This document shows positions 1-64,000 of a stretch of DNA of 64,000 bases, one piece after another. Position 1 is the stretch's first letter; each line of letters starts with the position of its first letter. The position numbers and the translations under genes are program-made. The notes under the pieces are model-generated. The model saw nothing but the letters and a program-made list of their open reading frames with translations. It had not been told where the DNA came from and made no database searches. Source of the DNA: a virus; IMG/VR virus record IMGVR_UViG_3300047994_000087, positions 1 through 64,000 of that record, one strand, 5' to 3'.

Positions 1-1
1 C

Positions 2-424
2 CATGAAGTGAGATTTCTTGCTGCGCAGACTAAGGACTCTGACAAGAGAAAGGCTGATACAGCTAACAAGCCTAATGACTTTCTCTTTGATGGTGACAAT
101 ATCAAAGGTGGAAGACTTCTAGTTCTGTGCGAAGGCGCATGGGATGCGATCAAGATCAACTCCGCGATGATTCCCGGAGTGTCGGCCACGGCATTGTACG
201 GAAAAGTGCTGATGCCAAAACAAATGACTAAGCTAATTGAAGTGTCTCAGGGCTATGACAAAGTGGCTATTGGTCTGGATAAAGACGCCTATGTAGATTC
301 ATTGAAGTTGCGTGATCGACTGCAATGGTATGTGCCTTCAGTGACTATAGCAACTCCAAATGACAAAGACTGGGGAGTCATGAAGCAATCAGACATAAAG
401 AAGGACTTGGTGGCCGTGTGTTAG
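2..424 (+). CDS. Toprim-domain primase C-terminal part (5' truncated)
   Basis: The frame is open to the left edge of the window, so the gene starts outside it. A GTG at 8 is only an internal codon. The visible part carries a Toprim fold: a beta strand ending in the catalytic glutamate (LLVLCEGAWDAI) and, about 50 residues later, the D-x-D motif (IGLDKDAYVDS). Toprim domains bind metal in DnaG-type primases and T7-like primase-helicases, and the polymerase gene follows directly with a 7-base overlap, so a priming role at the fork is inferred. No helicase motif is visible in the part shown, so it could be a primase alone or the end of a primase-helicase. Confidence 0.75.
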   Translation, partial: HEVRFLAAQTKDSDKRKADTANKPNDFLFDGDNIKGGRLLVLCEGAWDAIKINSAMIPGVSATALYGKVLMPKQMTKLIEVSQGYDKVAIGLDKDAYVDSLKLRDRLQWYVPSVTIATPNDKDWGVMKQSDIKKDLVAVC

Positions 425-2898
425 ACGCAATAGAAGAGAGTAATGAAAAGGAAGTGAAGGCTAAGAAGCCTAGAACCAAACGCGCTTCTGCAAAGCCTAA
501 AGAACCTAAGTTGACTGATGATGACTTGCGCCGTTTGCAATGCGAAGCATGCCCCTTTCTGTGTTACAAAACACAAGATGATGACACATCCAATGATGCA
601 CTAGACATCCTCATTGTCTCAGAAAACTACATGCGTCCAATGACGTATGTGTTTGATCAGCATGACGTAAGGGTGAAGCAAACACATTTAATTGAGTGCC
701 TTCCGTATGGCGAGAAAATACCCAAGAAGGACCTGGACAAAGGCAGCACATGCTGCATGGGCAGAAAGCTATCCCTGATAGAAGCACACAAACCCAAGCT
801 GGTTCTGAGCGTTGGCTATGACTGCTACAAACATCTAGAGAAAGGATTAGGCAATACCCCGAGTGGTGTGAGCGACTTTATTTTGATGCCATCGTCCTAT
901 AACGGTCATCTCTTTTGGCACTACTGCATACCTGAGAAAGGGGCTCTTCTGTACGCGCAGGAAAGTGTCAGCACGGTTATAGACGCCCTGGATAAGGTGC
1001 CTTCAGTAGAAGAAGGGAATGATGGCGGCATTGAGTATGTAGTCCTGAGTGAAGACATTGATCCAGCCTTCGATTGGTTCGAGCAACAAGAGATAGTCAC
1101 GTTCGACATAGAAACTACAGGGTTGAATCCTTTTCAGAAGAACGATGCGGGCATAGACCCAACGATCCTTAGTATAGCTATAGGCACAAAAGATCGTGTG
1201 TTTGCTTTCCCCTTGTTCCATCCGCAAACACCGGAATCTTTTGATTCATACAAAGTACTTGAGCGATTATGGGACCTTGCCACAAAGGTTCCTATGATTG
1301 CCCATAACACCCAGTTCGAACTTGACTGGATTGGCAGCATACTTCCTGACTTTGAAATGCTGGGGGTATTCCACGACACTATGGCACAGGTCTATCTGCT
1401 GACTCCGCCCAAAATGCCAAAGTCTCTGGATGCATGCGTGCGCCGCAACTTTGGCTTTGGACTGAAGATAATTTCTGGCATAGACGTAACTAATTTATAC
1501 AACACCCCTCTTGAGCAGGTGTTGGCTTACAACGCCCTAGACGTGAAATATACCCATAAGCTGTATGAAATGCAAGAGGCTCAGCTAGTACTGGAAATGC
1601 TTTGGGACCTATACATATCTCTTCAGCTTCCCTTCATACCAGCCGTCACCAGAATGCGCCGAAAAGGACTACTGGTAGACCAAGAGTTTGCAAAGAAGGT
1701 TGGAGAAGACCTACAGGCACAATACACAGCAGCGGAAGAATCCCTGTTCAACATTCCTGAGGTGGCGAAGTTTATCAAGGATAAGGGCAGCTTCAACCTA
1801 GACTCGACTACTCAGATGCGCGAACTCATGTACAACTATGTGGGAGTACCAACTACACAGACAAGCTTTGACGAAAAAAATCTAGCTAAGATGAAGCATC
1901 CTGTGGCTAAGGCTATAGTTGCGGTACGTAAGATTAACAAGCTTCACTCTACATACATCTTGCCTTATAACAAGGCGGAGGAAGGAGGAGGCCGTGACCT
2001 ATGCGAAGACGGTCTTATCCACAGCTCCATAAGTACGATCAGGACGGTTACAGGGCGGCTGAGCACGTCGCCAAACATTCAGAACTTCCCATCCCGTGGT
2101 GGCAAGAAGAAGTATCGCAGCATAATCAAGGCTCCTCCTGGTCATACCATGGTGGAGATTGATAAATCTCAAATTGAGTACCGCTGCATAGCGTCTATAT
2201 CTGGGGACAAAGAGATGGTACATGCCATCAATAATGGCTTGGATGTTCACATGTATTGGGCAAAACGACTGTCAGAAGAGTTCAAGTATCTGGTGAAGGA
2301 CAGGGATGATCCAAAGCAGATGGACGATTTTAGAAGTGCTGTTAAGAACCAGTGGACATTCCCTCTATGCTATGGCAGCTTGCCCTATAACGTCGCAGGT
2401 AATCTGAAGCTGAAACAGAAGGACAAGAACAGACTTATTGAAATTGTTGAAGATGAATTCTGGAGTCACCATACGGGAGTTAAGCAGTGGCACCAAGACC
2501 TTGAGACATTCCTTAAAGAACATGGATACATTACCTCTGTGTTCGGAAGACGGTTCAGACCACCTCTCAATTTCAACGAAATGATCAATTATGGCATCCA
2601 GAGCGCTGCCCACGATATGGTTGCCGCAGAGTTTACGAGGTTAGCCAGAATGTCATATGAGTTGGACGAGCCCGCACTTTGTCCCATAAACGAGATTCAC
2701 GACGCGCTAGTGTTTGTCATTCCTGAGGAAAAGTTCGACGACCTCATTCCTGTAATCATTGAAGTCATGGTTGATGTACGTAAATACGATTGGGTAAAGG
2801 TTCCAATTGATGTTGAAGTTTCCGTGGGGCCAGCTATGGGATCTTTAGTGAAGTCAGGAACATTCAGCAGCGCAGAGTGGGAGTTTGTTTTGTCATGA
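418..2898 (+). CDS. Family A DNA polymerase with N-terminal UDG-like Fe-S domain
   Basis: Replicative polymerase of 826 aa. Residues about 40-190 resemble a family 4 uracil-DNA glycosylase: CEAC at 42-45, Cys94 in ECLPYG and Cys112/113 could hold a 4Fe-4S cluster, but the catalytic GEAPG-like loop is replaced by VSENY. The 3'-5' exonuclease has DIETTG (about 230), AHNTQFELD (about 295) and YNALDVKYTH (about 371). The polymerase core has motif A EIDKSQIEYR (about 580), motif B KNQWTFPLCYG (about 643) and motif C EIHDAL (about 760), where the usual HDE is HDA. Similar UDG-polymerase fusions are known in SPO1-like phages. The start is GTG, inside the end of the primase-like gene; no in-frame ATG lies nearby. 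Confidence 0.95.
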   Translation: MLDAIEESNEKEVKAKKPRTKRASAKPKEPKLTDDDLRRLQCEACPFLCYKTQDDDTSNDALDILIVSENYMRPMTYVFDQHDVRVKQTHLIECLPYGEKIPKKDLDKGSTCCMGRKLSLIEAHKPKLVLSVGYDCYKHLEKGLGNTPSGVSDFILMPSSYNGHLFWHYCIPEKGALLYAQESVSTVIDALDKVPSVEEGNDGGIEYVVLSEDIDPAFDWFEQQEIVTFDIETTGLNPFQKNDAGIDPTILSIAIGTKDRVFAFPLFHPQTPESFDSYKVLERLWDLATKVPMIAHNTQFELDWIGSILPDFEMLGVFHDTMAQVYLLTPPKMPKSLDACVRRNFGFGLKIISGIDVTNLYNTPLEQVLAYNALDVKYTHKLYEMQEAQLVLEMLWDLYISLQLPFIPAVTRMRRKGLLVDQEFAKKVGEDLQAQYTAAEESLFNIPEVAKFIKDKGSFNLDSTTQMRELMYNYVGVPTTQTSFDEKNLAKMKHPVAKAIVAVRKINKLHSTYILPYNKAEEGGGRDLCEDGLIHSSISTIRTVTGRLSTSPNIQNFPSRGGKKKYRSIIKAPPGHTMVEIDKSQIEYRCIASISGDKEMVHAINNGLDVHMYWAKRLSEEFKYLVKDRDDPKQMDDFRSAVKNQWTFPLCYGSLPYNVAGNLKLKQKDKNRLIEIVEDEFWSHHTGVKQWHQDLETFLKEHGYITSVFGRRFRPPLNFNEMINYGIQSAAHDMVAAEFTRLARMSYELDEPALCPINEIHDALVFVIPEEKFDDLIPVIIEVMVDVRKYDWVKVPIDVEVSVGPAMGSLVKSGTFSSAEWEFVLS

Positions 2899-2922
2899 CT
2901 AACCCCTCGTGGAGAAAGAAAA

Positions 2923-3177
2923 ATGGCATGGAATAAAAAACACCATGGACAATGCTGCGGGGACTGCAACAAATTACACACTCTTCCACAGGATGAGGAA
3001 TCCGCTAAATTCTACTCCATTCTGATTCAGCACCTACCATGTTTAAAGAGTCCAGGAGTCAGAAAGAAGTGTCAGCGTAAAGCAGACATCATTGCTGCAT
3101 GCAAGTGGGCCATTGAAGTTCTGGAGGCAGCGGATCAACCATCTAATGACTCAGATATGCAATCATTGACAGCATAA
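2923..3177 (+). CDS. Small Cys-rich hypothetical protein
   Basis: An 84-aa product with no recognised family. It has several cysteines (CCGDC near the N-terminus, then single Cys at about 40, 50 and 61), which might bind a metal, but the spacing fits no named finger. The ATG is preceded by GGAGAAAGAAAA, almost the same leader as that of the ssDNA-binding gene at 3699, which supports real translation. It lies 24 bases after the polymerase and is probably in the same operon. Function unknown. Confidence 0.7.
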   Translation: MAWNKKHHGQCCGDCNKLHTLPQDEESAKFYSILIQHLPCLKSPGVRKKCQRKADIIAACKWAIEVLEAADQPSNDSDMQSLTA

Positions 3178-3212
3178 ACGCACTCACGCTATTATTAAGG
3201 AGTAAGGAATAA

Positions 3213-3647
3213 ATGTCCTTTGACCAAACAAAATACGATTATTTTAAAGCCTTCCTCGACATCGACAAAGACAATATGCCAGTCGACGAAGCAAGCCGTA
3301 AACAGCCCGTATTAAGACAGGAGGTAGGAGAGTTCCAGGCCGCAGCCCATAAGAAAATGGAAGAATCTGCTGCCCTGATCAAACCACTTAAAGCTGCACT
3401 AAATCTTAGCTACAGAGACAATCTTACAACACGTGGTGAGAAGTTCACTGAGTCCAAAATTGAGTCCTTGGTTGAATCTGATCCAGGTTTGGCTGCGGCT
3501 GTACAAGATGCTATCGACACTAAAAATGAATACGAAAGATGGGAAATTTTATACAGTCAGTACGAGTCGAGAGAGCGAACAATAGCTAATAACACTCGAC
3601 TTGTAGAAGGTGCATTCATTGAATACAACCGCGCTGCTGGTCCTTAG
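3213..3647 (+). CDS. Hypothetical protein, helical, between polymerase and SSB
   Basis: A 144-aa acidic, lysine- and glutamate-rich protein predicted to be mostly helical from its spacing of hydrophobic residues; there is no membrane segment and no recognised domain. The ATG follows AAGGAATAA. Its place just before a gp32-like SSB and RecA, and its size, are compatible with a recombination mediator of the UvsY kind, but no sequence signature supports that, so it stays a positional guess. Confidence 0.7.
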   Translation: MSFDQTKYDYFKAFLDIDKDNMPVDEASRKQPVLRQEVGEFQAAAHKKMEESAALIKPLKAALNLSYRDNLTTRGEKFTESKIESLVESDPGLAAAVQDAIDTKNEYERWEILYSQYESRERTIANNTRLVEGAFIEYNRAAGP

Positions 3648-3698
3648 AAATAATACAAACTGATAAATGTTAAAACAAATAACTGGAGAAAGAAAATA

Positions 3699-4697
3699 AT
3701 GAGTCTGAAGAGTAAGTACGGGATGATAAGCGGCACCAGCAAAGAGAAGTATGAGGCCAACGATCCTGAAAATAGAAAGAGCAACAAACACACATACCTC
3801 AGAAGTGACATCACTCTCTATAAGCCGCCCGAAGACAAGAAAGACGACACTAGAGTGCGCTTTATAGCTAATCCCGTCAAGGAGTATATCTTTGACGAAA
3901 TACGAGTGCATTTCCTAAGCACTCCTCCATTTGAATCTTTTGTCTGTCCTAAGTGGGCATTCTATTCAGAATATGAACTAGAAGGAGCTGCTGCTCATTG
4001 CCCTCTGTGCAATAAAGCAGACGATATCTATAAGAAGAAAAGAGAGTTGAGCAAGGAAGACTTTGACACGGAGAAGCAATTCAAAGACGCTGGACAGAAG
4101 CTTTCTAAGGAAGCTGGTGAATACAAAGCTACTACCTTGAGCCTTGCATATATTGTAGACCGAGCCAACCCTGATAAGGGCGTGCAGATCTGGGCTATTT
4201 CAGGCACCAAGACACCAGAGCGTTTCCGACTCCTGCATAAGGATTCTGAAAATGCCGGTGGCATCATCAACTTCGAAGATCCAGACGATGGTTATGACGT
4301 GTTTTTCAATCGTGTAAGCAACGATAATGGAACAGGATTCCCTGGTTACACGATCATCAAACTAGCCACTAAGTCTACTCCTCTGTCAGAGAGTGAGAAA
4401 GAGGCAGTAGCTTGGTGGGAATACGTCAAGGCCCATCCTACAAAGGAAATGCTTCGAGTGATGTCTGTCAAAGACATTGAGAAGAGAATGTACGGTGCTC
4501 CTGCGGATACCTCCTCGGATGAAGACGACTCTGACGATGACGACGAAGAAGAGACTGATGACGACACCCCGGTCAAAGAAGTGGAGAAAGAGTCAGCCCC
4601 TAAAACTGAGAAGGCTGCTGAGTCACCTGCTAAACCACAGAACGAAAGGTTGGCTGCTCTGAAAGCAAAACAAGAAGCCCGCAAGGCAGCTAGCTAG
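3699..4697 (+). CDS. gp32-like single-stranded DNA-binding protein
   Basis: A 332-aa protein resembling T4 gp32 in plan: a short basic N-terminus, a core with a zinc-type cluster (Cys about 83, then HCPLCNK at about 99-104), and a C-terminal acidic tract of Asp/Glu/Ser (about residues 271-292). gp32 family members coat single strands and use the acidic tail to contact replication and recombination proteins. Unusually, the acidic tract is followed by some 40 residues rich in Lys, Ala and Glu ending in KQEARKAAS, so it is not the extreme C-terminus. GGAG lies 10 bases before the ATG. recA follows within 30 bases, which fits a joint role in strand exchange. Confidence 0.85.
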   Translation: MSLKSKYGMISGTSKEKYEANDPENRKSNKHTYLRSDITLYKPPEDKKDDTRVRFIANPVKEYIFDEIRVHFLSTPPFESFVCPKWAFYSEYELEGAAAHCPLCNKADDIYKKKRELSKEDFDTEKQFKDAGQKLSKEAGEYKATTLSLAYIVDRANPDKGVQIWAISGTKTPERFRLLHKDSENAGGIINFEDPDDGYDVFFNRVSNDNGTGFPGYTIIKLATKSTPLSESEKEAVAWWEYVKAHPTKEMLRVMSVKDIEKRMYGAPADTSSDEDDSDDDDEEETDDDTPVKEVEKESAPKTEKAAESPAKPQNERLAALKAKQEARKAAS

Positions 4698-4726
4698 TCG
4701 CCCTTTTATAACCATAGGTGTTCAAC

Positions 4727-5761
4727 ATGTCCGACAAACAGAAACCCGCTGCCAAAACTATAGGCAGCGGGGAAAGTGCCGACCGTGATAAAGCGCTCAG
4801 CAGTGCTCTTGACGCAATCAAGAAACAGTTTGGAGAAGGTTCCATTATGAAGCTAGGCGATACTCGCCATGCTGAGATGGAAGTTATACCTACTGGGGCA
4901 CTCACGCTGGACTTGGCCCTAGGAGTTGGAGGTCTGCCAAAGGGAAGAATCATAGAGATCTATGGCCCTGAGTCTTCTGGTAAAACAACTCTGGCTCAAC
5001 ATGTCGCCGCCCACGTTCAGAAGAAAGGCGGAGTAGCTGCTATTGTTGATGCTGAGCACGCTATGGACCCTGTGTATGCTCGTGCGCTTGGAGTGAATGT
5101 AGATGAACTACTGATCTCCCAGCCTGACACCGGAGAACAAGCCCTTGAGATTGTGGAACAGTTGGTACGGAGTGGTGCTGTTGACCTGGTTATTCTTGAC
5201 TCAGTGGCCGCTCTGGTGCCTAAGGCTGAGATAGAAGGAGAGATGGGTGACAGTCTACCAGGCCTACAGGCAAGGCTCATGTCACAGGCGCTCAGGAAGC
5301 TTACAGGCATTGTAAGTAAAACCAATACTATGGTAATTTTCATCAACCAGCTGCGCCAAAAGATTGGTGTTGTTTATGGCAATCCTGAAGTGACCACTGG
5401 CGGCAACGCCCTTAAGTTTTATGCATCCATTCGCCTAGATATCAGGAAGATTGAGAGCCTTAAGAAGGATGGCCTGGACTATGGCAATCGTGTCAAGGTC
5501 AAAGTAGTTAAGAACAAAGTCGCACCACCATTTCGTATAGCTGAATTTGACATTATTTACGGCAAAGGCATCAACTCCATAGGCTGCTTAATTGATGTGG
5601 CCGCAGAGAAGGAAATCATCAAGAAATCTGGGACTTGGTTCAGCTATAAAGAAGAAAAGATGGGACAAGGAAGGGACCAGGCAAAGACTTATTTAGAAGG
5701 TACCCCAGACACTTTAGCTGCTATAGAGAAAGCCGTTAGAGCTGCCATAGAGACCGATTAA
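4727..5761 (+). CDS. recA: RecA recombinase, bacterial type
   Basis: A 344-aa RecA. It shows Walker [10 protein letters not shown] (about 80-88), the VDAEHAMDP segment, Walker [13 protein letters not shown], the L1/L2 region with [17 protein letters not shown], and [10 protein letters not shown]. The sequence looks like a standard bacterial RecA over its full core, not like T4 UvsX, which suggests capture from a bacterium. ATG 4727 (MSDKQKPA) is preferred over the upstream in-frame GTG at 4718 because AGG stands 8 bases before it. A hairpin overlaps the stop codon. It likely drives strand exchange with the adjacent SSB and SbcCD-like pair. Confidence 0.95.
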
Positions 5762-5779
5762 TAAACGGTCAGGGTTTTT
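5752..5779 (+). terminator. Intrinsic terminator overlapping the recA stop
   Basis: Inverted repeat GACCG (5752-5756) and CGGTC (5766-5770) around an AT-rich loop that contains the recA stop codon, followed by AGGG and five T residues (5775-5779). The stem is only 5 bp, so it may only attenuate transcription into the SbcD-like gene, whose own strong AGGAGGG ribosome-binding site lies downstream. Confidence 0.5.
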
Positions 5780-5811
5780 GCTAGTTGACTAAAACTTTAG
5801 GAGGGCTGAGT

Positions 5812-6798
5812 ATGAAAGTACTCATCGTCAGTGACCTACACTTCAGCAGTCGGTCTCAAGATGAATATTTCTTTGACTTGTTTGACAAGGTGGACATGTT
5901 GATAGACGAACACAAGATTGATGCGGTGTTCGTGCTAGGGGATCTTACAACAGCGAAGGATAACCACAGCAGCAAGCTTGTAAATAGAGTGACCGAAGGA
6001 TTGGTCCAATGGTCAAAGAAGGTGCCTGTAAAAGTGCTTATGGGTAATCATGACCTTCAGACTGCTGGCAACCCGTTCTTTATGTATGTAGGACTATACC
6101 CACGCATAGAGTTCATAGCTACGCCCAAAGTAGATGATGACTTTCTGTTTCTGCCGTTCTCTAAAGATTTAGATGCAGACCTAGATACTTATGACGTTAC
6201 CGGCAAAATAGTGTTTGCACACGTTAGTGTCGAAGGGTCCGTCTATGAGAGTGGAGTGAAGGCGGAGGGAGGAATTGATCCTGCCAGATTCGACAAAGCT
6301 AAGATTGCGTTCTCTGGGGACATACACAGTCCTCAGGAAGTAGGCAGCGTGATCTACGTTGGTTGTCCATACAACATTCGTATGAATGACGTGTTTCAGG
6401 GTAACTGCGTTATTCTTGACACCAAGACTCTTGAGTGGAAGAGAATCCCTATGGACTTCCCCAAAAGACGCACCCTAAACATTAGTTCAGTTGCAAACTT
6501 AAAGGTGCAGCTAGAAGACCTTCGCCCACGCGACCAGGTAAAAATACGCTTACACCTGGATCAGCAAAACATGGGGCTTTGGCGACAGATCAAGGATGAG
6601 TCCATGTCTTTACTGAAAGAGTCAGGCATTGTCCTCAGTGCGTTTGAGACCCCAAGGGATAAGCTGGCCCCAGTTGCCCTTAGTAAGACTTCTGAGGTTC
6701 GGTTCTCGGACTATGACAGTTACACCGCTGCTCAATCAATTAGCCCAGAACTTAAACAGGTAGGGGCCGAGATAATTGCAGAGGTGAGCGCCCGATGA
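5812..6798 (+). CDS. SbcD/Mre11/gp47-like nuclease subunit
   Basis: A 328-aa calcineurin-fold phosphoesterase. Metal-binding motifs are in order: SDLH (residues 7-10), LGDLTT (about 43), GNHD (about 78-81), FAHVSV (about 138) and SGDIHSP (about 168). This is the layout of SbcD/Mre11 and T4 gp47, the nuclease half of a DNA-end processing complex. The ATG at 5812 sits 6 bases after AGGAGGG and gives MKVLIVSDLH; an in-frame TTG at 5785 is unlikely. The stop overlaps the SbcC-like start by 4 bases, so the two subunits are translationally coupled. Confidence 0.9.
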   Translation: MKVLIVSDLHFSSRSQDEYFFDLFDKVDMLIDEHKIDAVFVLGDLTTAKDNHSSKLVNRVTEGLVQWSKKVPVKVLMGNHDLQTAGNPFFMYVGLYPRIEFIATPKVDDDFLFLPFSKDLDADLDTYDVTGKIVFAHVSVEGSVYESGVKAEGGIDPARFDKAKIAFSGDIHSPQEVGSVIYVGCPYNIRMNDVFQGNCVILDTKTLEWKRIPMDFPKRRTLNISSVANLKVQLEDLRPRDQVKIRLHLDQQNMGLWRQIKDESMSLLKESGIVLSAFETPRDKLAPVALSKTSEVRFSDYDSYTAAQSISPELKQVGAEIIAEVSAR

Positions 6799-8600
6799 AT
6801 ATTGTCAAAGTTGAGGCCAGTAACTTTCGTTGCTTTGGTCCTTCATTCTCCACAGACATGCCAACTACAAGAGGGTTACACCTGGTTACCGGAAGGAACC
6901 TGGAGACCCCTGCCTTAGGGGCTAATGGCACGGGTAAGAGTTCGACATTTGCCGCCATATGCTGGGCTTTGTTTAAGAAGACCGCCACCGGTCAAGATTC
7001 AGGCTCCTTGCTTCGAAGAGGAGCTAAGAAAGGGTATTCCGTCACTCTACATATAGTTGATGACGACGGACAGGCAAGGGTCCTGACTAGAACGTGGAAC
7101 CCTATAAGCCTCAAGTTGGATAATCGAGAAATTGCTGAGTATGAACTAACTGATTGGTTAGGACTTACCTATGAGCAATTCCTATATAGTGTTTACTTTC
7201 CTCAGTCTGGAGTAAGCTTTATTGATTTGACTCCAATGAAGAAACTGGCCTTCCTGTCACAGTTATTCAATCTGGACAAATGGGTTTCTTATAGTGAATT
7301 GGCTAAGGAAAAAATTTCAGGTTCCAAGCTAGAGTTGTCTAAGGCGCAGCAATCTAAAACTTTGTTCTTGGCTGAGATTGAGCGAGTACAGCAGCTAATA
7401 GTGTCGACATCGCAGGCATGTGAACAATGGAAAACAGACTACGAAGAAAAGCTTGCGGGCATCAAGATTTCACGAGATAAAGTGAAAGACACTCTGTTAC
7501 AGGTACCTTCCAAGGGCGATCTTCAGGAGCAGCTAAAAGAGATAGAAGAAACAAAAGCAGCCTTTGAGCTAGACAAGAAACGGATACAGGGTCAATTGAA
7601 CGAGCTGTCGGCAAATGAGGGAGTTGTTAAACACAAACTTCAGTCAACAACTGCTAAGTTAGAGAGTATTGCCCAAAAGGAAAACACAGAATGCCCTGCC
7701 TGCTTACAAGTAGTCGGCAAGGCGCATGTAGAGTCTATTTCAGATGGATTGTTTGCAGAGGCAGAACAGCTTGAAGAAGAGCTGGTGAGCGTAGTCAAAG
7801 ACAAACTCGCAATCAAGCTCTCGATTGAAGAGCTGGAAGAGTCTATAAACGATGCTCTTCAATTATCTAGGGACGTATCTAAAGAGCTTTCACAAATAGA
7901 AGCACTAATCAGAATAGAAGACGGCAAAATAAACCAGATCAAGTTTTTCGACGAGCAGCTTGCTAAGACGGAGAAGGAAATCAATCCACACAGTTCTCAG
8001 TTGGATGATTTGCTTAAACGTAACGCTAGTCATGCATCAGACACCAAAACTTTTGATGACGAAATTTTAAGAGTGGAGACCAAGATATCTCAATATGAAT
8101 TTTGGCAGAAGCACTTCCCTCAAGTGCGACTGTCAATATTGGAAGAAGTCACACAGGAGCTAGAGATCCACTTCAATCAAAGCTTTTGCACCATGGGTCT
8201 TTTGGACTGGTCGGTCGAGATTTCCACAGAGAAAGAGCTTAAATCTGGCGCCACAAAAAACGAGCTTACTGTAAAATTGTACAAAGATGGAGTCGACATT
8301 GATATTGACTCACTATCTGGTGGAGAGAAACAACGTCTTCGCGTCTGCACCAACATAGGCATCTCTGATCTGATCAAGGCAAGATGTGGCGTTACCTGTG
8401 ATCTTTTGATGATTGACGAGCCCTGCGCAAGCTTATCACAAGAAGGTATTGATAATTTACTGGGCATGCTGACGGCCCTTGGGGAAACTCAAACAATAAT
8501 GTTGGCTGAACACAGGGTCATGGACTCTGCAAAATTTGATTCAATTTTCACGCTGGTCAAAGGAGTTGATGCAACATCAGTAATGGAAAGAACAGCATGA
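6795..8600 (+). CDS. SbcC/Rad50/gp46-like ATPase subunit
   Basis: A 601-aa SMC-like ATPase: Walker A GANGTGKSS (about 43-51), a long Glu/Lys-rich coiled coil broken at about 300 by the zinc-hook CPACL, the return coil, the ABC signature SLSGGEKQR (about 505) and Walker B LLMIDEPCASLS (about 538), then a switch histidine in MLAEHR. This is the partner of the upstream SbcD-like subunit and matches T4 gp46 in size. Together they would open DNA ends for RecA loading. The start ATG overlaps the previous stop (ATGA). Confidence 0.92.
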   Translation: MNIVKVEASNFRCFGPSFSTDMPTTRGLHLVTGRNLETPALGANGTGKSSTFAAICWALFKKTATGQDSGSLLRRGAKKGYSVTLHIVDDDGQARVLTRTWNPISLKLDNREIAEYELTDWLGLTYEQFLYSVYFPQSGVSFIDLTPMKKLAFLSQLFNLDKWVSYSELAKEKISGSKLELSKAQQSKTLFLAEIERVQQLIVSTSQACEQWKTDYEEKLAGIKISRDKVKDTLLQVPSKGDLQEQLKEIEETKAAFELDKKRIQGQLNELSANEGVVKHKLQSTTAKLESIAQKENTECPACLQVVGKAHVESISDGLFAEAEQLEEELVSVVKDKLAIKLSIEELEESINDALQLSRDVSKELSQIEALIRIEDGKINQIKFFDEQLAKTEKEINPHSSQLDDLLKRNASHASDTKTFDDEILRVETKISQYEFWQKHFPQVRLSILEEVTQELEIHFNQSFCTMGLLDWSVEISTEKELKSGATKNELTVKLYKDGVDIDIDSLSGGEKQRLRVCTNIGISDLIKARCGVTCDLLMIDEPCASLSQEGIDNLLGMLTALGETQTIMLAEHRVMDSAKFDSIFTLVKGVDATSVMERTA

Positions 8601-8614
8601 GGGCAGAATAACGA

Positions 8615-8947
8615 ATGCGTATAGACAATATCCACTTTATTGAGTCAATGTTTAGACCAGAATATCGACACCGCATGCCTGTTCTTATCGCTGCGATTGT
8701 GGACAATAAAGAAGAAGAGACGGACGCCATAGTCAGCGAACATGTAAAAGACATTGCTGATCATCATTCCGTTACTCTCGACGTGGATATGCCATCGCTT
8801 AAATGGACAGTAACAAAACTTAGAAAGGCTCTTAGAAATAGAATAAAAGCTTTCAAAGTTGGGAATGGTGTTATTGTCGCACCGGAAGAAGAAATACAGG
8901 ACACCTACGTCGACACTGATGACGATGAGGTGCAGGACGAATATTAG
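8615..8947 (+). CDS. Hypothetical protein
   Basis: A 110-aa product with no recognised domain; the C-terminus is strongly acidic (TDDDEVQDEY). It begins 14 bases after the SbcC-like gene, with GAGG 12 bases before the ATG, so it probably belongs to the recombination operon. Confidence 0.65.
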   Translation: MRIDNIHFIESMFRPEYRHRMPVLIAAIVDNKEEETDAIVSEHVKDIADHHSVTLDVDMPSLKWTVTKLRKALRNRIKAFKVGNGVIVAPEEEIQDTYVDTDDDEVQDEY

Positions 8948-8996
8948 TCAAAAGTCAAGTTTGTTTTAATCACAGCAACGGGGGCTACTCACCTAC

Positions 8997-9563
8997 ATGG
9001 CAATACACATACCTAGATTTCCAGCACAGATGGCTAAGAACAGGCTGTATCATCACTTACGAGAAACATTTGAGAAAGATTGTATTGATGTCTGGAGCAT
9101 AGATGATCTAATTGATCTCTATGACAAAAAATCGTTGGATGCTGTAATCAATGAAGAATTTTTGGTAATTATGAGTGGGAAGTCCCATGTTCGTATTGCA
9201 TTCAGACAGGTCGGAACAGTGGCAAATCTAATAAGCAACAAAGCTTCTAAAGGTGTGTTCGAATTCCACGAGTTGCTGAGTAAAATGCCTAAGAGTCAGA
9301 AGGTATCTAGCTCCGACATGAAAGACTTTCTATCGTTCCTGATTGACTTTGGGCAGTTGCAGGAGTTTACTCTTCCTGGCTGCGCATTCACATATGTGAC
9401 CAAAGACTCTGATGACGAAGTTACATGGGAGAAGTCCAAGCTTATGTACTATTGGTCATCTAACATGGAGACACGATCTATACATCAAATGTCGACTGAT
9501 GATGGACTGGAAGAGCTGAGAGAAGCAGTTAGAGAAGACGAGAAAGACGGCCAGGCTGCTTAA
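8997..9563 (+). CDS. Hypothetical protein
   Basis: A 188-aa soluble, mildly acidic protein without a recognised family. It is the last plus-strand gene of the early block and ends by overlapping the convergent minus-strand ORF by 4 bases. The ribosome-binding site is weak (a GGGGG run 10 bases upstream). Coding-like amino-acid use throughout; function unknown. Confidence 0.65.
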   Translation: MAIHIPRFPAQMAKNRLYHHLRETFEKDCIDVWSIDDLIDLYDKKSLDAVINEEFLVIMSGKSHVRIAFRQVGTVANLISNKASKGVFEFHELLSKMPKSQKVSSSDMKDFLSFLIDFGQLQEFTLPGCAFTYVTKDSDDEVTWEKSKLMYYWSSNMETRSIHQMSTDDGLEELREAVREDEKDGQAA

Positions 9564-9772
9564 ACTAGTTTTCCCTTTAGAAACATCAGGCCACGAAGTC
9601 GTCCTAGCTTTCTGACTAGTCGTGAGTGTCTGACTCCATTATACGGTCTCAGAATACTTTGCTGCGCGTTGACACAGTACTGCCATCGCAGGTTTCTATA
9701 TGTTTGGTCAAGTAGGGCTTCTAGCTCTGCTTCCTGCATTTCTGTGAGGGAGTATTTTTTCTGGTATCGCAC
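9560..9772 (-). CDS. Small basic hypothetical protein
   Basis: A 70-aa basic protein starting at GTG with GAGGTG a few bases upstream. Its C-terminal half (LVRKLGRLRGLMFLKGKLV) is an arginine/lysine-rich amphipathic stretch. It is convergent with the plus-strand early operon. No family recognised; real translation is likely but not certain. Confidence 0.5.
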   Translation of the reverse strand: MRYQKKYSLTEMQEAELEALLDQTYRNLRWQYCVNAQQSILRPYNGVRHSRLVRKLGRLRGLMFLKGKLV

Positions 9773-9831
9773 AAAAACACCTCACACAGGTTAGGACCTT
9801 GTATGAGGATAATGGGCCGTGCGAGCTTCTC

Positions 9832-10392
9832 TTAGTTTTCCGTGGTTTTCTTACGCTTCTTACGTGCTCTACGGGCGGCAATTTTGCCAGGTCCTTTGTT
9901 ACTGGCCTCTAGACTCATTACATAGCAACTGCCGCACATACCATTTGTTCTCGCTTCCCTATCTATGTGTGGACAGTTTGTGGCGTAGACTATGGCCCTA
10001 GGCATGGGAGGGGGAGCCGGTTGTAGCCCGTTTACCTTCACAAAGTCGTAGTGGTCTTGGAGGTTCTTTAACAATGATATGCCTTCGTTTGTTGGAAAAT
10101 CTAGTTTATTCTCTACCAATATGTTAATGGCGTCTTCTATGTTTATCGAAGCAGATCGTAGTTTCAAAAGATGCTTTATTCCACGATGTTTTCTGTCTAG
10201 TAGGCCAACTACCTCAAGTATCTTCAAAGCATCATCGAGAGGAAAAGGATGCTTCCCTATTAAGTATCTGTTCAAGGTTTGGTAAGACACACCAGTTTTA
10301 TCAGCCAAGTCCGAATTGCGCCAATAAGGGTCCATGCTGTAGAAAATGGTTTGTAGATCTTCAGCAATGGCATATTTGGGTTTTTTGGGCAT
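9832..10392 (-). CDS. HTH protein with C-terminal zinc motif
   Basis: From ATG 10392 (MPKKPKYAIAED) a 186-aa protein. Residues about 25-60 form a Cro/XRE-like helix-turn-helix (LADKTGVSYQTLNRYLIGKH), so DNA binding and a regulatory role are likely. Near the C-terminus is CPHIDREARTNGMCGSCY, a C-x-H-x10-C-x2-C cluster with exactly the spacing of one in the gene at 61276, and the tail is very basic (ARRARKKRKK). The frame extends upstream to 10494 without a good start; AGAGAG precedes ATG 10392. It stands alone between two opposing blocks, a typical position for a regulator. Confidence 0.75.
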   Translation of the reverse strand: MPKKPKYAIAEDLQTIFYSMDPYWRNSDLADKTGVSYQTLNRYLIGKHPFPLDDALKILEVVGLLDRKHRGIKHLLKLRSASINIEDAINILVENKLDFPTNEGISLLKNLQDHYDFVKVNGLQPAPPPMPRAIVYATNCPHIDREARTNGMCGSCYVMSLEASNKGPGKIAARRARKKRKKTTEN

Positions 10393-10516
10393 AATAAACT
10401 CTCTTGATTTTATACCAACTGTACCGATATTATCACACATGTAGTTATCAGTAAAGCCTAAACACATACGGTGCGAGCATTGCCAGTCATTCACGCAATA
10501 TAGCCATTAGATATGC

Positions 10517-10548
10517 AAAAGCCTCAACCGTATCAGGCCGAGGCTTTT
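10517..10548. terminator. Bidirectional terminator at the end of the late module
   Basis: Perfect 9-bp inverted repeat AAAAGCCTC (10517-10525) and GAGGCTTTT (10540-10548) with a 14-base loop. T-runs lie on both outer sides, so it can stop the long minus-strand late transcript ending at the peptidase gene before it enters the HTH gene. Confidence 0.75.
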
Positions 10549-10565
10549 CTTAACTACTGGAGCGC

Positions 10566-11432
10566 TTACTTCTGAAAGCCTACGCTTGAGATTTGATGCG
10601 CATCGCTGCTCATTTGAGCATTACATAGAACGGCATCTAGTGGCATCCAGAAGTGTCCTTTCAAGTCTCCATAAACTCCTGTTCCCCAAGAGTTACGAAT
10701 GAGACCCCAATCTTTGATTCCCTGAGTACCCATAGGTCTGTTAAGGGCATAGCCGACTACGTCAGTACAATGACCCCCTATCGACTGCTCCGAGTCTCCT
10801 GGAATCAACATAACGCCACTGTTCATGACGTTCTTGTCCTCGAAGCTAGGGTACACCGTGAAACCGAATGTCACAGGGTTGCCTTGAGCTAGGGTGTTAA
10901 GCAGCGTAATTCTGTCCAGGTTGACTGTGCTGGTCACAAGTGCGCGGTGAAGAATAGCATCGTTGTAACACTGCACAGGCGGTTTCTTCTGGAACTTAGG
11001 AGGGTTTATTATAGGTATGCCATTGGTGTTGTCGTCATAAGTCCACAGCCATGCAGGCGTAGTTCCGTCTGCTTCTGACTCAGGGCACACCCCGAACTTA
11101 TTGATAGCTGTGATCACGTCAGCAATTACAGCGCCAGCATCTTGGTTGACTGTTCCTTCCATAGCGCGAGAGTTGTAGTAGATAAACAATCTGCTGGGAG
11201 TGAATTGCCACTTGTAGTTGTTCTTCATCATGAGATGTTGAATCAACCCGGCAGTACCATTGGCGGTGCATGAACCTAACTGACCCTGATCATAGCAATC
11301 AGGAAACTGACTTCTCAAATCCACTTCCTGAGGTATGTCCATCTCTGAGCGCATGTTGGGTAGGACAAGCCTCGGATAAGCACGTGAAGGCAGCCCGCGC
11401 TTCCAGCCATAGGCTCTTGTGGTAGTATTCAT
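10566..11432 (-). CDS. Papain-like (C1 family) cysteine peptidase
   Basis: A 288-aa protein with the full papain catalytic set: Gln49 and Cys55 in DQGQLGSC (six apart, as in papain), His221 in GGHCTDVVGY and Asn247 in IRNSWG. No signal peptide or long inhibitory pro-segment is obvious; about 40 residues precede the catalytic domain. AAGGAG stands 6-7 bases before the ATG. It is the last gene of the late operon, after the endolysin and small virion-type genes, so it may be a virion component, a maturation protease or a host-directed factor. C1 peptidases are uncommon in tailed phages. Confidence 0.88.
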   Translation of the reverse strand: MNTTTRAYGWKRGLPSRAYPRLVLPNMRSEMDIPQEVDLRSQFPDCYDQGQLGSCTANGTAGLIQHLMMKNNYKWQFTPSRLFIYYNSRAMEGTVNQDAGAVIADVITAINKFGVCPESEADGTTPAWLWTYDDNTNGIPIINPPKFQKKPPVQCYNDAILHRALVTSTVNLDRITLLNTLAQGNPVTFGFTVYPSFEDKNVMNSGVMLIPGDSEQSIGGHCTDVVGYALNRPMGTQGIKDWGLIRNSWGTGVYGDLKGHFWMPLDAVLCNAQMSSDAHQISSVGFQK

Positions 11433-11442
11433 TTAGGACTCC

Positions 11443-11790
11443 TTAGCAGCAGACAGCTGCTGTTGATGCACCACTTGTTGATGTAATGCGTAAAGCATTT
11501 ACAGGTGTCAGTACTTGAGTGATGTCAGCCGACAGAGTTACTGCCTTCCAAATGCCACCATTATTGTTGCCATCGTTATAGATTGTTTGGTCTTTGTTGC
11601 AACAGACTTCTAGCGTGACTTTGGTGTGGTCAGAAAAAATGATAGTTATCGGTTTGAATGTGTTGACACCAGGTGAGATGTAGCAAACACTTTGGTCTCC
11701 AGTATCCGTAAAACTCAGCTCATAAATCTGAGCTATGTAGCGAGAATATTGTGGACGTTGAGAAGGATCGTTGTTAACTGAAAAGGTCAT
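11443..11790 (-). CDS. Hypothetical protein, possible small virion protein
   Basis: A 115-aa, beta-rich looking protein with paired cysteines (VCC at about 83, VCC at the extreme C-terminus). No family recognised. It overlaps the upstream gene by 4 bases and precedes the papain-like peptidase by 10 bases, so the three are one operon and may act together. Confidence 0.65.
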   Translation of the reverse strand: MTFSVNNDPSQRPQYSRYIAQIYELSFTDTGDQSVCYISPGVNTFKPITIIFSDHTKVTLEVCCNKDQTIYNDGNNNGGIWKAVTLSADITQVLTPVNALRITSTSGASTAAVCC

Positions 11791-12053
11791 GATACTTGGG
11801 ACTCCTGTAAGGTCTTGAGGCAGGCCATTGAAACTAGGTCTCTGCGGCCTTGGAAGAATTGGACGAGCTTGGTGGGGTCTCTAGGAATCTCTTGCTTGAA
11901 CACGAGATCTTGGAACTCTTTAGCAACTGCCATGCCGCAAGAACTTTGAATCTGCAACAATATGGTGTTCGCTGGAACAACTTGCATGTTCGCCTGGAAC
12001 GTGGCAGCTGCATCAGCGGGATTGAACGAGCTTACTAATTGCTGTTCAGCCAT
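11787..12053 (-). CDS. Hypothetical protein
   Basis: An 88-aa protein from ATG 12053 (MAEQQLVSSF); an in-frame start 10 codons further upstream exists but has a poorer context. A helical composition is suggested. No domain is recognised. It sits in the tail/lysis end of the late operon with a 4-base overlap to the next gene. Confidence 0.6.
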   Translation of the reverse strand: MAEQQLVSSFNPADAAATFQANMQVVPANTILLQIQSSCGMAVAKEFQDLVFKQEIPRDPTKLVQFFQGRRDLVSMACLKTLQESQVS

Positions 12054-12086
12054 GTTTATAAGGCTCCCTGCTCGACTTTCCACACC

Positions 12087-12326
12087 CTAGTCTTCCTTCT
12101 TAGCTTCATCAGCTTTGGGAGCAACCACAGGCTTAGCAGCTGGTGCTTCTGCCTTTGGAGCTTGAGCTAATTCGTACAGTCTTTTCTTAGCCTTGGACGT
12201 GTGAAGGTTAGACCCTTCGCGCTTACCTTGCGCTTTTACTTCCTTCTTAGCTTGGCCCCAAAGTTCTACTACTTCACCGAAAGTGCGGCCAGTTGCTTTG
12301 GCCAGATTTCTAAGCTCTTCTTGCAT
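12087..12326 (-). CDS. Small Ala/Lys-rich protein
   Basis: A 79-aa highly charged protein; the C-terminal third is low-complexity Ala-Pro-Lys (APKAEAPAAKPVVAPKADEA). It starts 2 bases after the endolysin stop, so it is translationally linked to it. No function can be assigned. Confidence 0.6.
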   Translation of the reverse strand: MQEELRNLAKATGRTFGEVVELWGQAKKEVKAQGKREGSNLHTSKAKKRLYELAQAPKAEAPAAKPVVAPKADEAKKED

Positions 12327-12328
12327 GG

Positions 12329-12907
12329 TTATTTGATCCCTCGTATTTGTGCTTCTAGGTCGTTGTCTCTTCTAAGCCACCCAGCAAGATCGTGCGCCTG
12401 TGCTGGGTTTTGCTTAACTCTGAAATATCGGTATGCTTTTCTCTGTTCACATATGTTCAATGCAACTCCCAGCTGTTCGCCTGGGCTAAGCGCTTTCAAT
12501 GCTGCGAGCATTTCTCCTGTCATGAAACAAGAAGGACCGAGAAAGAGTGCTTTGGCAACAGCGAAAAGACCAGGCTGTTTCATGGCTAAAGCTTCGGCCA
12601 AGAACTTTCTGAAGGTACCGGGATTGAAATTTACGGCTGTATCAAACAGAGTCATAGACAGCGGTAAGTCACATATGTAGGCATATGAAGGGGACCAGAA
12701 CATGGTCTGATAGATAGTCCGCACTTCGTCTGTGCTGATGTTGTAAACACTTTGGAGAGGAAGTTTATGGTTCTTCCGGTATGTGTTATATGTCGCTTGC
12801 GTTATGCCAAAATCAGTACGCCCACCAGGATCTGTTGGGTCGTTACTTTTGCCGCCTTCCCATTTAAGAGTAAATGCAAGGGCTTTGTAGAATGCTTCCC
12901 TGGACAT
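12329..12907 (-). CDS. Endolysin, glycoside hydrolase family 108
   Basis: A 192-aa muramidase. The N-terminus has the GH108 signature: catalytic Glu17 in KWEGG followed by NDPTDPGGRTDFGIT. The C-terminal half, with an RKAYRYF segment, fits the peptidoglycan-binding part of this family (ZliS-like). There is no signal peptide, so release to the periplasm would need a holin; none is certain nearby, although the small gene at 12963 has one hydrophobic stretch. GAGG lies 11 bases before the ATG. It cleaves the glycan strand at host lysis. Confidence 0.9.
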   Translation of the reverse strand: MSREAFYKALAFTLKWEGGKSNDPTDPGGRTDFGITQATYNTYRKNHKLPLQSVYNISTDEVRTIYQTMFWSPSYAYICDLPLSMTLFDTAVNFNPGTFRKFLAEALAMKQPGLFAVAKALFLGPSCFMTGEMLAALKALSPGEQLGVALNICEQRKAYRYFRVKQNPAQAHDLAGWLRRDNDLEAQIRGIK

Positions 12908-12962
12908 GCGATTACTACCTCTTCATTAGAGATAGTAAGGTTGATTACGAGTGTCACTTATT

Positions 12963-13202
12963 TTATTGGCTGTTTACGATGGGGCACACGACTTGACCCA
13001 CGGCACAAATAATTTTGCCAACAGTGATTGCTATCTGGTAGTAGTCTACGGAAGCCACTTTAGCTTGTGCTGGGTTAGTGAGGAATCCATGTATGAATTC
13101 ATCTGGAGGTGGCAAAATGTTGTTATGCAAAGCCGTTAACTTGAAGTGGTCGATAACCCCTTGTTGTTGCTGCGTATTCATCATCGTATAAGAGTTAATC
13201 AT
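12963..13202 (-). CDS. Small protein with C-terminal hydrophobic segment
   Basis: A 79-aa product starting at ATG 13202, which overlaps the tail-fibre stop (TAATG). The C-terminal 25 residues (YYQIAITVGKIICAVGQVV) are hydrophobic and could be a single membrane helix. Between fibre and endolysin, a holin-like or pinholin-like role is possible, but one weak segment is thin evidence; it may also be a fibre-associated chaperone. Confidence 0.6.
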   Translation of the reverse strand: MINSYTMMNTQQQQGVIDHFKLTALHNNILPPPDEFIHGFLTNPAQAKVASVDYYQIAITVGKIICAVGQVVCPIVNSQ

Positions 13203-15304
13203 TAGACCCACATCTCCACAGATATACCAGGTGATGATCCGTCGTCGAATGTTGAAGACTGCGGACCAGAATAGAATGTCGCTGTATGAGTGCCATCTGT
13301 ATATTCCATGGGGAAGGCCTGACATAGATTTGCGTGTGTAGGAGAAGGACTAATCACAACGTCCTTGTATTCTCTAACTATCGCCTTGGACTCGGTTGTA
13401 AGAGCTACAGCGCCGTAAGGTGACCCAGCTCCAATATAGTTATCTAGAGGCGAATACAAAGACGTAGGAGTTGCTGACCCGATTGTGTTTATTTGAAATC
13501 CGATTCCTGGCATAAAGTTAGCAGTAGTAGGTTTTACTAAAGCAACTACAGTCACTTTTGGCAAAATCGGATCTATGGCATCCACAACGAATGAGCATGA
13601 GTAGCTTCCAGCGGAAGCACCCCCGGTAGCGTGTGGTGAAGTCGCTGTGGCAGTAATGGGAAGAAGCCAGTTTGTAAATGACGGGATAGCTTGGCCTAGG
13701 CTCAATGTTGAACTCTTGAGTCTTTTATTGTAGTGATTTTTTATACAACGAGACTGACCCCAATCATAAGTGCCCGCACTGCTGCCATAGAATGTGCCTA
13801 GATAGGTGTATGCAGGAAATAGTGTGCTGCTTACTTGTCTTATCCTAATGCCGTTAAAGAATACGGGAATGTTAGTGGTAGTCGCTGCTTCGATAAACAA
13901 AGTAGGAGTTCCGCTAGAAAGAAACAAATAAACGTAGTATGTTGCAGGGGTGGCCGACAGGCTGCTCAATGACAAATTAATACCAGACCCAATGTCTACG
14001 ATCTTCGTATATCCGGCAGTCGCATCATACACCGGTACAAACGTGTGTTCTTTGGGTAAATAATATAGAGTTGTTGAACCAGACGACGAACTATCCAGAT
14101 CAGGATTAACTGAGCTTGTGCATAATCGTCCTCCCGGCACCATTAAGGCGGTTGCCCCATAAGTTAGAACTCCCGACCCATTGTTTATTGGTACGGTACC
14201 TGCGGCGCCCTGAGTAGCGGGGAAAGTAGTTGCGCAATTAGGCAGGATAACTGTAGCACCGGTTGCTACAGCAGGAGATTTTAAATTTGTTGCGCCTGAA
14301 GACCCATCCCTAAACTGTAATTGTCCAGCAGAACCTAAAGATCCTACGATTAAGGAGAACGTACCTCCAGATGCAGAGGAAATTAAGTTAGGATTGCCGC
14401 CAACTACTGTCCCGGTGCTAGCAAAATAAGCTAGCTCACCACCTCCTGAGCTTAACACAGTCCCAGAGCCACCTCCGCCGCCACTGATTGAAGCTTGCCA
14501 TTGAGAATATTCAACAGCTTCACCGGCGCCAGTTGCAGGAGCTGTGTTAATAATACCTCCGGTAGCATACTTGACGAACTTGCCAGCAGTTGGAGTTGTA
14601 ACACCTTGAGAGAACTCTACAGCCTGGCCATTGGCTGTAGCAGCGGTAACGTTCACCACTCCCCCTGTGCCATAAAGAACAATGTCTCCAGCTGTTGGAG
14701 TAGAGGTAGGAGTCCCTACAAGAGTGGTCAAATTAGAAACGTTTGTGTTGGTTGTGTCGAGTTGACTTTTGACCACTACAGAAGTGCTTGTGGACCCAGC
14801 ATTAGCATACAAGACGCCTGATCCATCACGTTCAGGCACACTATTATTAGTAACAGTAACAGAAGGAGCGGCTAGACCACCAATGTCTCCTTCTAAAGTG
14901 GTTACCCGTCCAACCAAAGCTGTATAACCGCCGCTTCCTGCCAGAGGAGCATACGTTGCCGCTGCACCTAAGGGAGTCACAGCAGTAGTGTCATCCGTGC
15001 CTGCTATAACTTGAGCGTTTGTTGCTAATTGAACAGCGCCGGGAGTTAAATGTGAAGCTAATGAGTTACTGAAAGAAACCAGTGTCCATGTGGTGCCACC
15101 AACTGTACCATCTGTAGCTGTGCATCTATAGAGGGCTGCGTCCCCAGCTATACTTGTACAAAAAATACCTACCTGCCCAGCAGCCAGGTGTCCTTGGGGG
15201 TTTCCGTTGTAAGTTAAGTTGGCAGCGTTGTCTAACTGCGTCAGCCAAACTCTTGCTAAAACAGTAGGATCACCGTTCAAATTGCTAAGAAGGTAATACG
15301 TCAT
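13202..15304 (-). CDS. Tail fibre protein
   Basis: A 700-aa Gly/Thr/Ser-rich protein. Residues about 85-115 contain a typical phage-fibre repeat (GAVQLATNAQVIAGTDD followed by TTAVTPLGA), then repeats of TP-T/S-AG-IVLYGTGGVVNVT/KYATGGIINT type, and a large C-terminal domain probably binding the receptor. The N-terminal 60 residues should attach to the baseplate. It is followed immediately by a small gene and the endolysin, the usual order at the end of tail modules. No separate fibre-assembly chaperone is recognised. Confidence 0.85.
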   Translation of the reverse strand: MTYYLLSNLNGDPTVLARVWLTQLDNAANLTYNGNPQGHLAAGQVGIFCTSIAGDAALYRCTATDGTVGGTTWTLVSFSNSLASHLTPGAVQLATNAQVIAGTDDTTAVTPLGAAATYAPLAGSGGYTALVGRVTTLEGDIGGLAAPSVTVTNNSVPERDGSGVLYANAGSTSTSVVVKSQLDTTNTNVSNLTTLVGTPTSTPTAGDIVLYGTGGVVNVTAATANGQAVEFSQGVTTPTAGKFVKYATGGIINTAPATGAGEAVEYSQWQASISGGGGGSGTVLSSGGGELAYFASTGTVVGGNPNLISSASGGTFSLIVGSLGSAGQLQFRDGSSGATNLKSPAVATGATVILPNCATTFPATQGAAGTVPINNGSGVLTYGATALMVPGGRLCTSSVNPDLDSSSSGSTTLYYLPKEHTFVPVYDATAGYTKIVDIGSGINLSLSSLSATPATYYVYLFLSSGTPTLFIEAATTTNIPVFFNGIRIRQVSSTLFPAYTYLGTFYGSSAGTYDWGQSRCIKNHYNKRLKSSTLSLGQAIPSFTNWLLPITATATSPHATGGASAGSYSCSFVVDAIDPILPKVTVVALVKPTTANFMPGIGFQINTIGSATPTSLYSPLDNYIGAGSPYGAVALTTESKAIVREYKDVVISPSPTHANLCQAFPMEYTDGTHTATFYSGPQSSTFDDGSSPGISVEMWV

Positions 15305-15507
15305 TGAGATTCCTTCGAAAGCAATGCAAGAGAGGCCTTAAGCTCTTCGTGCATCTTTTCTAACTTATCTATTTTTGCTATCAATTCATTGTTGTTAGGT
15401 TTGACGCTTATCCACGCACCGGACTCAGGGCAACGAACTAACCCTTGGAAGTGGTGCTTGCCATTGTGAAAGTATTTAGGTCTTTGTCCTGGAATATCTC
15501 TGTTCAT
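15301..15507 (-). CDS. Small coiled-coil protein between large tail protein and fibre
   Basis: A 68-aa protein. The N-terminal half contains GQRPKYFHNGKHHFQGLVRC and the second half is a heptad-rich helix (IAKIDKLEKMHEELKASL). It overlaps the fibre start by 4 bases. It could trimerise or adapt the fibre, but nothing proves this. Confidence 0.6.
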   Translation of the reverse strand: MNRDIPGQRPKYFHNGKHHFQGLVRCPESGAWISVKPNNNELIAKIDKLEKMHEELKASLALLSKESQ

Positions 15508-15509
15508 GG

Positions 15510-18500
15510 CTAGCTCTCAATAACGCGAACGTTTCTAATCATTGGGGTGAGGAAGGTCTGATCTGACGCCAACACCAACTTCACCTTGACTGTCTGGTGC
15601 AGATCTCCTGACCCAGAGTCGTATTGATAGTGTAGTTGAGTGAAAGTATCGTTTATGAAAAGAGTGTCGGCTGTGATGAGCGACATCCCGCCGGTCGGAT
15701 TGTTGTTTGTTGTTGGTCCAACATAAGACCCACCATCCAATTTGACATACGGAGAAATGCTGCAACCACCGGGTATGGAAGTTTCTACATATACGTCCGT
15801 GTATCTACCGGATGAAGATGGCAATGAAAATGTACGATGCAGATAAGCACCAGATGCCTGGTAGATAAATCCAATCAATTCAGGATTGTCTATCAGAACT
15901 GGGCAAAGAGTACCATCTGCGCTATTGGTCAAGACTACTCTGTACTGAATGGTCTGTTGCGCGAAGCCAAGATCAAGCTCTACGGTAGGCGTGCACGTAT
16001 TCCACGTATTACCAGCGTCAGTGGAGTATTGGAAAATAACTTGCGTGCCATCTCCAAGCTCTTTGAACGGGGCGGAGAACATGAACGTGCATACTGGGGA
16101 GCCAAAATCTTGAGTTCCCAGAGTTACAGTCGCAGTAGGGTTAGTGAACTGTGCATAGTTGATATTGAACTGAAGATCTACACCGGCTAGCACTGACCAA
16201 GACACAGCATCAGGGGACTCTAGGGCCACACCGGTAGCTGGGTTAGTAGTGATAAGAAGGTTAGAATTAACATCCTTGCTTCCTAGTTGTGCAGTCCATA
16301 TGCTTGCAGCATTGTCGTTAGTCAATACAACGAAGGCATACTCAGTCCCACCTTGCAAGTAAATAGGCTTAGGCATTGGAAAGTTGGTAGCTTCTGTGGT
16401 GCTGGTTATGCTGCTGGCTTGCAGCCAACTTGTGCCAAGGTAAGGTCCGGTAGGAACACCAGAAGTAACTTGAGATATTGCAACAGCTACAGGGTTAGCT
16501 GGCAGCACGGCGAAGAATAGATCTACTGAAGACAAATAACCGTCATTTACTGGTGTGAATGTTTGTGCAAGAGGGTCAGTGGTTCCAGTAATGGACGCCA
16601 TGAAGTCTTTCTGTGGGAATCCAAAGTAGCCACTCTGTGCAATTATCAAAGCTGCGTTGGCTGCGATGTCGGTAGAAGAAAGATTGACTGCATTCGCTAT
16701 GTTGGATAGAACAGTGCCGTTGACCACAGTTTGTAGCTCTGTGTATGCAGCATAAACTGAAAGACCAGCAATCAAGTCATCAACCGTAAGGGTGACACCA
16801 TCAAACACTGATTCTGCAATCGCGGAGGCAATAACGTGAGCACATGAAGTAGCTGCCCACTTATTAATGATTACCCAAGTAGCGAAGCTTGGCTTGTAGC
16901 CTTCAACCACAACTTCATCATAAGGACCGTAGTAGACGTTTTCTACCTGAGTACTATTCTTGGAAATTGACGGCAGTCCTAGAGTTTGTGCCAGAGCATA
17001 GATAGGAATTCCTGTTCCAGACAGGCCAGACACAGTTGGTGCTTTAGGAGGTATTGTGACAGTGATGTCTACCTGCTCCATGTTCGGAGAGGCGTTGTAG
17101 ATCACGCTAGCATATGACACAACTCTGTTTGAAGTTGGTAGTGACCCACCTACGTGACCATAGAATTCAACTTGGTTAGAGCCAGGGATTACAGTAGGCG
17201 GAATAACAAATGACGCTGTCCAGTTACCGTTATTATCCGCATTTACGCAGCCAGGGAAGTTTGAATCTGTGCTTGCAGCAGTAGACCCGGTTGGAGTTAA
17301 GGCAACCACTTCTCCGTTGAACGTGCACTGGATTGACTGCTCATTGGCAGTGAACACTGATCCAGAGCAAGTAATGGTACCACCACTAGGAGTGTTGCCT
17401 GTCAGCAGAGTCTGTGTGTTTGTCGTTACTGTAGCCCAGGCATTGTTCTGGGTAGTAGTGTTAGTAGACAATACAGTTGCATTGTTCAGAGGGTTATTGC
17501 CCGTCGAATCTGAAACTGCATCTGTCCAGCCGGTAGGAGTGGCCACCTTAGTGATGAACCAAGGATTGGTTACTGGAACACTGCTAGATGAGCCTAACTG
17601 AGCCGCCACCGGAGTAGTCGGAGTCACGTTAGCTAGAAGCTTAGCGTTTTTAACGTTATTGACTTTCAGCTTGGTGTTTTTGTTTACTGTAGTCAGATTA
17701 ACGTCTTGAACCATCTGGGCCACGAAGGTATGGCTCAATGTAACTTGGCAACGGGTATTTACCGCGCCGTATAGGTTTATGACACGTGCATTACTTGCGA
17801 AGCTTTGCTGAACGGACACTGCTTCTGTGAAGGTCGGCACCCAGGTTCCAGCCATGTTTGTCGCATCAGACGAACTAAAAGAAGGAGACTGGGTAGTCTG
17901 AGTTCTAGGCAGAGAAAACGTTCTAGACAAGAAGTCGAACGTTCCCGCAAAGTCAGGGTCGCCTTCATCAACAAGGTCAGGGGTAGACAGGTTGTCGGCA
18001 AAAATGCCAAGCTTGTCGGTGGGCGTGGGCTGGTTCTGTGCATTTGCAGCAAGCTGGAATTGTGCATCATCGTACAGAAGATTCTGTATGTTCTGGTACA
18101 TGGTGCGTAGATCGGTAGTTAACAGAGTCTGGTTCTGGAAGTTCTCTCTAACAACTTGAGTAGATCTAGCCTCAGCTGGAAGGATGAACTTACAGATAGG
18201 TAGATAGAAGTTAGAAATAGGAGCGGCTGTTGGGTTGGCATCTGGAGTGCCTGGCAGGATAGCGAGTATTCCATCCTGTCCCCAGGCCAGTACGTCTATT
18301 CGTGGCAGAGAAAATGAAAAATCAACGTTGACTTGGCTGGAGTTGACCGGCTGATTACCCCCGACCACGTCAAAGGATATCTGGCTTGTGTAATCTACGG
18401 CCAGGCCTGTCGGAGTCAAAGTAGGCGTGCTGTCAAACAGTTGGTTACCTAATGCAGAGACAAATGAGTCTCTAGACACATAGTCTCCTTCAGTAGTGTG

Positions 18501-20210
18501 CGCCCAGTAGAAGTAATTTGATGTTACTGTCGGAGTACCACCAGCTAACCAAGTAATTTTTCCAGTGTTGTATGCAACAGTGAAATCCGTTCCTTCCACA
18601 TAGGTTGTGCCACCATTCTTAATAGATGTGATTGGAGTCATCACATCAGCATGGGAAAGGGTGAATCCAAAAGTGCTTACAGGAGTGCTTGGAGTAAACA
18701 CTTCAGAACCGGAAGAGGTAGCAGTGTACGTTGTAGCATTAGGAGATGTGCTTACAAGAGTAATGAAGTTGTTGCTTCCCGTGTGGCTAGCAGTCAAGAA
18801 ACCATTTACGGTTGGGTCTGCATTAATTGCAGTGGCAAGATGCCCGGCTAAATTTGAGGCGTTAGTGTCTGGAGTTCCGCCTCCCACTGTTGTATAACTT
18901 GTTGTATGACTTCCACCAAGACCAGAGTTGTGCGTAACAAAAGAAATGGTGTGACCAGAAGCAAATGATCCAGATAGAGTCACAGTGCCGGTACTTGAGA
19001 CTAGTCCGACTGTGTGGGATTCACCAGTTACTGTTGTCTGTGTTCTCACTCCGGGGGTAAGATCGACAGCGTAAATTACTTGAGCTTGGTAGCTTGTGCC
19101 CGTAGCTGGTGCTATTCCTCCGCCAAGCCATTCAATGCCAGCATCATCTACAAGTTCATAATCAACGCCTTCTTCAGCAACATCTGTGCTAGAAGAGAAA
19201 GTAGTGCCGACCTGAGTTACAGAAACTACGCTATGAACGTGTCCTTGTCCTGAAGTAACATAAGGCGCAGGAAAGGTGTCCGTGTCACTGAGGCTTCCAC
19301 GTGACATAGGGATTGTGCCGGATTCAATGTCAGCATTTACTCTCTGCACTGACTGTATGGGCAGAGTTCCTACGTCATATACAAGCTGAGGTAGTGAAGC
19401 ATTAAAGGTAAGCGGGAAGTCAGTTGTAGCCTGTCCTGAAAGAGGACGCGCAATTGACAGGACGGTCTTTAGATTATCGTATCTGACACCATTTACGTAC
19501 CCTACGCCATTGTCGATGGTGCAGGAAATATTCTGCACGTTTGTGCCAGGTGGGTCAGTTAGTGTGATAGTCGGAACGGTGGTAGTGAATGAACCACTTT
19601 GTTCCTTAGTGCGCAGAGCAAGGATTGCTAAAATCTCGTCAAGGAAAGCGTTATTACTTGGTCTCTCGACTAACTGCCCATTGATGAACGTGGCAATAGG
19701 AATTGCGTTTGGATTATTACGAACATATTGAATGTTGTAAGCTCCAGCGTCAGCTGAAGGCACTCCATACGCTTCAGACCCCTGTGCCGGGTCATTGAGG
19801 GCCGGGTCATCAGTCGATTTTATAACTCGGGGAGTTACTTGAAGAGAAAGTGTTTCGGTACCAGTTCCTGTGAATGCATTCGCATCTGGAGCAGCTGGAG
19901 AAGAGTAAGCTCCAACGTTGTGCCACATTCCGAGAGCGTAAACTACACCGGCAGTGATGTTTACTTGCAGCCCTGGATTTAGGAAACCAATGGTGATGTT
20001 GCCACCATTGTAGAATTGACCTTCATTGAAAATCTTACTAGTGCTGGCTTCAACATTAGTCTGAATGATTCGTTGTAAGTCATTGAATTGCGCAGCTTCT
20101 ACCGGAGTCTTCGGATTGAAGAGCATCATGCGCCAAGGATAAGTGACACCACCCAAGTTCGAAGCTAGGGATAAGTCTGTGTAATAATCAGTAGGAGGAG
20201 TGTAAACCAC
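15510..20210 (-). CDS. Very large tail/adhesion protein, DUF4815-like N-terminus
   Basis: A 1566-aa structural protein. The first 250 residues resemble the DUF4815 region found at the start of large phage baseplate/adhesion proteins (YTDLSLASNLGG, then FNDLQRIIQTNVE). Repeats follow in which a V/I-x-x-G-x-x-Y-x-EG-x-D-Y/F segment leads to I-x-WL-x-GG (about 320-380 and 515-570). Between them lies one copy of the roughly 100-residue shared module (about 405-512; bases 18674-18995). The C-terminal part has Ig- or lectin-like stretches. GTG start with AAGGAG 8 bases upstream. It probably extends from the baseplate towards the host surface. Confidence 0.85.
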   Translation of the reverse strand: MVYTPPTDYYTDLSLASNLGGVTYPWRMMLFNPKTPVEAAQFNDLQRIIQTNVEASTSKIFNEGQFYNGGNITIGFLNPGLQVNITAGVVYALGMWHNVGAYSSPAAPDANAFTGTGTETLSLQVTPRVIKSTDDPALNDPAQGSEAYGVPSADAGAYNIQYVRNNPNAIPIATFINGQLVERPSNNAFLDEILAILALRTKEQSGSFTTTVPTITLTDPPGTNVQNISCTIDNGVGYVNGVRYDNLKTVLSIARPLSGQATTDFPLTFNASLPQLVYDVGTLPIQSVQRVNADIESGTIPMSRGSLSDTDTFPAPYVTSGQGHVHSVVSVTQVGTTFSSSTDVAEEGVDYELVDDAGIEWLGGGIAPATGTSYQAQVIYAVDLTPGVRTQTTVTGESHTVGLVSSTGTVTLSGSFASGHTISFVTHNSGLGGSHTTSYTTVGGGTPDTNASNLAGHLATAINADPTVNGFLTASHTGSNNFITLVSTSPNATTYTATSSGSEVFTPSTPVSTFGFTLSHADVMTPITSIKNGGTTYVEGTDFTVAYNTGKITWLAGGTPTVTSNYFYWAHTTEGDYVSRDSFVSALGNQLFDSTPTLTPTGLAVDYTSQISFDVVGGNQPVNSSQVNVDFSFSLPRIDVLAWGQDGILAILPGTPDANPTAAPISNFYLPICKFILPAEARSTQVVRENFQNQTLLTTDLRTMYQNIQNLLYDDAQFQLAANAQNQPTPTDKLGIFADNLSTPDLVDEGDPDFAGTFDFLSRTFSLPRTQTTQSPSFSSSDATNMAGTWVPTFTEAVSVQQSFASNARVINLYGAVNTRCQVTLSHTFVAQMVQDVNLTTVNKNTKLKVNNVKNAKLLANVTPTTPVAAQLGSSSSVPVTNPWFITKVATPTGWTDAVSDSTGNNPLNNATVLSTNTTTQNNAWATVTTNTQTLLTGNTPSGGTITCSGSVFTANEQSIQCTFNGEVVALTPTGSTAASTDSNFPGCVNADNNGNWTASFVIPPTVIPGSNQVEFYGHVGGSLPTSNRVVSYASVIYNASPNMEQVDITVTIPPKAPTVSGLSGTGIPIYALAQTLGLPSISKNSTQVENVYYGPYDEVVVEGYKPSFATWVIINKWAATSCAHVIASAIAESVFDGVTLTVDDLIAGLSVYAAYTELQTVVNGTVLSNIANAVNLSSTDIAANAALIIAQSGYFGFPQKDFMASITGTTDPLAQTFTPVNDGYLSSVDLFFAVLPANPVAVAISQVTSGVPTGPYLGTSWLQASSITSTTEATNFPMPKPIYLQGGTEYAFVVLTNDNAASIWTAQLGSKDVNSNLLITTNPATGVALESPDAVSWSVLAGVDLQFNINYAQFTNPTATVTLGTQDFGSPVCTFMFSAPFKELGDGTQVIFQYSTDAGNTWNTCTPTVELDLGFAQQTIQYRVVLTNSADGTLCPVLIDNPELIGFIYQASGAYLHRTFSLPSSSGRYTDVYVETSIPGGCSISPYVKLDGGSYVGPTTNNNPTGGMSLITADTLFINDTFTQLHYQYDSGSGDLHQTVKVKLVLASDQTFLTPMIRNVRVIES

Positions 20211-20222
20211 GTGAAAGACTCC

Positions 20223-20753
20223 TTAGTATTGAATGACTTCGAAGAAGTCATGCTGAGAACCGACTATTACTGGATAAGGGCGGCGGTATTCTAGGGTTTC
20301 CAGATCTCCGAAATCTGCAATATTTGCCGCAGGAAGGTAGCTGTCTGAACCATGTCCAGAAGTAGGCACCAGGTTTGTAGCGAACCCCAACTGTCGATAT
20401 GCCGTGATAGAAGGATCTATGCTGCCATCAAGAAGAGTTCCTTGAAGTAGAACAAATATGTCTCCACTCCAGGCAAGAACATCAGTTTGAGTAGTCAGCT
20501 CACTAAAGCTTCTTACCGTGTTGTCCGATCCAAGAATAGTGTATATTCCAGCGTCATCCTCTTTGACCCAACGCACAGTTACAGGAACTGCGGCAAAAGC
20601 GTCCGGGATAGAAGTTGTGGTGGGCACAGGCAAAGGAGGCGAAGTGTCATTGTCCCAAGGAACCAGGCCGCCGAAAATCAAGAAGGTAGACGCGCCGTTA
20701 GCGACTTTGAATCTGATAGCGTCCATCAAACGATGAAGGTTGGTCAATATCAT
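20223..20753 (-). CDS. Baseplate-associated hypothetical protein
   Basis: A 176-aa protein without a recognised family, placed between the tail protein I-like wedge gene and the giant DUF4815-like protein. The position makes it a likely adaptor or wedge component. AGG precedes the ATG, and the gap to the next gene is 12 bases. Confidence 0.65.
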   Translation of the reverse strand: MILTNLHRLMDAIRFKVANGASTFLIFGGLVPWDNDTSPPLPVPTTTSIPDAFAAVPVTVRWVKEDDAGIYTILGSDNTVRSFSELTTQTDVLAWSGDIFVLLQGTLLDGSIDPSITAYRQLGFATNLVPTSGHGSDSYLPAANIADFGDLETLEYRRPYPVIVGSQHDFFEVIQY

Positions 20754-20834
20754 ATGTGGGACACCTGGACATAAAGACAGAAGACTTGCCTTATCGTAAG
20801 CGCGAATAAATATGCGCTCTAAAATTCAAGAGTA

Positions 20835-22955
20835 TTACGGGGCTATCGACTGAATGATTGTGCAAGTTGGCAGGTCGTAGTACCAGGTTGTTGGAGGGTT
20901 CTGTCCGTCCAGGTCCCATGCGATGTTTTCTAGATCGATCCATGGCATGTTTTCGATAGACTCATATTTAAGAATTGCGAATCCCATGTTTGTAGTCTGG
21001 TTAGAGTACAGATATAGGTCGTGGGTAGCATCAAAACGATTCTGTGGATCTATTACAACGTAGTCATAGAAATAGGTAAATGTTAGGACTGATTCGTCTG
21101 AACCAGTTGGGTCATCGCCATTATAAAGAGCGATCAGGTTACCGTTTGCGTTGATTGCTCTAGATAGACCCCCAGTTACTTGATCTGTAGTTAGATAGTC
21201 CGCGACATGAGCCACGTTCAAGGTGATCTCATAAGGACTTCCCGATATGTTGGAAGCTGAGAAGAAAATGTGCAAGGTGTTTCCAAATGTTTGAGTTCCT
21301 CCAAGAGTAATGTCCTGAGACTCTTGGGTGTTGAGGGTAATATTGAGAGACTCGGTCGCCCCCATGCTCAATGATTCTGTGTATGTTGTGGTGTTAGCCG
21401 ATGTGGAAACCAAGGTTAGTGTTGAACCGATGATAGGCGGCACTGCTGTTACCCCTATTCCAGATAGGTTGCTGTCCCCGTTTATGGCAGCCGCAAGACC
21501 AGCAGCAACAGAGGTTAGCTTATCTCCATTAAGAATGGTGTACGTGACCGACTCTGTTCCTCCTACAAGCCCAGAGTCGTTGACCGTGAGTGTTATCACA
21601 TCACCGGGAGTGATAATTCCCCCGACTTCAGCTGTTGAATATCTAGTGATCAATGATCCTACGGACGATGTGAGCGTAGCTCCCCCGTTCACAGTAGTAG
21701 TGATCGTGGTCGGATATGTGGAGTACATGATTGTAATCACAGGCCCATTTGCAAAGGCCGTAATATTAGCCGCTTGCATGGTGGAGTCACTATTGATGAA
21801 TTGCGCGTAGGTATCTGCCATGTAATTGAATGCAGATTCAACCGTGTAGGTTACAACTTCTTGGCCGCCAGGTAAAGACGGCTCATACACTGTCACTGTT
21901 ATCACATCGCCAGGAGTGGCAGTTCCCCCCACTGTAACAGTAGGCTGTTGACTAACAGGCACAGTGGCTGCGACTGTAATTGTTGCTCCTATACTGGCAG
22001 AAGCCCACACTGTAGTAGGAATGACGTTGTTTATGTTATCTGTAACTCTCGTGAAAACAGCGTTCTCACTTTCCGAAATGCGCGGGTGCATTAAGCTGTC
22101 GCTGACAATTGTGCGCCCACTAAAAGCAAATGCATGATCCCTGGACTCTCTGATGTAGAGAGCGTCGGTCCATCCTAAACCACCCATCTGGTCAAACAGA
22201 GTGTGCACAGAATCGAAATAAACGCCATTGTCGAATCCAGGGAACTGGGTGTCTATGATGCCCGTGTCAATATTATGGACCCACGTTCCAGCTTGAGTCG
22301 ACTCAACTCCCTCATTGAAGTAGTTGCTGTCTACCTCCAAGAATTCCTGGTAGCCAGAAGGGTGAACGTTATTAAGCAACGCCAAAAGGTCGTTGAAGTT
22401 GACTATGTTTTGGGCCTGAAGTACTTTCACTACGTAGGTAAAGTGGGCATAGAAAACACCATCTCTGATGTAGCCTAACTTGGACTCGTCGAAACTCAGT
22501 ATGCCGTTGTCGCTCGCTGCGCCATCCATCAGAGTATCTAGGCTATCGAACATCAAGATCTTCTTTGCTGGTATGTCAATTTCAATTGGAGAGCCAACAA
22601 GCTGTCCAATGAATCTGTATAAACCTTCAGTACCTTTGTGCCCAGCCCACGACTTGGCTTCCCTGATGAATTCCACCAGAGGTATGTCTGTGACAACAGG
22701 AAGCCCCTCCCCCACTTCGGCTTGTAAAAGGTCTAGGTAGGGGGTGGTGTCTATGTCTTTAGTGTCCGGTAAATGACGGACATAGTAACGCTGTAGAGCA
22801 AGCAGAAATGCCAATACATATACATACGGGTCATTGTCATCCACGTACTGGCTCAATCCGACTGCATTAACTATTAGTGTAGTGAGAAGTGCAACATCGT
22901 TAGTAAACTCTTCTGATGTTGTGATTGTTTCAATATCTAACGCAAGTGTTGGCAC
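20835..22955 (-). CDS. Baseplate wedge protein (P2 gpI-like) with two inserted modules
   Basis: A 706-aa protein. The first 220 residues resemble the tail protein I family, with AGHKGTEGLYRFIGQLVGSP at about 104-123. The middle contains two tandem copies of the shared beta module (about 338-433 and 441-542; bases 21657-21944 and 21330-21635), each with GDVIT-LTV, GG-E-VTYT and an A-IN-D segment. The C-terminus returns to unique sequence. The GTG start lies just after the gp6/J-like gene's stop. gpI/gp7-type proteins link wedges to fibres; the insertions make this one about three times longer than P2 gpI. Confidence 0.8.
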   Translation of the reverse strand: MPTLALDIETITTSEEFTNDVALLTTLIVNAVGLSQYVDDNDPYVYVLAFLLALQRYYVRHLPDTKDIDTTPYLDLLQAEVGEGLPVVTDIPLVEFIREAKSWAGHKGTEGLYRFIGQLVGSPIEIDIPAKKILMFDSLDTLMDGAASDNGILSFDESKLGYIRDGVFYAHFTYVVKVLQAQNIVNFNDLLALLNNVHPSGYQEFLEVDSNYFNEGVESTQAGTWVHNIDTGIIDTQFPGFDNGVYFDSVHTLFDQMGGLGWTDALYIRESRDHAFAFSGRTIVSDSLMHPRISESENAVFTRVTDNINNVIPTTVWASASIGATITVAATVPVSQQPTVTVGGTATPGDVITVTVYEPSLPGGQEVVTYTVESAFNYMADTYAQFINSDSTMQAANITAFANGPVITIMYSTYPTTITTTVNGGATLTSSVGSLITRYSTAEVGGIITPGDVITLTVNDSGLVGGTESVTYTILNGDKLTSVAAGLAAAINGDSNLSGIGVTAVPPIIGSTLTLVSTSANTTTYTESLSMGATESLNITLNTQESQDITLGGTQTFGNTLHIFFSASNISGSPYEITLNVAHVADYLTTDQVTGGLSRAINANGNLIALYNGDDPTGSDESVLTFTYFYDYVVIDPQNRFDATHDLYLYSNQTTNMGFAILKYESIENMPWIDLENIAWDLDGQNPPTTWYYDLPTCTIIQSIAP

Positions 22956-24560
22956 TTAGGACACCACCGTTTGTGCAGTCATAGTCATGTTGGTCAACAC
23001 AACAATCATCTTACCATTGACCAAAACGTCAGGACCTGTGCTCTTGTAGTAGAGAGTGCATTTCTGATCTGACAGCCCTTCAACGGCAAATAGAAAGTTA
23101 CCGTTCGAGACCATAGAAGTTGCATCGCCAGAAAACAGCACGTTGTTGCTACTATCCTTAAGAACAGCATTAGTTAGGTCTGGATTAAGTATGACTGGTA
23201 TGGAAATGGCTCCCGCTGTGGAAAAGGCGAATGTGTCCACTGTTGTGTTTATGTTGCTGTATTCAATCCCATCTATTGCTTCAATGGCAGCAGACTCCTT
23301 CGACTCTCTAAGATTCTGGGCGATAGCCAACTGACTGAAGAAAGAACTGACCACCCCTGTTGCTGAATTGATCCCTAGGGAAGGGTCTCCAAACACTGCA
23401 TCGCTAACGCCTATATCAATTGTTTGCTGAGCTTCAACCACAATCGGGCCACTGACTACATACGTCATGCCGCTCATACCTTTCTGGTCGAGCACGTTTC
23501 CTACTTCAGTCTGTAGGTCACCTGTCAGTTCATAAGGGCTCTGGCCATATACCGTAACAAAGGTGTATCCATACTGGCCAAGCTTTTGTCCGCCAATAGC
23601 AGAGGCACTTTTAATGCCAGGGATGGCTCTTACTATTGCTGCCACGTCTTGCTCAGAAACTGCTCGATCCTGTGTGCCGTAGTATGCAGGAGCATTTTCT
23701 CTTATGGACTCCGTGGACTCTACGTCTGCTCCTCCTAGGGCGGAGGTCAAAGTGGTTCCTGTAAATGCGCCAGTGACAGTAGAGCCGCCTGAATCTCTGA
23801 TAACTGATTGAGGTCTAACGTTCTGACCACTGACAAATATATTGCCAGAGGCGCCCCCAGTAAGAATGGCCGTGACAAGGATTGTGTCCCCTGCTTGAGG
23901 GGTGTTGAGGCCGTTTAGAGGAACTCCAAACTCAACCGTCTGACCACCGACATCTTCATATACCTTGTATGAGTTAGCTTGAGGAACTTCAATGAACGTG
24001 TCTACAGCTGTCCATACTGTGTTATTCACGGATACTTGTATGTTGGCAGCGTTAACTGGCATTACAAGCTTTGCCCATGGAACGCCGGAAGCAGTAGTTG
24101 AGCTATTGTAGGGAGAGCCTTGGGTTAAAAGTACTTGTGTCGACGTAGTGTTGGGAGCTATGACAATAGGGTCTAAGTTCTGGAAGGTCAAAGAGTTAAT
24201 GACCCAACTACTGTTGACTGGAATGGTGAATCCGGTGTCGAAGGAAGGGAAAGAGAGCAACACAGAGACAGTAGCAGGACTTGCTTGTCCAGGAACATAG
24301 CCTAGTTCTTTCGCACGACGTATGACAGACTCGCGCATCATGGCCAAAGACAACATGGTTTCTGCTACCTGTTGGTCACAGAAGAAAGCGTTCATATCGT
24401 ACAAAGCAACGGCAGCTTTTAAAAATGCGTACCCAAGATCATTCTCAGTAAAGTCTGTCCACGCGCCGTTTGTGAAAGCTACAAGGGCGTTTTTGAGAGT
24501 GTTTAGGATCTGGTCCGGGTCTCTCTGTGTGTAATCTAGTACTGGAAGCAATACAGCCAT
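22956..24560 (-). CDS. Baseplate J / gp6-like wedge protein
   Basis: A 534-aa Baseplate_J family protein. Recognisable parts are the N-terminal helical region with ESVIRRAKELGYVPGQASPA (about 79-98), a central beta domain, and a segment with RENAPAYYGTQDRAVSEQDV (about 285-305). gp6 dimers form the inner ring of the contractile baseplate and trigger sheath contraction. It lies 15 bases after the gp25-like gene. Confidence 0.9.
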   Translation of the reverse strand: MAVLLPVLDYTQRDPDQILNTLKNALVAFTNGAWTDFTENDLGYAFLKAAVALYDMNAFFCDQQVAETMLSLAMMRESVIRRAKELGYVPGQASPATVSVLLSFPSFDTGFTIPVNSSWVINSLTFQNLDPIVIAPNTTSTQVLLTQGSPYNSSTTASGVPWAKLVMPVNAANIQVSVNNTVWTAVDTFIEVPQANSYKVYEDVGGQTVEFGVPLNGLNTPQAGDTILVTAILTGGASGNIFVSGQNVRPQSVIRDSGGSTVTGAFTGTTLTSALGGADVESTESIRENAPAYYGTQDRAVSEQDVAAIVRAIPGIKSASAIGGQKLGQYGYTFVTVYGQSPYELTGDLQTEVGNVLDQKGMSGMTYVVSGPIVVEAQQTIDIGVSDAVFGDPSLGINSATGVVSSFFSQLAIAQNLRESKESAAIEAIDGIEYSNINTTVDTFAFSTAGAISIPVILNPDLTNAVLKDSSNNVLFSGDATSMVSNGNFLFAVEGLSDQKCTLYYKSTGPDVLVNGKMIVVLTNMTMTAQTVVS

Positions 24561-24575
24561 GTGCGGGATTCCTGG

Positions 24576-25088
24576 TTAGCTTTGTGGGAACAGAGGTTGG
24601 CCACCAATAGTGAGTGTGCCGGGAGGGACCTTTATCTGGTCATTCATGGCCAAGGCGATCTTTATTTGCTGAGGCGCATTCGTTCCATTTATCGTGTACT
24701 GAATTACGAGCATGAGGTAGTTATTGTTGATGTTGGTGGCGTCAATGTTCACCTGACTGACAGTTATCTGAGGAACCCAAGCTGTCAGGGCAGTCTTAGT
24801 TGCGACAATAAGCTCAGTGTTTAGGATGTCTCGGTATGGCTGGAAGATCAAATAAGGCAAGGTTGACCCATAATCCGGCTGCCACAGTCTTCTCCCTACG
24901 GGAGTTGATAGGCAGATGTAGATGTCTTGGGCAACTTTAGCCGGTCCAGATCTAAGTACCCAAGTGTTTGAAATTATTTGAAGAGGAATGGCAAGGCCGG
25001 AACCCAGTTGCGCCGCAAGCTGGTTAGGAACTCCAGTAGTTGCGCGGGGGGTGAGAGGGGTTTGTCTTTGGAAATATTGAAAGCTCAT
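24576..25088 (-). CDS. gp25-like baseplate wedge protein (GPW/gp25 family)
   Basis: A 170-aa protein with the GPW/gp25 core: STPVGRRLWQPDYGSTLPYL followed by a helix and AL-x-x-WVPQI-x-V. In T4, P2 and R-type pyocins this subunit connects the wedge to the first sheath ring and is needed for its initiation. It is somewhat longer than T4 gp25, with an extra N-terminal 50 residues and a proline-rich C-terminus. Confidence 0.9.
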   Translation of the reverse strand: MSFQYFQRQTPLTPRATTGVPNQLAAQLGSGLAIPLQIISNTWVLRSGPAKVAQDIYICLSTPVGRRLWQPDYGSTLPYLIFQPYRDILNTELIVATKTALTAWVPQITVSQVNIDATNINNNYLMLVIQYTINGTNAPQQIKIALAMNDQIKVPPGTLTIGGQPLFPQS

Positions 25089-25090
25089 AC

Positions 25091-25417
25091 TTATGTGCCC
25101 CCATATACAAAGCCAATCAAGTTATTGATTGTTATAGGGTCAGTAGGGATGGCTAAGTCCATGTCTGTAACTACCTCTGTGAGAGGGTCGTCGATGTTGT
25201 TAGCCAGGGCGATGACTCGCCAGTAAGAGCAGTCAGAAAACCAAATCCAGGCAATGAGATCTAAGCGTCCAGCTTCAGAGTTTTTGACTTTGTGCCACTG
25301 TACGTTCGACCCATCTGCTGCAACTGGGTACTGAAATTCGATATAAGGCAACCCTGATTGATACTGAGTTCCATCAGGTGCTGTGAGTGTGAGACCAAGC
25401 GAAGTGTAAACGCGCAT
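25091..25417 (-). CDS. gp53-like baseplate wedge/LysM-region protein
   Basis: A 108-aa protein resembling the T4 gp53 family: GRLDLIAWIWFSDCSYWRVI at about 50-69 and NNIDDPLTEVVTDMDLAIP towards the C-terminus, a LysM-like pattern seen in hub-wedge connectors. The ATG overlaps the upstream stop (TAATG). Its neighbours, gp25-like and hub genes, support the assignment. Confidence 0.75.
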   Translation of the reverse strand: MRVYTSLGLTLTAPDGTQYQSGLPYIEFQYPVAADGSNVQWHKVKNSEAGRLDLIAWIWFSDCSYWRVIALANNIDDPLTEVVTDMDLAIPTDPITINNLIGFVYGGT

Positions 25418-25980
25418 TAGGCAAAGCTCCCATTGGAACTCTCGCCACCGGAGATCACAGTGGGACCGCCCGTGCCACCAGACGAACTTTCGAAGCTTAA
25501 ATTTTCGTATGTCGTCATGGCATCGCCAGCAAAATCTGACAAGTCTTGCGCCATTAACTCTATGCCTACGAATGAAAGACTAGCTGTTCCTGTGAATGAA
25601 TCACCTTGTTTGTCATACGTTCCTTCTTGTCCAGAGCCACAGCTGACGTTAGTGAGTAGACACGCATAGTGAGAGAAGACAATTCCAGACCCCCATGTGA
25701 CGTAGCAGATAGGAGGAGGCATAGTGCCACTTTGCTGAGGAAACGTTATAGCAGTCAGCGCTTTCTGAAGCTTCGCAATCTTCTGAGCGTTCCAGGAACC
25801 TGAATCGTGTGCGAACAGATCTAGATTTACTGTTATGTCTATAGCCGAAGAACTTCTGAATGTATAAATGGGAGAAGAACGATTGATGATTTCTTGTGCT
25901 GCGAAGTTCGCTGACTTCCTCCAGGTAATCCCGTTCTTAATTGCTGAGGTGCGTAAGCTAAACCCAGCTGTTGTGGTCAT
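25417..25980 (-). CDS. Putative tail hub/tube-adaptor protein
   Basis: From ATG 25980 (MTTTAGFSLR) a 187-aa protein; a GTG 10 codons upstream is possible, but AAGG stands before the ATG. The content is beta-rich, and the C-terminus is Gly/Ser low-complexity. No family can be named with confidence. By order (spike tip, this gene, gp53-like) it may be the hub-proximal tube adaptor of contractile systems (gp48/gp54 or CIS tube-like). Confidence 0.6.
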   Translation of the reverse strand: MTTTAGFSLRTSAIKNGITWRKSANFAAQEIINRSSPIYTFRSSSAIDITVNLDLFAHDSGSWNAQKIAKLQKALTAITFPQQSGTMPPPICYVTWGSGIVFSHYACLLTNVSCGSGQEGTYDKQGDSFTGTASLSFVGIELMAQDLSDFAGDAMTTYENLSFESSSGGTGGPTVISGGESSNGSFA

Positions 25981-26093
25981 TTCAAATAGGACCTTGTCCT
26001 GATTAACCACAATAGATCACCACATTAAGAGACACCTACCACAAGGATAAGAGCGGGTGGGGATCTGGGTTATTTTTGAGGAGGTTTATTTGA

Positions 26094-26390
26094 CTAAGGC
26101 AGACAGAACGTGTCTTCGTCGCCCAACAAAACTGTGCAGCCACAGCTTGTTGCGTCTCCTATGTGGACAAGCGGAATGCCGTTGATAAATGTGTCAGGAG
26201 ACCCTTGTATAATTACGCCCGCATCATGTGGAGATGGTCCATGAGGAGCAATCAGATCTCCAACTACTGACACTGTCAATCCATCACCATATTGACCTAA
26301 TCCACCTGGACCTAAGATCACGCCAGTTCCGGTGGCGCCAGGTCCTCCACCGCATTGACTTTCTCCAACTATAGCTATAGGAAGAGCCAT
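26094..26390 (-). CDS. PAAR-domain spike tip protein
   Basis: A 98-aa PAAR protein: Gly-rich beta repeats with GDLIAPHGPSPHDAGVIIQG and DTFINGIPLVHIGDATSCG. The His and Cys residues in APHG, LVHIGD and SCGC are the expected zinc ligands. PAAR cones cap the gp5/VgrG spike in phages and type VI secretion. The start overlaps the previous stop by one base, which couples it to the Ser-rich hub protein. Confidence 0.9.
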   Translation of the reverse strand: MALPIAIVGESQCGGGPGATGTGVILGPGGLGQYGDGLTVSVVGDLIAPHGPSPHDAGVIIQGSPDTFINGIPLVHIGDATSCGCTVLLGDEDTFCLP

Positions 26391-27655
26391 TATGGAAGTG
26401 CTACTAGAGCGGTATTCACAGCATCTACGTCAACTTTAATGGAAGTAGCAAGAGCTGCTATGGTCGAATTGGCAGTGGATAAAGTGCTCACCGCATTGGT
26501 GAAATCCGAGTTACTAAGAATGGTTCCGATATCTGTCATAACTGCCTTTAGCTGCGACACAGTTGCAGTGGAGCCAGGTTGACTTAATTGAGCACCAAGG
26601 TCTGCAAGGACCAGGGCTGTGTTCAGAACTCCCATTATGGTGTTTACCGCATCATCATTGTTGGACACAGTCTGAGAAAAGTTAGGCCCGTTAACGTTAG
26701 TAGGAGTTCCGGGCGTATAGGTCTCAGAGCCCCCAGAAGAGGAGCCGGAATAGGTGGTTACTATTCCTGATGTGCTTACTATTTGCACGACTCCAGAAGA
26801 TGGGTTAGTAGCAACCAAAAAACCATTAACTACAGGATCTGAATTTATTGAGTTGAACAGTCCGGTTGCGAACTTGGCTGCGGTTGTGTCCCCAGGAACA
26901 GATAGATAAGTAACGTTGTGTGTTCCACCAGAAAGACTAGCATCAGTAACCGTTAGAGTAACTGTTTGTCCAGATGCAAATCCGCTCCCGGCAACAGTTA
27001 TCTTGGTAGTGCTAGAAGCCAAAAACGCTTTGGTCAAAACGCTTGCGAGATTTTCCAGATTAGTGTGTACGTCTGCATAGGGCGAGATGCCCCCTGAAAA
27101 TAAAGCTGTTGTGGAAAGACTACTAAAGGTCTGGCTTGCTCCAACTAGTTGCTGTATAGCAGCTGTTTGAGTTTGTTGACCACTTTGTAAATCTCCAACT
27201 GATCCACCCCCACTGCTTCCACCGCTCACCATTCCAGATAGACTACTTGCAAGAGAAGAAAACTGTCCTAGACTGCTAGTCAGACTAGTGATGGAGCCAA
27301 GCGAACTTGTGATAGAAGAAATGGACGACAGTGAAGACGTGATTGAACTGAGTCCAGATGTTAAGCTAGAAAGACCGCCGAAGGCTGATGTAACAGAACT
27401 CATCATGTCATTTAGACCTAACATTGAGGCAATACCACTTGGACCACCTGCCAAAAGGTTTTTCACCATACCAATGTGCTGCATGGTCGAACTAAGTAGT
27501 TTGAGACTTGCCGCAGCACTATGAGTTACTGAAGGAGCACTGACTGTGTGTTCTACGCCAGCTGTATTGCCTATGACCGTGCCAGCAGTGCTCTGAATGT
27601 CCTCTGCTGCATCGAAGACGCAACCTCCGGTGACTGATCTTACGTTTACTGTCAT
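26390..27655 (-). CDS. Spike/hub-associated protein with Ser-rich repeat and shared module
   Basis: A 421-aa protein. Residues about 85-145 are a run of seven-residue Ser/Leu repeats (SSITSSLSSISSITSSLG), probably a helical bundle or trimeric coil. Residues about 217-320 (bases 26696-27007) are one copy of the shared beta module (GSGFASGQTVTLTV, INSDPVVNGFL, VSTSG). The last 90 residues are Ala/Thr-rich helices. It lies between the beta-solenoid and PAAR genes with short overlaps on both sides, so a spike-complex role is likely, but no family is recognised. Confidence 0.7.
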   Translation of the reverse strand: MTVNVRSVTGGCVFDAAEDIQSTAGTVIGNTAGVEHTVSAPSVTHSAAASLKLLSSTMQHIGMVKNLLAGGPSGIASMLGLNDMMSSVTSAFGGLSSLTSGLSSITSSLSSISSITSSLGSITSLTSSLGQFSSLASSLSGMVSGGSSGGGSVGDLQSGQQTQTAAIQQLVGASQTFSSLSTTALFSGGISPYADVHTNLENLASVLTKAFLASSTTKITVAGSGFASGQTVTLTVTDASLSGGTHNVTYLSVPGDTTAAKFATGLFNSINSDPVVNGFLVATNPSSGVVQIVSTSGIVTTYSGSSSGGSETYTPGTPTNVNGPNFSQTVSNNDDAVNTIMGVLNTALVLADLGAQLSQPGSTATVSQLKAVMTDIGTILSNSDFTNAVSTLSTANSTIAALATSIKVDVDAVNTALVALP

Positions 27656-29424
27656 GGCGTATATCCATCTTGAATGTGTACGTTCATACCGGCCTCTACT
27701 GATACTTCCGCTAAGGTGGCAATTACGTTCACATTATCATTACCGGTGATATCCACATCAGAAGTTGTAGATATTACAGACACCTTGCCGGTCGTGCACT
27801 GAACGGTCATGTCTGTTCCATCATAAAGAACTGACGCGCCTTGCTGGCTCACGTCAAAATTCATGCCACCTGTGTAGCCCTTAGTGTTTGTAATATCTCC
27901 CCCCATTGTGTTAATTACAGAAGGACCGTCGCCTGTGATTGTGCCACCCATGTTTACAATATTGCAGTTAGTGTGGTCCTGGATTGTAGAACCCGTAGTA
28001 ATCAGGATACATGTGTCCGCTGAGGTAAATGTAGAGCCGTTATCAGTGATTGTGCAGTTCTTAGCAGTTATCTTAGATGCCTTATTGGTGTTAGCGGACT
28101 GCACGTCTTCCATGTCTATTTGAGTTATTGTGGACGTGCCATCTGACAAAAACAGTCCTATAGTCTTTGCAGTGCCTTGGTTGATCTGACACCCATCTAG
28201 TTGTACAGTGCCGCATTCTTCGATGTCTAGAGTTGACGGCTTTGCTCCGACCAGTCTCACGTATGAATAACTTTTGATAGTCAGAGATTGGCAGGATGTA
28301 AGGTCGTCAATCAACAAAGTCCCAGTTCCGTCTCCTTCAAGGCTTATAGTCTGTGCTTGTTTACACGACCTAAGAGTAGAAGGGCCAACTAGCTCTGTGC
28401 CGGTTAGAGTTTGGATCTGGTCCCCGGACGAAACGAAGTTACCCCCGGTAATTGTTAACTGTTGGTATGTCGCACCATCGCTATCTAGTGCTCCATCTTT
28501 TGACGTAACGTTACCTGTAAACTTTGCTTTACCAGAGATGCGCATAGCCATCTTTGTAGCAGTCAGTCCTTGAAAGCTGCCATCTACCAGAACCATGCTT
28601 CCAGCATCATCAGCCATAGCAGTGATGTCCCCAGTGCAGGTCAGATTTTTGCCAGTGAAGGACGCATTGTTCAAAGTGATAGAGCCGTTGAAAGTCCCTC
28701 CTGTAATTACAAATGTTCCGTCTTCTAGGTCCGCAGTAGAGGAGAAGGTAGGGTCTTTGAGGACACACGTACCATCCTTAGTTATCGACACTGCCCCTTG
28801 GAACTTAGCAGTTGACATAAGCATGTGTGAGCTAGTAGCGGTTAGCTTCTGGAACTGAGGTTGATCAAGATTGAGCGCTGAACCATCAAGAGTGATGTCG
28901 CCTTGGGCCTTCAGCGTTGGACCGTTGATAGTTGCTCCGTTCTTCATGTCGACGGTTGATGACATAGTGCCTGTGTCTATGTAGTATGTGCCGCCATCAA
29001 GAGAAAGAGCGCCTTGGTACTGATCATTAAAACTATGTAGATTGCTATTTTTAAAAGTTGCAGTTTGAAGCATGCAGTTGAAGAGGTTCGCAGACGAGTC
29101 TTCCAAATTGAGTTGCTGGATCTGACTTGAGTCAGTGTCGAGCTTGGCCGAACTAGCCTTGAGATTTTGAATTTGCTTACTCTTCTCGAAGCGCAGTACT
29201 CCGCTCTTAAAATCAGTGACAGTGACCTGCTGCGCATTGATAAAGTCGGCTTGGTTAGTTCCTTCCGCAGAGTTTATAGTGACGTTTTGGCAGTTTAAGA
29301 ATACGTGACGCATGCCTTGCTTAAGGTCTACAGAGCCTTGCATGTTGGACAAAGTAATGACGCCCATAGGAAGCATGGGATCATTCATCTGTTTGTCAAT
29401 TTCTTGTTGTAGGTCTCCTGCCAT
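27652..29424 (-). CDS. Beta-solenoid spike shaft protein (candidate)
   Basis: A 590-aa protein made almost wholly of short irregular repeats rich in Thr, Ser, Asn and Asp with regularly spaced hydrophobic residues (LDGGTYYIDTGT, DGTFVITGGTFNGSITLNN), the look of a right-handed beta helix. The last 60 residues change to alternating short strands (TGKVSVISTTSDVDITGNDN) like the gp5/VgrG beta-prism. It sits between the gp5-like OB protein and the PAAR tip, so it probably forms the membrane-piercing shaft as a separate chain. It could instead be a side spike or enzyme-like pectate-lyase fold. Confidence 0.7.
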   Translation of the reverse strand: MAGDLQQEIDKQMNDPMLPMGVITLSNMQGSVDLKQGMRHVFLNCQNVTINSAEGTNQADFINAQQVTVTDFKSGVLRFEKSKQIQNLKASSAKLDTDSSQIQQLNLEDSSANLFNCMLQTATFKNSNLHSFNDQYQGALSLDGGTYYIDTGTMSSTVDMKNGATINGPTLKAQGDITLDGSALNLDQPQFQKLTATSSHMLMSTAKFQGAVSITKDGTCVLKDPTFSSTADLEDGTFVITGGTFNGSITLNNASFTGKNLTCTGDITAMADDAGSMVLVDGSFQGLTATKMAMRISGKAKFTGNVTSKDGALDSDGATYQQLTITGGNFVSSGDQIQTLTGTELVGPSTLRSCKQAQTISLEGDGTGTLLIDDLTSCQSLTIKSYSYVRLVGAKPSTLDIEECGTVQLDGCQINQGTAKTIGLFLSDGTSTITQIDMEDVQSANTNKASKITAKNCTITDNGSTFTSADTCILITTGSTIQDHTNCNIVNMGGTITGDGPSVINTMGGDITNTKGYTGGMNFDVSQQGASVLYDGTDMTVQCTTGKVSVISTTSDVDITGNDNVNVIATLAEVSVEAGMNVHIQDGYTP

Positions 29425-30321
29425 TTACCAAATCCTTGGGGGTTGATAGAACGACAGAGCTGATATTGCTTCTGCATTCAGGGCAAGCAGACCGTCGACC
29501 ATAGACATACTATTTGTTTCTTGACGTGTGCGGTGCATTTGTCCATTCATACTTTCTTGGCACACGTTAGGAGATCCCTGATCATCATTTTGAAGCATCT
29601 GGTCCAGGGAATATGTGTCCTTGTCCGTAGTCATTAATCGAGTAATGTTGTGGTGACTCAATTCTATTTCACCGGCCACTTTGTCGGCAGCAGTAACACC
29701 GTCGCGCACTCTCTTGGTAGACCCGCTCTGGTTGAGCATCTTGCCTATACCACCGTCGTACTTCTGAAAAGGAGCGTATCCTTGGCACCCAAGGTGGAAG
29801 CTACTTGCTTTGACGATCTTGTCACCAGTGTCGTTCAGTTGAATTACACTTGCTAAGTTTTGTCCTATAAGCTTGTCTTCAGTCCATATGCCATTACCAG
29901 CCCCCGACATAATGACTACATTCACTTCAGGATACAGATCATGATAACGCCATGCTTCAGGTGGTACTTCTGATCCAGTTTTGGACGACCACAGAGTTTT
30001 GTCACCACCCATGGGGCAGGCGTACCAGTTGCCCACCACTATTGGAGCGGACTTATCAGAAGCTTCGAAGGACACCAATACTCGGTCTCCTAACTCACTG
30101 GAAACAAAGCCGCGCATACCGTGGCCTCTCTCACACCAGGGCACTGCTTGTGCATCTATGTTAACCAAGTGTCCTTGGTTAGCGAATATATACACACGAA
30201 CTCTTCCTGTCATTGCAGGATCTCTCACATCTATTACAATGCCCTTCAATATGCCCGACATGGCAGAAGTTTGAAGTTGATTAGGATTACTTAGTATGTG
30301 GTCATAGACATCTTTACCCAC
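29425..30321 (-). CDS. gp5-like OB-fold spike/hub protein
   Basis: A 298-aa protein starting at GTG 30321, which overlaps the previous stop (TAGTG); the frame further upstream is read-through noise. Residues about 22-110 form the gp5 N-terminal OB domain (GILKGIVIDVRDPAMTGRVRV and GDRVLVSFEASDKSAPIVVG). It lacks both the T4-type lysozyme domain and a long C-terminal beta-prism, which appears to be supplied by the next gene. The OB domain sits on the gp27-like hub encoded just upstream. Confidence 0.82.
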   Translation of the reverse strand: MGKDVYDHILSNPNQLQTSAMSGILKGIVIDVRDPAMTGRVRVYIFANQGHLVNIDAQAVPWCERGHGMRGFVSSELGDRVLVSFEASDKSAPIVVGNWYACPMGGDKTLWSSKTGSEVPPEAWRYHDLYPEVNVVIMSGAGNGIWTEDKLIGQNLASVIQLNDTGDKIVKASSFHLGCQGYAPFQKYDGGIGKMLNQSGSTKRVRDGVTAADKVAGEIELSHHNITRLMTTDKDTYSLDQMLQNDDQGSPNVCQESMNGQMHRTRQETNSMSMVDGLLALNAEAISALSFYQPPRIW

Positions 30322-30322
30322 A

Positions 30323-31633
30323 CTATGAGTCCTCCGCGCCTTCAGGGATGTTTGATGCTGCTCTCGACAGTGACAAAGTGGTGCTGTAATTTCCAGCAGA
30401 AATGTGGTGCACAACATCCACAATTTGATAAAGGCCACTTGTATAGTGCAATTGCTTACTTTGCTTCTGTTTGTAGTTAGTTGGCCAGTAGCAGGTTACA
30501 TCACACAGGGCAGTACTTCCTTGTGTGAGAGTTGGAACAACATCAGGATCTCCATCAATTTCCAGGGTGGCTTCATAGCTGGACATCCACTCCCAAAGGT
30601 GAGAGTTCAAGAAAGGATTTATTCCTGCACCACTATCTGTGGACGCTCCTCCTCTAGTTCTACTTGTAGCGTTAGTAATTGCGGGCGGAGCATTAGCAGT
30701 GCCTTGGTATTGTAATTGGGTTGGGTCTTCACTCACTGGAGAAGCTTTGACATCATTCGAGTATGGTAACTCAAACTTTTCTTGCAATGAATCAGTCACA
30801 GCCTGGTTAGCACATGTCGTATTCTCATACCCGGAAAATCGTTGAGTGGCATTTTGTTGTGCGTCATTTTGATTCTTTATTATGCCGTCAAAATTGATTG
30901 AAGGCGACCATGATCGCACTACACTATTCTTGTCTTGGACAATGTACTTGAAATTAGCGCTACCATTTTTAGCTTTGGTTATGCTTAGTGTAGATTGCCC
31001 TTGACCATCATCACTTATGTGCCAGTTGTAACCCCCGCCTCCATTTACATCGCGTGCATATGGCAATATACGTTTCAGAAATGAAATGTCACTATCGTTG
31101 ATTGCCGATGTGTGCACCATCTCACTGGGAGCTGTGCTGTCCACGTCAGTGTAACCTACGCTAGTCATGTGTTCTGTGCCAAAAGGAGGATCTATATTTA
31201 GAGTCATGTTGTTATGATTTTTACAGAACTGATCAAGTACTTCTTTGAGAGTTCCTGTGTATGTGTTAGACGATATCAGTGGGGACATAAGGGTCGTTCC
31301 AACAATGGTGATCATGAAAGCGTTGCCGACAAACGTTGGATGATAGCTAGCGATCTGGAACGTATAATTAGGAGACTTCTTGCCATTCAGATATCCAAAT
31401 TGAAATGTTCCCCCAGGCACCTTAGTCTGAGGGTCACGAGATTGGTATATGGCTGCTTCTACGGAGCCGTCTTCTGAAAATAGAGTAAAGGTAACCTCAG
31501 GGGCTCCGCCGAGCTTTAGGGTAAAATCTACCGGTATTTGAGGACCAACGTAAATCTTACTCAACGGTCCAAGACTGAGGTCAAAGAATATAGCTCTAGG
31601 CTGTAATGGAGCGGTGTCATAAGCATCTGGCAT
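30323..31633 (-). CDS. gp27-like baseplate hub protein
   Basis: A 436-aa protein placed directly before the gp5-like gene. It shows the hub pattern of the gp27/gpD superfamily: an N-terminal beta domain, a segment with GTLKEVLDQFCKNHN and NDSDISFLKRILPYAR (about 125-195), and a C-terminal tube-like domain ending in GLYQIVDVVHHISAGNYST. Hub trimers form the platform between tail tube and spike. The ribosome-binding site is weak. Confidence 0.8.
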   Translation of the reverse strand: MPDAYDTAPLQPRAIFFDLSLGPLSKIYVGPQIPVDFTLKLGGAPEVTFTLFSEDGSVEAAIYQSRDPQTKVPGGTFQFGYLNGKKSPNYTFQIASYHPTFVGNAFMITIVGTTLMSPLISSNTYTGTLKEVLDQFCKNHNNMTLNIDPPFGTEHMTSVGYTDVDSTAPSEMVHTSAINDSDISFLKRILPYARDVNGGGGYNWHISDDGQGQSTLSITKAKNGSANFKYIVQDKNSVVRSWSPSINFDGIIKNQNDAQQNATQRFSGYENTTCANQAVTDSLQEKFELPYSNDVKASPVSEDPTQLQYQGTANAPPAITNATSRTRGGASTDSGAGINPFLNSHLWEWMSSYEATLEIDGDPDVVPTLTQGSTALCDVTCYWPTNYKQKQSKQLHYTSGLYQIVDVVHHISAGNYSTTLSLSRAASNIPEGAEDS

Positions 31634-31687
31634 TCAACCAGAATAATGGTCATTAATCCAATGCTATAGAAGTAAGTGACTTTTGGA

Positions 31688-32242
31688 TTACTTGAGCACT
31701 TTGTGTGGGTTAAACATGGCTATAAAACCAACACTAGCAGGGTCTCCACCTGCGTTTGGAGAAAGCCCAACACATAAGAACATATCACCAAGGTCGTAAT
31801 TGGCAAAAGATTTACCGCCTGCATCCGTCGTCTTATAAACTGGCTCTCCGTATGTTTTAGAAAAACCATTCAACACAGTTGCTATATATGCAGTTGCCGT
31901 TTGCCCAGCAGACAATTTAAAAGTATCACGGTAACGAACCGTTTGCGTGCGGTCAGTTCCGTAAAGCGGATCAAATTTAAGCTCAAAGGTTGCTCCGTGC
32001 AGCATTCCCACGACAGGGAAGGCTTCCTCCGCTTCGTCTGCCTTCCATTCTTCCGCTCTCTGTGCGGGGTTAGAAGAAACCTTCTTCAACGTAAGACCCT
32101 TGCCTCTTGCATAGTCAAACAGGCTCTCCCTGTCCGAGTCTAGAAAGATGACATAGTCGCCGTGACTAAGCATGTGCGCCCAAACGGGAGCAACCGACAA
32201 TACACAAGCAACTAGGGAACTAAATACGTGACGTTTGAGCAT
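31688..32242 (-). CDS. Secreted protein, likely a moron
   Basis: A 184-aa protein with a clear Sec signal peptide (MLKRHVFSSLVACVLSVAPV, cleavage probably after VWA or nearby), then a soluble DUF4198-like beta domain (THGxxx-type HGDYVIF start, HGATFELKFDPLYG, YRDTFKLSAGQTATAYIA). It has its own putative promoter and an AGGAAG ribosome-binding site. Such a periplasmic carrier or binding fold has no place in a tail, so it is best read as a moron that could alter the host envelope or metabolism in lysogens. The exact family is uncertain. Confidence 0.7.
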   Translation of the reverse strand: MLKRHVFSSLVACVLSVAPVWAHMLSHGDYVIFLDSDRESLFDYARGKGLTLKKVSSNPAQRAEEWKADEAEEAFPVVGMLHGATFELKFDPLYGTDRTQTVRYRDTFKLSAGQTATAYIATVLNGFSKTYGEPVYKTTDAGGKSFANYDLGDMFLCVGLSPNAGGDPASVGFIAMFNPHKVLK

Positions 32243-32260
32243 AGAATCTTCCTAAGATTA

Positions 32261-32290
32261 AATATACCAATATCCTCAGTATACTACCAA
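32261..32290 (-). promoter_or_regulatory. Putative sigma70 promoter of the secreted moron
   Basis: On the minus strand TTGGTA (32285-32290) and TATATT (32261-32266) are separated by 18 bases in a very AT-rich gap between the tape-measure and moron genes. The predicted start lies about 12 bases before the moron ATG, just upstream of AGGAAG. An independent promoter inside a late operon is typical of morons. Confidence 0.45.
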
Positions 32291-32339
32291 GTACACATAT
32301 TTTAAGCTTTGTAATAATATAATAGCAATGTCGCTACTG

Positions 32340-35144
32340 TTATAAATGCGCCGCAGCCGCTGCCCTGATCGTACCGCTATTCGGAGCCATGGCTATCTTC
32401 CGCTGGTGGTCTGCCGATTGTTTAACTGCCTGCTTTGTGTCTTCATGGTGCTCATTGGCCTTCGCCAGAAGCTCATTTGTCTTATTTTGAGCAGCTAATT
32501 GTTGCGCTGCCACAACATGCGCTTGCTCTTTGAGGATGTTAGCTGGCAAAGCTGGAGGCTGATAGGCGGCTTGGTTAGCCTTCAAAATAGCCACTTCCGA
32601 AGGTGGCAGCATGTCGACCAGACCACCCCCTGGAGGTGGTGCAGGAACCAGATCAAGGCCTTTAGCTTTACCATTCATTTTGCCAACAGGCTTTCCGGCA
32701 ATAATGGAGCTGTCCATAAGGCGGAAGTGGTGGACTGATCCATAGCCTTCTTTACCAGCGCCTCCGCCCTTACCACGGTAGTCGCTTGTGAAAGTACCGT
32801 CGCCCTGATTGATTTCAGTGTGGCCGTACATTCTCTGGCCTTGAGACTTACCTTTGCCAGGCGTATAAACATCAATGTCTCCGCGCATAGCGATATCGTC
32901 AGGACCCAATTCTCTAAAGCGCTTATCGTGGCTTAGCAACGGCACTAAATCTTTAGCAGCTGGTGTTTTCAGGCCTGTCAGACCTACCTTGTCGAAGGCC
33001 TGCTCAACATACTGAGCACATCTATTTTTTACACCATGAGCAACAGCATCGCTTGCCTGTTCTAGAGAGGCGTCCGCCAATGCGTTACCTGCTGACTTAA
33101 GTCCAGTTGCTATTGTTGGAGCAGCCGCCGCCATCTTTGAGTTGAGGACTGAATCAGGGGTAGAGAATAGCTTTTGCACCTGTGCGGTGGTGCCTCTATT
33201 TTCAAAGTCCTTGTGGTACTGCCCGGAATCAATAGCTTTCTTGTTGGCTGCATCGGAAGCTGCGTCTTGAGCCATTTTTGCTTTTACATCAGCTACCATT
33301 TTTTCTTGCTCTGGTGTGAGCCACTTATGTCCTACAACCTTTGTGGTTAAAAGATCTAAGTTACCAGCAATGTGCTGCACTACTGCATAGAGACTAGTTC
33401 CAGCTGAATCAGCAATAGCTTGCAATGACTTGTTCTGTGTTTTAATCGCATCTTGTAGACTGCCTTCAGGCTCTTTCTTTAGAGAGTCAAGGTTGACCTT
33501 CAGGAAATTATCTACGGACTTGTCTTTGTCCGAGCCGTGTTCGAAGTCTTGGTATTTCAAAGCAAGCTGGTTGAGCTGCGACTCTGGGACATTATAGGCC
33601 TTGGAGAATTGCTCAAGTTGTAGCTTACGACTCAGACCAATCTGATTGATCTGGGCATGCCCCAGCCCCTTCAAGTCGTCTCTGCTCTTTCCAAACTGGG
33701 AGTAAGGGTTACTGAACAGCGCTTTAGCCTGCGCTTCAATATTGTGCTTCTGTGCTTCAGCAGGGTCTATGTACTGCAAGGCCAACTCGTCCTCAGCAGA
33801 GGTGCCTAAAATGGAGGCGGTGGTGATTGCAGCTTTACGTTGTTTCTTTGGGTCTCCAAGCTGGTCTAAGCTGCCCTGGACGTTCTTTACGTCGATGTTG
33901 AATGCCTTGTAAAGGCCCGCAGTCTTAATGACATCATCCTGGACTTGAGACATCGCAGACCCGCTGATGGAGCCAAAGTCCTTAAAAATCTGGTTTCCTT
34001 CGGCAAGCGCAGTTTGAAATTCCTTGATCGTGATATTACCGCGCTGCATATCGTCATATAGACTGCTATATGTCTTCATCATGTCAGCAGCAGTACCACC
34101 AGCAGACATCTGTGTTTTGACGAGCATAGATAACTGCTCATTGGACAGGCCAAAGACCTTGTTCATGTTTTCAGCAGTTACTAGATAATCGTCAGTGCGT
34201 TTGTCAGCCTTAAGTACTTCTATGCCAGCATCCTGGAATGCTTCTGCCAGGTCGATCATTGCATTCTGGCCTTTGCCAGTCGCTATGCCCAGCGCAAGCA
34301 TTCTGTCTGTGAATGCACTTGTAAGCTGTATGTCACCACCAACTTCATTAGCCCACTTAGCCCGAATGGCGTCTATCTTCCACATTTCTGCGAAGATGGC
34401 AGATAGCATTGCTCCTACACCAGCGAATGCTGCGACAGCGGGCATGATCTCAATTAGTGCCGGTGCTATTTTTCCTAGCAAGCCGACCATCTCACCCAGT
34501 CCGCCCTGAATCACGTTAGCCGAAGCACGGGCACTTATCTGGCCCATAATATCTTCAGGTTCGAACGCCTGCATCTTTTGCAGATGCTCAATGTTCTTCA
34601 GGAACGGGTGGTCTTTGAAGTCCTCGCCCTGTTTTCTGCTCTTAGATAGTTCATGACTTTTATCGTGGAGGCTCTGAACCAGCTTTTGTGCTCCCATTAC
34701 ACGAGTGGTCCAGCTGGCAAACAATTCTTTCATGGTTACATCAGACGCAGCCATGCTCACAGACAAAGCCTTCTCTGTGTTCTTGCCCATGCCAATGATA
34801 GTCTGATTGACTTGCTGTGCTGCTTTGGCGTGTAGACCAAACATCTTGCTACTAGTGTCAGCAAGCTGCTCTTGCTTCTTAGACAGCTTCTCTATGTTTT
34901 CAAACGTGTGGTCGTAGAAGTCTTGGCTGCTCTCCCTAGCATTGGCATAGAGCTTCTGATAAGACTTTCTACTGCGCTCATTAACTTCTTGTGTCTTCTC
35001 ACCAGTCTTCGAAGCATTCTCAATCTGCTTCTTTGCCGCTTCCTGACTCGCTTTGATGGTTTCATCAAACGAACCTGGGTTGAGCGGGCTATTGTTTGGC
35101 CCACCACTGAAACCACTATTGCCGCCCTGTATTTCTCCAGCCAT
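32340..35144 (-). CDS. Tape measure protein with C-terminal CHAP/NlpC-like domain
   Basis: A 934-aa protein with long Lys/Gln/Ala-rich helices at the N-terminus (about 20-190) and a hydrophobic segment (about 215-250, MVGLLGKIAPALIEIMPAV), both usual in tape measures. A C-terminal domain has a catalytic-type Cys at about 709 (NRCAQYVEQAF) and His at about 775 (GHTEI) spaced like CHAP or NlpC/P60 peptidoglycan hydrolases. Its length sets the tail length. It follows the chaperone ORFs directly, the usual order in contractile and long-tailed phages. Confidence 0.88.
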   Translation of the reverse strand: MAGEIQGGNSGFSGGPNNSPLNPGSFDETIKASQEAAKKQIENASKTGEKTQEVNERSRKSYQKLYANARESSQDFYDHTFENIEKLSKKQEQLADTSSKMFGLHAKAAQQVNQTIIGMGKNTEKALSVSMAASDVTMKELFASWTTRVMGAQKLVQSLHDKSHELSKSRKQGEDFKDHPFLKNIEHLQKMQAFEPEDIMGQISARASANVIQGGLGEMVGLLGKIAPALIEIMPAVAAFAGVGAMLSAIFAEMWKIDAIRAKWANEVGGDIQLTSAFTDRMLALGIATGKGQNAMIDLAEAFQDAGIEVLKADKRTDDYLVTAENMNKVFGLSNEQLSMLVKTQMSAGGTAADMMKTYSSLYDDMQRGNITIKEFQTALAEGNQIFKDFGSISGSAMSQVQDDVIKTAGLYKAFNIDVKNVQGSLDQLGDPKKQRKAAITTASILGTSAEDELALQYIDPAEAQKHNIEAQAKALFSNPYSQFGKSRDDLKGLGHAQINQIGLSRKLQLEQFSKAYNVPESQLNQLALKYQDFEHGSDKDKSVDNFLKVNLDSLKKEPEGSLQDAIKTQNKSLQAIADSAGTSLYAVVQHIAGNLDLLTTKVVGHKWLTPEQEKMVADVKAKMAQDAASDAANKKAIDSGQYHKDFENRGTTAQVQKLFSTPDSVLNSKMAAAAPTIATGLKSAGNALADASLEQASDAVAHGVKNRCAQYVEQAFDKVGLTGLKTPAAKDLVPLLSHDKRFRELGPDDIAMRGDIDVYTPGKGKSQGQRMYGHTEINQGDGTFTSDYRGKGGGAGKEGYGSVHHFRLMDSSIIAGKPVGKMNGKAKGLDLVPAPPPGGGLVDMLPPSEVAILKANQAAYQPPALPANILKEQAHVVAAQQLAAQNKTNELLAKANEHHEDTKQAVKQSADHQRKIAMAPNSGTIRAAAAAHL

Positions 35145-35151
35145 CTATGTC

Positions 35152-35307
35152 TTATTGCTCCAACATGTTTGGTGGTGCCATTGCTTTTGCTTCTTCTTTC
35201 TTAGCCTTAATGAGCATCTCGTACCACTCACGAAGCTCTACGAAAGTGCAAGTATCAGTATAGCCTGCATCAAATCCTTTGCCTAAATAGGCAAGGATGA
35301 ATTGCAT
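35152..35307 (-). CDS. Second tail-assembly chaperone ORF, probably made by frameshift
   Basis: A 51-codon frame beginning at ATG 35307 and ending 7 bases before the tape-measure start; the product is charged and helical (FVELREWYEMLIKAKKEEAK). No ribosome-binding site precedes the ATG, but the same frame stays open upstream through the last 49 bases of the chaperone gene at 35324 (up to a stop at 35371-35373). The position between tube and tape measure and the overlapping +1 frame match the frameshifted chaperone pair of many tailed phages (lambda G/GT). The real product is therefore probably a C-terminally extended form of the upstream protein. Confidence 0.6.
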   Translation of the reverse strand: MQFILAYLGKGFDAGYTDTCTFVELREWYEMLIKAKKEEAKAMAPPNMLEQ

Positions 35308-35323
35308 GTGTTTGATTATCTGA

Positions 35324-36124
35324 CTATCTTCTGGGTGGGGTGCGAAAGAAATTGGCGTTAACGCCGATCCTCACATTGTTAGCCTTTCCACAATTTGCAT
35401 GATCACAGTCGACTGATACAGCCTGCACTACCCCAATACTTTGTTGGTCAATCTGATAGGACAGCTCGTCCATGTCCATGGGAGAAAGGTTATCAATGAA
35501 CTCCATTTTCTTCTTGAAGAAAGCCTGTGGCTCGCCATCTATTTCATCTATCAGCTGGGCATATCGAACGTACAGTCGGTCAACGAACTCGTTATGAATC
35601 ATCCCAAGCTTAGATAGGTCTTCCATTTTTCGAGTAATAGCCTTCTCGTCTTTGAGTCTAATTGCGTGCACCTTAACAACGTTTTTGCTCAGCTTGATCT
35701 CCAGTGAGGAAGGATTGTAATCTTTCTTCTCATGGGCATTGATAATACTCAGGTCTGAAAGCTTCAATGTTTTTTTTGTTTCCTGCTGGCAGCTGATGCA
35801 GTCAAACGCAATCTCATAGTCTTCCCCAAAACTCATTATGCGGATGATGAATAGAATGGCGTTAACGTCATCCAGGAGAAGATCATCTACTTCTACCTTA
35901 GGCTCTACCACCAACCGCTCAATCATGTTGTAGTACGTTTGGTAATTGTCGCCGCCTTTACCTGAAAGATACCTAGTATCTCCAGTGACAATGGGTCTGA
36001 TCTTTACAGAGTCTCCGTTTATCAGTTGCATCTTACCGTCAGCATAGCTGGCTTGGTTATACGCCTTACCTTCGCTGGGAAGCTTAAAGGTGTTTTCTTT
36101 CAAACTTAAACCGAGATTGCTCAT
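35324..36124 (-). CDS. Tail assembly chaperone / gp26-like protein
   Basis: A 266-aa protein related in plan to the T4 gp26-type baseplate/tail chaperone family: an N-terminal stretch with NTFKLPSEGKAYN, a middle with CISCQQETKK and a late CDHANC, together a possible zinc site, and charged helices between. It lies between the tail tube and the tape measure. Its end (FFRTPPRR) lies in a 49-base region also open in the +1 frame. GGAG precedes the ATG. Confidence 0.75.
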   Translation of the reverse strand: MSNLGLSLKENTFKLPSEGKAYNQASYADGKMQLINGDSVKIRPIVTGDTRYLSGKGGDNYQTYYNMIERLVVEPKVEVDDLLLDDVNAILFIIRIMSFGEDYEIAFDCISCQQETKKTLKLSDLSIINAHEKKDYNPSSLEIKLSKNVVKVHAIRLKDEKAITRKMEDLSKLGMIHNEFVDRLYVRYAQLIDEIDGEPQAFFKKKMEFIDNLSPMDMDELSYQIDQQSIGVVQAVSVDCDHANCGKANNVRIGVNANFFRTPPRR

Positions 36125-36157
36125 TTGGGGTCTCCATTAAATATCACTACTAACAAT

Positions 36158-36181
36158 AATGGCCCTCCGAAGAGAGCCATT
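36158..36181 (-). terminator. Hairpin with TTCG loop between tube and chaperone genes
   Basis: Arms AATGGCCCTC (36158-36167) and GAGAGCCATT (36172-36181) pair over 10 bp with one G-T wobble. The minus-strand loop is TTCG, an extra-stable tetraloop. Only a short, broken T-run follows, so it may partly terminate the transcript and lower expression of tape measure and hub relative to sheath and tube. Confidence 0.6.
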
Positions 36182-36206
36182 AAAATATGTCGATTACACG
36201 AACAAC

Positions 36207-36770
36207 CTAAGCAGCTGTATTCAGACCAGTAAAGGTTGATCCAATCTGACCACCTGTTCCTGTGCCGCCATCTGGGTAGGCTCTATCGCAGGAGAATTGC
36301 ATTCTAAGCATAGAAGGTTCCTGCGATGCATAATCCAATCCATCTGGAGATGGGTGGTTCAAGGGGAAGCATCCATAGCAGTTCCATGTTCTTACAGAGT
36401 TGCCTTTCTGGTCAAGTTGGTCGATGATGATCTGTCTCTTGTAGTCAGACGCATAACCCATTTGACCTGTACGAGGATCGTATCCTTGGGAAGCCCAAGT
36501 TTCTAGGTCGTTGAACACGCTAGGAGCGATAACGTCATAGATTTCAACGGTCAGGTCGCCGCAAGTCGGAGCGCCCATACCCTTAACTTCTTCGTTCATG
36601 TGGTGCATCGTAACTTTGCCATGACTAATGACAGGTACGTTGCAGGACTTCGCTAAAAGCGTTACGTCCAGTCCACCGATAGTGATCGCCCAACACTGCT
36701 TTCTAACAGCTTCATAGTTAGTGCCAGCGCCTTGCGCCCACATGTACTGAGTTCCTAAAGTGTTACCCAT
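36207..36770 (-). CDS. Tail tube protein
   Basis: A 187-aa protein following the sheath gene, the canonical position for the tube (gp19-like). It contains the beta-rich pattern expected (ITIGGLDVTLLAKSCNVP, GDLTVEIYDVIAPSVF, LRMQFSCDRAYPDGG). The C-terminus is Gly/Thr-rich. GGAGACC stands before the ATG. The tube stacks inside the sheath on the hub. Confidence 0.82.
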   Translation of the reverse strand: MGNTLGTQYMWAQGAGTNYEAVRKQCWAITIGGLDVTLLAKSCNVPVISHGKVTMHHMNEEVKGMGAPTCGDLTVEIYDVIAPSVFNDLETWASQGYDPRTGQMGYASDYKRQIIIDQLDQKGNSVRTWNCYGCFPLNHPSPDGLDYASQEPSMLRMQFSCDRAYPDGGTGTGGQIGSTFTGLNTAA

Positions 36771-36789
36771 GATTTAAGGTCTCCTGGTC

Positions 36790-38580
36790 TTACTGACCGA
36801 TTAAACTGCCAGCTATAAGGTCTTCGTTGATAGCGACACCGAACTCAGTGATTTCAAATGTCACAACAATTTGTTCTGCAAATTTCAGAGGTGCAATAAC
36901 ACAGACAGCAGTCATCTGGTTGTTATTTACGTACTGAGGAATGTTGGTTTTGGAGTCGCAGTAGAACTGGGCACCATAGATCTTTCCTTGAGCGGCCAGA
37001 GTGTTCAGGTAGGGCTGAACAAGAGCAACTGCCTGGTTCCAAGTAGATTGCTCGTTTGGCTGGAACAGAAGTGCGTACAGAGCAGTCGTAATAGACTTCT
37101 CTACACGAAGCAACATACGTCTTGCGCCGACTCTGTCGAGTGACGAGGCAATAAGCGTGGCTGTCTTCTGCCCAAGAATTTGAATTCCTAGGCCATTCAG
37201 ATTACCGATAGGATTGATTCTATTGGCACCAAGGAATTGTCTGTCTCCCAGGCTCAAGTGAACGTTAGTATCTAGACAGTTCTGAAGCAGTCCCATCTTA
37301 GGACCGGCAGGAGCTTGCCAGAAGTCGATACCTGCTAATACCTGCGCAATAGCAGCTGTAGGAGGCATTTGATCAATGTCACCAGTGTTGGGGTTGGTAG
37401 CTGTGTACCAAGGGAAGTAGATAGAGGCGTAGTTGGAATCAACCACTCCGTATGCACTGTAAGCGCCAGTAGCATTGGCCCAGTCAGCAACTGTCTGAAC
37501 AGTAGTGTCTGACGGAGGGTCAAGAGGAGTCATGATGTCTTGACGCTGATTGGCAAGCTCAATAAGTGCTTGTCTAACACCAGCAGAGCTAACACCCGGA
37601 ACCATAACTTCATTGACTGCCACACCTGTTCCGAACAGTTGCAGGCCGTCAGAGGTTCCGCCAATGGTGTCACCAATGTAGTTAGCATCAGTCAGATCGT
37701 CGATACCGTCATCACCACCGCTCATGTCGTAAACACCAGCAACAGGGAATGATCCAAATGCAGAAACTGGTGCAAGATACTGAGATCCTGCAAGAGTTGC
37801 TACCATGTTGTCCAAGGTAAGACCGTAGAAGGTTTCCAGAACTTTTATTCTGATAGTGACATCAGATTGGTTCTGCACGGTAATCTGTGTTTGCAGAGTG
37901 AAGGTGGAGAAGTAGTTGAAGGTAGCGGTGTAGTGAATCGTACTAGCGGACGCTCCACTGATAGTGAAAGCAATAGCTCCGGTTGCATAGTTGATGGTTC
38001 CAGCGCTGTACGTTGAGGCATTGGAATTGAATACCAGGTTACCCGCGCCGTCATCAGTAGCAATAGTGCCAGTACCGGTGAGACTCAATCTTAAAGTGTT
38101 AGGAACAACAGGCACACTAGCCAGTGACATAGTGATGCTGTTGGTGCCACTAGTAAGGGTCTTAGCTGTGCTGCCTAGAGTGCCAGCAAGTTGACCGCCA
38201 TAACTGATAGGGAAAGATAATTGATCGAAGAATGTTCCAGTTTCGTTGGCAGTTAGAGTTCCAGGGGAACCGGAGCCAATAAGAGTGATTGAGGCCGAGG
38301 CAGTTGCATCGCCATTAGCGATACGAACTACCCATGCAGTGTTACCACCAGCGTTGAAGAATTCACGAGCAACCAGAGTTCCTGGATGAAGGTCATCTTC
38401 CAATCCGAAAAACGTTTCAAATTGGGTGCGGGTAGTGCATAATGTTAATGTATCTGTAGGGCCTTTTGTGGCCGTTATGACTAACCCAAGGATGGTGTCA
38501 CTTAGATTAGCGATGTACTGCGACAGATCTAACTCTGTGAAGTAGACTCCAGGGGTATTGACTAATGTTGCGTTCGCCAT
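36790..38580 (-). CDS. Tail sheath protein with an inserted beta module
   Basis: A 596-aa sheath. The N-terminus is typical (NTPGVYFTELDLSQY; GPTDTLTLCTTRTQFETFFG; FFNAGGNTAWVVRI) and the C-terminal half carries the conserved sheath core (AAIAQVLAGIDFWQAPAGPK, NRINPIGNLNGLGIQILGQK). Residues about 131-225 are an inserted surface domain ending AGTINYATGAIAFTI, which resembles an insert in the major capsid protein. AGGAG precedes the ATG. Confidence 0.92.
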   Translation of the reverse strand: MANATLVNTPGVYFTELDLSQYIANLSDTILGLVITATKGPTDTLTLCTTRTQFETFFGLEDDLHPGTLVAREFFNAGGNTAWVVRIANGDATASASITLIGSGSPGTLTANETGTFFDQLSFPISYGGQLAGTLGSTAKTLTSGTNSITMSLASVPVVPNTLRLSLTGTGTIATDDGAGNLVFNSNASTYSAGTINYATGAIAFTISGASASTIHYTATFNYFSTFTLQTQITVQNQSDVTIRIKVLETFYGLTLDNMVATLAGSQYLAPVSAFGSFPVAGVYDMSGGDDGIDDLTDANYIGDTIGGTSDGLQLFGTGVAVNEVMVPGVSSAGVRQALIELANQRQDIMTPLDPPSDTTVQTVADWANATGAYSAYGVVDSNYASIYFPWYTATNPNTGDIDQMPPTAAIAQVLAGIDFWQAPAGPKMGLLQNCLDTNVHLSLGDRQFLGANRINPIGNLNGLGIQILGQKTATLIASSLDRVGARRMLLRVEKSITTALYALLFQPNEQSTWNQAVALVQPYLNTLAAQGKIYGAQFYCDSKTNIPQYVNNNQMTAVCVIAPLKFAEQIVVTFEITEFGVAINEDLIAGSLIGQ

Positions 38581-38677
38581 TTGCGGAGGCTCCTACTAAG
38601 CACGGATCACTTTCCTTGCTATTGTCGAGTCGTTCCTAATGGCGTCGTGAAAATGCGTGAGTTCTAATAACTCGTAT

Positions 38678-39727
38678 CTAAGATTCAGATGGTGGATCTG
38701 AATCTGGAATAGTCGGTAGGATGGTGATATCGTCTAGCAATATAGGCGATCCATTCATCATCTGCTCGTATTTAACTACAATGGATTCGATAGGCGGAAT
38801 GTTAATGGACTTGGCCCACAGTGAGAACACATTCAAACGTTGAGTGCTCTTCAGCCATATGACCGCACCGGTATCAGTGTTTACGTTATACGCGCTTGCA
38901 GGACCGCCATCCCTCAGTATCGGCCACGTGTAGGAAGTGGATTCAACAGTGTCAGTGAACGATGGAATCACTGTGTCTAGAGTTTTATAAATGTCTGAGA
39001 ACCAAGCTTCTCTTTCGAAGAAGTCACGGTCTTTGTATTTCTGAGTGTATGCAGTGAGGATGTACTCAACTTTAACGTGTCGGGCTAGTGTACGATTGTA
39101 CTCACCTGCCACTGACTTATTAACAGTACTTCCTATTGTCAGTATTTCAGTGTTGGACCCTTGTGCGTAGTCATAGCTAGTTGGGTTTAGAGAAGGAGTC
39201 ACTAACTTGAGCACAGCGCCTGTAGAGTATGCAGTAACTTGATTGCTTGCTACCGGGTCGGCATTGATCTGTGCTGCGATACTTAGAGCTAATGTGGGGA
39301 TATCTATGTCAGTCTCCAACACTGTGTACGAGACTGTTTGTGTCAGGGTGTCGCTCAGTACAAACGCAGCACTCGACATGACTATACTTATTATATCGCC
39401 TGTAGTTATTGTGCCGGACAGTGTGATAGGAGTGATGTTTGTGTTGGGGTCTATCGCGCCTTGCTGAAAGCGCCCCATAGGCCACCCTCTATCTCCTTGA
39501 GGAAGGTTGGAGAAGTCAGTGCGCTCGACAGTGCCATTTCTCCAAACACACACTCCAGGAATACCCACGGTGTTATTAGGATTGAGAGTGTTGTTAGCTG
39601 CATTGGCTGCTATGGCTGCGTTTGATAGAACAGAACGCGCCACTTCAGGAGCACCCCAAGCCACTGTATAGTTTGGGAAAAGAGTTTTGATATGCCCAAG
39701 CATAGCCACATCGACATAAGCAATCAT
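38678..39727 (-). CDS. Neck/tail-completion protein with inserted shared module
   Basis: A 349-aa protein upstream of the sheath gene, so probably a tail terminator or neck protein. The unique parts are an N-terminal IAYVDVAMLGHIKTLFPN and a C-terminal WLKSTQRLNVFSLWAKSI region. Residues about 98-200 (bases 39128-39436) are one copy of the shared beta module (ITTGDIISIVM, VSYTVLETD, AAQINADPVA). It overlaps the next gene by 4 bases. The family of the unique part is not recognised. Confidence 0.7.
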   Translation of the reverse strand: MIAYVDVAMLGHIKTLFPNYTVAWGAPEVARSVLSNAAIAANAANNTLNPNNTVGIPGVCVWRNGTVERTDFSNLPQGDRGWPMGRFQQGAIDPNTNITPITLSGTITTGDIISIVMSSAAFVLSDTLTQTVSYTVLETDIDIPTLALSIAAQINADPVASNQVTAYSTGAVLKLVTPSLNPTSYDYAQGSNTEILTIGSTVNKSVAGEYNRTLARHVKVEYILTAYTQKYKDRDFFEREAWFSDIYKTLDTVIPSFTDTVESTSYTWPILRDGGPASAYNVNTDTGAVIWLKSTQRLNVFSLWAKSINIPPIESIVVKYEQMMNGSPILLDDITILPTIPDSDPPSES

Positions 39728-40131
39728 GTCATCACTCCCTTAAACTTGTAGGCCACTTTGCTCAGAGCTGCATAAGCGAACGTTTCAGTAATACGAATAT
39801 TAAATATGTTGCCATCGGGTGATTTCACAACTACTTGATCATTCACTTGTAGTTTTGCTAGGGTCGTGATTATCAACTCGGAGGTAACGTCCTTAAGTTG
39901 AATGAAGTCGCTCAGAATCAGACCTTCCATAGGTTGACTACAAAGGATCTTGCACTTGCCTGTAGCAACGTTACTAGGGTCGTAGTCATGGGCGTCATCA
40001 AGTTCAGAATAAAGATTCTCAACGAGGACAGCACGATACACGTCTGCATTGAACCCATATAGATGCAGTGCATTAGTGAGGACCATTCGTAGGTGGGCAG
40101 GTACTTCCTGGCCGAGGTCAAGAACTGGCAT
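39724..40131 (-). CDS. Putative head-tail connector protein
   Basis: A 135-aa protein from ATG 40131, which overlaps the preceding stop (TGATG). No named family; size and order fit one of the small head-completion or connector proteins. Translationally coupled on both sides. Confidence 0.65.
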   Translation of the reverse strand: MPVLDLGQEVPAHLRMVLTNALHLYGFNADVYRAVLVENLYSELDDAHDYDPSNVATGKCKILCSQPMEGLILSDFIQLKDVTSELIITTLAKLQVNDQVVVKSPDGNIFNIRITETFAYAALSKVAYKFKGVMT

Positions 40132-41219
40132 CAGGGGCGAACTGCCTCCCACCACTTGTTGGAGGCGTAGAGTTCTTTAAATCCTTCATCGATCTCTCGC
40201 TGTGCTTCCTGCACTAAGCTGTTTGCATCTGTAGCAATTGGCAGATCGTTGTATGTGAAAGCTCTTCGTGAGCGGGAAAGAGAAAGCAGGAACTTGCCAG
40301 ACAATATTTTCAATAGTGAACGACTGTACAGAGAGGAATTTTCAATTCCAACCACTTCTACTTCTGTAATAATTCCTGAGTTGTTGGTAGTTATCACTTT
40401 CTCGTAGTTTTTGTACATAGCTTTTACGTCGATAAAACCAGTCTCACTGGTATACAGATAGGGGAACTTAGATTCTGGTGGGCAGCGGTATTCCCAAATG
40501 TAAGTACGAGGAGTGACCAGACGATTAGGGTCAGAGTAGTCTGTGTAATAATCTGATCGGACAAGCGCTTGTGAAGAGAACAGGGAAGTGGAGAACATAG
40601 GCAACACGCTTGTAACATCCAGAGGAGGCTCTCCTGGAGTACTAGGAATCGTTGTGATGACAGGAGTGTTGAAGGTGTATACTTCAGAGCCATTGGTCGA
40701 CGCACAAGCGTATGAAGTAGCGTTGCCTGATGTGCTCACAAGCGTAATTACCGCACCAGCAGCCGTAGCAGTTAAGAAGCTGTTTACTGTTGTGTCGGCA
40801 TTTATTGCAGCGGCCAGATGGGGAGCTAATGCAGTAGCGCTTGCGTCTCCAGACACTGTGGTGTAAACGGTGTTGTGAGGACTGCTATCTAATTTACCGT
40901 CAGTAGTTCCGAATGTTATTGTTTCGCCGCTGGCAAAGCCCGACCCACTGATTGTTAATGTTCCAGTGCTGTAGGTTACTATTGGAGTGTAATAGGTGTT
41001 GTTTGGATCATAGGTGAAGTCATATACGTTTGAAGGTAATACTTCAATTGAGAATTGCTTAGTGGGTGGACAAAAACCGGTGAATGTGTCGATCTCAGGC
41101 TCAAGAAGAACCCATAACGCTGTGAGATTAAAACCAATGTCTTGAAGTCCATTAGCACCCAGAAGTAGATGCTGTCCATTACGCACGCAGAGATAATAGG
41201 CAAGCTTGCTCAGTAACAT
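40131..41219 (-). CDS. Neck protein with inserted shared module
   Basis: A 362-aa protein in the neck cluster. The N-terminal 80 and C-terminal 150 residues are unique and contain NKWWEAVRP at the end. Residues about 83-190 (bases 40650-40973) are a clear copy of the shared beta module (TLTISGSGFASGETITFGTT, HLAAAINADTTVNSFLTA, ITLVSTSGNATSY). GGAG lies about 10 bases before the ATG. Probably a gp13/gp14-type connector, but this rests on order only. Confidence 0.7.
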   Translation of the reverse strand: MLLSKLAYYLCVRNGQHLLLGANGLQDIGFNLTALWVLLEPEIDTFTGFCPPTKQFSIEVLPSNVYDFTYDPNNTYYTPIVTYSTGTLTISGSGFASGETITFGTTDGKLDSSPHNTVYTTVSGDASATALAPHLAAAINADTTVNSFLTATAAGAVITLVSTSGNATSYACASTNGSEVYTFNTPVITTIPSTPGEPPLDVTSVLPMFSTSLFSSQALVRSDYYTDYSDPNRLVTPRTYIWEYRCPPESKFPYLYTSETGFIDVKAMYKNYEKVITTNNSGIITEVEVVGIENSSLYSRSLLKILSGKFLLSLSRSRRAFTYNDLPIATDANSLVQEAQREIDEGFKELYASNKWWEAVRP

Positions 41220-41279
41220 GTGAAAGGGACTCCAGGAACTCTCTGTAATTATCAGAGCGATCAGGAAGGATGATTGAAA

Positions 41280-41888
41280 TTAGGGCAATATCAAGCCCTT
41301 GTCCGCACAAAAACGGGCAAATCTGAGTAAGTGTTTACAGAGAGTGGGGATATGTCCCGGATTCGGACCAGGAGCAGAGCCGAGCGGAAGACCATCCTTA
41401 CGCTTTCCATCCCAGCCATATCTAGGGTCAGGAACCTTATCAGGACCAGCCTGCGATCCGATTTGCATGTTGTAATACCAAGCCGCGAAGTAATAGTCCT
41501 TACACTGACAGTTAACGGCTATAGATGTTTTACTGAAGGAAGGTTTAGACATCCATACGTTCTGACCAGGGAAGATCTCTACCCCAAAAGGGTGCTCTGT
41601 AGTCTTCTGGTATCCCCAACTTAGGCCGTGGAAGACAATAGTGGTTTGATACTTCTCGGGCTTGAACTTGTAGCCGCCACCTGGCACCGGAATACCATTG
41701 TCTGTAAGCGGGGTGAACTCAGCCTGCATGGCCAATGCGTTGCCCAGTAGATTGTTTTCCAGATTGCCATTAGGGTTGGTGCTCTTCCCCAAGATAGGAA
41801 CCGCCCGTGTAGGAACAAAGTTACCAGTTGGGTTTACTTTGGACCTGAACGAGGCGGTACTTAGGAAAAAATCCTTTAGGGTGAGCAT
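41280..41888 (-). CDS. Hypothetical structural protein with SWIM-like Cys/His pattern
   Basis: A 202-aa protein with VNCQCKDYYFAAWYYN (about 124-139) and, some 40 residues later, PTLCKHLLRFARFC. The C-x-C ... C-x-H arrangement is that of a SWIM zinc finger. Such small proteins occur between capsid and neck genes in several T4-like relatives with unknown role. AGGAG precedes the ATG, and the tiny ORF before it ends 8 bases upstream. Confidence 0.7.
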   Translation of the reverse strand: MLTLKDFFLSTASFRSKVNPTGNFVPTRAVPILGKSTNPNGNLENNLLGNALAMQAEFTPLTDNGIPVPGGGYKFKPEKYQTTIVFHGLSWGYQKTTEHPFGVEIFPGQNVWMSKPSFSKTSIAVNCQCKDYYFAAWYYNMQIGSQAGPDKVPDPRYGWDGKRKDGLPLGSAPGPNPGHIPTLCKHLLRFARFCADKGLILP

Positions 41889-41896
41889 GAACGCTC

Positions 41897-41944
41897 CTAC
41901 TTATTCTTCTTTAGAGCACTAAGGATGTCCCCTGCTTTACTCAT
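41897..41944 (-). CDS. 15-residue ORF sharing an N-terminal motif with its neighbours
   Basis: ATG 41944 overlaps the stop of the gene at 41937, with GGAG 7 bases upstream, and encodes MSKAGDILSALKKNK. This matches the N-termini of two neighbouring proteins, MSRAGQLLKRME (42525) and MSRASDLIDLIE (42857). A good ribosome-binding site, coupling to both flanking genes and the shared motif argue that it is translated despite its size. Function unknown. Confidence 0.5.
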   Translation of the reverse strand: MSKAGDILSALKKNK

Positions 41945-42278
41945 TGATCTTCTCCAGTTTGTCTTCGTTCTTCTTCTCAGTTCCAGCAGGCTTCTTAGGC
42001 TCAGATGAATCGTTCAGCTTCTCTAGCTTCTTAGCTGGCTCTTTCTTCTCGTCTGAGAGATTGGCAAGCTTCTGGGTAGGATCAGGGTCCTGGGACGCTG
42101 GCTCTGCCGTATCATTCAAAGCTTCTAACACTTCAACACCTCTTGCTTGTAGAAGATCTCCGAATAGGTTGAAATCTTCTTCTGACAGATCACTCGCGCC
42201 TGGCTTGACAGTAACACCTTTAGCAAGACGGTTGATATACAAATGGACAGCGCCATCGTGCGGATTATTTACTTTCAT
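41937..42278 (-). CDS. Hypothetical protein with charged repeat tail
   Basis: A 113-aa protein from ATG 42278 (MKVNNPHDGAVHLYINRLAK), with GGAG 9 bases upstream. The first 60 residues are a compact beta-like domain; the rest repeats the theme K-L-x-x-L-S/N-D/E with Pro and Lys (QKLANLSDEKKEPAKKLEKL), likely disordered. It may be a head-decoration or neck component. Confidence 0.65.
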   Translation of the reverse strand: MKVNNPHDGAVHLYINRLAKGVTVKPGASDLSEEDFNLFGDLLQARGVEVLEALNDTAEPASQDPDPTQKLANLSDEKKEPAKKLEKLNDSSEPKKPAGTEKKNEDKLEKINE

Positions 42279-42525
42279 TCTTAGAGTCTCCATTGTTAGC
42301 AACGTGACTGTCTAACAGTCCTTGCAGTAGTCCTTTAAATAGTGTAGCTACCTCATCTGGAGTGCTTCCAGAATCAGCTAGTTCTTTCTCAACTATTGCT
42401 CTACACTTTTGCACTGCGTCCAATACAATCGGAGCACAGGCAAGAATAATTTTGACGGCCAGCATACCGTCCTTAAGTAGTTTGGCCATGTCTACGGCCT
42501 TCAGAATTAGTGCTAGTTCATTCAT
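42265..42525 (-). CDS. Small helical hypothetical protein
   Basis: An 86-aa, largely helical protein with a moderately hydrophobic stretch (GMLAVKIILACAPIVLDAV). It starts on the stop of the gene before (TAATG). Located in the head gene cluster; no function assigned. Confidence 0.6.
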   Translation of the reverse strand: MNELALILKAVDMAKLLKDGMLAVKIILACAPIVLDAVQKCRAIVEKELADSGSTPDEVATLFKGLLQGLLDSHVANNGDSKNESK

Positions 42526-42851
42526 TATTTGTCACCGGATATTAGTTTATTGAGTGCGTGTCTTACAGGGTGTGCTTTCTTGTCAGCATCATCAGCAGCT
42601 TTGTCGGCTGCATCAGAATCAGCTTTCTTACAGTCCACGCACACAGTAGACTTACGTTCAGGATCATTCATAGGTTTGTGACATTTAGCACAGGGATGAT
42701 TGTCGTTCCTGTGGTCATGTGCAATCTTTTTAACTTCCGCATCGGAAAACTGTGGCTGCGAGCTGCTAGAAGTATCGTTGTAACCGCCAATACCACCATA
42801 GCCGTCGCCGTAGGTCTCCATCCGCTTTAGTAGTTGTCCTGCTCTACTCAC
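42525..42851 (-). CDS. Zinc-ribbon protein with MSRAG N-terminus
   Basis: A 108-aa protein. A CAKCHKP ... CVDCKK pair (about 54-57 and 71-74) forms a probable zinc ribbon, followed by Asp/Ala/Lys helices. The N-terminus MSRAGQLLKRME is shared with the two neighbouring small genes. GTG start with AGG close upstream. Perhaps a scaffolding or packaging accessory. Confidence 0.65.
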   Translation of the reverse strand: MSRAGQLLKRMETYGDGYGGIGGYNDTSSSSQPQFSDAEVKKIAHDHRNDNHPCAKCHKPMNDPERKSTVCVDCKKADSDAADKAADDADKKAHPVRHALNKLISGDK

Positions 42852-42856
42852 TGCAC

Positions 42857-43090
42857 CTACCCGTTTCTGTTACGTCTGTAATTTAAAACAGTATCAGCAT
42901 CATTGATCTGGTCGAGATATTTACTCTCTTTATCACTGTTACCAATACTTCTCATAGCCTTAGCTGCGTCGTGAGCGTCCTTCCTGATGTACTTAAGCTC
43001 GTTGTCGGTCTTTGAGTGATATGGGTGCCCAGCAAGAGGCATCTTCTCTTTCTTCTCGATCAAGTCGATTAGATCACTAGCTCTGCTCAT
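42857..43090 (-). CDS. Small charged protein with MSRAS N-terminus
   Basis: A 77-aa protein from ATG 43090 with AGAGGA upstream; the frame before it is non-coding. The N-terminus MSRASDLIDLIEKKEKM matches the motif in the next two small genes, followed by a basic/acidic helical body. Immediately downstream of the major capsid gene; possibly a minor head protein. Confidence 0.6.
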   Translation of the reverse strand: MSRASDLIDLIEKKEKMPLAGHPYHSKTDNELKYIRKDAHDAAKAMRSIGNSDKESKYLDQINDADTVLNYRRNRNG

Positions 43091-43162
43091 GTTCAAAATC
43101 CTCTTTAGTAGAAAGGGCCAGGACAATCCCGGCCCCCTCAATTTCCTTACTTACTGCTCAGC

Positions 43163-44677
43163 TTACGAGAAGCTGAAGTCAGTTTCAGTGATGTTCAGCT
43201 GAGTGCTGAAGTTGCTGATGAGCGGGTCCAAACCAGCCCACGATGCGGCTGCACGTTGGTTCTGGAATGGGTTGAATCCCATCTGCATCGTGTTAGTCAC
43301 GTACAGAGGCATCAGAGGACTGTATACGAGTGGAGCCTCGTAGTTGTTAGGACCCTGATACAGACCGATGATCGTGAGATCGTTGAGAACCGTAGAATAC
43401 GGAACGCGAACAACAACCATGCCATCCAAGTGGCCATAGATGTGGGGACCGAAACTGTTGTCGTCGAACACTTGGACGAATCCGGGAAGTGTTTTCAGGA
43501 TGGCAGCGGCCTTACGACCAGCAACCAAAGTGTTGACAGTTCCACGCCCGGCAGTCTTGACCATCAAGGCAGCATTATCGTTCAATGCATACTTGAGAGT
43601 AGGCAAGTGTTCGAAGTAGCTGATACCATCCGTAGGCATTCTTTCCCACGAGCTGACGTTAGCGCCAGGAATGTTGGAAGTCAGAAGACCGACAGCGGTG
43701 TTCATGATTTCATTGTTGATTGAAACAGTGAGATCCTGGGCCACTTCACCATCCAAGTCCATGTTGTAGCGCTTGCTGTACAGGAACTTTTCAGCAGTAC
43801 CGAAGGTCGCCTTCAGGTGGAAGAAACGAGCCGCGATAGGCTTGGTGACGATCTGCAAGATAGCTGACTGAATGTCAGTATTTGCTTCAGGAATGCTGTT
43901 ATAACTGATCTGAACGAGTGTAGCGTTAGATGTGGTAGACGGTGTCTGCGTGAAGGCCAATGAGGTTACAACACCGGTCTTGAAGTTAACAACACCATGC
44001 ATACCGATCCAAGTGCCAGCAACGTTCACCATCTGTGAGAAGTTTCCGCTACTAGGGTCTGCAATAACGCCGCTGTAAACAGCAGTGCCACCAGAGAACA
44101 CAACAGTAGCGTTCAGAACGCAACGTCTAGGGTCGATAGGACCAACGAAGTCTTGTCCGGCATTTACAGTGAGGTTGGTGTAACTAGCGGTACCACCACC
44201 GTCTGAGACGAGAGTAGACGTAGCGAACGCATCGGTCATGTAACCGTTTCCACCGGCACCGGGGAATACGTCAGGAGCAGCAAGAGTGCTCAAGAGCTTC
44301 TGACCGCTGGTTACGTTACCACGAGTGTTCTGAGCAACCCAGTCTTTGAAGGCCACGAAGCCCTGCAAATCTTCCATAGGTTGAACGGAAGCAATAACGT
44401 TGATAGGCGATGCACCGAAGTTAACGGCAAGGATGTCCTTGGCTACGTTAGGCATCTGACCAAGGTTGGATAGGTTACCGGTGTCTTCGCAGTACTTCTG
44501 GTAGACATCCCACTTCTCGAACATTTGACCAGCATTAACAACGTCAATGGCTGTGACACCATGCGGTCTAACTTTGGCCAAAGGAGACTTGTCCACGATC
44601 TGGTTCATCCATGGACCGTATTCTTTGATATATTCAGCCGCTTTCTTTTGAGCAGCGTTCTCTCTATTCTCTGTCAT
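43163..44677 (-). CDS. Major capsid protein (gp23-like)
   Basis: A 504-aa protein in the canonical place after the protease/scaffold gene. The N-terminal about 80 residues are helical and may be removed by the prohead protease. HK97/gp23-type core features include VIASVQPMEDLQGFVAFKD (about 94-112). Residues about 165-262 form an extra beta domain (VVNFKTGVVTSLAF) that resembles the insert in the sheath, probably on the capsomer surface. AGAGGAA precedes the ATG. Confidence 0.88.
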   Translation of the reverse strand: MTENRENAAQKKAAEYIKEYGPWMNQIVDKSPLAKVRPHGVTAIDVVNAGQMFEKWDVYQKYCEDTGNLSNLGQMPNVAKDILAVNFGASPINVIASVQPMEDLQGFVAFKDWVAQNTRGNVTSGQKLLSTLAAPDVFPGAGGNGYMTDAFATSTLVSDGGGTASYTNLTVNAGQDFVGPIDPRRCVLNATVVFSGGTAVYSGVIADPSSGNFSQMVNVAGTWIGMHGVVNFKTGVVTSLAFTQTPSTTSNATLVQISYNSIPEANTDIQSAILQIVTKPIAARFFHLKATFGTAEKFLYSKRYNMDLDGEVAQDLTVSINNEIMNTAVGLLTSNIPGANVSSWERMPTDGISYFEHLPTLKYALNDNAALMVKTAGRGTVNTLVAGRKAAAILKTLPGFVQVFDDNSFGPHIYGHLDGMVVVRVPYSTVLNDLTIIGLYQGPNNYEAPLVYSPLMPLYVTNTMQMGFNPFQNQRAAASWAGLDPLISNFSTQLNITETDFSFS

Positions 44678-44713
44678 TTTGGGTTTCCTCTCACTTAAAA
44701 GTGAATACGTGAA

Positions 44714-45595
44714 TTAGAGCGTTGCTCTGGGAGTGGTCAGTTCAGGGACCGGGGTGAGTACTTTTACGTTTTCGAACACAGAAGCCGTGTAGGACGAACC
44801 AGCAAAGGTTGGCGCTTCAGGAATAGTTCCTGAAACTGTTTCTTCGACTTTGTTCAGTTCGGGCACCTTGTATGTTTTGGTGACAGCACTGCTTTCTTTG
44901 ATCTTCTTCAAGCTGTTGATAGTGGCCTCAGAACCCATCTTCTTGACCATTTCAAGGACAGCTTCTTCGTCAACACCAAACTCTTTAGAGATCTTCTGAG
45001 CGGCCAGCTTGCGCTTACCTTCAACAACACGGTCAGTAAGTTTTTGGGCAGCGTCTAGCTTCTCAGAGATAGCAGTCGGTGAGCCGATCTTGATATACTC
45101 TTCAGCCAGTCCAAGAACTTTGTCTAGTTCTTGGATAGAGCCCATTTCCAAATACTGTTCAAAGGCAGCGAACATCTTGTTCAGTTCTTCAAGCGAACCA
45201 AGAGCGGCAAAAGCAGCGTTGGCTTCTTTAACAGCTTTCAGTTCATCAGGAGTGCCAAGAGCTGCATAGGCTTCTGTAAGGCCAAGCATTTTCTTAGTGA
45301 ATGAAGCAGCGTTAGGAGCCGCAGAACTCTGATCCAAAAGACCAGCAGACAAGGCGTAAGCCTTCAAAGGTTCCAGTTCAAGCCACTTGCGTAGACCTTC
45401 AGAAAGTTCCTTGCCAGCTTCCACATGATTAGCAACAGCTTCATGAGCGGCAATAGTCTTTTCCTGATCAGCTGCTTTGGTAGTCAAAGCAATATTGGCT
45501 TGAAGAGCTTCTGTAAGCTGTGCTTGCAGGCCCATTTTTTCTTCTGTAAGTTTGTGGATAAGCTCTAGCTTTTCCTCAAGTTTTTGTAAGTCCAT
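44714..45595 (-). CDS. Nested scaffold protein (internal start)
   Basis: In-frame ATG 45595 inside the protease-scaffold gene starts MDLQKLEEKLELIHKLTEEK, exactly where the coiled-coil scaffold begins. GAGG stands 8 bases before it. This is the same design as lambda C/Nu3, where the scaffold is made in excess from an internal start. Product 293 aa, helical, without a catalytic motif. Confidence 0.55.
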   Translation of the reverse strand: MDLQKLEEKLELIHKLTEEKMGLQAQLTEALQANIALTTKAADQEKTIAAHEAVANHVEAGKELSEGLRKWLELEPLKAYALSAGLLDQSSAAPNAASFTKKMLGLTEAYAALGTPDELKAVKEANAAFAALGSLEELNKMFAAFEQYLEMGSIQELDKVLGLAEEYIKIGSPTAISEKLDAAQKLTDRVVEGKRKLAAQKISKEFGVDEEAVLEMVKKMGSEATINSLKKIKESSAVTKTYKVPELNKVEETVSGTIPEAPTFAGSSYTASVFENVKVLTPVPELTTPRATL

Positions 45596-46222
45596 TACGA
45601 CATCCTCATTTTTGGTGGGCGTGAGATTTTCCATAACAGTCACGTATGCGGAGGACACGCCTGGATTCCGCACGAAGTCAAAGGTTTCTAATTGAAAGGA
45701 GTCAGCATCAATGATGTCTTCTCCAAGAGCTGTCTTACCGCTGCTCTTGCCAAAAGCACGAGAAGAGACAGGTAGTGGCATTCCTGCGCGGAGCAAAACA
45801 TTCAACTGCTGTCCGGCATTAGTTCCAAGAATGAGAATCTCTCCCATTCCTACGTTGTTTTCATTGATCCAAAGTTTGATAACTGTGTGTGAGAACTTGC
45901 CTTCCGCAAGTGCCTTCTCATCTAATTCTTGGTCGTGACCTATAGCACCAAATAGGCCCCCATTGTTGAGCTTTTCCTGAACCTTCTTAATAGCGCTTTC
46001 CCAAAGACTCTTAGAATAGAATCTGTTATTAAGAGAGACGCCATCAACCAGGAAGAAAGGTCCTTGCACACGGGCCAGAATGTTGACTCCGTCTACTCTC
46101 GATGCGACTGGCTGACCATGCTCATCTAAGGGCTCTGGCATTACTGTCCAAGTGCGCTGTGATTCACCTATAAAGGTGTCGCGTAACTGAAGTTCTTGCT
46201 TGTTAGTAAGTGCAGCGGTCAA
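44714..46222 (-). CDS. Prohead protease fused to scaffold
   Basis: A 502-aa protein. The first about 200 residues resemble the gp21 prohead protease family: a His in GAIGHDQ (about 95), Ser in PVSSRAFG (about 150) and an Asp/Arg segment FDFVRNPGVSSAYV (about 185). The remaining 290 residues are coiled-coil and Glu/Ala/Lys-rich scaffold. The TTG start has GAGG 9 bases upstream. An internal in-frame ATG with its own ribosome-binding site at 45595 would make the scaffold alone. Confidence 0.85.
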   Translation of the reverse strand: MTAALTNKQELQLRDTFIGESQRTWTVMPEPLDEHGQPVASRVDGVNILARVQGPFFLVDGVSLNNRFYSKSLWESAIKKVQEKLNNGGLFGAIGHDQELDEKALAEGKFSHTVIKLWINENNVGMGEILILGTNAGQQLNVLLRAGMPLPVSSRAFGKSSGKTALGEDIIDADSFQLETFDFVRNPGVSSAYVTVMENLTPTKNEDVVMDLQKLEEKLELIHKLTEEKMGLQAQLTEALQANIALTTKAADQEKTIAAHEAVANHVEAGKELSEGLRKWLELEPLKAYALSAGLLDQSSAAPNAASFTKKMLGLTEAYAALGTPDELKAVKEANAAFAALGSLEELNKMFAAFEQYLEMGSIQELDKVLGLAEEYIKIGSPTAISEKLDAAQKLTDRVVEGKRKLAAQKISKEFGVDEEAVLEMVKKMGSEATINSLKKIKESSAVTKTYKVPELNKVEETVSGTIPEAPTFAGSSYTASVFENVKVLTPVPELTTPRATL

Positions 46223-46276
46223 AATAGGATGCCTCGCGCAAAATCAATTTGCGTGAGTATCGTAAGATGAGAATTA

Positions 46277-46696
46277 CTACTGTCCTGAAAGCAGCTCGAT
46301 TAGTTCCTCTAACAGCAGTTGATCTGGCACAGAAAGATAAAAGCTTAGTTCGTCTTTTAATAATTCAGTCAGTTCTAACGATTCCCTCTTCCCAAACAGC
46401 CCGGCCTTAGGAATGAAGGAGCGAGTAGCTAGCCATCTTCCAAGCTGTCTGTGGTGCTTCTTACCTTCTGCTGATTTGTGATAGTCCCGGACAGCTTGGA
46501 GCATCTTAAATCTATGTCTATTCCATTCACGCTCTGCTGTTTTAGACTTGCGGAAGTTCTTGAACATACTTCCAATCTTTTGTCTGCGCTGAATGAATAG
46601 CTTGTGGTCGTCCTCAGTTATCCGGTCATACAAAGACTTACCGCACTCTAACAAGAACAGCTGCTTGTCGAGTTCCGTGTGGAACTGCACATTCAT
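46277..46696 (-). CDS. Hypothetical basic protein
   Basis: A 139-aa protein; the middle is strongly basic and helical (RRQKIGSMFKNFRKSKTAER), the end acidic and Leu-rich (LLLEELIELLSG). No family recognised. The ATG overlaps the upstream stop by 4 bases. Lies between portal and protease genes, where T4 has small prohead-core genes (gp67/gp68), so a core role is possible. Confidence 0.6.
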   Translation of the reverse strand: MNVQFHTELDKQLFLLECGKSLYDRITEDDHKLFIQRRQKIGSMFKNFRKSKTAEREWNRHRFKMLQAVRDYHKSAEGKKHHRQLGRWLATRSFIPKAGLFGKRESLELTELLKDELSFYLSVPDQLLLEELIELLSGQ

Positions 46697-47019
46697 CTTA
46701 TAGGACTATTAGGCAGGAACTTCACCAATAGTTCTCCGACCACTGTAAGAGACGCAGGAATAACAGTAAGCCAAATACCAAGCATTAATGCTCTTAGTTG
46801 ATTAACCGATTCCAGTTTAAGTTCAAGCTGAAACAACTTCTCTCTAATATTCTTTACGTCACTCAGGGAGCTGGTCAGGCCTTCAATGGATTTTTGCAGC
46901 GCTACAAGAGAAGAGGTAAACGTCTTGTTGTCGTGCTGAGTCTCTTCCATCTGACGTTCTAACTTAGCTACGCGCTTCTCTAGACTCGTGACGCGAGTAT
47001 TGGTGCTGTCTTCAGTCAT
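46693..47019 (-). CDS. Coiled-coil protein with C-terminal membrane segment
   Basis: A 108-aa protein: residues about 10-75 are heptad-rich coil (VTSLEKRVAKLERQMEETQ), followed by one hydrophobic helix (ALMLGIWLTVIPASLTVVGE). GGAGG lies 8 bases before the ATG. This layout is that of XhlA-type haemolysin/holin partners, although its place among head genes is unusual for lysis. It could also anchor prohead assembly to the membrane. Confidence 0.65.
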   Translation of the reverse strand: MTEDSTNTRVTSLEKRVAKLERQMEETQHDNKTFTSSLVALQKSIEGLTSSLSDVKNIREKLFQLELKLESVNQLRALMLGIWLTVIPASLTVVGELLVKFLPNSPIR

Positions 47020-47024
47020 GGGAA

Positions 47025-47351
47025 TTACCTCCCTCTGAAGAAGTTGTTAACGAATGAAGTGCTGCCATTGTCGAATGACTCTGTCAGTTCATCGTCTTCC
47101 GTGATTCCTAGTAATGAGTCTATGTTGTCGAGCCCAGCATCTTCACCAAAGCCGAATTCGTCGTCGTCAGCCATAATGGAATCAAGATCGTCATCTGAAC
47201 AGTCTAAGTCGCCATCACAGAAGTCTGCAAATTCGTCCGGGTCAGCATCTTGCATGCATACATCACTTGTGTCTTCACCAGCAATGCCTAGGGCAGCATC
47301 AGGCATAGTCCCAAGACTGCTTATGTCTTCCGTTAGTTTTTCTACGTCCAT
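47025..47351 (-). CDS. Small highly acidic protein
   Basis: A 108-aa protein from ATG 47351 (MDVEKLTEDIS), very rich in Asp and Glu (DDDLDSIMADDDEFGFGED) with a hydrophobic/basic end (SFVNNFFRGR). It could be a prohead core or assembly protein, as the T4 gp67 that follows the portal gene is also small and acidic; only position and composition support this. Confidence 0.6.
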   Translation of the reverse strand: MDVEKLTEDISSLGTMPDAALGIAGEDTSDVCMQDADPDEFADFCDGDLDCSDDDLDSIMADDDEFGFGEDAGLDNIDSLLGITEDDELTESFDNGSTSFVNNFFRGR

Positions 47352-47417
47352 GGTCCTGGGATTCCTTAAAGTTGGTAGCGATTTATTCACGAGTATAGTG
47401 CTGCATCAATTGGCCGC

Positions 47418-47489
47418 TTATTTTTCAGGCGCTTCCAACGTAGATGCCCCTGAAGCCTTGTGCTCGATAACGTATATTCCTGAAGCCAT
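47418..47489 (-). CDS. Possible 23-residue ORF
   Basis: ATG 47489 opens MASGIYVIEHKASGASTLEA and ends at 47418, filling the gap between the portal and the acidic protein. GAGG is 13 bases upstream, rather far. A plausible small peptide gene, but coding potential cannot be judged at this length. Confidence 0.3.
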   Translation of the reverse strand: MASGIYVIEHKASGASTLEAPEK

Positions 47490-47491
47490 AA

Positions 47492-49327
47492 TTATTGTTG
47501 GACCTCATCATCGTCTTCTACTTTATCATCACCAGGCTCTGACATAAATTGATCTAGATCCTTACGATTCGGGTCTACATTAGGGTCAATAGACTGCACT
47601 TGCTGCGCTGTCTGTACTTGCTGATTGAGAGACAATTGCGCCATTACTCGTTTCATAGTTGCAGGGTCTGTTTTGAAGAATACGGCGCCGTCTGCCAGAA
47701 TACTGAACTTATCCTGAATCCATTTTATAAGTTCTACCGGGTCTATAGCAGCTGCAACAAGAGGATTGCTCATTGCTTTTGCCAAAAAATCTAGGCTCCT
47801 TCCACATATTTCCTGTTTTGCATCGTCAAACTCCAGCTTCTCAAGCCCACTTAGGTCGACTAAAGACTGAATAAATTGAATATCAAAGTCCTTGTTAGTG
47901 ACTGTCATTCCTGTATTAACTAGGTGTGCAAGCACGATCTGACGCAATCCCTTGGATAGAGCCTTCTGTATGCTTGCCAGGCGTCTGGTGTACCGGCTGA
48001 ACATTCTTAACTCTTGTACTTTGTCTGTTGTGTTGGAGCCAAAAATAAGAGAAGGAGGTATACCAATAGAAGACATGATGATAGCTCTCAAGCTATTTGT
48101 GGCATTCAAGATATCGTCAATGGGCTGGCTTGCTCTCACGTTGAGAGGGTCCAACCCGCCTTTCTCATCACTGAAGATTGGCACAACACGCAGTCTACCA
48201 AGCACTGTCATAATCTCAGCAAGGGAGATCTGATTGGTGCGGGGATCTATGCCAGTAGGTACGTTCAGTAGTTGTTCATATCGCTTGATAGCAGCAATGA
48301 CTTCATGAGGAGGTGTGTTAGCGGGCATTCTCATGCCTACCAGCTGCGTCTGCGTGATTTGATTCATCTTAGTCGCAGGCATGAGCTTCTCTAATACCTG
48401 GAGTTCTCTGATCTTCTCTATAAGGTTCAGGAACATAGGTGTTCCTATACGAACATAGTCAGGCAGCTTGTCTTTGACTGACTGAGGTATCTTGTCGAAG
48501 CCAGGATCAGTCCAGCCCCTATTCAGCTTGTTCTGGAGACATATACGGTGCTTCTGTGTGCCTATGCAAAAGTGAGCGTAGGCAGTGGCCGGAAGGATCT
48601 TCCACTCACGCCCTTTTAACTGAAGGTATCTGGTAGGAATGCCCTGCTCATAGAAGGCAACCAGGTTTAAGGGGTCTACGTCGTCATGAACTCTAACAAC
48701 CCCTTTGCCATTTTCTATTTCCAGGCGGACAGAGTACTCGCCTAGGTCTATTAAATCTCGTGTTATGTCCTCCAGCAGATTGTTCATGTCCACTGTATCC
48801 ATAAGCTCATCAATGGCTTTCTGGATCTTCTTGTCCTTTGCTGTAATGCGGATGATCTGCCCACGCTCGTTAGAATTAAGCACGTCCTCTTTCATCAGGT
48901 CAAGGATAGTGCCAACTATATAGAATCTGCGCACGTCATCAGTAGTGTTCAGATATTCTTGACGGGAGTTGACTGCGTTAGTCCAGATAGTGATGAGGGA
49001 TGTCCCAAGGTCCCATGCGCCTTTGCCTACAAAGTCCATCAAGTTCTGTTCCTTGGCATAGCCAAGCTTCATGATGTCCGCACCGGAGAAAGATCCAGGA
49101 ACTCCTTCGAATATATTGGTAGGAAAGTTCTGTAAGTCTAGACCAGAAGCAGTGCTAGTGTCCTTCCTGATCTTGAACAAGTTCTCTACTAGTTTTGCCG
49201 ATTCAGGAATGGAGAACCCTTGTCGTTGGAAGTGTTCTATTCCTATTTGAGGACCTATTGACGTAGGCTGTTCGCTGGGATGCGGGCCAGGAGTAAACCA
49301 GGACTTAAACCAATCTTTCCAACTCAT
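47492..49327 (-). CDS. Portal protein (gp20-like)
   Basis: A 611-aa portal, first gene of the minus-strand late module. Typical gp20-like segments are YIVGTILDLMKEDVLNS (about 135-151), LLEDITRDLIDLGEYSVRLE (about 185), RLRVVPIFSDEKGGLDPLNV and SIGIPPSLIFGSNTTDK. AAGGAA precedes the ATG by 7 bases. The dodecamer forms the DNA entry vertex that docks the terminase encoded divergently next door. Confidence 0.9.
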   Translation of the reverse strand: MSWKDWFKSWFTPGPHPSEQPTSIGPQIGIEHFQRQGFSIPESAKLVENLFKIRKDTSTASGLDLQNFPTNIFEGVPGSFSGADIMKLGYAKEQNLMDFVGKGAWDLGTSLITIWTNAVNSRQEYLNTTDDVRRFYIVGTILDLMKEDVLNSNERGQIIRITAKDKKIQKAIDELMDTVDMNNLLEDITRDLIDLGEYSVRLEIENGKGVVRVHDDVDPLNLVAFYEQGIPTRYLQLKGREWKILPATAYAHFCIGTQKHRICLQNKLNRGWTDPGFDKIPQSVKDKLPDYVRIGTPMFLNLIEKIRELQVLEKLMPATKMNQITQTQLVGMRMPANTPPHEVIAAIKRYEQLLNVPTGIDPRTNQISLAEIMTVLGRLRVVPIFSDEKGGLDPLNVRASQPIDDILNATNSLRAIIMSSIGIPPSLIFGSNTTDKVQELRMFSRYTRRLASIQKALSKGLRQIVLAHLVNTGMTVTNKDFDIQFIQSLVDLSGLEKLEFDDAKQEICGRSLDFLAKAMSNPLVAAAIDPVELIKWIQDKFSILADGAVFFKTDPATMKRVMAQLSLNQQVQTAQQVQSIDPNVDPNRKDLDQFMSEPGDDKVEDDDEVQQ

Positions 49328-49462
49328 TCAGGGTTCCTTAATTGCTCCTTTATAGAGTAGGTGCAAACAAGAAGCCGTTATACTTTCACGCAGGTTTTCC
49401 AGAACACATTAACAGTAGGCATATTATGTGGAGAAGATCTACGAATAAGGATGGTTACTTTT

Positions 49463-49906
49463 ATGTCAAATGTAGTTGGCTCATCTAGATGGGGAAACAG
49501 CTCCGATAAAGCCTCTAAGGCAGCCGCTGGATGGTGGTCTGATATAAGCGACACAAGAAAGCGTGTGCTAACGGTCAATAGCGGCATAGACGAAATTACG
49601 CCTGATGTGTTTGCTACGATCAAGAGGGACTTGGAAGACAGGAAGATTACTAGTCTTACAGCTGTGAAGATTCTATCGACCCTAAGTACCATCGCTAACA
49701 AACATGATGCAATCGCATTAGCGAAGTACAAAGAGTTAATAAATGCAGGCACCGAACGTCCTACAGAAACTGAAGCAGCTGCAAAAGGTAAGAAGACTAG
49801 TAAGCTTACCGGGCAAGCTAAGAAGGATGCTCAGAAGGCTATGGAAGGTACTCTGGTCGAGCTTACGCAGTTGGCTATAAAGAAGAAACAAGGCACTGAT
49901 GCTTGA
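49463..49906 (+). CDS. Putative small terminase subunit
   Basis: A 147-aa protein from ATG 49463 (MSNVVGSSRW), with AAGGA 11 bases upstream; the frame continues to 49361 without a good start. It is helical with a Lys-rich C-terminus and a conserved-looking TAVKILSTLSTIANKHD stretch. It overlaps the large terminase by 8 bases, the usual position of the small subunit that recognises the packaging site. No domain proves it. The 135 bases before it, between the divergent portal gene, should hold promoters for both directions. Confidence 0.6.
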   Translation: MSNVVGSSRWGNSSDKASKAAAGWWSDISDTRKRVLTVNSGIDEITPDVFATIKRDLEDRKITSLTAVKILSTLSTIANKHDAIALAKYKELINAGTERPTETEAAAKGKKTSKLTGQAKKDAQKAMEGTLVELTQLAIKKKQGTDA

Positions 49907-51845
49907 TGAGGAATTATTCTCTCAGTTAAGCGAAGAAGCGCAGATAGTAATACGCAACATCTGTCCAAACGCTACCTTTGATGAAGCTATAGAGATACTG
50001 TCCGACATGGCGGAGTTTGAATCTCCTCCCCCGACTATCGATGAGTTCCTGGATCTTCCATATTATCTTGGACATATCGGTCCTGAGATATTTCCGTTCT
50101 GGAGAGAGCAGCTCAGGATAATCCATCCTAGCCCCTACTACAGTCCATTCGAAATAGTGGTTGTGTCAGGCTCTACAGGTGGTGGCAAAAGCTGGTGTTC
50201 AATCATATCTTTGTTATACGAAATCTGCGTGTTCTTACACCGGAGAGATGCTCATGAACATTTTGGCGTAGGGAATGATGGACAAATATATGTTGGGATG
50301 TGTAACAACACACTGACTCTGTCCAAAGATACGCAACTAAAGAACTTCTTTAACATGTTCAATAAGTCACCATTCTTTAAGGACATGCAGGCCCAGAAGG
50401 CAAAGTTAGTTAAGCCTACCAAAGGGCTTCTAGATCTCAACTTACCGTACAACATCAATCTTCTAGCTGGGTCCACAGCGCAGCACTTCATTGGCCGAGC
50501 TGTTATGAATGTACTGGTATCAGAACTTAATGCCATGACCCGGCAAGGTGGTCAACAGGCCTCTAACGTTATATCAGAACTTGAGGCTAGATTGTTCACA
50601 CGTTTCCACCGAGGAACGAAACTGCCTCGCCCCGGTAAGATTTACCTTGACTCATCAAAGAAAGAAACGACTGGCTCCCTGGATAGTTACATTGATAGTA
50701 AGAGGGGGAAGAAAAACGTACATATAATTGAGGCGCCTTTCTGGAAGTTCACTGAAGGTACTGACAAAGATCACAACGACAAGAACCAATTTTTCTATGT
50801 GTTCAAGGGGAGCCGTACTGAAGATCCACGCATGCTTGACTTGAATGACCCTGATGATCAAAATGTACCTGAGTCATTAGTGTTGAAAGTACCCGAAAAT
50901 TTGCGTCCGTTTTTTGAGATGGACGTAGTCAACGCCCTGAGAGACTTGGGCGGTGTGGCCACATCTTCATCAGGTAACTTTATCTCCAGCGCAGAAGCTA
51001 TTGCTGACTCATTGTGCTTACCTAGTCGGTCTAAGAAAGAGGTCATAAAGCTTGATCTCCATGATGACTCAGACAAGCTTATAGACTATGTAGACCTGGC
51101 TGACTTGGACAGGAATGCTGTGTACTACATGCACCTCGATTTATCAAAGAATAGGGACCGCACAGGGATCTGTATGCTCAGAGTCTCGGGCAAGAAACAA
51201 CTTGCACGTTTTGACCGTAGTGAAGGTCTAACCAAGATGTTAGAAGAGAATGTCTACAGTGCGGACGTGTTGCTGGCATTAAAAGCAAAACCAAACCAAC
51301 AGGTTCCTATTTACAAGATTGAGGCATTTATCTATGACCTTATTCACGCAGGTTTCAAGATTGGGGGAGTTACGTTTGACCAATTCGGTAGCTTAGACGT
51401 TATGCAGCGCTTGAACGCCAAGCAAGTGCCAACAGAGTATCTATCAGTAGATAGGCCTAGACAAGCTTATGACACGCTCCGTCAAACACTGATGGAAAGG
51501 CGTATCAAGATTGCTTGCCACCCTCCAGACGATCCAACTCGCGCCTCAATAATTGAGAAAGAGCTTAGGGAGCTTATAGACCTGGGTGACAAGATAAACC
51601 ACCCTGACGAGACTGAGCACAACAAGGGCGAGTGGGTGCGTCCATCAAAAGACTTAGCTGACGCTCTCTGCGGCGCCCTGTGGAACTGCATTAACCTGAC
51701 GACTAACCACACAGTGCATGCAGTAGCTTTAGAGACTTACATGGATGCTCTGGAAGATTTGACACTTCCAACAGATCCCATTATGGACGACATTCTGCGC
51801 GGTGGTTTTTCACATATACAACAACCAGGCAGAGGCACTTGGTAG
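49899..51845 (+). CDS. Large terminase subunit
   Basis: A 648-aa packaging motor. N-terminal ATPase: Walker A SGSTGGGKS (about 90-98); the probable Walker B is NVLVSELNAM (about 203), which has Ser-Glu where most have Asp-Glu. The C-terminal RNase H-fold nuclease has Asp414 in HLDLSKNRDRTG, Asp494 in VTFDQFGS and Asp585/588 in DLADALCG, the expected metal-binding set. It translocates DNA into the prohead and cuts concatemers. Confidence 0.92.
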   Translation: MLDEELFSQLSEEAQIVIRNICPNATFDEAIEILSDMAEFESPPPTIDEFLDLPYYLGHIGPEIFPFWREQLRIIHPSPYYSPFEIVVVSGSTGGGKSWCSIISLLYEICVFLHRRDAHEHFGVGNDGQIYVGMCNNTLTLSKDTQLKNFFNMFNKSPFFKDMQAQKAKLVKPTKGLLDLNLPYNINLLAGSTAQHFIGRAVMNVLVSELNAMTRQGGQQASNVISELEARLFTRFHRGTKLPRPGKIYLDSSKKETTGSLDSYIDSKRGKKNVHIIEAPFWKFTEGTDKDHNDKNQFFYVFKGSRTEDPRMLDLNDPDDQNVPESLVLKVPENLRPFFEMDVVNALRDLGGVATSSSGNFISSAEAIADSLCLPSRSKKEVIKLDLHDDSDKLIDYVDLADLDRNAVYYMHLDLSKNRDRTGICMLRVSGKKQLARFDRSEGLTKMLEENVYSADVLLALKAKPNQQVPIYKIEAFIYDLIHAGFKIGGVTFDQFGSLDVMQRLNAKQVPTEYLSVDRPRQAYDTLRQTLMERRIKIACHPPDDPTRASIIEKELRELIDLGDKINHPDETEHNKGEWVRPSKDLADALCGALWNCINLTTNHTVHAVALETYMDALEDLTLPTDPIMDDILRGGFSHIQQPGRGTW

Positions 51846-51901
51846 AGTTATTTCCTGTTTTGACGTGTTTTCCCATTCGGGAAAATGACATGTTTTAGGA
51901 A

Positions 51902-51967
51902 ATTCCCGTTCGGTAATTTACCTGTATTTACTGCGTGGTAAATATGGCTTGATTACTGAACGGGAAT
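51902..51967. repeat. 66-base imperfect inverted repeat downstream of terminase
   Basis: Outer arms ATTCCCGTTCGGTAAT (51902-51917) and ATTACTGAACGGGAAT (51952-51967) match at 15 of 16 positions, and inside them TTTACC and GGTAAA form a second 6-bp stem. A smaller hairpin (TTTTCCC / GGGAAAA) lies just upstream at about 51868-51885. It could fold as a cruciform in DNA or a long hairpin in RNA. Possible roles are a transcript end, a packaging signal or an origin element. Confidence 0.7.
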
Positions 51968-51976
51968 AAAGCAGAA

Positions 51977-51992
51977 GCCCCCTTTCGGGGGC
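51977..51992. terminator. GC-rich hairpin after terminase
   Basis: Stem GCCCCC (51977-51982) and GGGGGC (51987-51992) with loop TTTC. There is no T-run on the plus-strand side; on the minus-strand side a broken T-rich tail (TTCTGCTTTATT) follows. It lies between the convergent ends of the terminase and the 52012 ORF and can serve both. Confidence 0.55.
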
Positions 51993-52011
51993 CTCGCGCA
52001 CCAAGCCGTAG

Positions 52012-52164
52012 CTATGGTGAAGTTCTGAGTACCTCGTACTCGTTAGGTCTGCTTGAGGGTGCACGTCTCAGAGGCAGGTATGTTTCCCTCAGCTGTCTGA
52101 GTGGCATTGTTATTCTAACAGCTCCACACTGTTCTTCAAATATTTTGATCAACTGAGGCGACAT
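52012..52164 (-). CDS. Possible 50-residue ORF
   Basis: ATG 52164 opens MSPQLIKIFEEQCGAVRITM and the frame runs to 52012. The same frame is open 26 codons further upstream into the gene at 52205, but without ATG, GTG or TTG; ribosome-binding sequence is weak (AAGG 13 bases away). The amino-acid mix looks coding-like, so it may be a short gene or the end of a frameshifted longer one. Otherwise 51846-52204 holds only hairpins. Confidence 0.4.
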   Translation of the reverse strand: MSPQLIKIFEEQCGAVRITMPLRQLRETYLPLRRAPSSRPNEYEVLRTSP

Positions 52165-52204
52165 GTTGAATCGAGTGCCTTTGTGTTCAATAGACTTTCT
52201 CAGG

Positions 52205-52534
52205 TTACCGTCCGCATGCCTTCTCCAAGATTAGATCCGACAGTCTGTCCTCGTCATAAACGGTCCAACAATGCGCGTGAGTCTTGTAAGGATCACACAC
52301 CTTCTCATGGGAGCGGACATACTGGTGCGCGACAGCAAGTCTGATGGCCAGCTCTGATACAGGGAGTTCCTGTTCTTGCTCGACCTCAAGTCTTTTGTTC
52401 TCTATGAGCTGAGGAATGTCGAGACCGTATTGCGCGTGGACTTCAGCTTGGCTGAGTGAACCCATACATACCCATCCAAAGTAAACAGCCCATGCTAGAA
52501 CCCAGAAAGTGTCAAAGGTTTTAGAAGTTCTCAT
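52205..52534 (-). CDS. Small membrane-anchored or secreted protein
   Basis: A 109-aa protein starting at ATG 52534, which overlaps the hydrolase stop (TGATG). The N-terminus is MRTSKTFDTFWVLAWAVYFG, a membrane segment or signal peptide, followed by a soluble domain with two cysteines (KVCDP and AHCWT) that could form a disulphide in the periplasm. Translational coupling to the alpha/beta hydrolase suggests a joint role. Family unknown. Confidence 0.6.
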   Translation of the reverse strand: MRTSKTFDTFWVLAWAVYFGWVCMGSLSQAEVHAQYGLDIPQLIENKRLEVEQEQELPVSELAIRLAVAHQYVRSHEKVCDPYKTHAHCWTVYDEDRLSDLILEKACGR

Positions 52535-53247
52535 CAAAGCGCCAACGCCTTGACTACTCGCTCTCTAATCGGCTTGGTGGTCAAATAACCGTCTATAGAA
52601 TGAGGTAGTGGAGGAACATGCCCAACCATTGGGTTAAAGACTATTTCGTCAGATATGACAAATGAGTCGTCGAAGTGCTTGTTCAGAAAATGCTGCGCTG
52701 CAACAGGGTCAAGCCAGTCTGAGTAGTTTGCCCAGCGCTTGATCGACGTTGGAACTGGTAACTCACCTTCCGGTATGTTTTGAACACGTCGAATTTCCGC
52801 CTGTAACCCACCGACGCCCAAAGGGCTTCCCACCGTAATCAATTGAACGCAGTTTAAATCGGGCAGCTTGTCACGCATTTGTAGGAGCACTTCATAAGCA
52901 ATGACTGTGCCAAGGCTGTGTGATAGCAGAACAAAGGGCGTCTTATCGGTAGGCAGTAATTCAATTAGTCGTTGTTGGATTGCAGTGCGTAGTCCAGTGT
53001 TATAGAAATAATGATCGCAATCCAGGAGTAACTTAGGAGCACACACAGTGTGGAAGATTTCACAAAGAAGTTTGTCTTGGAAAGACAGTCCCACCTTCGG
53101 CCCTTCCTGGTAGACAGAAAGGTCAGCCCAGAAAGCAAACACTGATTCAGCGTCAGGACCGCCGAACAGCTTCATGTCCCAATCAAGTTTTAAATCATCC
53201 ACCTTGGAAGTGGACTCATTGATTCCATGGACGTAAATTAACTTCAT
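52534..53247 (-). CDS. Alpha/beta hydrolase (lipase/esterase-like)
   Basis: A 237-aa alpha/beta-fold serine hydrolase: N-terminal strand KLIYVHGIN with the oxyanion HG, nucleophile elbow SHSLG with Ser111, candidate acid Asp177 or Asp180 in YSDWLDP, and His216 in LPHSIDG. No signal peptide. Substrate unknown; members act on lipids, esters or peptides. It stands apart from the virion genes with 145 bases upstream, and is coupled to a small membrane-anchored partner, so a host-modifying role is plausible. Confidence 0.8.
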   Translation of the reverse strand: MKLIYVHGINESTSKVDDLKLDWDMKLFGGPDAESVFAFWADLSVYQEGPKVGLSFQDKLLCEIFHTVCAPKLLLDCDHYFYNTGLRTAIQQRLIELLPTDKTPFVLLSHSLGTVIAYEVLLQMRDKLPDLNCVQLITVGSPLGVGGLQAEIRRVQNIPEGELPVPTSIKRWANYSDWLDPVAAQHFLNKHFDDSFVISDEIVFNPMVGHVPPLPHSIDGYLTTKPIRERVVKALAL

Positions 53248-53392
53248 GACCGTAATGGCCCCTAGAGATGTTTCTAGAGACCATTATCATACTGATTAAT
53301 ACTGTGAGACCTTTTTATGGGCTTATTGCCTTTGCTTAAGCCAAATCTCCCGCTAATTCGGCTTCCAACATTTCAGATTTATTTTACTCATG

Positions 53393-53986
53393 TTACACTG
53401 CTCCTTTGTTGTTTTCGTATGCTTCTACAATCGGAATTATTTTCTCGCTCAATTCTCTGACACTTCCATCGTTTACCACTAAGTGGTCTTCTTTGATTTG
53501 ACTTAGCAGGGACTCGCTTGCGTGCGTTTTGTCCACTCCATTGTCGTACTTAGGTCGGACAATCTTGATGATCAATCCACCCTCGCTACGAACGTATCCT
53601 TCCTCCGCCCCGTCTTCTCCAGCTTGGCCTGGAAATCTGAGGTCACTGATAATGGCTTTATCGTATTTATTTACTTCCTTACGCGCTAAGTCAATCCACA
53701 CGTTGGGACCATAATACTCACGCATAACTTCTGTGCCAAAGTACTGGAGCAGGCGACGTACCTCAGGATGCTTCTTGGCCCCATCCCAGCCTATCTCATC
53801 CACTAGTTTTGCCAGACGGATCAGAGTGCCATCAGGAAGGACCACATATGGGTTGAGTGCATACATCATCTTCTTAAGAGGGTCTGCAAATGCGATCTTC
53901 TTGTAGTAGAACATCTCAGCTATCATCAAACTGACTGTGTCTTTACCGTGCTGAGCTTCACCACAAACTGCAATCAACTTCTTCAC
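53393..53986 (-). CDS. Deoxynucleoside monophosphate kinase (T4 gp1-like)
   Basis: A 197-aa P-loop kinase: GEAQHGKDT (residues 9-17) binds ATP phosphate, followed by FADPLKKMM, the GTEVMREYYGPNVW region and DLRFPGQ, all as in the phage dNMP kinase family. It would phosphorylate dNMPs for dNTP synthesis alongside the RNR encoded upstream. The GTG start has GGAGGG 10 bases before it. It begins 1 base after the MazG-like stop. Confidence 0.88.
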   Translation of the reverse strand: MKKLIAVCGEAQHGKDTVSLMIAEMFYYKKIAFADPLKKMMYALNPYVVLPDGTLIRLAKLVDEIGWDGAKKHPEVRRLLQYFGTEVMREYYGPNVWIDLARKEVNKYDKAIISDLRFPGQAGEDGAEEGYVRSEGGLIIKIVRPKYDNGVDKTHASESLLSQIKEDHLVVNDGSVRELSEKIIPIVEAYENNKGAV

Positions 53987-53987
53987 T

Positions 53988-54776
53988 TTATTTCACCCTC
54001 CGCATAGCAACCATCTCTTTCTCCGTGTCTCGATTAATAGCGGCTTCAGCAGAGAACTTGCCTTTGTAGCGGGCCTCCAGTTTTCTGATGTTGCCCTTCA
54101 ATACTTCCTGGTTGTCCAGGCCGAGCGTCTCATGCAGGAGTGCTATGTACCAGAACAGGTCTCCTGTCTCTTCCTGGAAGTTGATCAAGTCCTCTTCCGT
54201 AAATCCACCAGTGCCGTTGTAGAAACTCTTAAAGAGGTTGTTGGTTAGACGTTCTGCTAGCTCGTTGGACTCAGTCAGAATGCCAAGAATGGCATGGATA
54301 GCTCCCATGTCTGTTGACACGGTTACAGTAGGAGTGTAAGGGTCTGTTGGAGTCTGACCCTGAGAGAATGCCAGCTTCTGTAGCTGTGCAAAGTACTGTT
54401 CCATCTTGTCTTCAGGGATTTCCTTGCCATAGATAAGCTTCCGCTTGTACAGGTCTAACATCGACCCAATGGCTGTGCTCATTCGCAGCAGGCACCACAA
54501 TTTTGCAAAGTCGATCTCAGTATCCTGAGGGGGGTTGCTCAGTGTGGTCAATGCTTGTTTTGTATAATCCTCAAACGACAGATCGTGATCTGCCTTTTGC
54601 TTTTCGCAACGGGTACATTTTTCTGTTTTGGCAAGCAACCGTTTACGTCGTATCTGTTTTTGGTGCCCGCATTCCCTACATTGCACTTGATAGAGATAGT
54701 GTCCGGTATTGTCTATACGACCGAAACACACTACATACCAGTCTCCCTGGAAAGTCCCAGACAAAGTGTCGATCAT
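53988..54776 (-). CDS. MazG-like NTP pyrophosphohydrolase with zinc-ribbon N-terminus
   Basis: A 262-aa protein. Residues about 32-61 hold CRECGHQ ... CTRCEKQ, a zinc ribbon. From about 155 the all-helical MazG fold is visible: ILTESNELAERL and INFQEETGDLFWYIALL give the E-x-x-E and E-x-x-D metal motif. MazG enzymes hydrolyse (d)NTPs to monophosphates and, in phages, may lower ppGpp or clear odd nucleotides. The zinc part is an unusual fusion. GGAG 7 bases before the ATG. Confidence 0.8.
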   Translation of the reverse strand: MIDTLSGTFQGDWYVVCFGRIDNTGHYLYQVQCRECGHQKQIRRKRLLAKTEKCTRCEKQKADHDLSFEDYTKQALTTLSNPPQDTEIDFAKLWCLLRMSTAIGSMLDLYKRKLIYGKEIPEDKMEQYFAQLQKLAFSQGQTPTDPYTPTVTVSTDMGAIHAILGILTESNELAERLTNNLFKSFYNGTGGFTEEDLINFQEETGDLFWYIALLHETLGLDNQEVLKGNIRKLEARYKGKFSAEAAINRDTEKEMVAMRRVK

Positions 54777-54847
54777 TAGTTATCTCCAAATAGGTGCAAC
54801 AAAACATAGGCCAACAGGTCAGCCAGATCTGAATAGGTTTGTATAAA

Positions 54848-55300
54848 TTAGGTCGTCGATGCGATGAAGTTGTTTACGACGTAGGCATCATTATCTTCAA
54901 GAGTAAGTGTGAACAGCTGTGCACTGGCCATGGGTCTAATTGACACCACCTGAGCCCACCATAGTTTGCTTACCTTCAAACAAGCCAACGACTCACCTAT
55001 CGTTATATCTCGCAGTGTCTTCCATCCAGTTCGGGTCCAGAATCTTTGATCACCGGAACAGATTGCACTGTCTCCAGTCTTAAGTAGAATTTCGTGGACA
55101 TCATGGCTACGGTCCCCACTTACCGTTGCTACCCTCTTAGTCTCTATCTGCTCAGTCTCAGTATTGAATGTGGTGATCAATCTTCCCCATCGCTTATCGA
55201 GGGCTAAGTTTGATAGCTTTCCAAACGTCCAGTGCACGGACGTATCTTTGAATGAGCGTCTGCCTTTTAAGTCGGCATCTATAGAGAATCCTGGGGGCAT
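54848..55300 (-). CDS. Orphan Hint/intein-like domain, probably degraded
   Basis: A 150-aa ORF whose body has the Hint order: WGRLITTFNTETEQIETKRV (start of fold), block-B-like GDSAICSGDQRFWTRTGWK, and an end VVSIRPMASAQLFTLTLEDN, AYVVNNFIASTT. The catalytic His of block B is Gln, the C-terminal His-Asn is lost, and there is no N-terminal Cys in this frame. In another frame just upstream a TTG at 55340, 7 bases after AAGG, opens MDIKGITVQETQSLCPQDSL and stops; joining the two needs a one-base shift, for example in the C5 run at about 55292-55296. It is best read as a decayed or domesticated intein. Confidence 0.55.
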   Translation of the reverse strand: MPPGFSIDADLKGRRSFKDTSVHWTFGKLSNLALDKRWGRLITTFNTETEQIETKRVATVSGDRSHDVHEILLKTGDSAICSGDQRFWTRTGWKTLRDITIGESLACLKVSKLWWAQVVSIRPMASAQLFTLTLEDNDAYVVNNFIASTT

Positions 55301-55362
55301 AGGGACTGGGTTTCCTGGACAGTGATACCTTTAATGTCCAAGAATAAACCTTAACTATGTGC

Positions 55363-55704
55363 CTAAGTGAAAACCAAGTCGTTCTTGATGTACATGGGCT
55401 GCATGGTTATTGCATCCATGACAAACATTCCTAGTTGTATTGCTACTGCTAGTTCTAGCTTAGCGCCTCTAGACTTCTCCCAACCTGGCAACAATGCTAT
55501 TCCATCACAGTGAAATAATAGTTGCAGGTCTGCTCTTAAATAATCCTCCCATGCTAATGGCCTTGAGTCATTCATTTCGGCTGGATTGATGACATAGTAC
55601 CCGCCGTCCCTCAGCCTTTTAGCTGCCTCCATGAATGATGGGAAGTTGTTGTCAGGCAAATTACTCATTGGACCTGAAAGGTATGTCCGCTTTGGTTTAC
55701 TCAA
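55363..55704 (-). CDS. DUF4406-type nucleoside deoxyribosyltransferase-like protein
   Basis: A 113-aa protein with the DUF4406 pattern: YLSGPMSNLPDNNFPSFMEA, then NPAEMND, DYLRADLQLLFHCDGIALLP, and W-x-x-SRGAKLELAVA. The family is related to nucleoside 2-deoxyribosyltransferases and common in phages. TTG 55704 (MSKPKRTY) is preferred because GGAGG stands 8 bases before it; GTG 55719 would add 5 residues. It overlaps the HNH remnant's stop. Confidence 0.8.
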   Translation of the reverse strand: MSKPKRTYLSGPMSNLPDNNFPSFMEAAKRLRDGGYYVINPAEMNDSRPLAWEDYLRADLQLLFHCDGIALLPGWEKSRGAKLELAVAIQLGMFVMDAITMQPMYIKNDLVFT

Positions 55705-55991
55705 GTTATGTGCCTCCACTGCCTACCAGTTTTGATAGCGCTAATTGTCATCTTATGGACTCCTGTCTTTTTGGTGATTACGTTTGAGGTCTCTCCAAGC
55801 TCAATAGGAGTGATCTTTTCTTTGAACACTCCTCCTATCCATGTCCAGCATCCGTTGTCTTCAACTCTAATACGAGACATAAATCTGGATGTCGCTTCAG
55901 GAAGCTTAAGAGATAACGGAGCGTCCTCTATGTTGGCGCTTTCGGTTATCAACTTACTGAATCTTCCAGTGTGTTTGTTTCTTTCTGACAT
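55701..55991 (-). CDS. HNH-type homing endonuclease remnant lacking the catalytic core
   Basis: A 96-aa product from ATG 55991 (MSERNKHTGRF). The N-terminal part contains RFMSRIRVEDNGCWTWIGG, the usual lead-in of phage HNH homing enzymes, but the His-Asn-His segment that should follow is absent. The sequence passes directly to a DNA-binding helix-turn-helix end (NVITKKTGVHKMTISAIKTG, QWRHI). An internal in-frame deletion is the simplest reading. It lies 92 bases after nrdB, a favoured target of such elements. Confidence 0.6.
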   Translation of the reverse strand: MSERNKHTGRFSKLITESANIEDAPLSLKLPEATSRFMSRIRVEDNGCWTWIGGVFKEKITPIELGETSNVITKKTGVHKMTISAIKTGRQWRHIT

Positions 55992-56082
55992 CAAGTGGTC
56001 TCTCGATTTACTTCGACTATTCAATGATGCACTAAGAGTTAATGTGGAGGAGAAAACATCGGAGTTTGTTGAAGAACCGATC

Positions 56083-57057
56083 TTATGTCCAACACTCTTC
56101 CCATGTTCCTGAAAGATTGGACTTCGAATAACTAGTCGACCTTGTCTCAAAAAAATTTGCATGTTCCTGTGCGGCCAGCATCTCGTCCATCCATGGGAGA
56201 GGATTGGAAAGCAGATCAGAAAACACAGGAGACAGGCCCATCTCTTGTAGGCGTTTGTTGGTGACGTACCTTATATAGTCCTTTAGTTCTTCCTTGTTGA
56301 GGCCATCCACAGGACCGAGATTGAAAGCTAGGTCAATGAAGTGCTCCTCCAGGCGGACAGCATCAAAGGCAGCCTGCACAATGTAACCGCGCAGCTCTGG
56401 GGTCCAGAACTCTGGGCTCTCTTCCTTCATAGTGTTGAAGATCTTGATCATGAACTGGCAATGCAGGTCCTCGTCCCTTGATATAAAGGTAGTCAACTGC
56501 CCCATGCCGGTCATCAACCCCCGTTTGGCGAAGGACAGGAGGATGGCGAAGGCGCTGAACAGCTGCATTCCCTCCCCGAACCCTGAGCATATGGCGATGT
56601 CCAAAAGCATCTTGGAGCCAGTAGGCAGGCTCTCTGTGCGCTTCTTGGTGATGAATTGGTGTTTCTCCATCATCTCTGGTATGTCTATGAACTCACTGTA
56701 TGACGATTCAGACATACCCAGCGTGTCGATGGTAAGGGCGTAACTCTGCTGGTGGATAGCTTCGATGTTTGCTATGGCCAGGAGGGCTGAGCGGACCTCA
56801 GGAGTTGGAAAGTTTGGGATGTACTTGTCGCAGTAGACGCCTGCCACGTCCGTGTCAGCACTGGCTAGGAACTTTTGCACCTGCTCCAGGAGGTGTTTCT
56901 CTTCTGCTGTTAGCTTGGAACGCCACTGTTGTATGTCTGCTTGTAGAGACACTTCCGCTGGAATCCAGTGGAGCTTGTTCTGGTGTTCAAAGAACTCAAA
57001 AGCCCAAGGGTAGTCGAACGGTTTGTAGGATGTGCGGGTGCCTTGGAATAACGCCAT
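56083..57057 (-). CDS. nrdB: Ribonucleotide reductase small subunit
   Basis: A 324-aa class I beta subunit. Diiron ligands and radical site fit: E99 and H102 with Tyr106 in EAIHQQSYA, E162 in FGEGMQLF, E196 and H199 in RDEDLHC, and an Asp at 68 or 70. It generates the tyrosyl radical passed to NrdA. The C-terminus ends TWEECWT, and the tail that normally docks into NrdA is short. AGGAGA precedes the ATG, 18 bases after nrdA. Confidence 0.95.
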   Translation of the reverse strand: MALFQGTRTSYKPFDYPWAFEFFEHQNKLHWIPAEVSLQADIQQWRSKLTAEEKHLLEQVQKFLASADTDVAGVYCDKYIPNFPTPEVRSALLAIANIEAIHQQSYALTIDTLGMSESSYSEFIDIPEMMEKHQFITKKRTESLPTGSKMLLDIAICSGFGEGMQLFSAFAILLSFAKRGLMTGMGQLTTFISRDEDLHCQFMIKIFNTMKEESPEFWTPELRGYIVQAAFDAVRLEEHFIDLAFNLGPVDGLNKEELKDYIRYVTNKRLQEMGLSPVFSDLLSNPLPWMDEMLAAQEHANFFETRSTSYSKSNLSGTWEECWT

Positions 57058-57075
57058 GTAATTCTCCTGAGAAGA

Positions 57076-59814
57076 TTAACCAGAACAGGACTCACATTCT
57101 GCTGCGGTGTCGAAGGTAACGCTTCGACCTGTTCTGATAGGTATTGTACGCATGTAATAGAGGGTCTTTAGCTTGTTGCGCCATGCCGCTAAGTGCACCT
57201 TATTAACATACTTCCGTGAGGCCTCCGCTGGAAAAAACAGATTCAGTGATTGCGACTGGCACACAAATTGTTGACGGTCAGCAGCCAGTTTGATCAAGTG
57301 CATCTGGTTTATTTCAGCTGCTGTTTTGAATACGTCTTTCTCCCAGTCATCGAGACAGTCCAGGTTCTGCACACTGCCCCCATCGTTTAGGATCTGAGAC
57401 CACCATTCTCTAACATCTCTTTCGCGGTTTGCTGTTCTTACACATACTCCACCACCAGGAAGTAACAGATCTTCTGGATACAGCTCAATGGCCTTCTCCT
57501 GCAACACGATGTCTAGCTGCTTATTCTTCATGGTGAGAGCGCCTGACACTGTCTTCTGTACAAAGATATTGGTCGACCATGGCTCTATGGACGGACTGGT
57601 GCCTGCTATGATCGCCGTGCTTGCGTTCGGAGCAATAGCTAACATATGGCTGAAACGATCTTTCTTCAGTCCCTCAGCTGCCCCTCTTTCAACAGCCAGA
57701 ACTTCATTAGCTCTGATCGAGCATTCCTTTATATAGGAAAACATCTGAAGATTCATTCCAATGGCAGCAGGAGTTCCAACTGGGATCATGTGAGACTGTA
57801 GGTAAGAGTGGAAACCCATGGCCCCCAGTCCTATAGATCGCTCCTGTCTAGCTGAATAGACAGCTTTGGACAGTTGAAGAGGGGCATTGTTTATGAAGTC
57901 TTGTAGGACGTTGTCGAGGAACTCTATAGCGTCTTCTATAAATCCAGGGGTATTCTTCCACTCGTCATACTTCTCCAGGTTGACGCTAGAAAGGCAGCAC
58001 ACAGCTGTTCGGTCTTCATTAGTTGGAAGTGTGATCTCGACGCAGTTACCGGCCAACACACCATTAAATATACCTTTATGCTGAAGAGGTTCATTGAAAC
58101 AATAAGTAGCGTCATAACGCCCTTCATCCGTTATCTTTTTAACTTTAACAAACTGCTCCGCATTTCTATTAGGAACATGCTCTTCTAGTTGAATACGTGT
58201 CGTAGTCATCCCCAACTTTAGGAGCTGCAAAATACCGTTAGCACCAATAAGCAGTCTATGAGATTCCCTACAATCAAAGAGAGCGGACCCCCCGTGCCCA
58301 TCGGGCATTAACCTTCTTCCAGCTTCCTGTCCGTTTGTTACCTTACTGCTGACTCCAAGCGTCTGAAGCATCAAACGAACGTCGTTAATAAAATCTAGAT
58401 TTACAGAATGGATTTGCAAAGCAGGTGTTTTGCCATTGAGGCACAGACAACCATCTGAGTCTAATAAACCTGCGAACCAATCCAACCTAGATTTTATGGA
58501 GTAACGAAAGGGAACAGAGTACTTTTCATAGGGTTTAACCAGCACACGAGTCCTATCTTGCTCCGGTTGGTATGACTGCACAGAGCTTGTTGCCAATCGA
58601 GGCAACACGGATAGCTTGACTCCATATAGGTCTATATGCTTTGATCCTTTGACATTGTCTGAACCATCTCCCGTATAAAAACCTTGTGTGTATGCATCCT
58701 CAAGCTCTTCAGTAAATTCAATGACTGGGTATGTACACTTCTGTAACTTATCCCCTGGTTTAAGGTCTTTAGCATCTACAACATGAAGACCGAGTTTATT
58801 CAAGCCAGTTCCTCTGAAGTAACCGGTTTGAGTGTGGAATTTATGGTACTCAGTGCATTCCAGCGTACTGCCATCGCTAAATTCCACCTTAATGAGTTTT
58901 GCACCATCTGACGTTTTCTCTATTCGGGACTTAGAGAATTGTTGTCCGTTCCATACTTTCATTTGCTTACCGGCAGCATCTGATATTTGAATCCAACCCA
59001 TGTCAGTGAGTATCTTAGTCTCAGGGGCAACGCAAAGATTTGAACCGTTGATCTTCAGTCCTTGCTCCTTTAAATCTGGGTGCATATTGCGGTTGCACTC
59101 ATCAATGAAAACCAGATAGGGCTCTCCTGTTTGTGCACGTGTCTCTAAGATCTCAGACCACAGATCGCGTGCCTGAACCACCTGAGTCACTTCTTTAGAG
59201 TGTGGGTCTATAAGCGCCCATTCGTCTCCAGCTTCTACGGCTTCCATAAAGGCATCGGTTATTACTAGGCCATGGTGCATGTTCAAATTCTTTCTATGCA
59301 CATCACCTCCGGTTGGTTTACGCATGCTGACAAATTCAAAAATTTCAGGGTGCCCAACGTGCAGAAAAGCAGCATGTGCTGCTTGCCTAACTGATCCTTG
59401 GTTGCACGCCAGGGTGTAAGAGTCGTCTACGTGGAGGAACTGAAGTGCACCTGTAGACACTGTGCCACGAGAAGTCTTCTGACCAGCTGAGCGGACATCT
59501 GACCAGTGGCTGCCAACGCCGCCACCGCTTAGGCCCATCCACATAATCTCTTCAAAGTGACTAGCAAGGCCTTCTCTAGAGTCAGGAACATAGGTCAAGA
59601 AACAACTAATAGGAAGTGCGCGATCAGTGCCCCCATTAGCCAAAATTGGAGAGGCTGGTATTAGCCACAAGTCTTCAAAGTACTGGAGTAGTCGTTTGGA
59701 ATGAGAGGGATTACTTCCGTAATACTTAGCGACTCTTCTAAAAATGTCTTCTGGTGTCTCATCTCCGACAGTGTAGCGTCCTTGTAAAACTGTGCGGGAA
59801 TGAAGGTCGAGCAT
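57076..59814 (-). CDS. nrdA: Ribonucleotide reductase large subunit containing an intein
   Basis: A 912-residue precursor. Removal of residues 261-590 leaves a 582-aa NrdA with Cys71 in PISCF, the C591-VEITLPTNED junction that continues INGSNL, the CCLSSVNLEKY loop and C-terminal redox pair CESCSG. It reduces NDPs to dNDPs with NrdB. The catalytic chain is shorter than E. coli NrdA because the N-terminal ATP cone is missing, so allosteric control by dATP is probably absent. GGAG lies 9 bases before the ATG. Confidence 0.95.
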   Translation of the reverse strand: MLDLHSRTVLQGRYTVGDETPEDIFRRVAKYYGSNPSHSKRLLQYFEDLWLIPASPILANGGTDRALPISCFLTYVPDSREGLASHFEEIMWMGLSGGGVGSHWSDVRSAGQKTSRGTVSTGALQFLHVDDSYTLACNQGSVRQAAHAAFLHVGHPEIFEFVSMRKPTGGDVHRKNLNMHHGLVITDAFMEAVEAGDEWALIDPHSKEVTQVVQARDLWSEILETRAQTGEPYLVFIDECNRNMHPDLKEQGLKINGSNLCVAPETKILTDMGWIQISDAAGKQMKVWNGQQFSKSRIEKTSDGAKLIKVEFSDGSTLECTEYHKFHTQTGYFRGTGLNKLGLHVVDAKDLKPGDKLQKCTYPVIEFTEELEDAYTQGFYTGDGSDNVKGSKHIDLYGVKLSVLPRLATSSVQSYQPEQDRTRVLVKPYEKYSVPFRYSIKSRLDWFAGLLDSDGCLCLNGKTPALQIHSVNLDFINDVRLMLQTLGVSSKVTNGQEAGRRLMPDGHGGSALFDCRESHRLLIGANGILQLLKLGMTTTRIQLEEHVPNRNAEQFVKVKKITDEGRYDATYCFNEPLQHKGIFNGVLAGNCVEITLPTNEDRTAVCCLSSVNLEKYDEWKNTPGFIEDAIEFLDNVLQDFINNAPLQLSKAVYSARQERSIGLGAMGFHSYLQSHMIPVGTPAAIGMNLQMFSYIKECSIRANEVLAVERGAAEGLKKDRFSHMLAIAPNASTAIIAGTSPSIEPWSTNIFVQKTVSGALTMKNKQLDIVLQEKAIELYPEDLLLPGGGVCVRTANRERDVREWWSQILNDGGSVQNLDCLDDWEKDVFKTAAEINQMHLIKLAADRQQFVCQSQSLNLFFPAEASRKYVNKVHLAAWRNKLKTLYYMRTIPIRTGRSVTFDTAAECESCSG
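58045..59034 (-). mobile_element. NrdA intein with LAGLIDADG endonuclease domain
   Basis: A 330-residue in-frame insertion starting at Cys261 (CVAPETKIL, block A), with block B at 316-327 (STLECTEYHKFH), two LAGLIDADG-like helices at 378-384 (GFYTGDG) and 448-455 (AGLLDSDG), and an end GIFNGVLAGN followed by extein Cys591. The position, inside the conserved NrdA segment INGSNLC, is a typical RNR insertion site. The penultimate residue is Gly instead of the usual His, as in some active inteins. The homing endonuclease looks intact. Confidence 0.9.
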
Positions 59815-59887
59815 CTGTATAACTCCAAGAGAATAAAAAGCCTGCCCCTAATCGACCGGGACAAACAAGTGGGATATTGCATTGGCG

Positions 59888-59925
59888 AAGTTGGTCTATT
59901 GTCTCTCCGTGGAGAGGGCCAACTT
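59888..59925 (-). promoter_or_regulatory. Compound hairpin in the nrd leader
   Basis: Arms AAGTTGG (59888-59894) and CCAACTT (59919-59925) enclose a second perfect stem CTCTCC / GGAGAG. It lies between the PDZ gene and nrdA, 74 bases before the nrdA ATG, on the transcribed strand. There is no T-run, so attenuation or RNA stability control is more likely than termination. It resembles no riboswitch class known to me. Confidence 0.4.
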
Positions 59926-59955
59926 ATAAATCTGAGGGGATCGTTGAAAGGGATC

Positions 59956-60264
59956 TCAGTGATCTACAGACTGTTTAGAAAGCGCCGAGACGGCCACTCT
60001 TTCCACTTCAAAGGTTAACTCTTGGCCGTTCCTTATAAGGGTAATTGTGACCAGTGATCCAGCAGGTCCTTCAGGAAGTAGTGAGGTTATTTTGTCTCCT
60101 CTTCGTATGCCAACACGATCAGCAGGCCCATCTTTATAGACTCGGATCACTGAATGGGTAAAGGCATTCCACGTAAGACCAACACGTCCTGGCTCGTCTG
60201 TTTGACTGACCCCTCCAGAGAGGATGGCAGCTATCCAAAAATTGACTACGTGGTTCCAGATCAT
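59956..60264 (-). CDS. Membrane-anchored or secreted PDZ-domain protein
   Basis: A 102-aa protein. The first about 18 residues (MIWNHVVNFWIAAILSGGVS) form a hydrophobic N-terminal segment, and the rest is one PDZ domain: VGLTWNAF, then SVIRVYKDGPADRVGIRRGD, KITSLLPEGPAGSLV and TLIRNGQELTFEVER. PDZ domains bind C-terminal peptides and in bacteria sit on proteases such as DegP or RseP; here no protease is attached. GAGGA lies 10 bases before the ATG. It may steer a host envelope protease. Confidence 0.7.
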   Translation of the reverse strand: MIWNHVVNFWIAAILSGGVSQTDEPGRVGLTWNAFTHSVIRVYKDGPADRVGIRRGDKITSLLPEGPAGSLVTITLIRNGQELTFEVERVAVSALSKQSVDH

Positions 60265-60403
60265 GTGTCGGTGTTCCTCTTTAGAGACCGACTCAAGTAT
60301 GTGTGCACCGATAAAGACCGATTGGAAAAGTGCAAGTTTTCAAGCATCGGTTGTGGTGGCGTTTACAGTCGTGAGACTTCGCATTCCTTTTGGAGACTTC
60401 GTT

Positions 60404-61189
60404 TTGAGTAACACAGAAACTATTCTGGTGATTCCAGACGCCCATGCAACTCCTGGAATACCAAATGACCGATTCAGACGTCTGGGAAATTACATAGTTC
60501 ACATGAAACCAGACCTAGTTTTGTGCCTGGGAGATTTTGCGCATATGGGCTCATTGAGCGAGTTTGACAAAGGAACCGTGAAAGCGCATGGACAATATTA
60601 TGAGGCGGACATACGAGTCTCCATTGATGCGAATGAACAATTATGGAAACCATTACACCAACACAATAAAGCTTTATTACGAAGTGGAAGCGCTCCCTAT
60701 AATCCACGTAAAGTGATGTTGTATGGCAATCACGAATTCCGCATCATGAGGGCGGCTTCAAAAAATCCAGAGCTTTGGAATTGGATCACTGTCGATGATC
60801 TAGAATACGAAAAGTTTGGATGGGAGACTGTGCCATTCAAAACAATTTTCAACTATAACGACATTCTTTTCGCCCACTTTTTTACTGATGGGTTAAAAGA
60901 CATGTCCATAGGAGGGGTTAACGCAGCTCGTCGTCTAACAATGCAAGATGCTCGTACCAGAATCATGGGGCATTCTCACACACTCCAGTTTTCCTATACT
61001 GGCAGAGGTAGAAAACGCTTTGGCCTGGTTGCAGGTTGTTACTTCGATCATGTGGAAGATTATCTCAGTCCTGAAGCTCAGGAAGATTGGTGGAGAGGAG
61101 TAGTTTGGCTCGACCGGGTAACTAAAGATGGCCAATGCGACCCATACTTTATTCCAATGTCTGCAATTCAAGAAAGGTATGATTTTTAG
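60404..61189 (+). CDS. Calcineurin-like metallophosphoesterase
   Basis: A 261-aa protein with metallophosphoesterase motifs in order: PDAH (11-14), LCLGDFAHMG, LYGNHEFR and GHSHT. The start is TTG 60404 (MSNTETILVI), with GGAG 8 bases upstream; the longer frame from 60224 overlaps the PDZ gene and encodes noise before it. This short, single-domain phage type is separate from the SbcD-like gene. It could be a nuclease, phosphodiesterase or nucleotide phosphatase. Confidence 0.82.
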   Translation: MSNTETILVIPDAHATPGIPNDRFRRLGNYIVHMKPDLVLCLGDFAHMGSLSEFDKGTVKAHGQYYEADIRVSIDANEQLWKPLHQHNKALLRSGSAPYNPRKVMLYGNHEFRIMRAASKNPELWNWITVDDLEYEKFGWETVPFKTIFNYNDILFAHFFTDGLKDMSIGGVNAARRLTMQDARTRIMGHSHTLQFSYTGRGRKRFGLVAGCYFDHVEDYLSPEAQEDWWRGVVWLDRVTKDGQCDPYFIPMSAIQERYDF

Positions 61190-61192
61190 TTC

Positions 61193-61222
61193 TTGACGGC
61201 TTAATCGCTACTCTGCTATTAT
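61193..61222 (+). promoter_or_regulatory. Strong sigma70-type promoter
   Basis: TTGACG (61193-61198) and TATTAT (61217-61222) with an 18-base spacer, the best -35/-10 pair noticed in the window. The predicted start of transcription falls at about 61228-61230, on an ATG at 61229, so the message may be leaderless. Confidence 0.65.
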
Positions 61223-61275
61223 CGTAACATGAGTAAAGAACAAAAGATGCACACACGCATTTAAAAATACATGCT

Positions 61276-61641
61276 TTGGGTCTTTGTTGGACCTGTTATC
61301 AACGCTACAAGAAAAGCTCAGAGTATGTAAACCTCAGACCACGACAGCCTGAAGTTCCTATTTGTGAGCACAAAAATCGGGCAGTCCGCGCCAAAGGATT
61401 GTGTGGCTCATGCTATGACAAATCAATCTACAAATCAAAGCCTAGAAAACTTATGGTAAACAGTGCATGTGGGCACTTAGTGGCAAAGTCAATTAACGAC
61501 AAAATGACAGAAATTGTTGAGGATCTAAGAGCACTCGGTAAAGACAAATGTTTTGAAATTTTAGACGTATTGTTTATAGATGAAGATTGTTGCTGGTTCA
61601 ATATGTATATTAACCATTGGGGGCGCTTGTCGAATAGTTAA
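61276..61641 (+). CDS. Small zinc-motif protein, 5' end uncertain or frameshifted
   Basis: Reads MGLCWTCYQRYKK from TTG 61276 and contains CEHKNRAVRAKGLCGSCY, the same C-x-H-x10-C-x2-C spacing as in the HTH protein at 9832. The promoter and ATG 61229 point to a longer gene, but that frame stops after 11 codons (MSKEQKMHTRI). A first copy of the zinc motif (C-T-H ... GLC-WTC) appears only if the frame changes before 61249 and again at the A5 tract at 61263-61267. So either the gene is frameshifted, or it starts late with no ribosome-binding site. The C-terminal half is a mixed helical domain of unknown role. Confidence 0.55.
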   Translation: MGLCWTCYQRYKKSSEYVNLRPRQPEVPICEHKNRAVRAKGLCGSCYDKSIYKSKPRKLMVNSACGHLVAKSINDKMTEIVEDLRALGKDKCFEILDVLFIDEDCCWFNMYINHWGRLSNS

Positions 61642-61666
61642 AAAACTCAGCATCCCCAACACAACA

Positions 61667-61700
61667 AAGGCTTAGAGACGAGTAATGTCCTCTAAGCCTT
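61667..61700 (+). terminator. Intrinsic terminator before attP
   Basis: Perfect 11-bp stem AAGGCTTAGAG (61667-61677) and CTCTAAGCCTT (61690-61700), loop of 12, followed by ATTTCTTATT. It ends the zinc-motif transcript and isolates the attachment region. Confidence 0.8.
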
Positions 61701-61733
61701 ATTTCTTATTCAGTTTTGTCGGGCACCGCCGCT

Positions 61734-61754
61734 GGTGTACAAACAAGTGTACAA
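61734..61754 (+). repeat. 21-bp direct repeat, copy 1 (left of attP core)
   Basis: Identical over 21 bases to 61982-62002. It starts GGTGTACAAACAAG and contains TGTACA twice in tandem 12 bases apart. Placed 26 bases from the tRNA-like core, it is a candidate arm-type binding site for the integrase or an excisionase. Confidence 0.75.
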
Positions 61755-61779
61755 AATATCGATGCTGTCCCGAAAGTCT

Positions 61780-61825
61780 TGGGCGGTGAGAGACTCGAAC
61801 TCCCAACCCCCTCGGTGTAAACCAA
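61780..61825 (-). other. attP core: 3' half of a tRNA-Val(UAC) gene
   Basis: On the minus strand the sequence reads from the anticodon loop TTTACAC (anticodon TAC) through the stem CGAGG, variable GGGTT, T-arm GGGAG-TTCGAGT-CTCTC, acceptor strand ACCGCCC and discriminator A. The 5' half of a tRNA is absent: the bases beyond the loop do not pair. Temperate phages carry such tRNA 3' ends so that integration restores the host gene. With phage genes on both sides this is attP, not a prophage border. Confidence 0.8.
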
Positions 61826-61916
61826 ACGGGCGACTTTTGTCGGTGTTTTCAAGGGTCGCCCTTGCCGGAAAGTAGCATCAAAGCATATCTATTACATATG
61901 CGGAGATAGTGCTTTA

Positions 61917-63263
61917 GTGGGTAATTCAGAGAGCCAGATTAACAAACAGACATCCTCTTTGCAAGGATCAGTGGTATCACAGGTGTACAAACAAGTGTAC
62001 AAGTCGAAGCCGACCCGCAAGAGAAGGAAGAAAGTGAAAGACAACAAGCTAGCCTTCACTCAGGGCTTCATGGAGCGCCTAGAAGCAGATAAGGTCCGCC
62101 AAAAGTTTTGGGACACTAAAGTCAATGGGCTGATGGTTGAAGTGATGCCTTCGGGGTCCAAGATCTTCCGCTTTCGTAGGACTATCAAAGGTAAAATTGA
62201 AACCAGTACGATAGGTCCCTACCCGTCCATCTCCCTGGAGGAAGCTCGTGACGAAGCGGTACGTTTGTCAGCTAAGCTTGTAGACGGAGCATCCTTTATA
62301 AACAATCGGCAGGCTGCACGAGATGAGTTAACCCTTGAGGGTCTGTTCGATCTGTACTTCAACCTTCACGTTGAGGGGGCCTGCGAGACAGCCGATGAGC
62401 TTCGTAAGGAGTCTAAAAGGTATTGGAGTAGACTGTTGCCCTTGAAGCTATCGGCCATATCCTCATTGGATATTCAAGAGCAGAAGGCTAGGTTGGCCAA
62501 AGGCGAAAAGGGTAAGACCCACAAGCACAGGTCTAACAAGGCCCTTGATCTGGTTAAGGCCGCTTTCGCATGGGGCGTTCTTAATGCAGGAGTGAAGGAG
62601 AACCCAGCCAAAGGGGTGAAGAACTTTACTACTCAATCCCGTGAGCGCATCATCGCACCTGAAGAGTATGAGCCTCTCATGAGGGCCATCGCCTGTTATC
62701 CAGATAAACGGATCAGGGACTTCTTCTTTATGTGCCTATACACAGGTGCTCGTTCTGGCAAGGTCATGTCTATGAAGTGGTCTGACATCGACTTCACTCT
62801 GGAACGTTGGTTGATTGGCAAGGATAAGAACAAGGACTCCAATCATGTGCCCTTGTCGGAAGCTGCCCTCTCAATCCTCCGTGCACGTTATAAGGAACGT
62901 GGAGCTATCCAATGGGTCTTTCCTGGAGGGCAAGTGCATCAGCCGACCACTAACCATCTAACAGAACCTAAATCCGCATGGAAGAAGATTCTTAAATGGG
63001 CTTCTGGCGAAGTACCCAACATAACAGACCTACGTATTCACGATCTGCGCAGATCACTTGGTTCGTACATGGCCATGGCAGGGGAGAACACTGCCACCAT
63101 TCAGAAGGTACTGGGACATAAATCACTACAAGCCGCTAGTCGCTATCAGCGAGTGAACAACACAGCTGCTCAAGATGCTACTAACAAGGCAGTCAATTTG
63201 ATGTCCATTATGGCTAACTCCTCACAGCAAGATAAAACCAAAAACAAAGAATCCATATCCTAG
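61917..63263 (+). CDS. int: Tyrosine integrase (P4-type, DUF4102 N-terminus)
   Basis: A 448-aa site-specific recombinase. Residues about 40-120 are the DUF4102 arm-binding domain (FWDTKVNGLMVEVMPSGSK), followed by a core-binding region and the catalytic domain with Arg279 (YTGARSGKV), His375-x-x-Arg378 (HDLRRSLGS), His401 (LGHKS) and Tyr410 (SRYQRV). The start is GTG with GGAG 11 bases upstream. The first 40 residues are basic and unusual: they are encoded across copy 2 of the 21-bp repeat, giving VYKQVYKSK. It acts on the adjacent tRNA-Val core. Confidence 0.95.
   Translation: MGNSESQINKQTSSLQGSVVSQVYKQVYKSKPTRKRRKKVKDNKLAFTQGFMERLEADKVRQKFWDTKVNGLMVEVMPSGSKIFRFRRTIKGKIETSTIGPYPSISLEEARDEAVRLSAKLVDGASFINNRQAARDELTLEGLFDLYFNLHVEGACETADELRKESKRYWSRLLPLKLSAISSLDIQEQKARLAKGEKGKTHKHRSNKALDLVKAAFAWGVLNAGVKENPAKGVKNFTTQSRERIIAPEEYEPLMRAIACYPDKRIRDFFFMCLYTGARSGKVMSMKWSDIDFTLERWLIGKDKNKDSNHVPLSEAALSILRARYKERGAIQWVFPGGQVHQPTTNHLTEPKSAWKKILKWASGEVPNITDLRIHDLRRSLGSYMAMAGENTATIQKVLGHKSLQAASRYQRVNNTAAQDATNKAVNLMSIMANSSQQDKTKNKESIS
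61982..62002 (+). repeat. 21-bp direct repeat, copy 2 (inside int)
   Basis: Exact copy of 61734-61754, here within codons 22-29 of the integrase gene. The two copies flank the attP core (26 and 157 bases away), as expected for P and P' arm sites; binding here could also repress int. Confidence 0.75.
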
Positions 63264-63374
63264 ATATTCATCTCACACGTCTCCCTGCTGACATCTTGTA
63301 ACAATTAGACACATAGCCATTTTTTCACAATATCCCCATAATGGGCGATGTGCGGTGGTTTGGTGTTCACGTAG

Positions 63375-63395
63375 AGTTCAACTAGAACTGTCTAG
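63375..63395. promoter_or_regulatory. Overlapping small palindromes between int and the next gene
   Basis: AGTTC-N5-GAACT (63375-63389) overlaps CTAGA-N4-TCTAG (63382-63395). The arrangement looks like a repressor operator in the 249-base gap after int. No convincing -35/-10 pair was seen beside it. The rest of 63264-63512 shows nothing else recognisable. Confidence 0.3.
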
Positions 63396-63512
63396 ATAGA
63401 ATTAAGCGGGAACCTTCACTTAATCTTTCCCTCCCTACAGGTAGTATGCAAAAGCACCCATGTAGCTAATAAGCCACTAGATGTGTATTCGCCACCAACA
63501 CAGGATTAGAGA

Positions 63513-63827
63513 ATGACCAACACTAACAAACAGGCTGGCCCCATTTTGCGGCTAGCCTACAATCCAATCACCAAACAAATATGTGCCCCAGTTCTCCAGA
63601 TGGGTAAGGCCAGTCGCAAGATAGCTCACCGGTTTCCTGAAAACGTTTGGACACTAGAGATGAGTAATCAGATTGTTGTGGAAGAGTTCAACAGCGTTGA
63701 AGACATGGAAGCTTTTATTGAAGAGTTCGAAATAGTGTGCGAGCGTAATGCACATCTACTTGCTGCTTACGCTAGGACTGTAACCCCTCAACCAGTAACA
63801 ACTGGGGATCACCCTTGCGTGGAGTAG
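63513..63827 (+). CDS. Hypothetical protein after integrase
   Basis: A 104-aa protein with AGGA 8 bases before the ATG. The central part has FNSVEDMEAFIEEFEIVCER, an acidic helix. No DNA-binding motif is clear, so a repressor or excisionase role cannot be claimed. It ends in a 56-base overlap with the minus-strand ORF. Confidence 0.6.
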   Translation: MTNTNKQAGPILRLAYNPITKQICAPVLQMGKASRKIAHRFPENVWTLEMSNQIVVEEFNSVEDMEAFIEEFEIVCERNAHLLAAYARTVTPQPVTTGDHPCVE

Positions 63828-63975
63828 TCCATGCTTCACACACCCAAATTTTTTCCGATGGCACCCTTGTTACTGTCACATGTTCCAAACGATCTACCGT
63901 ATCCTTAACCAAGTAAGCAGCCTTAAACGCTTGCTTACTTGTTTTGCACACAACGTGCAAGCAGTGTCGGTCCAT
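63772..63975 (-). CDS. Possible small protein convergent with its neighbour
   Basis: A 67-aa frame (MDRHCLHVVCKTSKQAFKAA) with coding-like composition but a weak ribosome-binding site, overlapping the end of the plus-strand gene. Either it or the last codons of its neighbour could be spurious. Family unknown. Confidence 0.4.
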   Translation of the reverse strand: MDRHCLHVVCKTSKQAFKAAYLVKDTVDRLEHVTVTRVPSEKIWVCEAWTTPRKGDPQLLLVEGLQS

Positions 63976-64000
63976 AGTGGCTTTGGTGTATGAAACCTTT

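What the first reader, a model, noticed from the sequence alone, without database searches (positions are those of the whole stretch)
18674..40973. One ~100-residue beta module reused six times in five different virion proteins
Seen directly: a segment of about 95-108 residues recurs at bases 18674-18995 (giant tail protein), 21330-21635 and 21657-21944 (wedge protein, tandem), 26696-27007 (spike-associated), 39128-39436 and 40650-40973 (two neck proteins). Shared landmarks in order are G-x-ASG/TPGD-x-I/V-T-x-T, GG-x-x-x-VTYT-V, a helix A-x-LA-x-x-IN-x-D, and ITLVSTS-x-N-x-T-x-Y. The host proteins are otherwise unrelated. This suggests a mobile structural domain spread by recombination within one phage, perhaps for decorating the virion or binding glycans.
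Basis: partly seen in the sequence, partly recalled or inferred. Interest (0 to 1): 0.78.

Follow-up and report, generated by a model that had tools for sequence, protein, structure and literature searches.

The report
Sheath-type add-on domain multiplied across virion
A large uncultivated phage carries six (perhaps seven) diverged copies of one roughly 100-residue domain in five different virion proteins; the domain has the fold of the outward-facing extension domain of phage tail sheaths, most other phages sampled carry it once, and a few have multiplied it across head, neck, sheath and tail proteins.

Summary
Six copies lie at the stated places; a profile of any five finds the sixth at 38-94 bits, against at most 12.6 for the best of 1000 shuffles. 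A weaker seventh lies in the wedge protein at 21129-21317. No further copy exists in the 146.7 kb record. AlphaFold gives a confident b3-a-b4 domain (pLDDT 90.6). Its best solved matches are tail sheaths (A-1(L), PhiTE, Milano, 7-7-1). A sequence profile independently puts four reference sheath domains (residues about 98-192) at the top of 1,035 phage ORFs; for Milano this is the published sheath extension domain. In one survey all 36 other contigs with a match had exactly one, nearly all in a sheath-sized ORF. A few phages multiplied it: 9 copies in 5 proteins, 7 in 4, 5 in 3. The window phage has 6-7 in 5, none detected in its own sheath. Four of its copies group together (94/84), which fits spread within the lineage, but synonymous sites are saturated, so this is old. 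Position between blocks conserved in relatives is shown only for the giant tail protein. Glycan binding has no support here; a projecting, bracing role is the best inference.

The parts
18674..18995 (-). copy m1, residues 406-512 of the giant tail protein
   Evidence: lies between blocks conserved in EF24C
21657..21944 (-). copy m2a, residues 338-433 of the wedge-position protein, first of a tandem
   Evidence: same topology in model
21330..21635 (-). copy m2b, residues 441-542 of the wedge-position protein
   Evidence: confident part of model
21129..21317 (-). degenerate seventh copy directly after the tandem (weak)
   Evidence: E 1.8e-6, i-E 0.048; structure not confident
26696..27007 (-). 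copy m3, residues 217-320 of a 421-aa tail protein of unknown role
39128..39436 (-). copy m4, residues 98-200 of the neck-position protein directly upstream of the sheath gene
40650..40973 (-). copy m5, residues 83-190 of a second neck-position protein
   Evidence: structure model pLDDT 90.6
15510..20210 (-). host protein: giant tail protein, homologue of the Herelleviridae adsorption-associated tail protein
   Evidence: DUF4815 E 1e-71; phrog_877 E 5.9e-145; profile match over its length
20835..22955 (-). host protein at the position of EF24C ORF039 (wedge by position)
   Evidence: gene order; no detectable sequence match
26390..27655 (-). host protein of m3, unknown role next to baseplate spike/hub genes
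   Evidence: no family
38678..39727 (-). host protein of m4, terminator-like by position only
   Evidence: adjacent to sheath gene; no family
40131..41219 (-). host protein of m5, adaptor-like by position only
   Evidence: gene order; no family
36790..38580 (-). tail sheath of this phage; no copy of the module detected in it
   Evidence: phrog_23 E 1.2e-60; no module hit

Best explanation
The segments are copies of one folded add-on domain (b3-a-b4) of the type that forms the outward-facing extension domain of many phage tail sheaths. In this phage lineage the domain was copied long ago into five other virion proteins (giant tail protein, wedge-position protein, a 421-aa tail protein, two neck-position proteins), probably mostly from a source inside the lineage, and the copies then diverged. 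Mechanism, inferred: each copy folds on its own and projects from its host protein, leaving the host core intact; if the host proteins form rings as neck and baseplate proteins usually do, the copies are shown as symmetrical sets of knobs that brace neighbouring subunits or hold fibres and decoration proteins. Shown here: the repetition, the fold, the relation to sheath domains, and the position between conserved blocks in the giant tail protein. Inferred: direction of copying, outward exposure, bracing role.
For: Leave-one-out statistics. Confident fold; best solved matches are sheath proteins 8kee, 9cba, 8foy, 9hz7, again 8kee for the tandem model. Extended profile ranks four reference sheaths first among 1,035 ORFs at residues 98-192; Milano extension domain is 91-203 (PMC10811340). 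Giant tail protein: match to EF24C on both sides of the module, profile match better with it cut out. Four window copies one group, 94/84; window label 3 changes against mean 5.7, 2 of 300 shuffles as low. Subfamily motif absent from viral contigs and genomes. Other phages with several copies.
Against: Function is not shown. The group of four is not starred and the wedge copies are unresolved. PF17481 does not match the window copies. The module is absent from this phage's own sheath, so the source within the genome is not seen. Insertion could be checked by comparison for one host protein only. Sampling of other contigs used a motif of the family.
Confidence: 0.55

Rival explanations
1. Each copy was acquired independently by exchange with other phages, and the likeness among window copies reflects a shared donor pool rather than copying within the genome.
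For: The domain is widespread and found in different protein classes of unrelated phages; the wedge copies are not tied to the others in the tree.
Against: Four copies group together and the m1/m3/m5 motif was found nowhere else.
Confidence: 0.25
2. The copies are ancient parts of their host proteins, inherited in place, and phages without them have lost them.
For: In three other multi-copy phages (G001, G002, G004) copies group by host protein, not by phage (4 changes against 7.6 in shuffles, 0 of 300). A protein directly upstream of the sheath carries the module both here and in G002.
Against: The EF24C homologue of the giant protein lacks it. Most other contigs surveyed have one copy, in a sheath-sized ORF. 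Window copies group with each other rather than with neck copies of other phages.
Confidence: 0.12
3. The module binds host-surface glycans and each copy adds weak adhesion, as proposed for phage Ig-like domains.
For: Middle domain of an LPMO (CbpD 7sqx) and flagellin are among weaker fold matches; domains 2 and 3 of the related GbpA are needed for binding the bacterial surface (PMC3257281).
Against: No tryptophan in any copy and few conserved exposed candidates; no lectin or CBM match; two copies sit in neck-position proteins, far from the host contact at first adsorption.
Confidence: 0.2

Closest known systems
Tail sheath extension domain (Milano gp20 SED; Pfam PF17481 Phage_sheath_domII)
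   Same: Fold, sequence signature and length at residues about 98-192 of sheaths
   Different: Here in five non-sheath proteins, absent from the own sheath, not matched by PF17481
Phage Ig-like domains (Fraser et al. 2006, cited in PMC9230969)
   Same: Promiscuous add-on domain in several virion proteins
   Different: Different fold: central helix, no Ig family match
Nozzle / tail tubular protein B domain of short-tailed phages
   Same: Predicted structures contain a domain of this fold (TMq 0.67); P-SCSP1u 8i4m
   Different: Short-tailed phages; sequence relation not tested
Flagellin outer domain and GbpA/CbpD domain 2
   Same: Moderate fold resemblance (TMq 0.54 and 0.58)
   Different: No sequence match; Flagellin_IN has no hit
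BACON tandem repeats of crAss-like phages (PMC6949934)
   Same: Beta domain multiplied in phage structural protein
   Different: Tandem in one protein; other family (title and abstract read only)

Membership tests
Phage_sheath_domII (PF17481) / sheath extension domain | Same fold | tested here: met
   Sheaths are the top solved matches, E 5e-4, TMq 0.55-0.64
Phage_sheath_domII (PF17481) / sheath extension domain | Match to the PF17481 model over its cut-off | tested here: not met
   No match in the window record at E 1; contig sheaths match below the cut-off
Phage_sheath_domII (PF17481) / sheath extension domain | Sequence relation to sheath domains by profile | tested here: met
   Extended profile: four reference sheaths first of 1,035 ORFs (E 1e-5 to 0.0035); six-copy profile alone: A-1(L) E 0.0042, PhiTE 0.016
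Phage_sheath_domII (PF17481) / sheath extension domain | Lies inside a sheath protein | tested here: not met
   None in the sheath 36790-38580
Flagellin_IN (PF07196) | Match to the model | tested here: not met
   No match at E 10
Phage Ig-like domains | All-beta Ig sandwich and Ig family match | tested here: not met
   Central helix at residues 46-59; no Ig hit
Herelleviridae adsorption-associated tail protein (host of m1) | DUF4815 and full-length homology | tested here: met
   PF16075 E 1e-71; profile match over 25-1562
Tail terminator / neck adaptor (hosts of m4, m5) | Homology to known neck proteins | tested here: inconclusive
   No match to Herelleviridae neck proteins or phrog_13532 members; only gene position supports it

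The most novel reading that the evidence does not exclude
In a few phage lineages one add-on domain has become a common interface: diverged copies on neck, wedge and tail proteins all contact the same partner (one decoration or fibre protein, or one host polymer), so that the virion surface is organised around a single repeated contact domain.
Probability: 0.12. Interest if true: 0.75.

Novelty: new variant of a known kind. Interest (0 to 1): 0.52.

Why it matters
The sheath extension domain is usually treated as a part of the sheath. Here the same kind of domain is found in a major head protein, neck-position proteins, a tandem-repeat protein, the wedge-position protein and the giant tail protein, and the Pfam and PHROGs scans did not label it there. 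A profile of it would help annotate unknown virion proteins. The multi-copy phages also give a testable case of how large phages enlarge their virion proteins: by reusing one domain within a genome.

Tried and rejected
Relatives of the phage were sought with the m5 neck protein, sheath, giant tail protein, DNA polymerase and major head protein in viral contigs and with the wedge protein in genomes: none confirmed. Single copies against phage records, plasmids and PDB sequences gave only chance-level hits. Chance through Thr/Ser/Gly-rich composition was rejected by shuffles. A LysM reading suggested by a weak PDB sequence hit (Ecp6, E 0.0095) was rejected: only short stretches match and the predicted fold is mostly beta. 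Flagellin_IN was rejected as family. Homology of the window neck proteins to phrog_13532 members or to Herelleviridae neck proteins was not detectable. The Providencia genome match to the subfamily motif is chance, in a frame full of stops. Recent duplication was rejected for m1/m5: four-fold sites agree in 13 of 40.

Full report
Setting. The window is the first 64 kb of a 146,741-base virus record of a contractile-tailed phage. On the minus strand lie the major head protein (43163-44677), neck-position genes, sheath (36790-38580), tube, hub and baseplate genes. From the baseplate-J gene onward the gene order resembles Enterococcus phage EF24C ORF038-041. The giant tail protein is a homologue of EF24C's adsorption-associated tail protein, and 20223-20753 matches the neighbouring ORF040 family.

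Is the repeat real? All six segments are in frame at the stated places. Profiles of five copies find the sixth at 37.7-94.4 bits, while the best of 1000 shuffles of each copy reaches 12.6 bits at most. Outside the module the five proteins share no family. A seventh, degenerate copy follows the tandem in the wedge-position protein, though its model is not confident. No other copy was found in the record. The tandem copies also share a 45-base stretch at 80% identity, 306 bases apart, against 47% over the whole copies; this hints at partial conversion between them and was not tested further.

What is it? AlphaFold on the six copies gives a confident domain, pLDDT 90.6, with order b-b-b-a-b-b-b-b. 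The best solved matches are tail sheath proteins of A-1(L), PhiTE, Milano and 7-7-1, with a short-tailed phage tail protein (8i4m), flagellin FliC and the LPMO CbpD further down. Predicted viral structures add tail tubular protein B and several unnamed proteins. A model led by the wedge tandem again hits the A-1(L) sheath first. Sequence agrees independently: among 1,035 ORFs of named phages, the extended profile puts four sheath proteins first, each at residues about 98-192; the profile of the six window copies alone also ranks the A-1(L) and PhiTE sheaths near the top. For Milano the published sheath extension domain is residues 91-203 (PMC10811340). Pfam's sheath domain II model covers the same region in one contig sheath (L023) but does not match the window copies. 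I therefore call the module a relative of that domain, not a member of PF17481.

How is it spread elsewhere? Viral contigs were picked by the helix motif LAAAINAD, so they are biased towards the family; 102 of 119 loci have the module by an iterated profile. In a survey of 42 contigs over 30 kb, 36 matched, each exactly once, nearly all in a sheath-sized ORF. In another set G002 has 9 copies in 5 proteins (tandem protein, 243-aa protein, sheath, and proteins matching phrog_13532 and phrog_14539), G001 7 in 4, G004 5 in 3, G003 and G013 2 in 2 (host proteins). L028 is a major head protein with the module near residues 235-298. Multi-copy phages are thus a minority of this sample. By BLAST the window phage shares no virion protein with G001-G005 or G013 apart from the module.

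How did it get there? In the giant tail protein the match to EF24C covers 29-397 and again from 533, with the module between; cutting it out improves the profile match from 3.5e-34 to 1.2e-37. A neighbouring unit (about 516-576) resembles 318-383, so the extra stretch is more than the module alone. In a tree of 32 copies, giant, m5, m3 and m4 form one group (94/84); the two wedge copies are unresolved, and one clade of all six is not rejected (p 0.21). Window copies cluster more than shuffled labels (2 of 300 as low), while copies of the other multi-copy phages cluster by host protein, not by phage; since those phages share host proteins, that is partly expected. The motif of m1, m3 and m5 was found nowhere else. 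Synonymous sites are saturated. Together: old spread within this lineage, in place since, is the best reading; ongoing mobility is not supported.

What does it do? Not shown. In sheaths, extra domains lie away from the tube and are thought to stabilise the particle or aid adhesion (PMC9230969). In A-1(L) an insertion domain of the wedge protein holds a fibre in one conformer and fits the hub in another (PMC10966104); whether it has this fold was not tested. No copy has a tryptophan. I infer a projecting, bracing role in ring-forming proteins, with weak surface binding as the rival.

Limits. No close relatives were found, so presence or absence of each copy could not be tested; the record may be incomplete; models rest on six to ten sequences; neck roles rest on gene order; the contig sample was selected by a motif of the family itself; no library of predicted cellular structures was available.

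Noticed in passing
window 15510-20210 (residues 318-383 and 516-576) and 36790-38580 (residues about 150-230): A second short unit with motif 'EGxDYxV..NTGKITWL' occurs twice in the giant tail protein, and the sheath insert has a similar 'INYATGAIAF' stretch; it may be another reused module.
   Followed up: partly
L012 35159-36559, L014 19979-23908, L015 34791-35879, L016 34345-37404: The gene after baseplate J varies from 362 to 1309 residues among Herelleviridae phages; the same position in the window holds the tandem modules, so it looks like a site of domain build-up.
   Followed up: partly
L028 732-1997: A major head protein (phrog_247, E 5.3e-86) with the module near residues 235-298, which would place it on a capsid surface.
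   Followed up: partly
L007, record positions 102486-104009 (minus strand): Protein with a long run of 'SSLGSSLWSSLESSL' repeats; its C-terminal part has a relative in the unrelated multi-copy phage G001 at 44330-46006.
   Followed up: no
window 57076-59814: Ribonucleotide reductase large chain with a LAGLIDADG domain inside, probably an intein.
   Followed up: no
window 61917-63263: Phage integrase with arm-binding domain in a 147 kb contractile-tailed phage, which would suggest an integrating life style.
   Followed up: no
window 21583-21627 and 21889-21933: 45-base direct repeat at 80% identity, spacing 306 bases, at the starts of the two tandem modules, far above their overall 47% DNA identity.
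   Followed up: no
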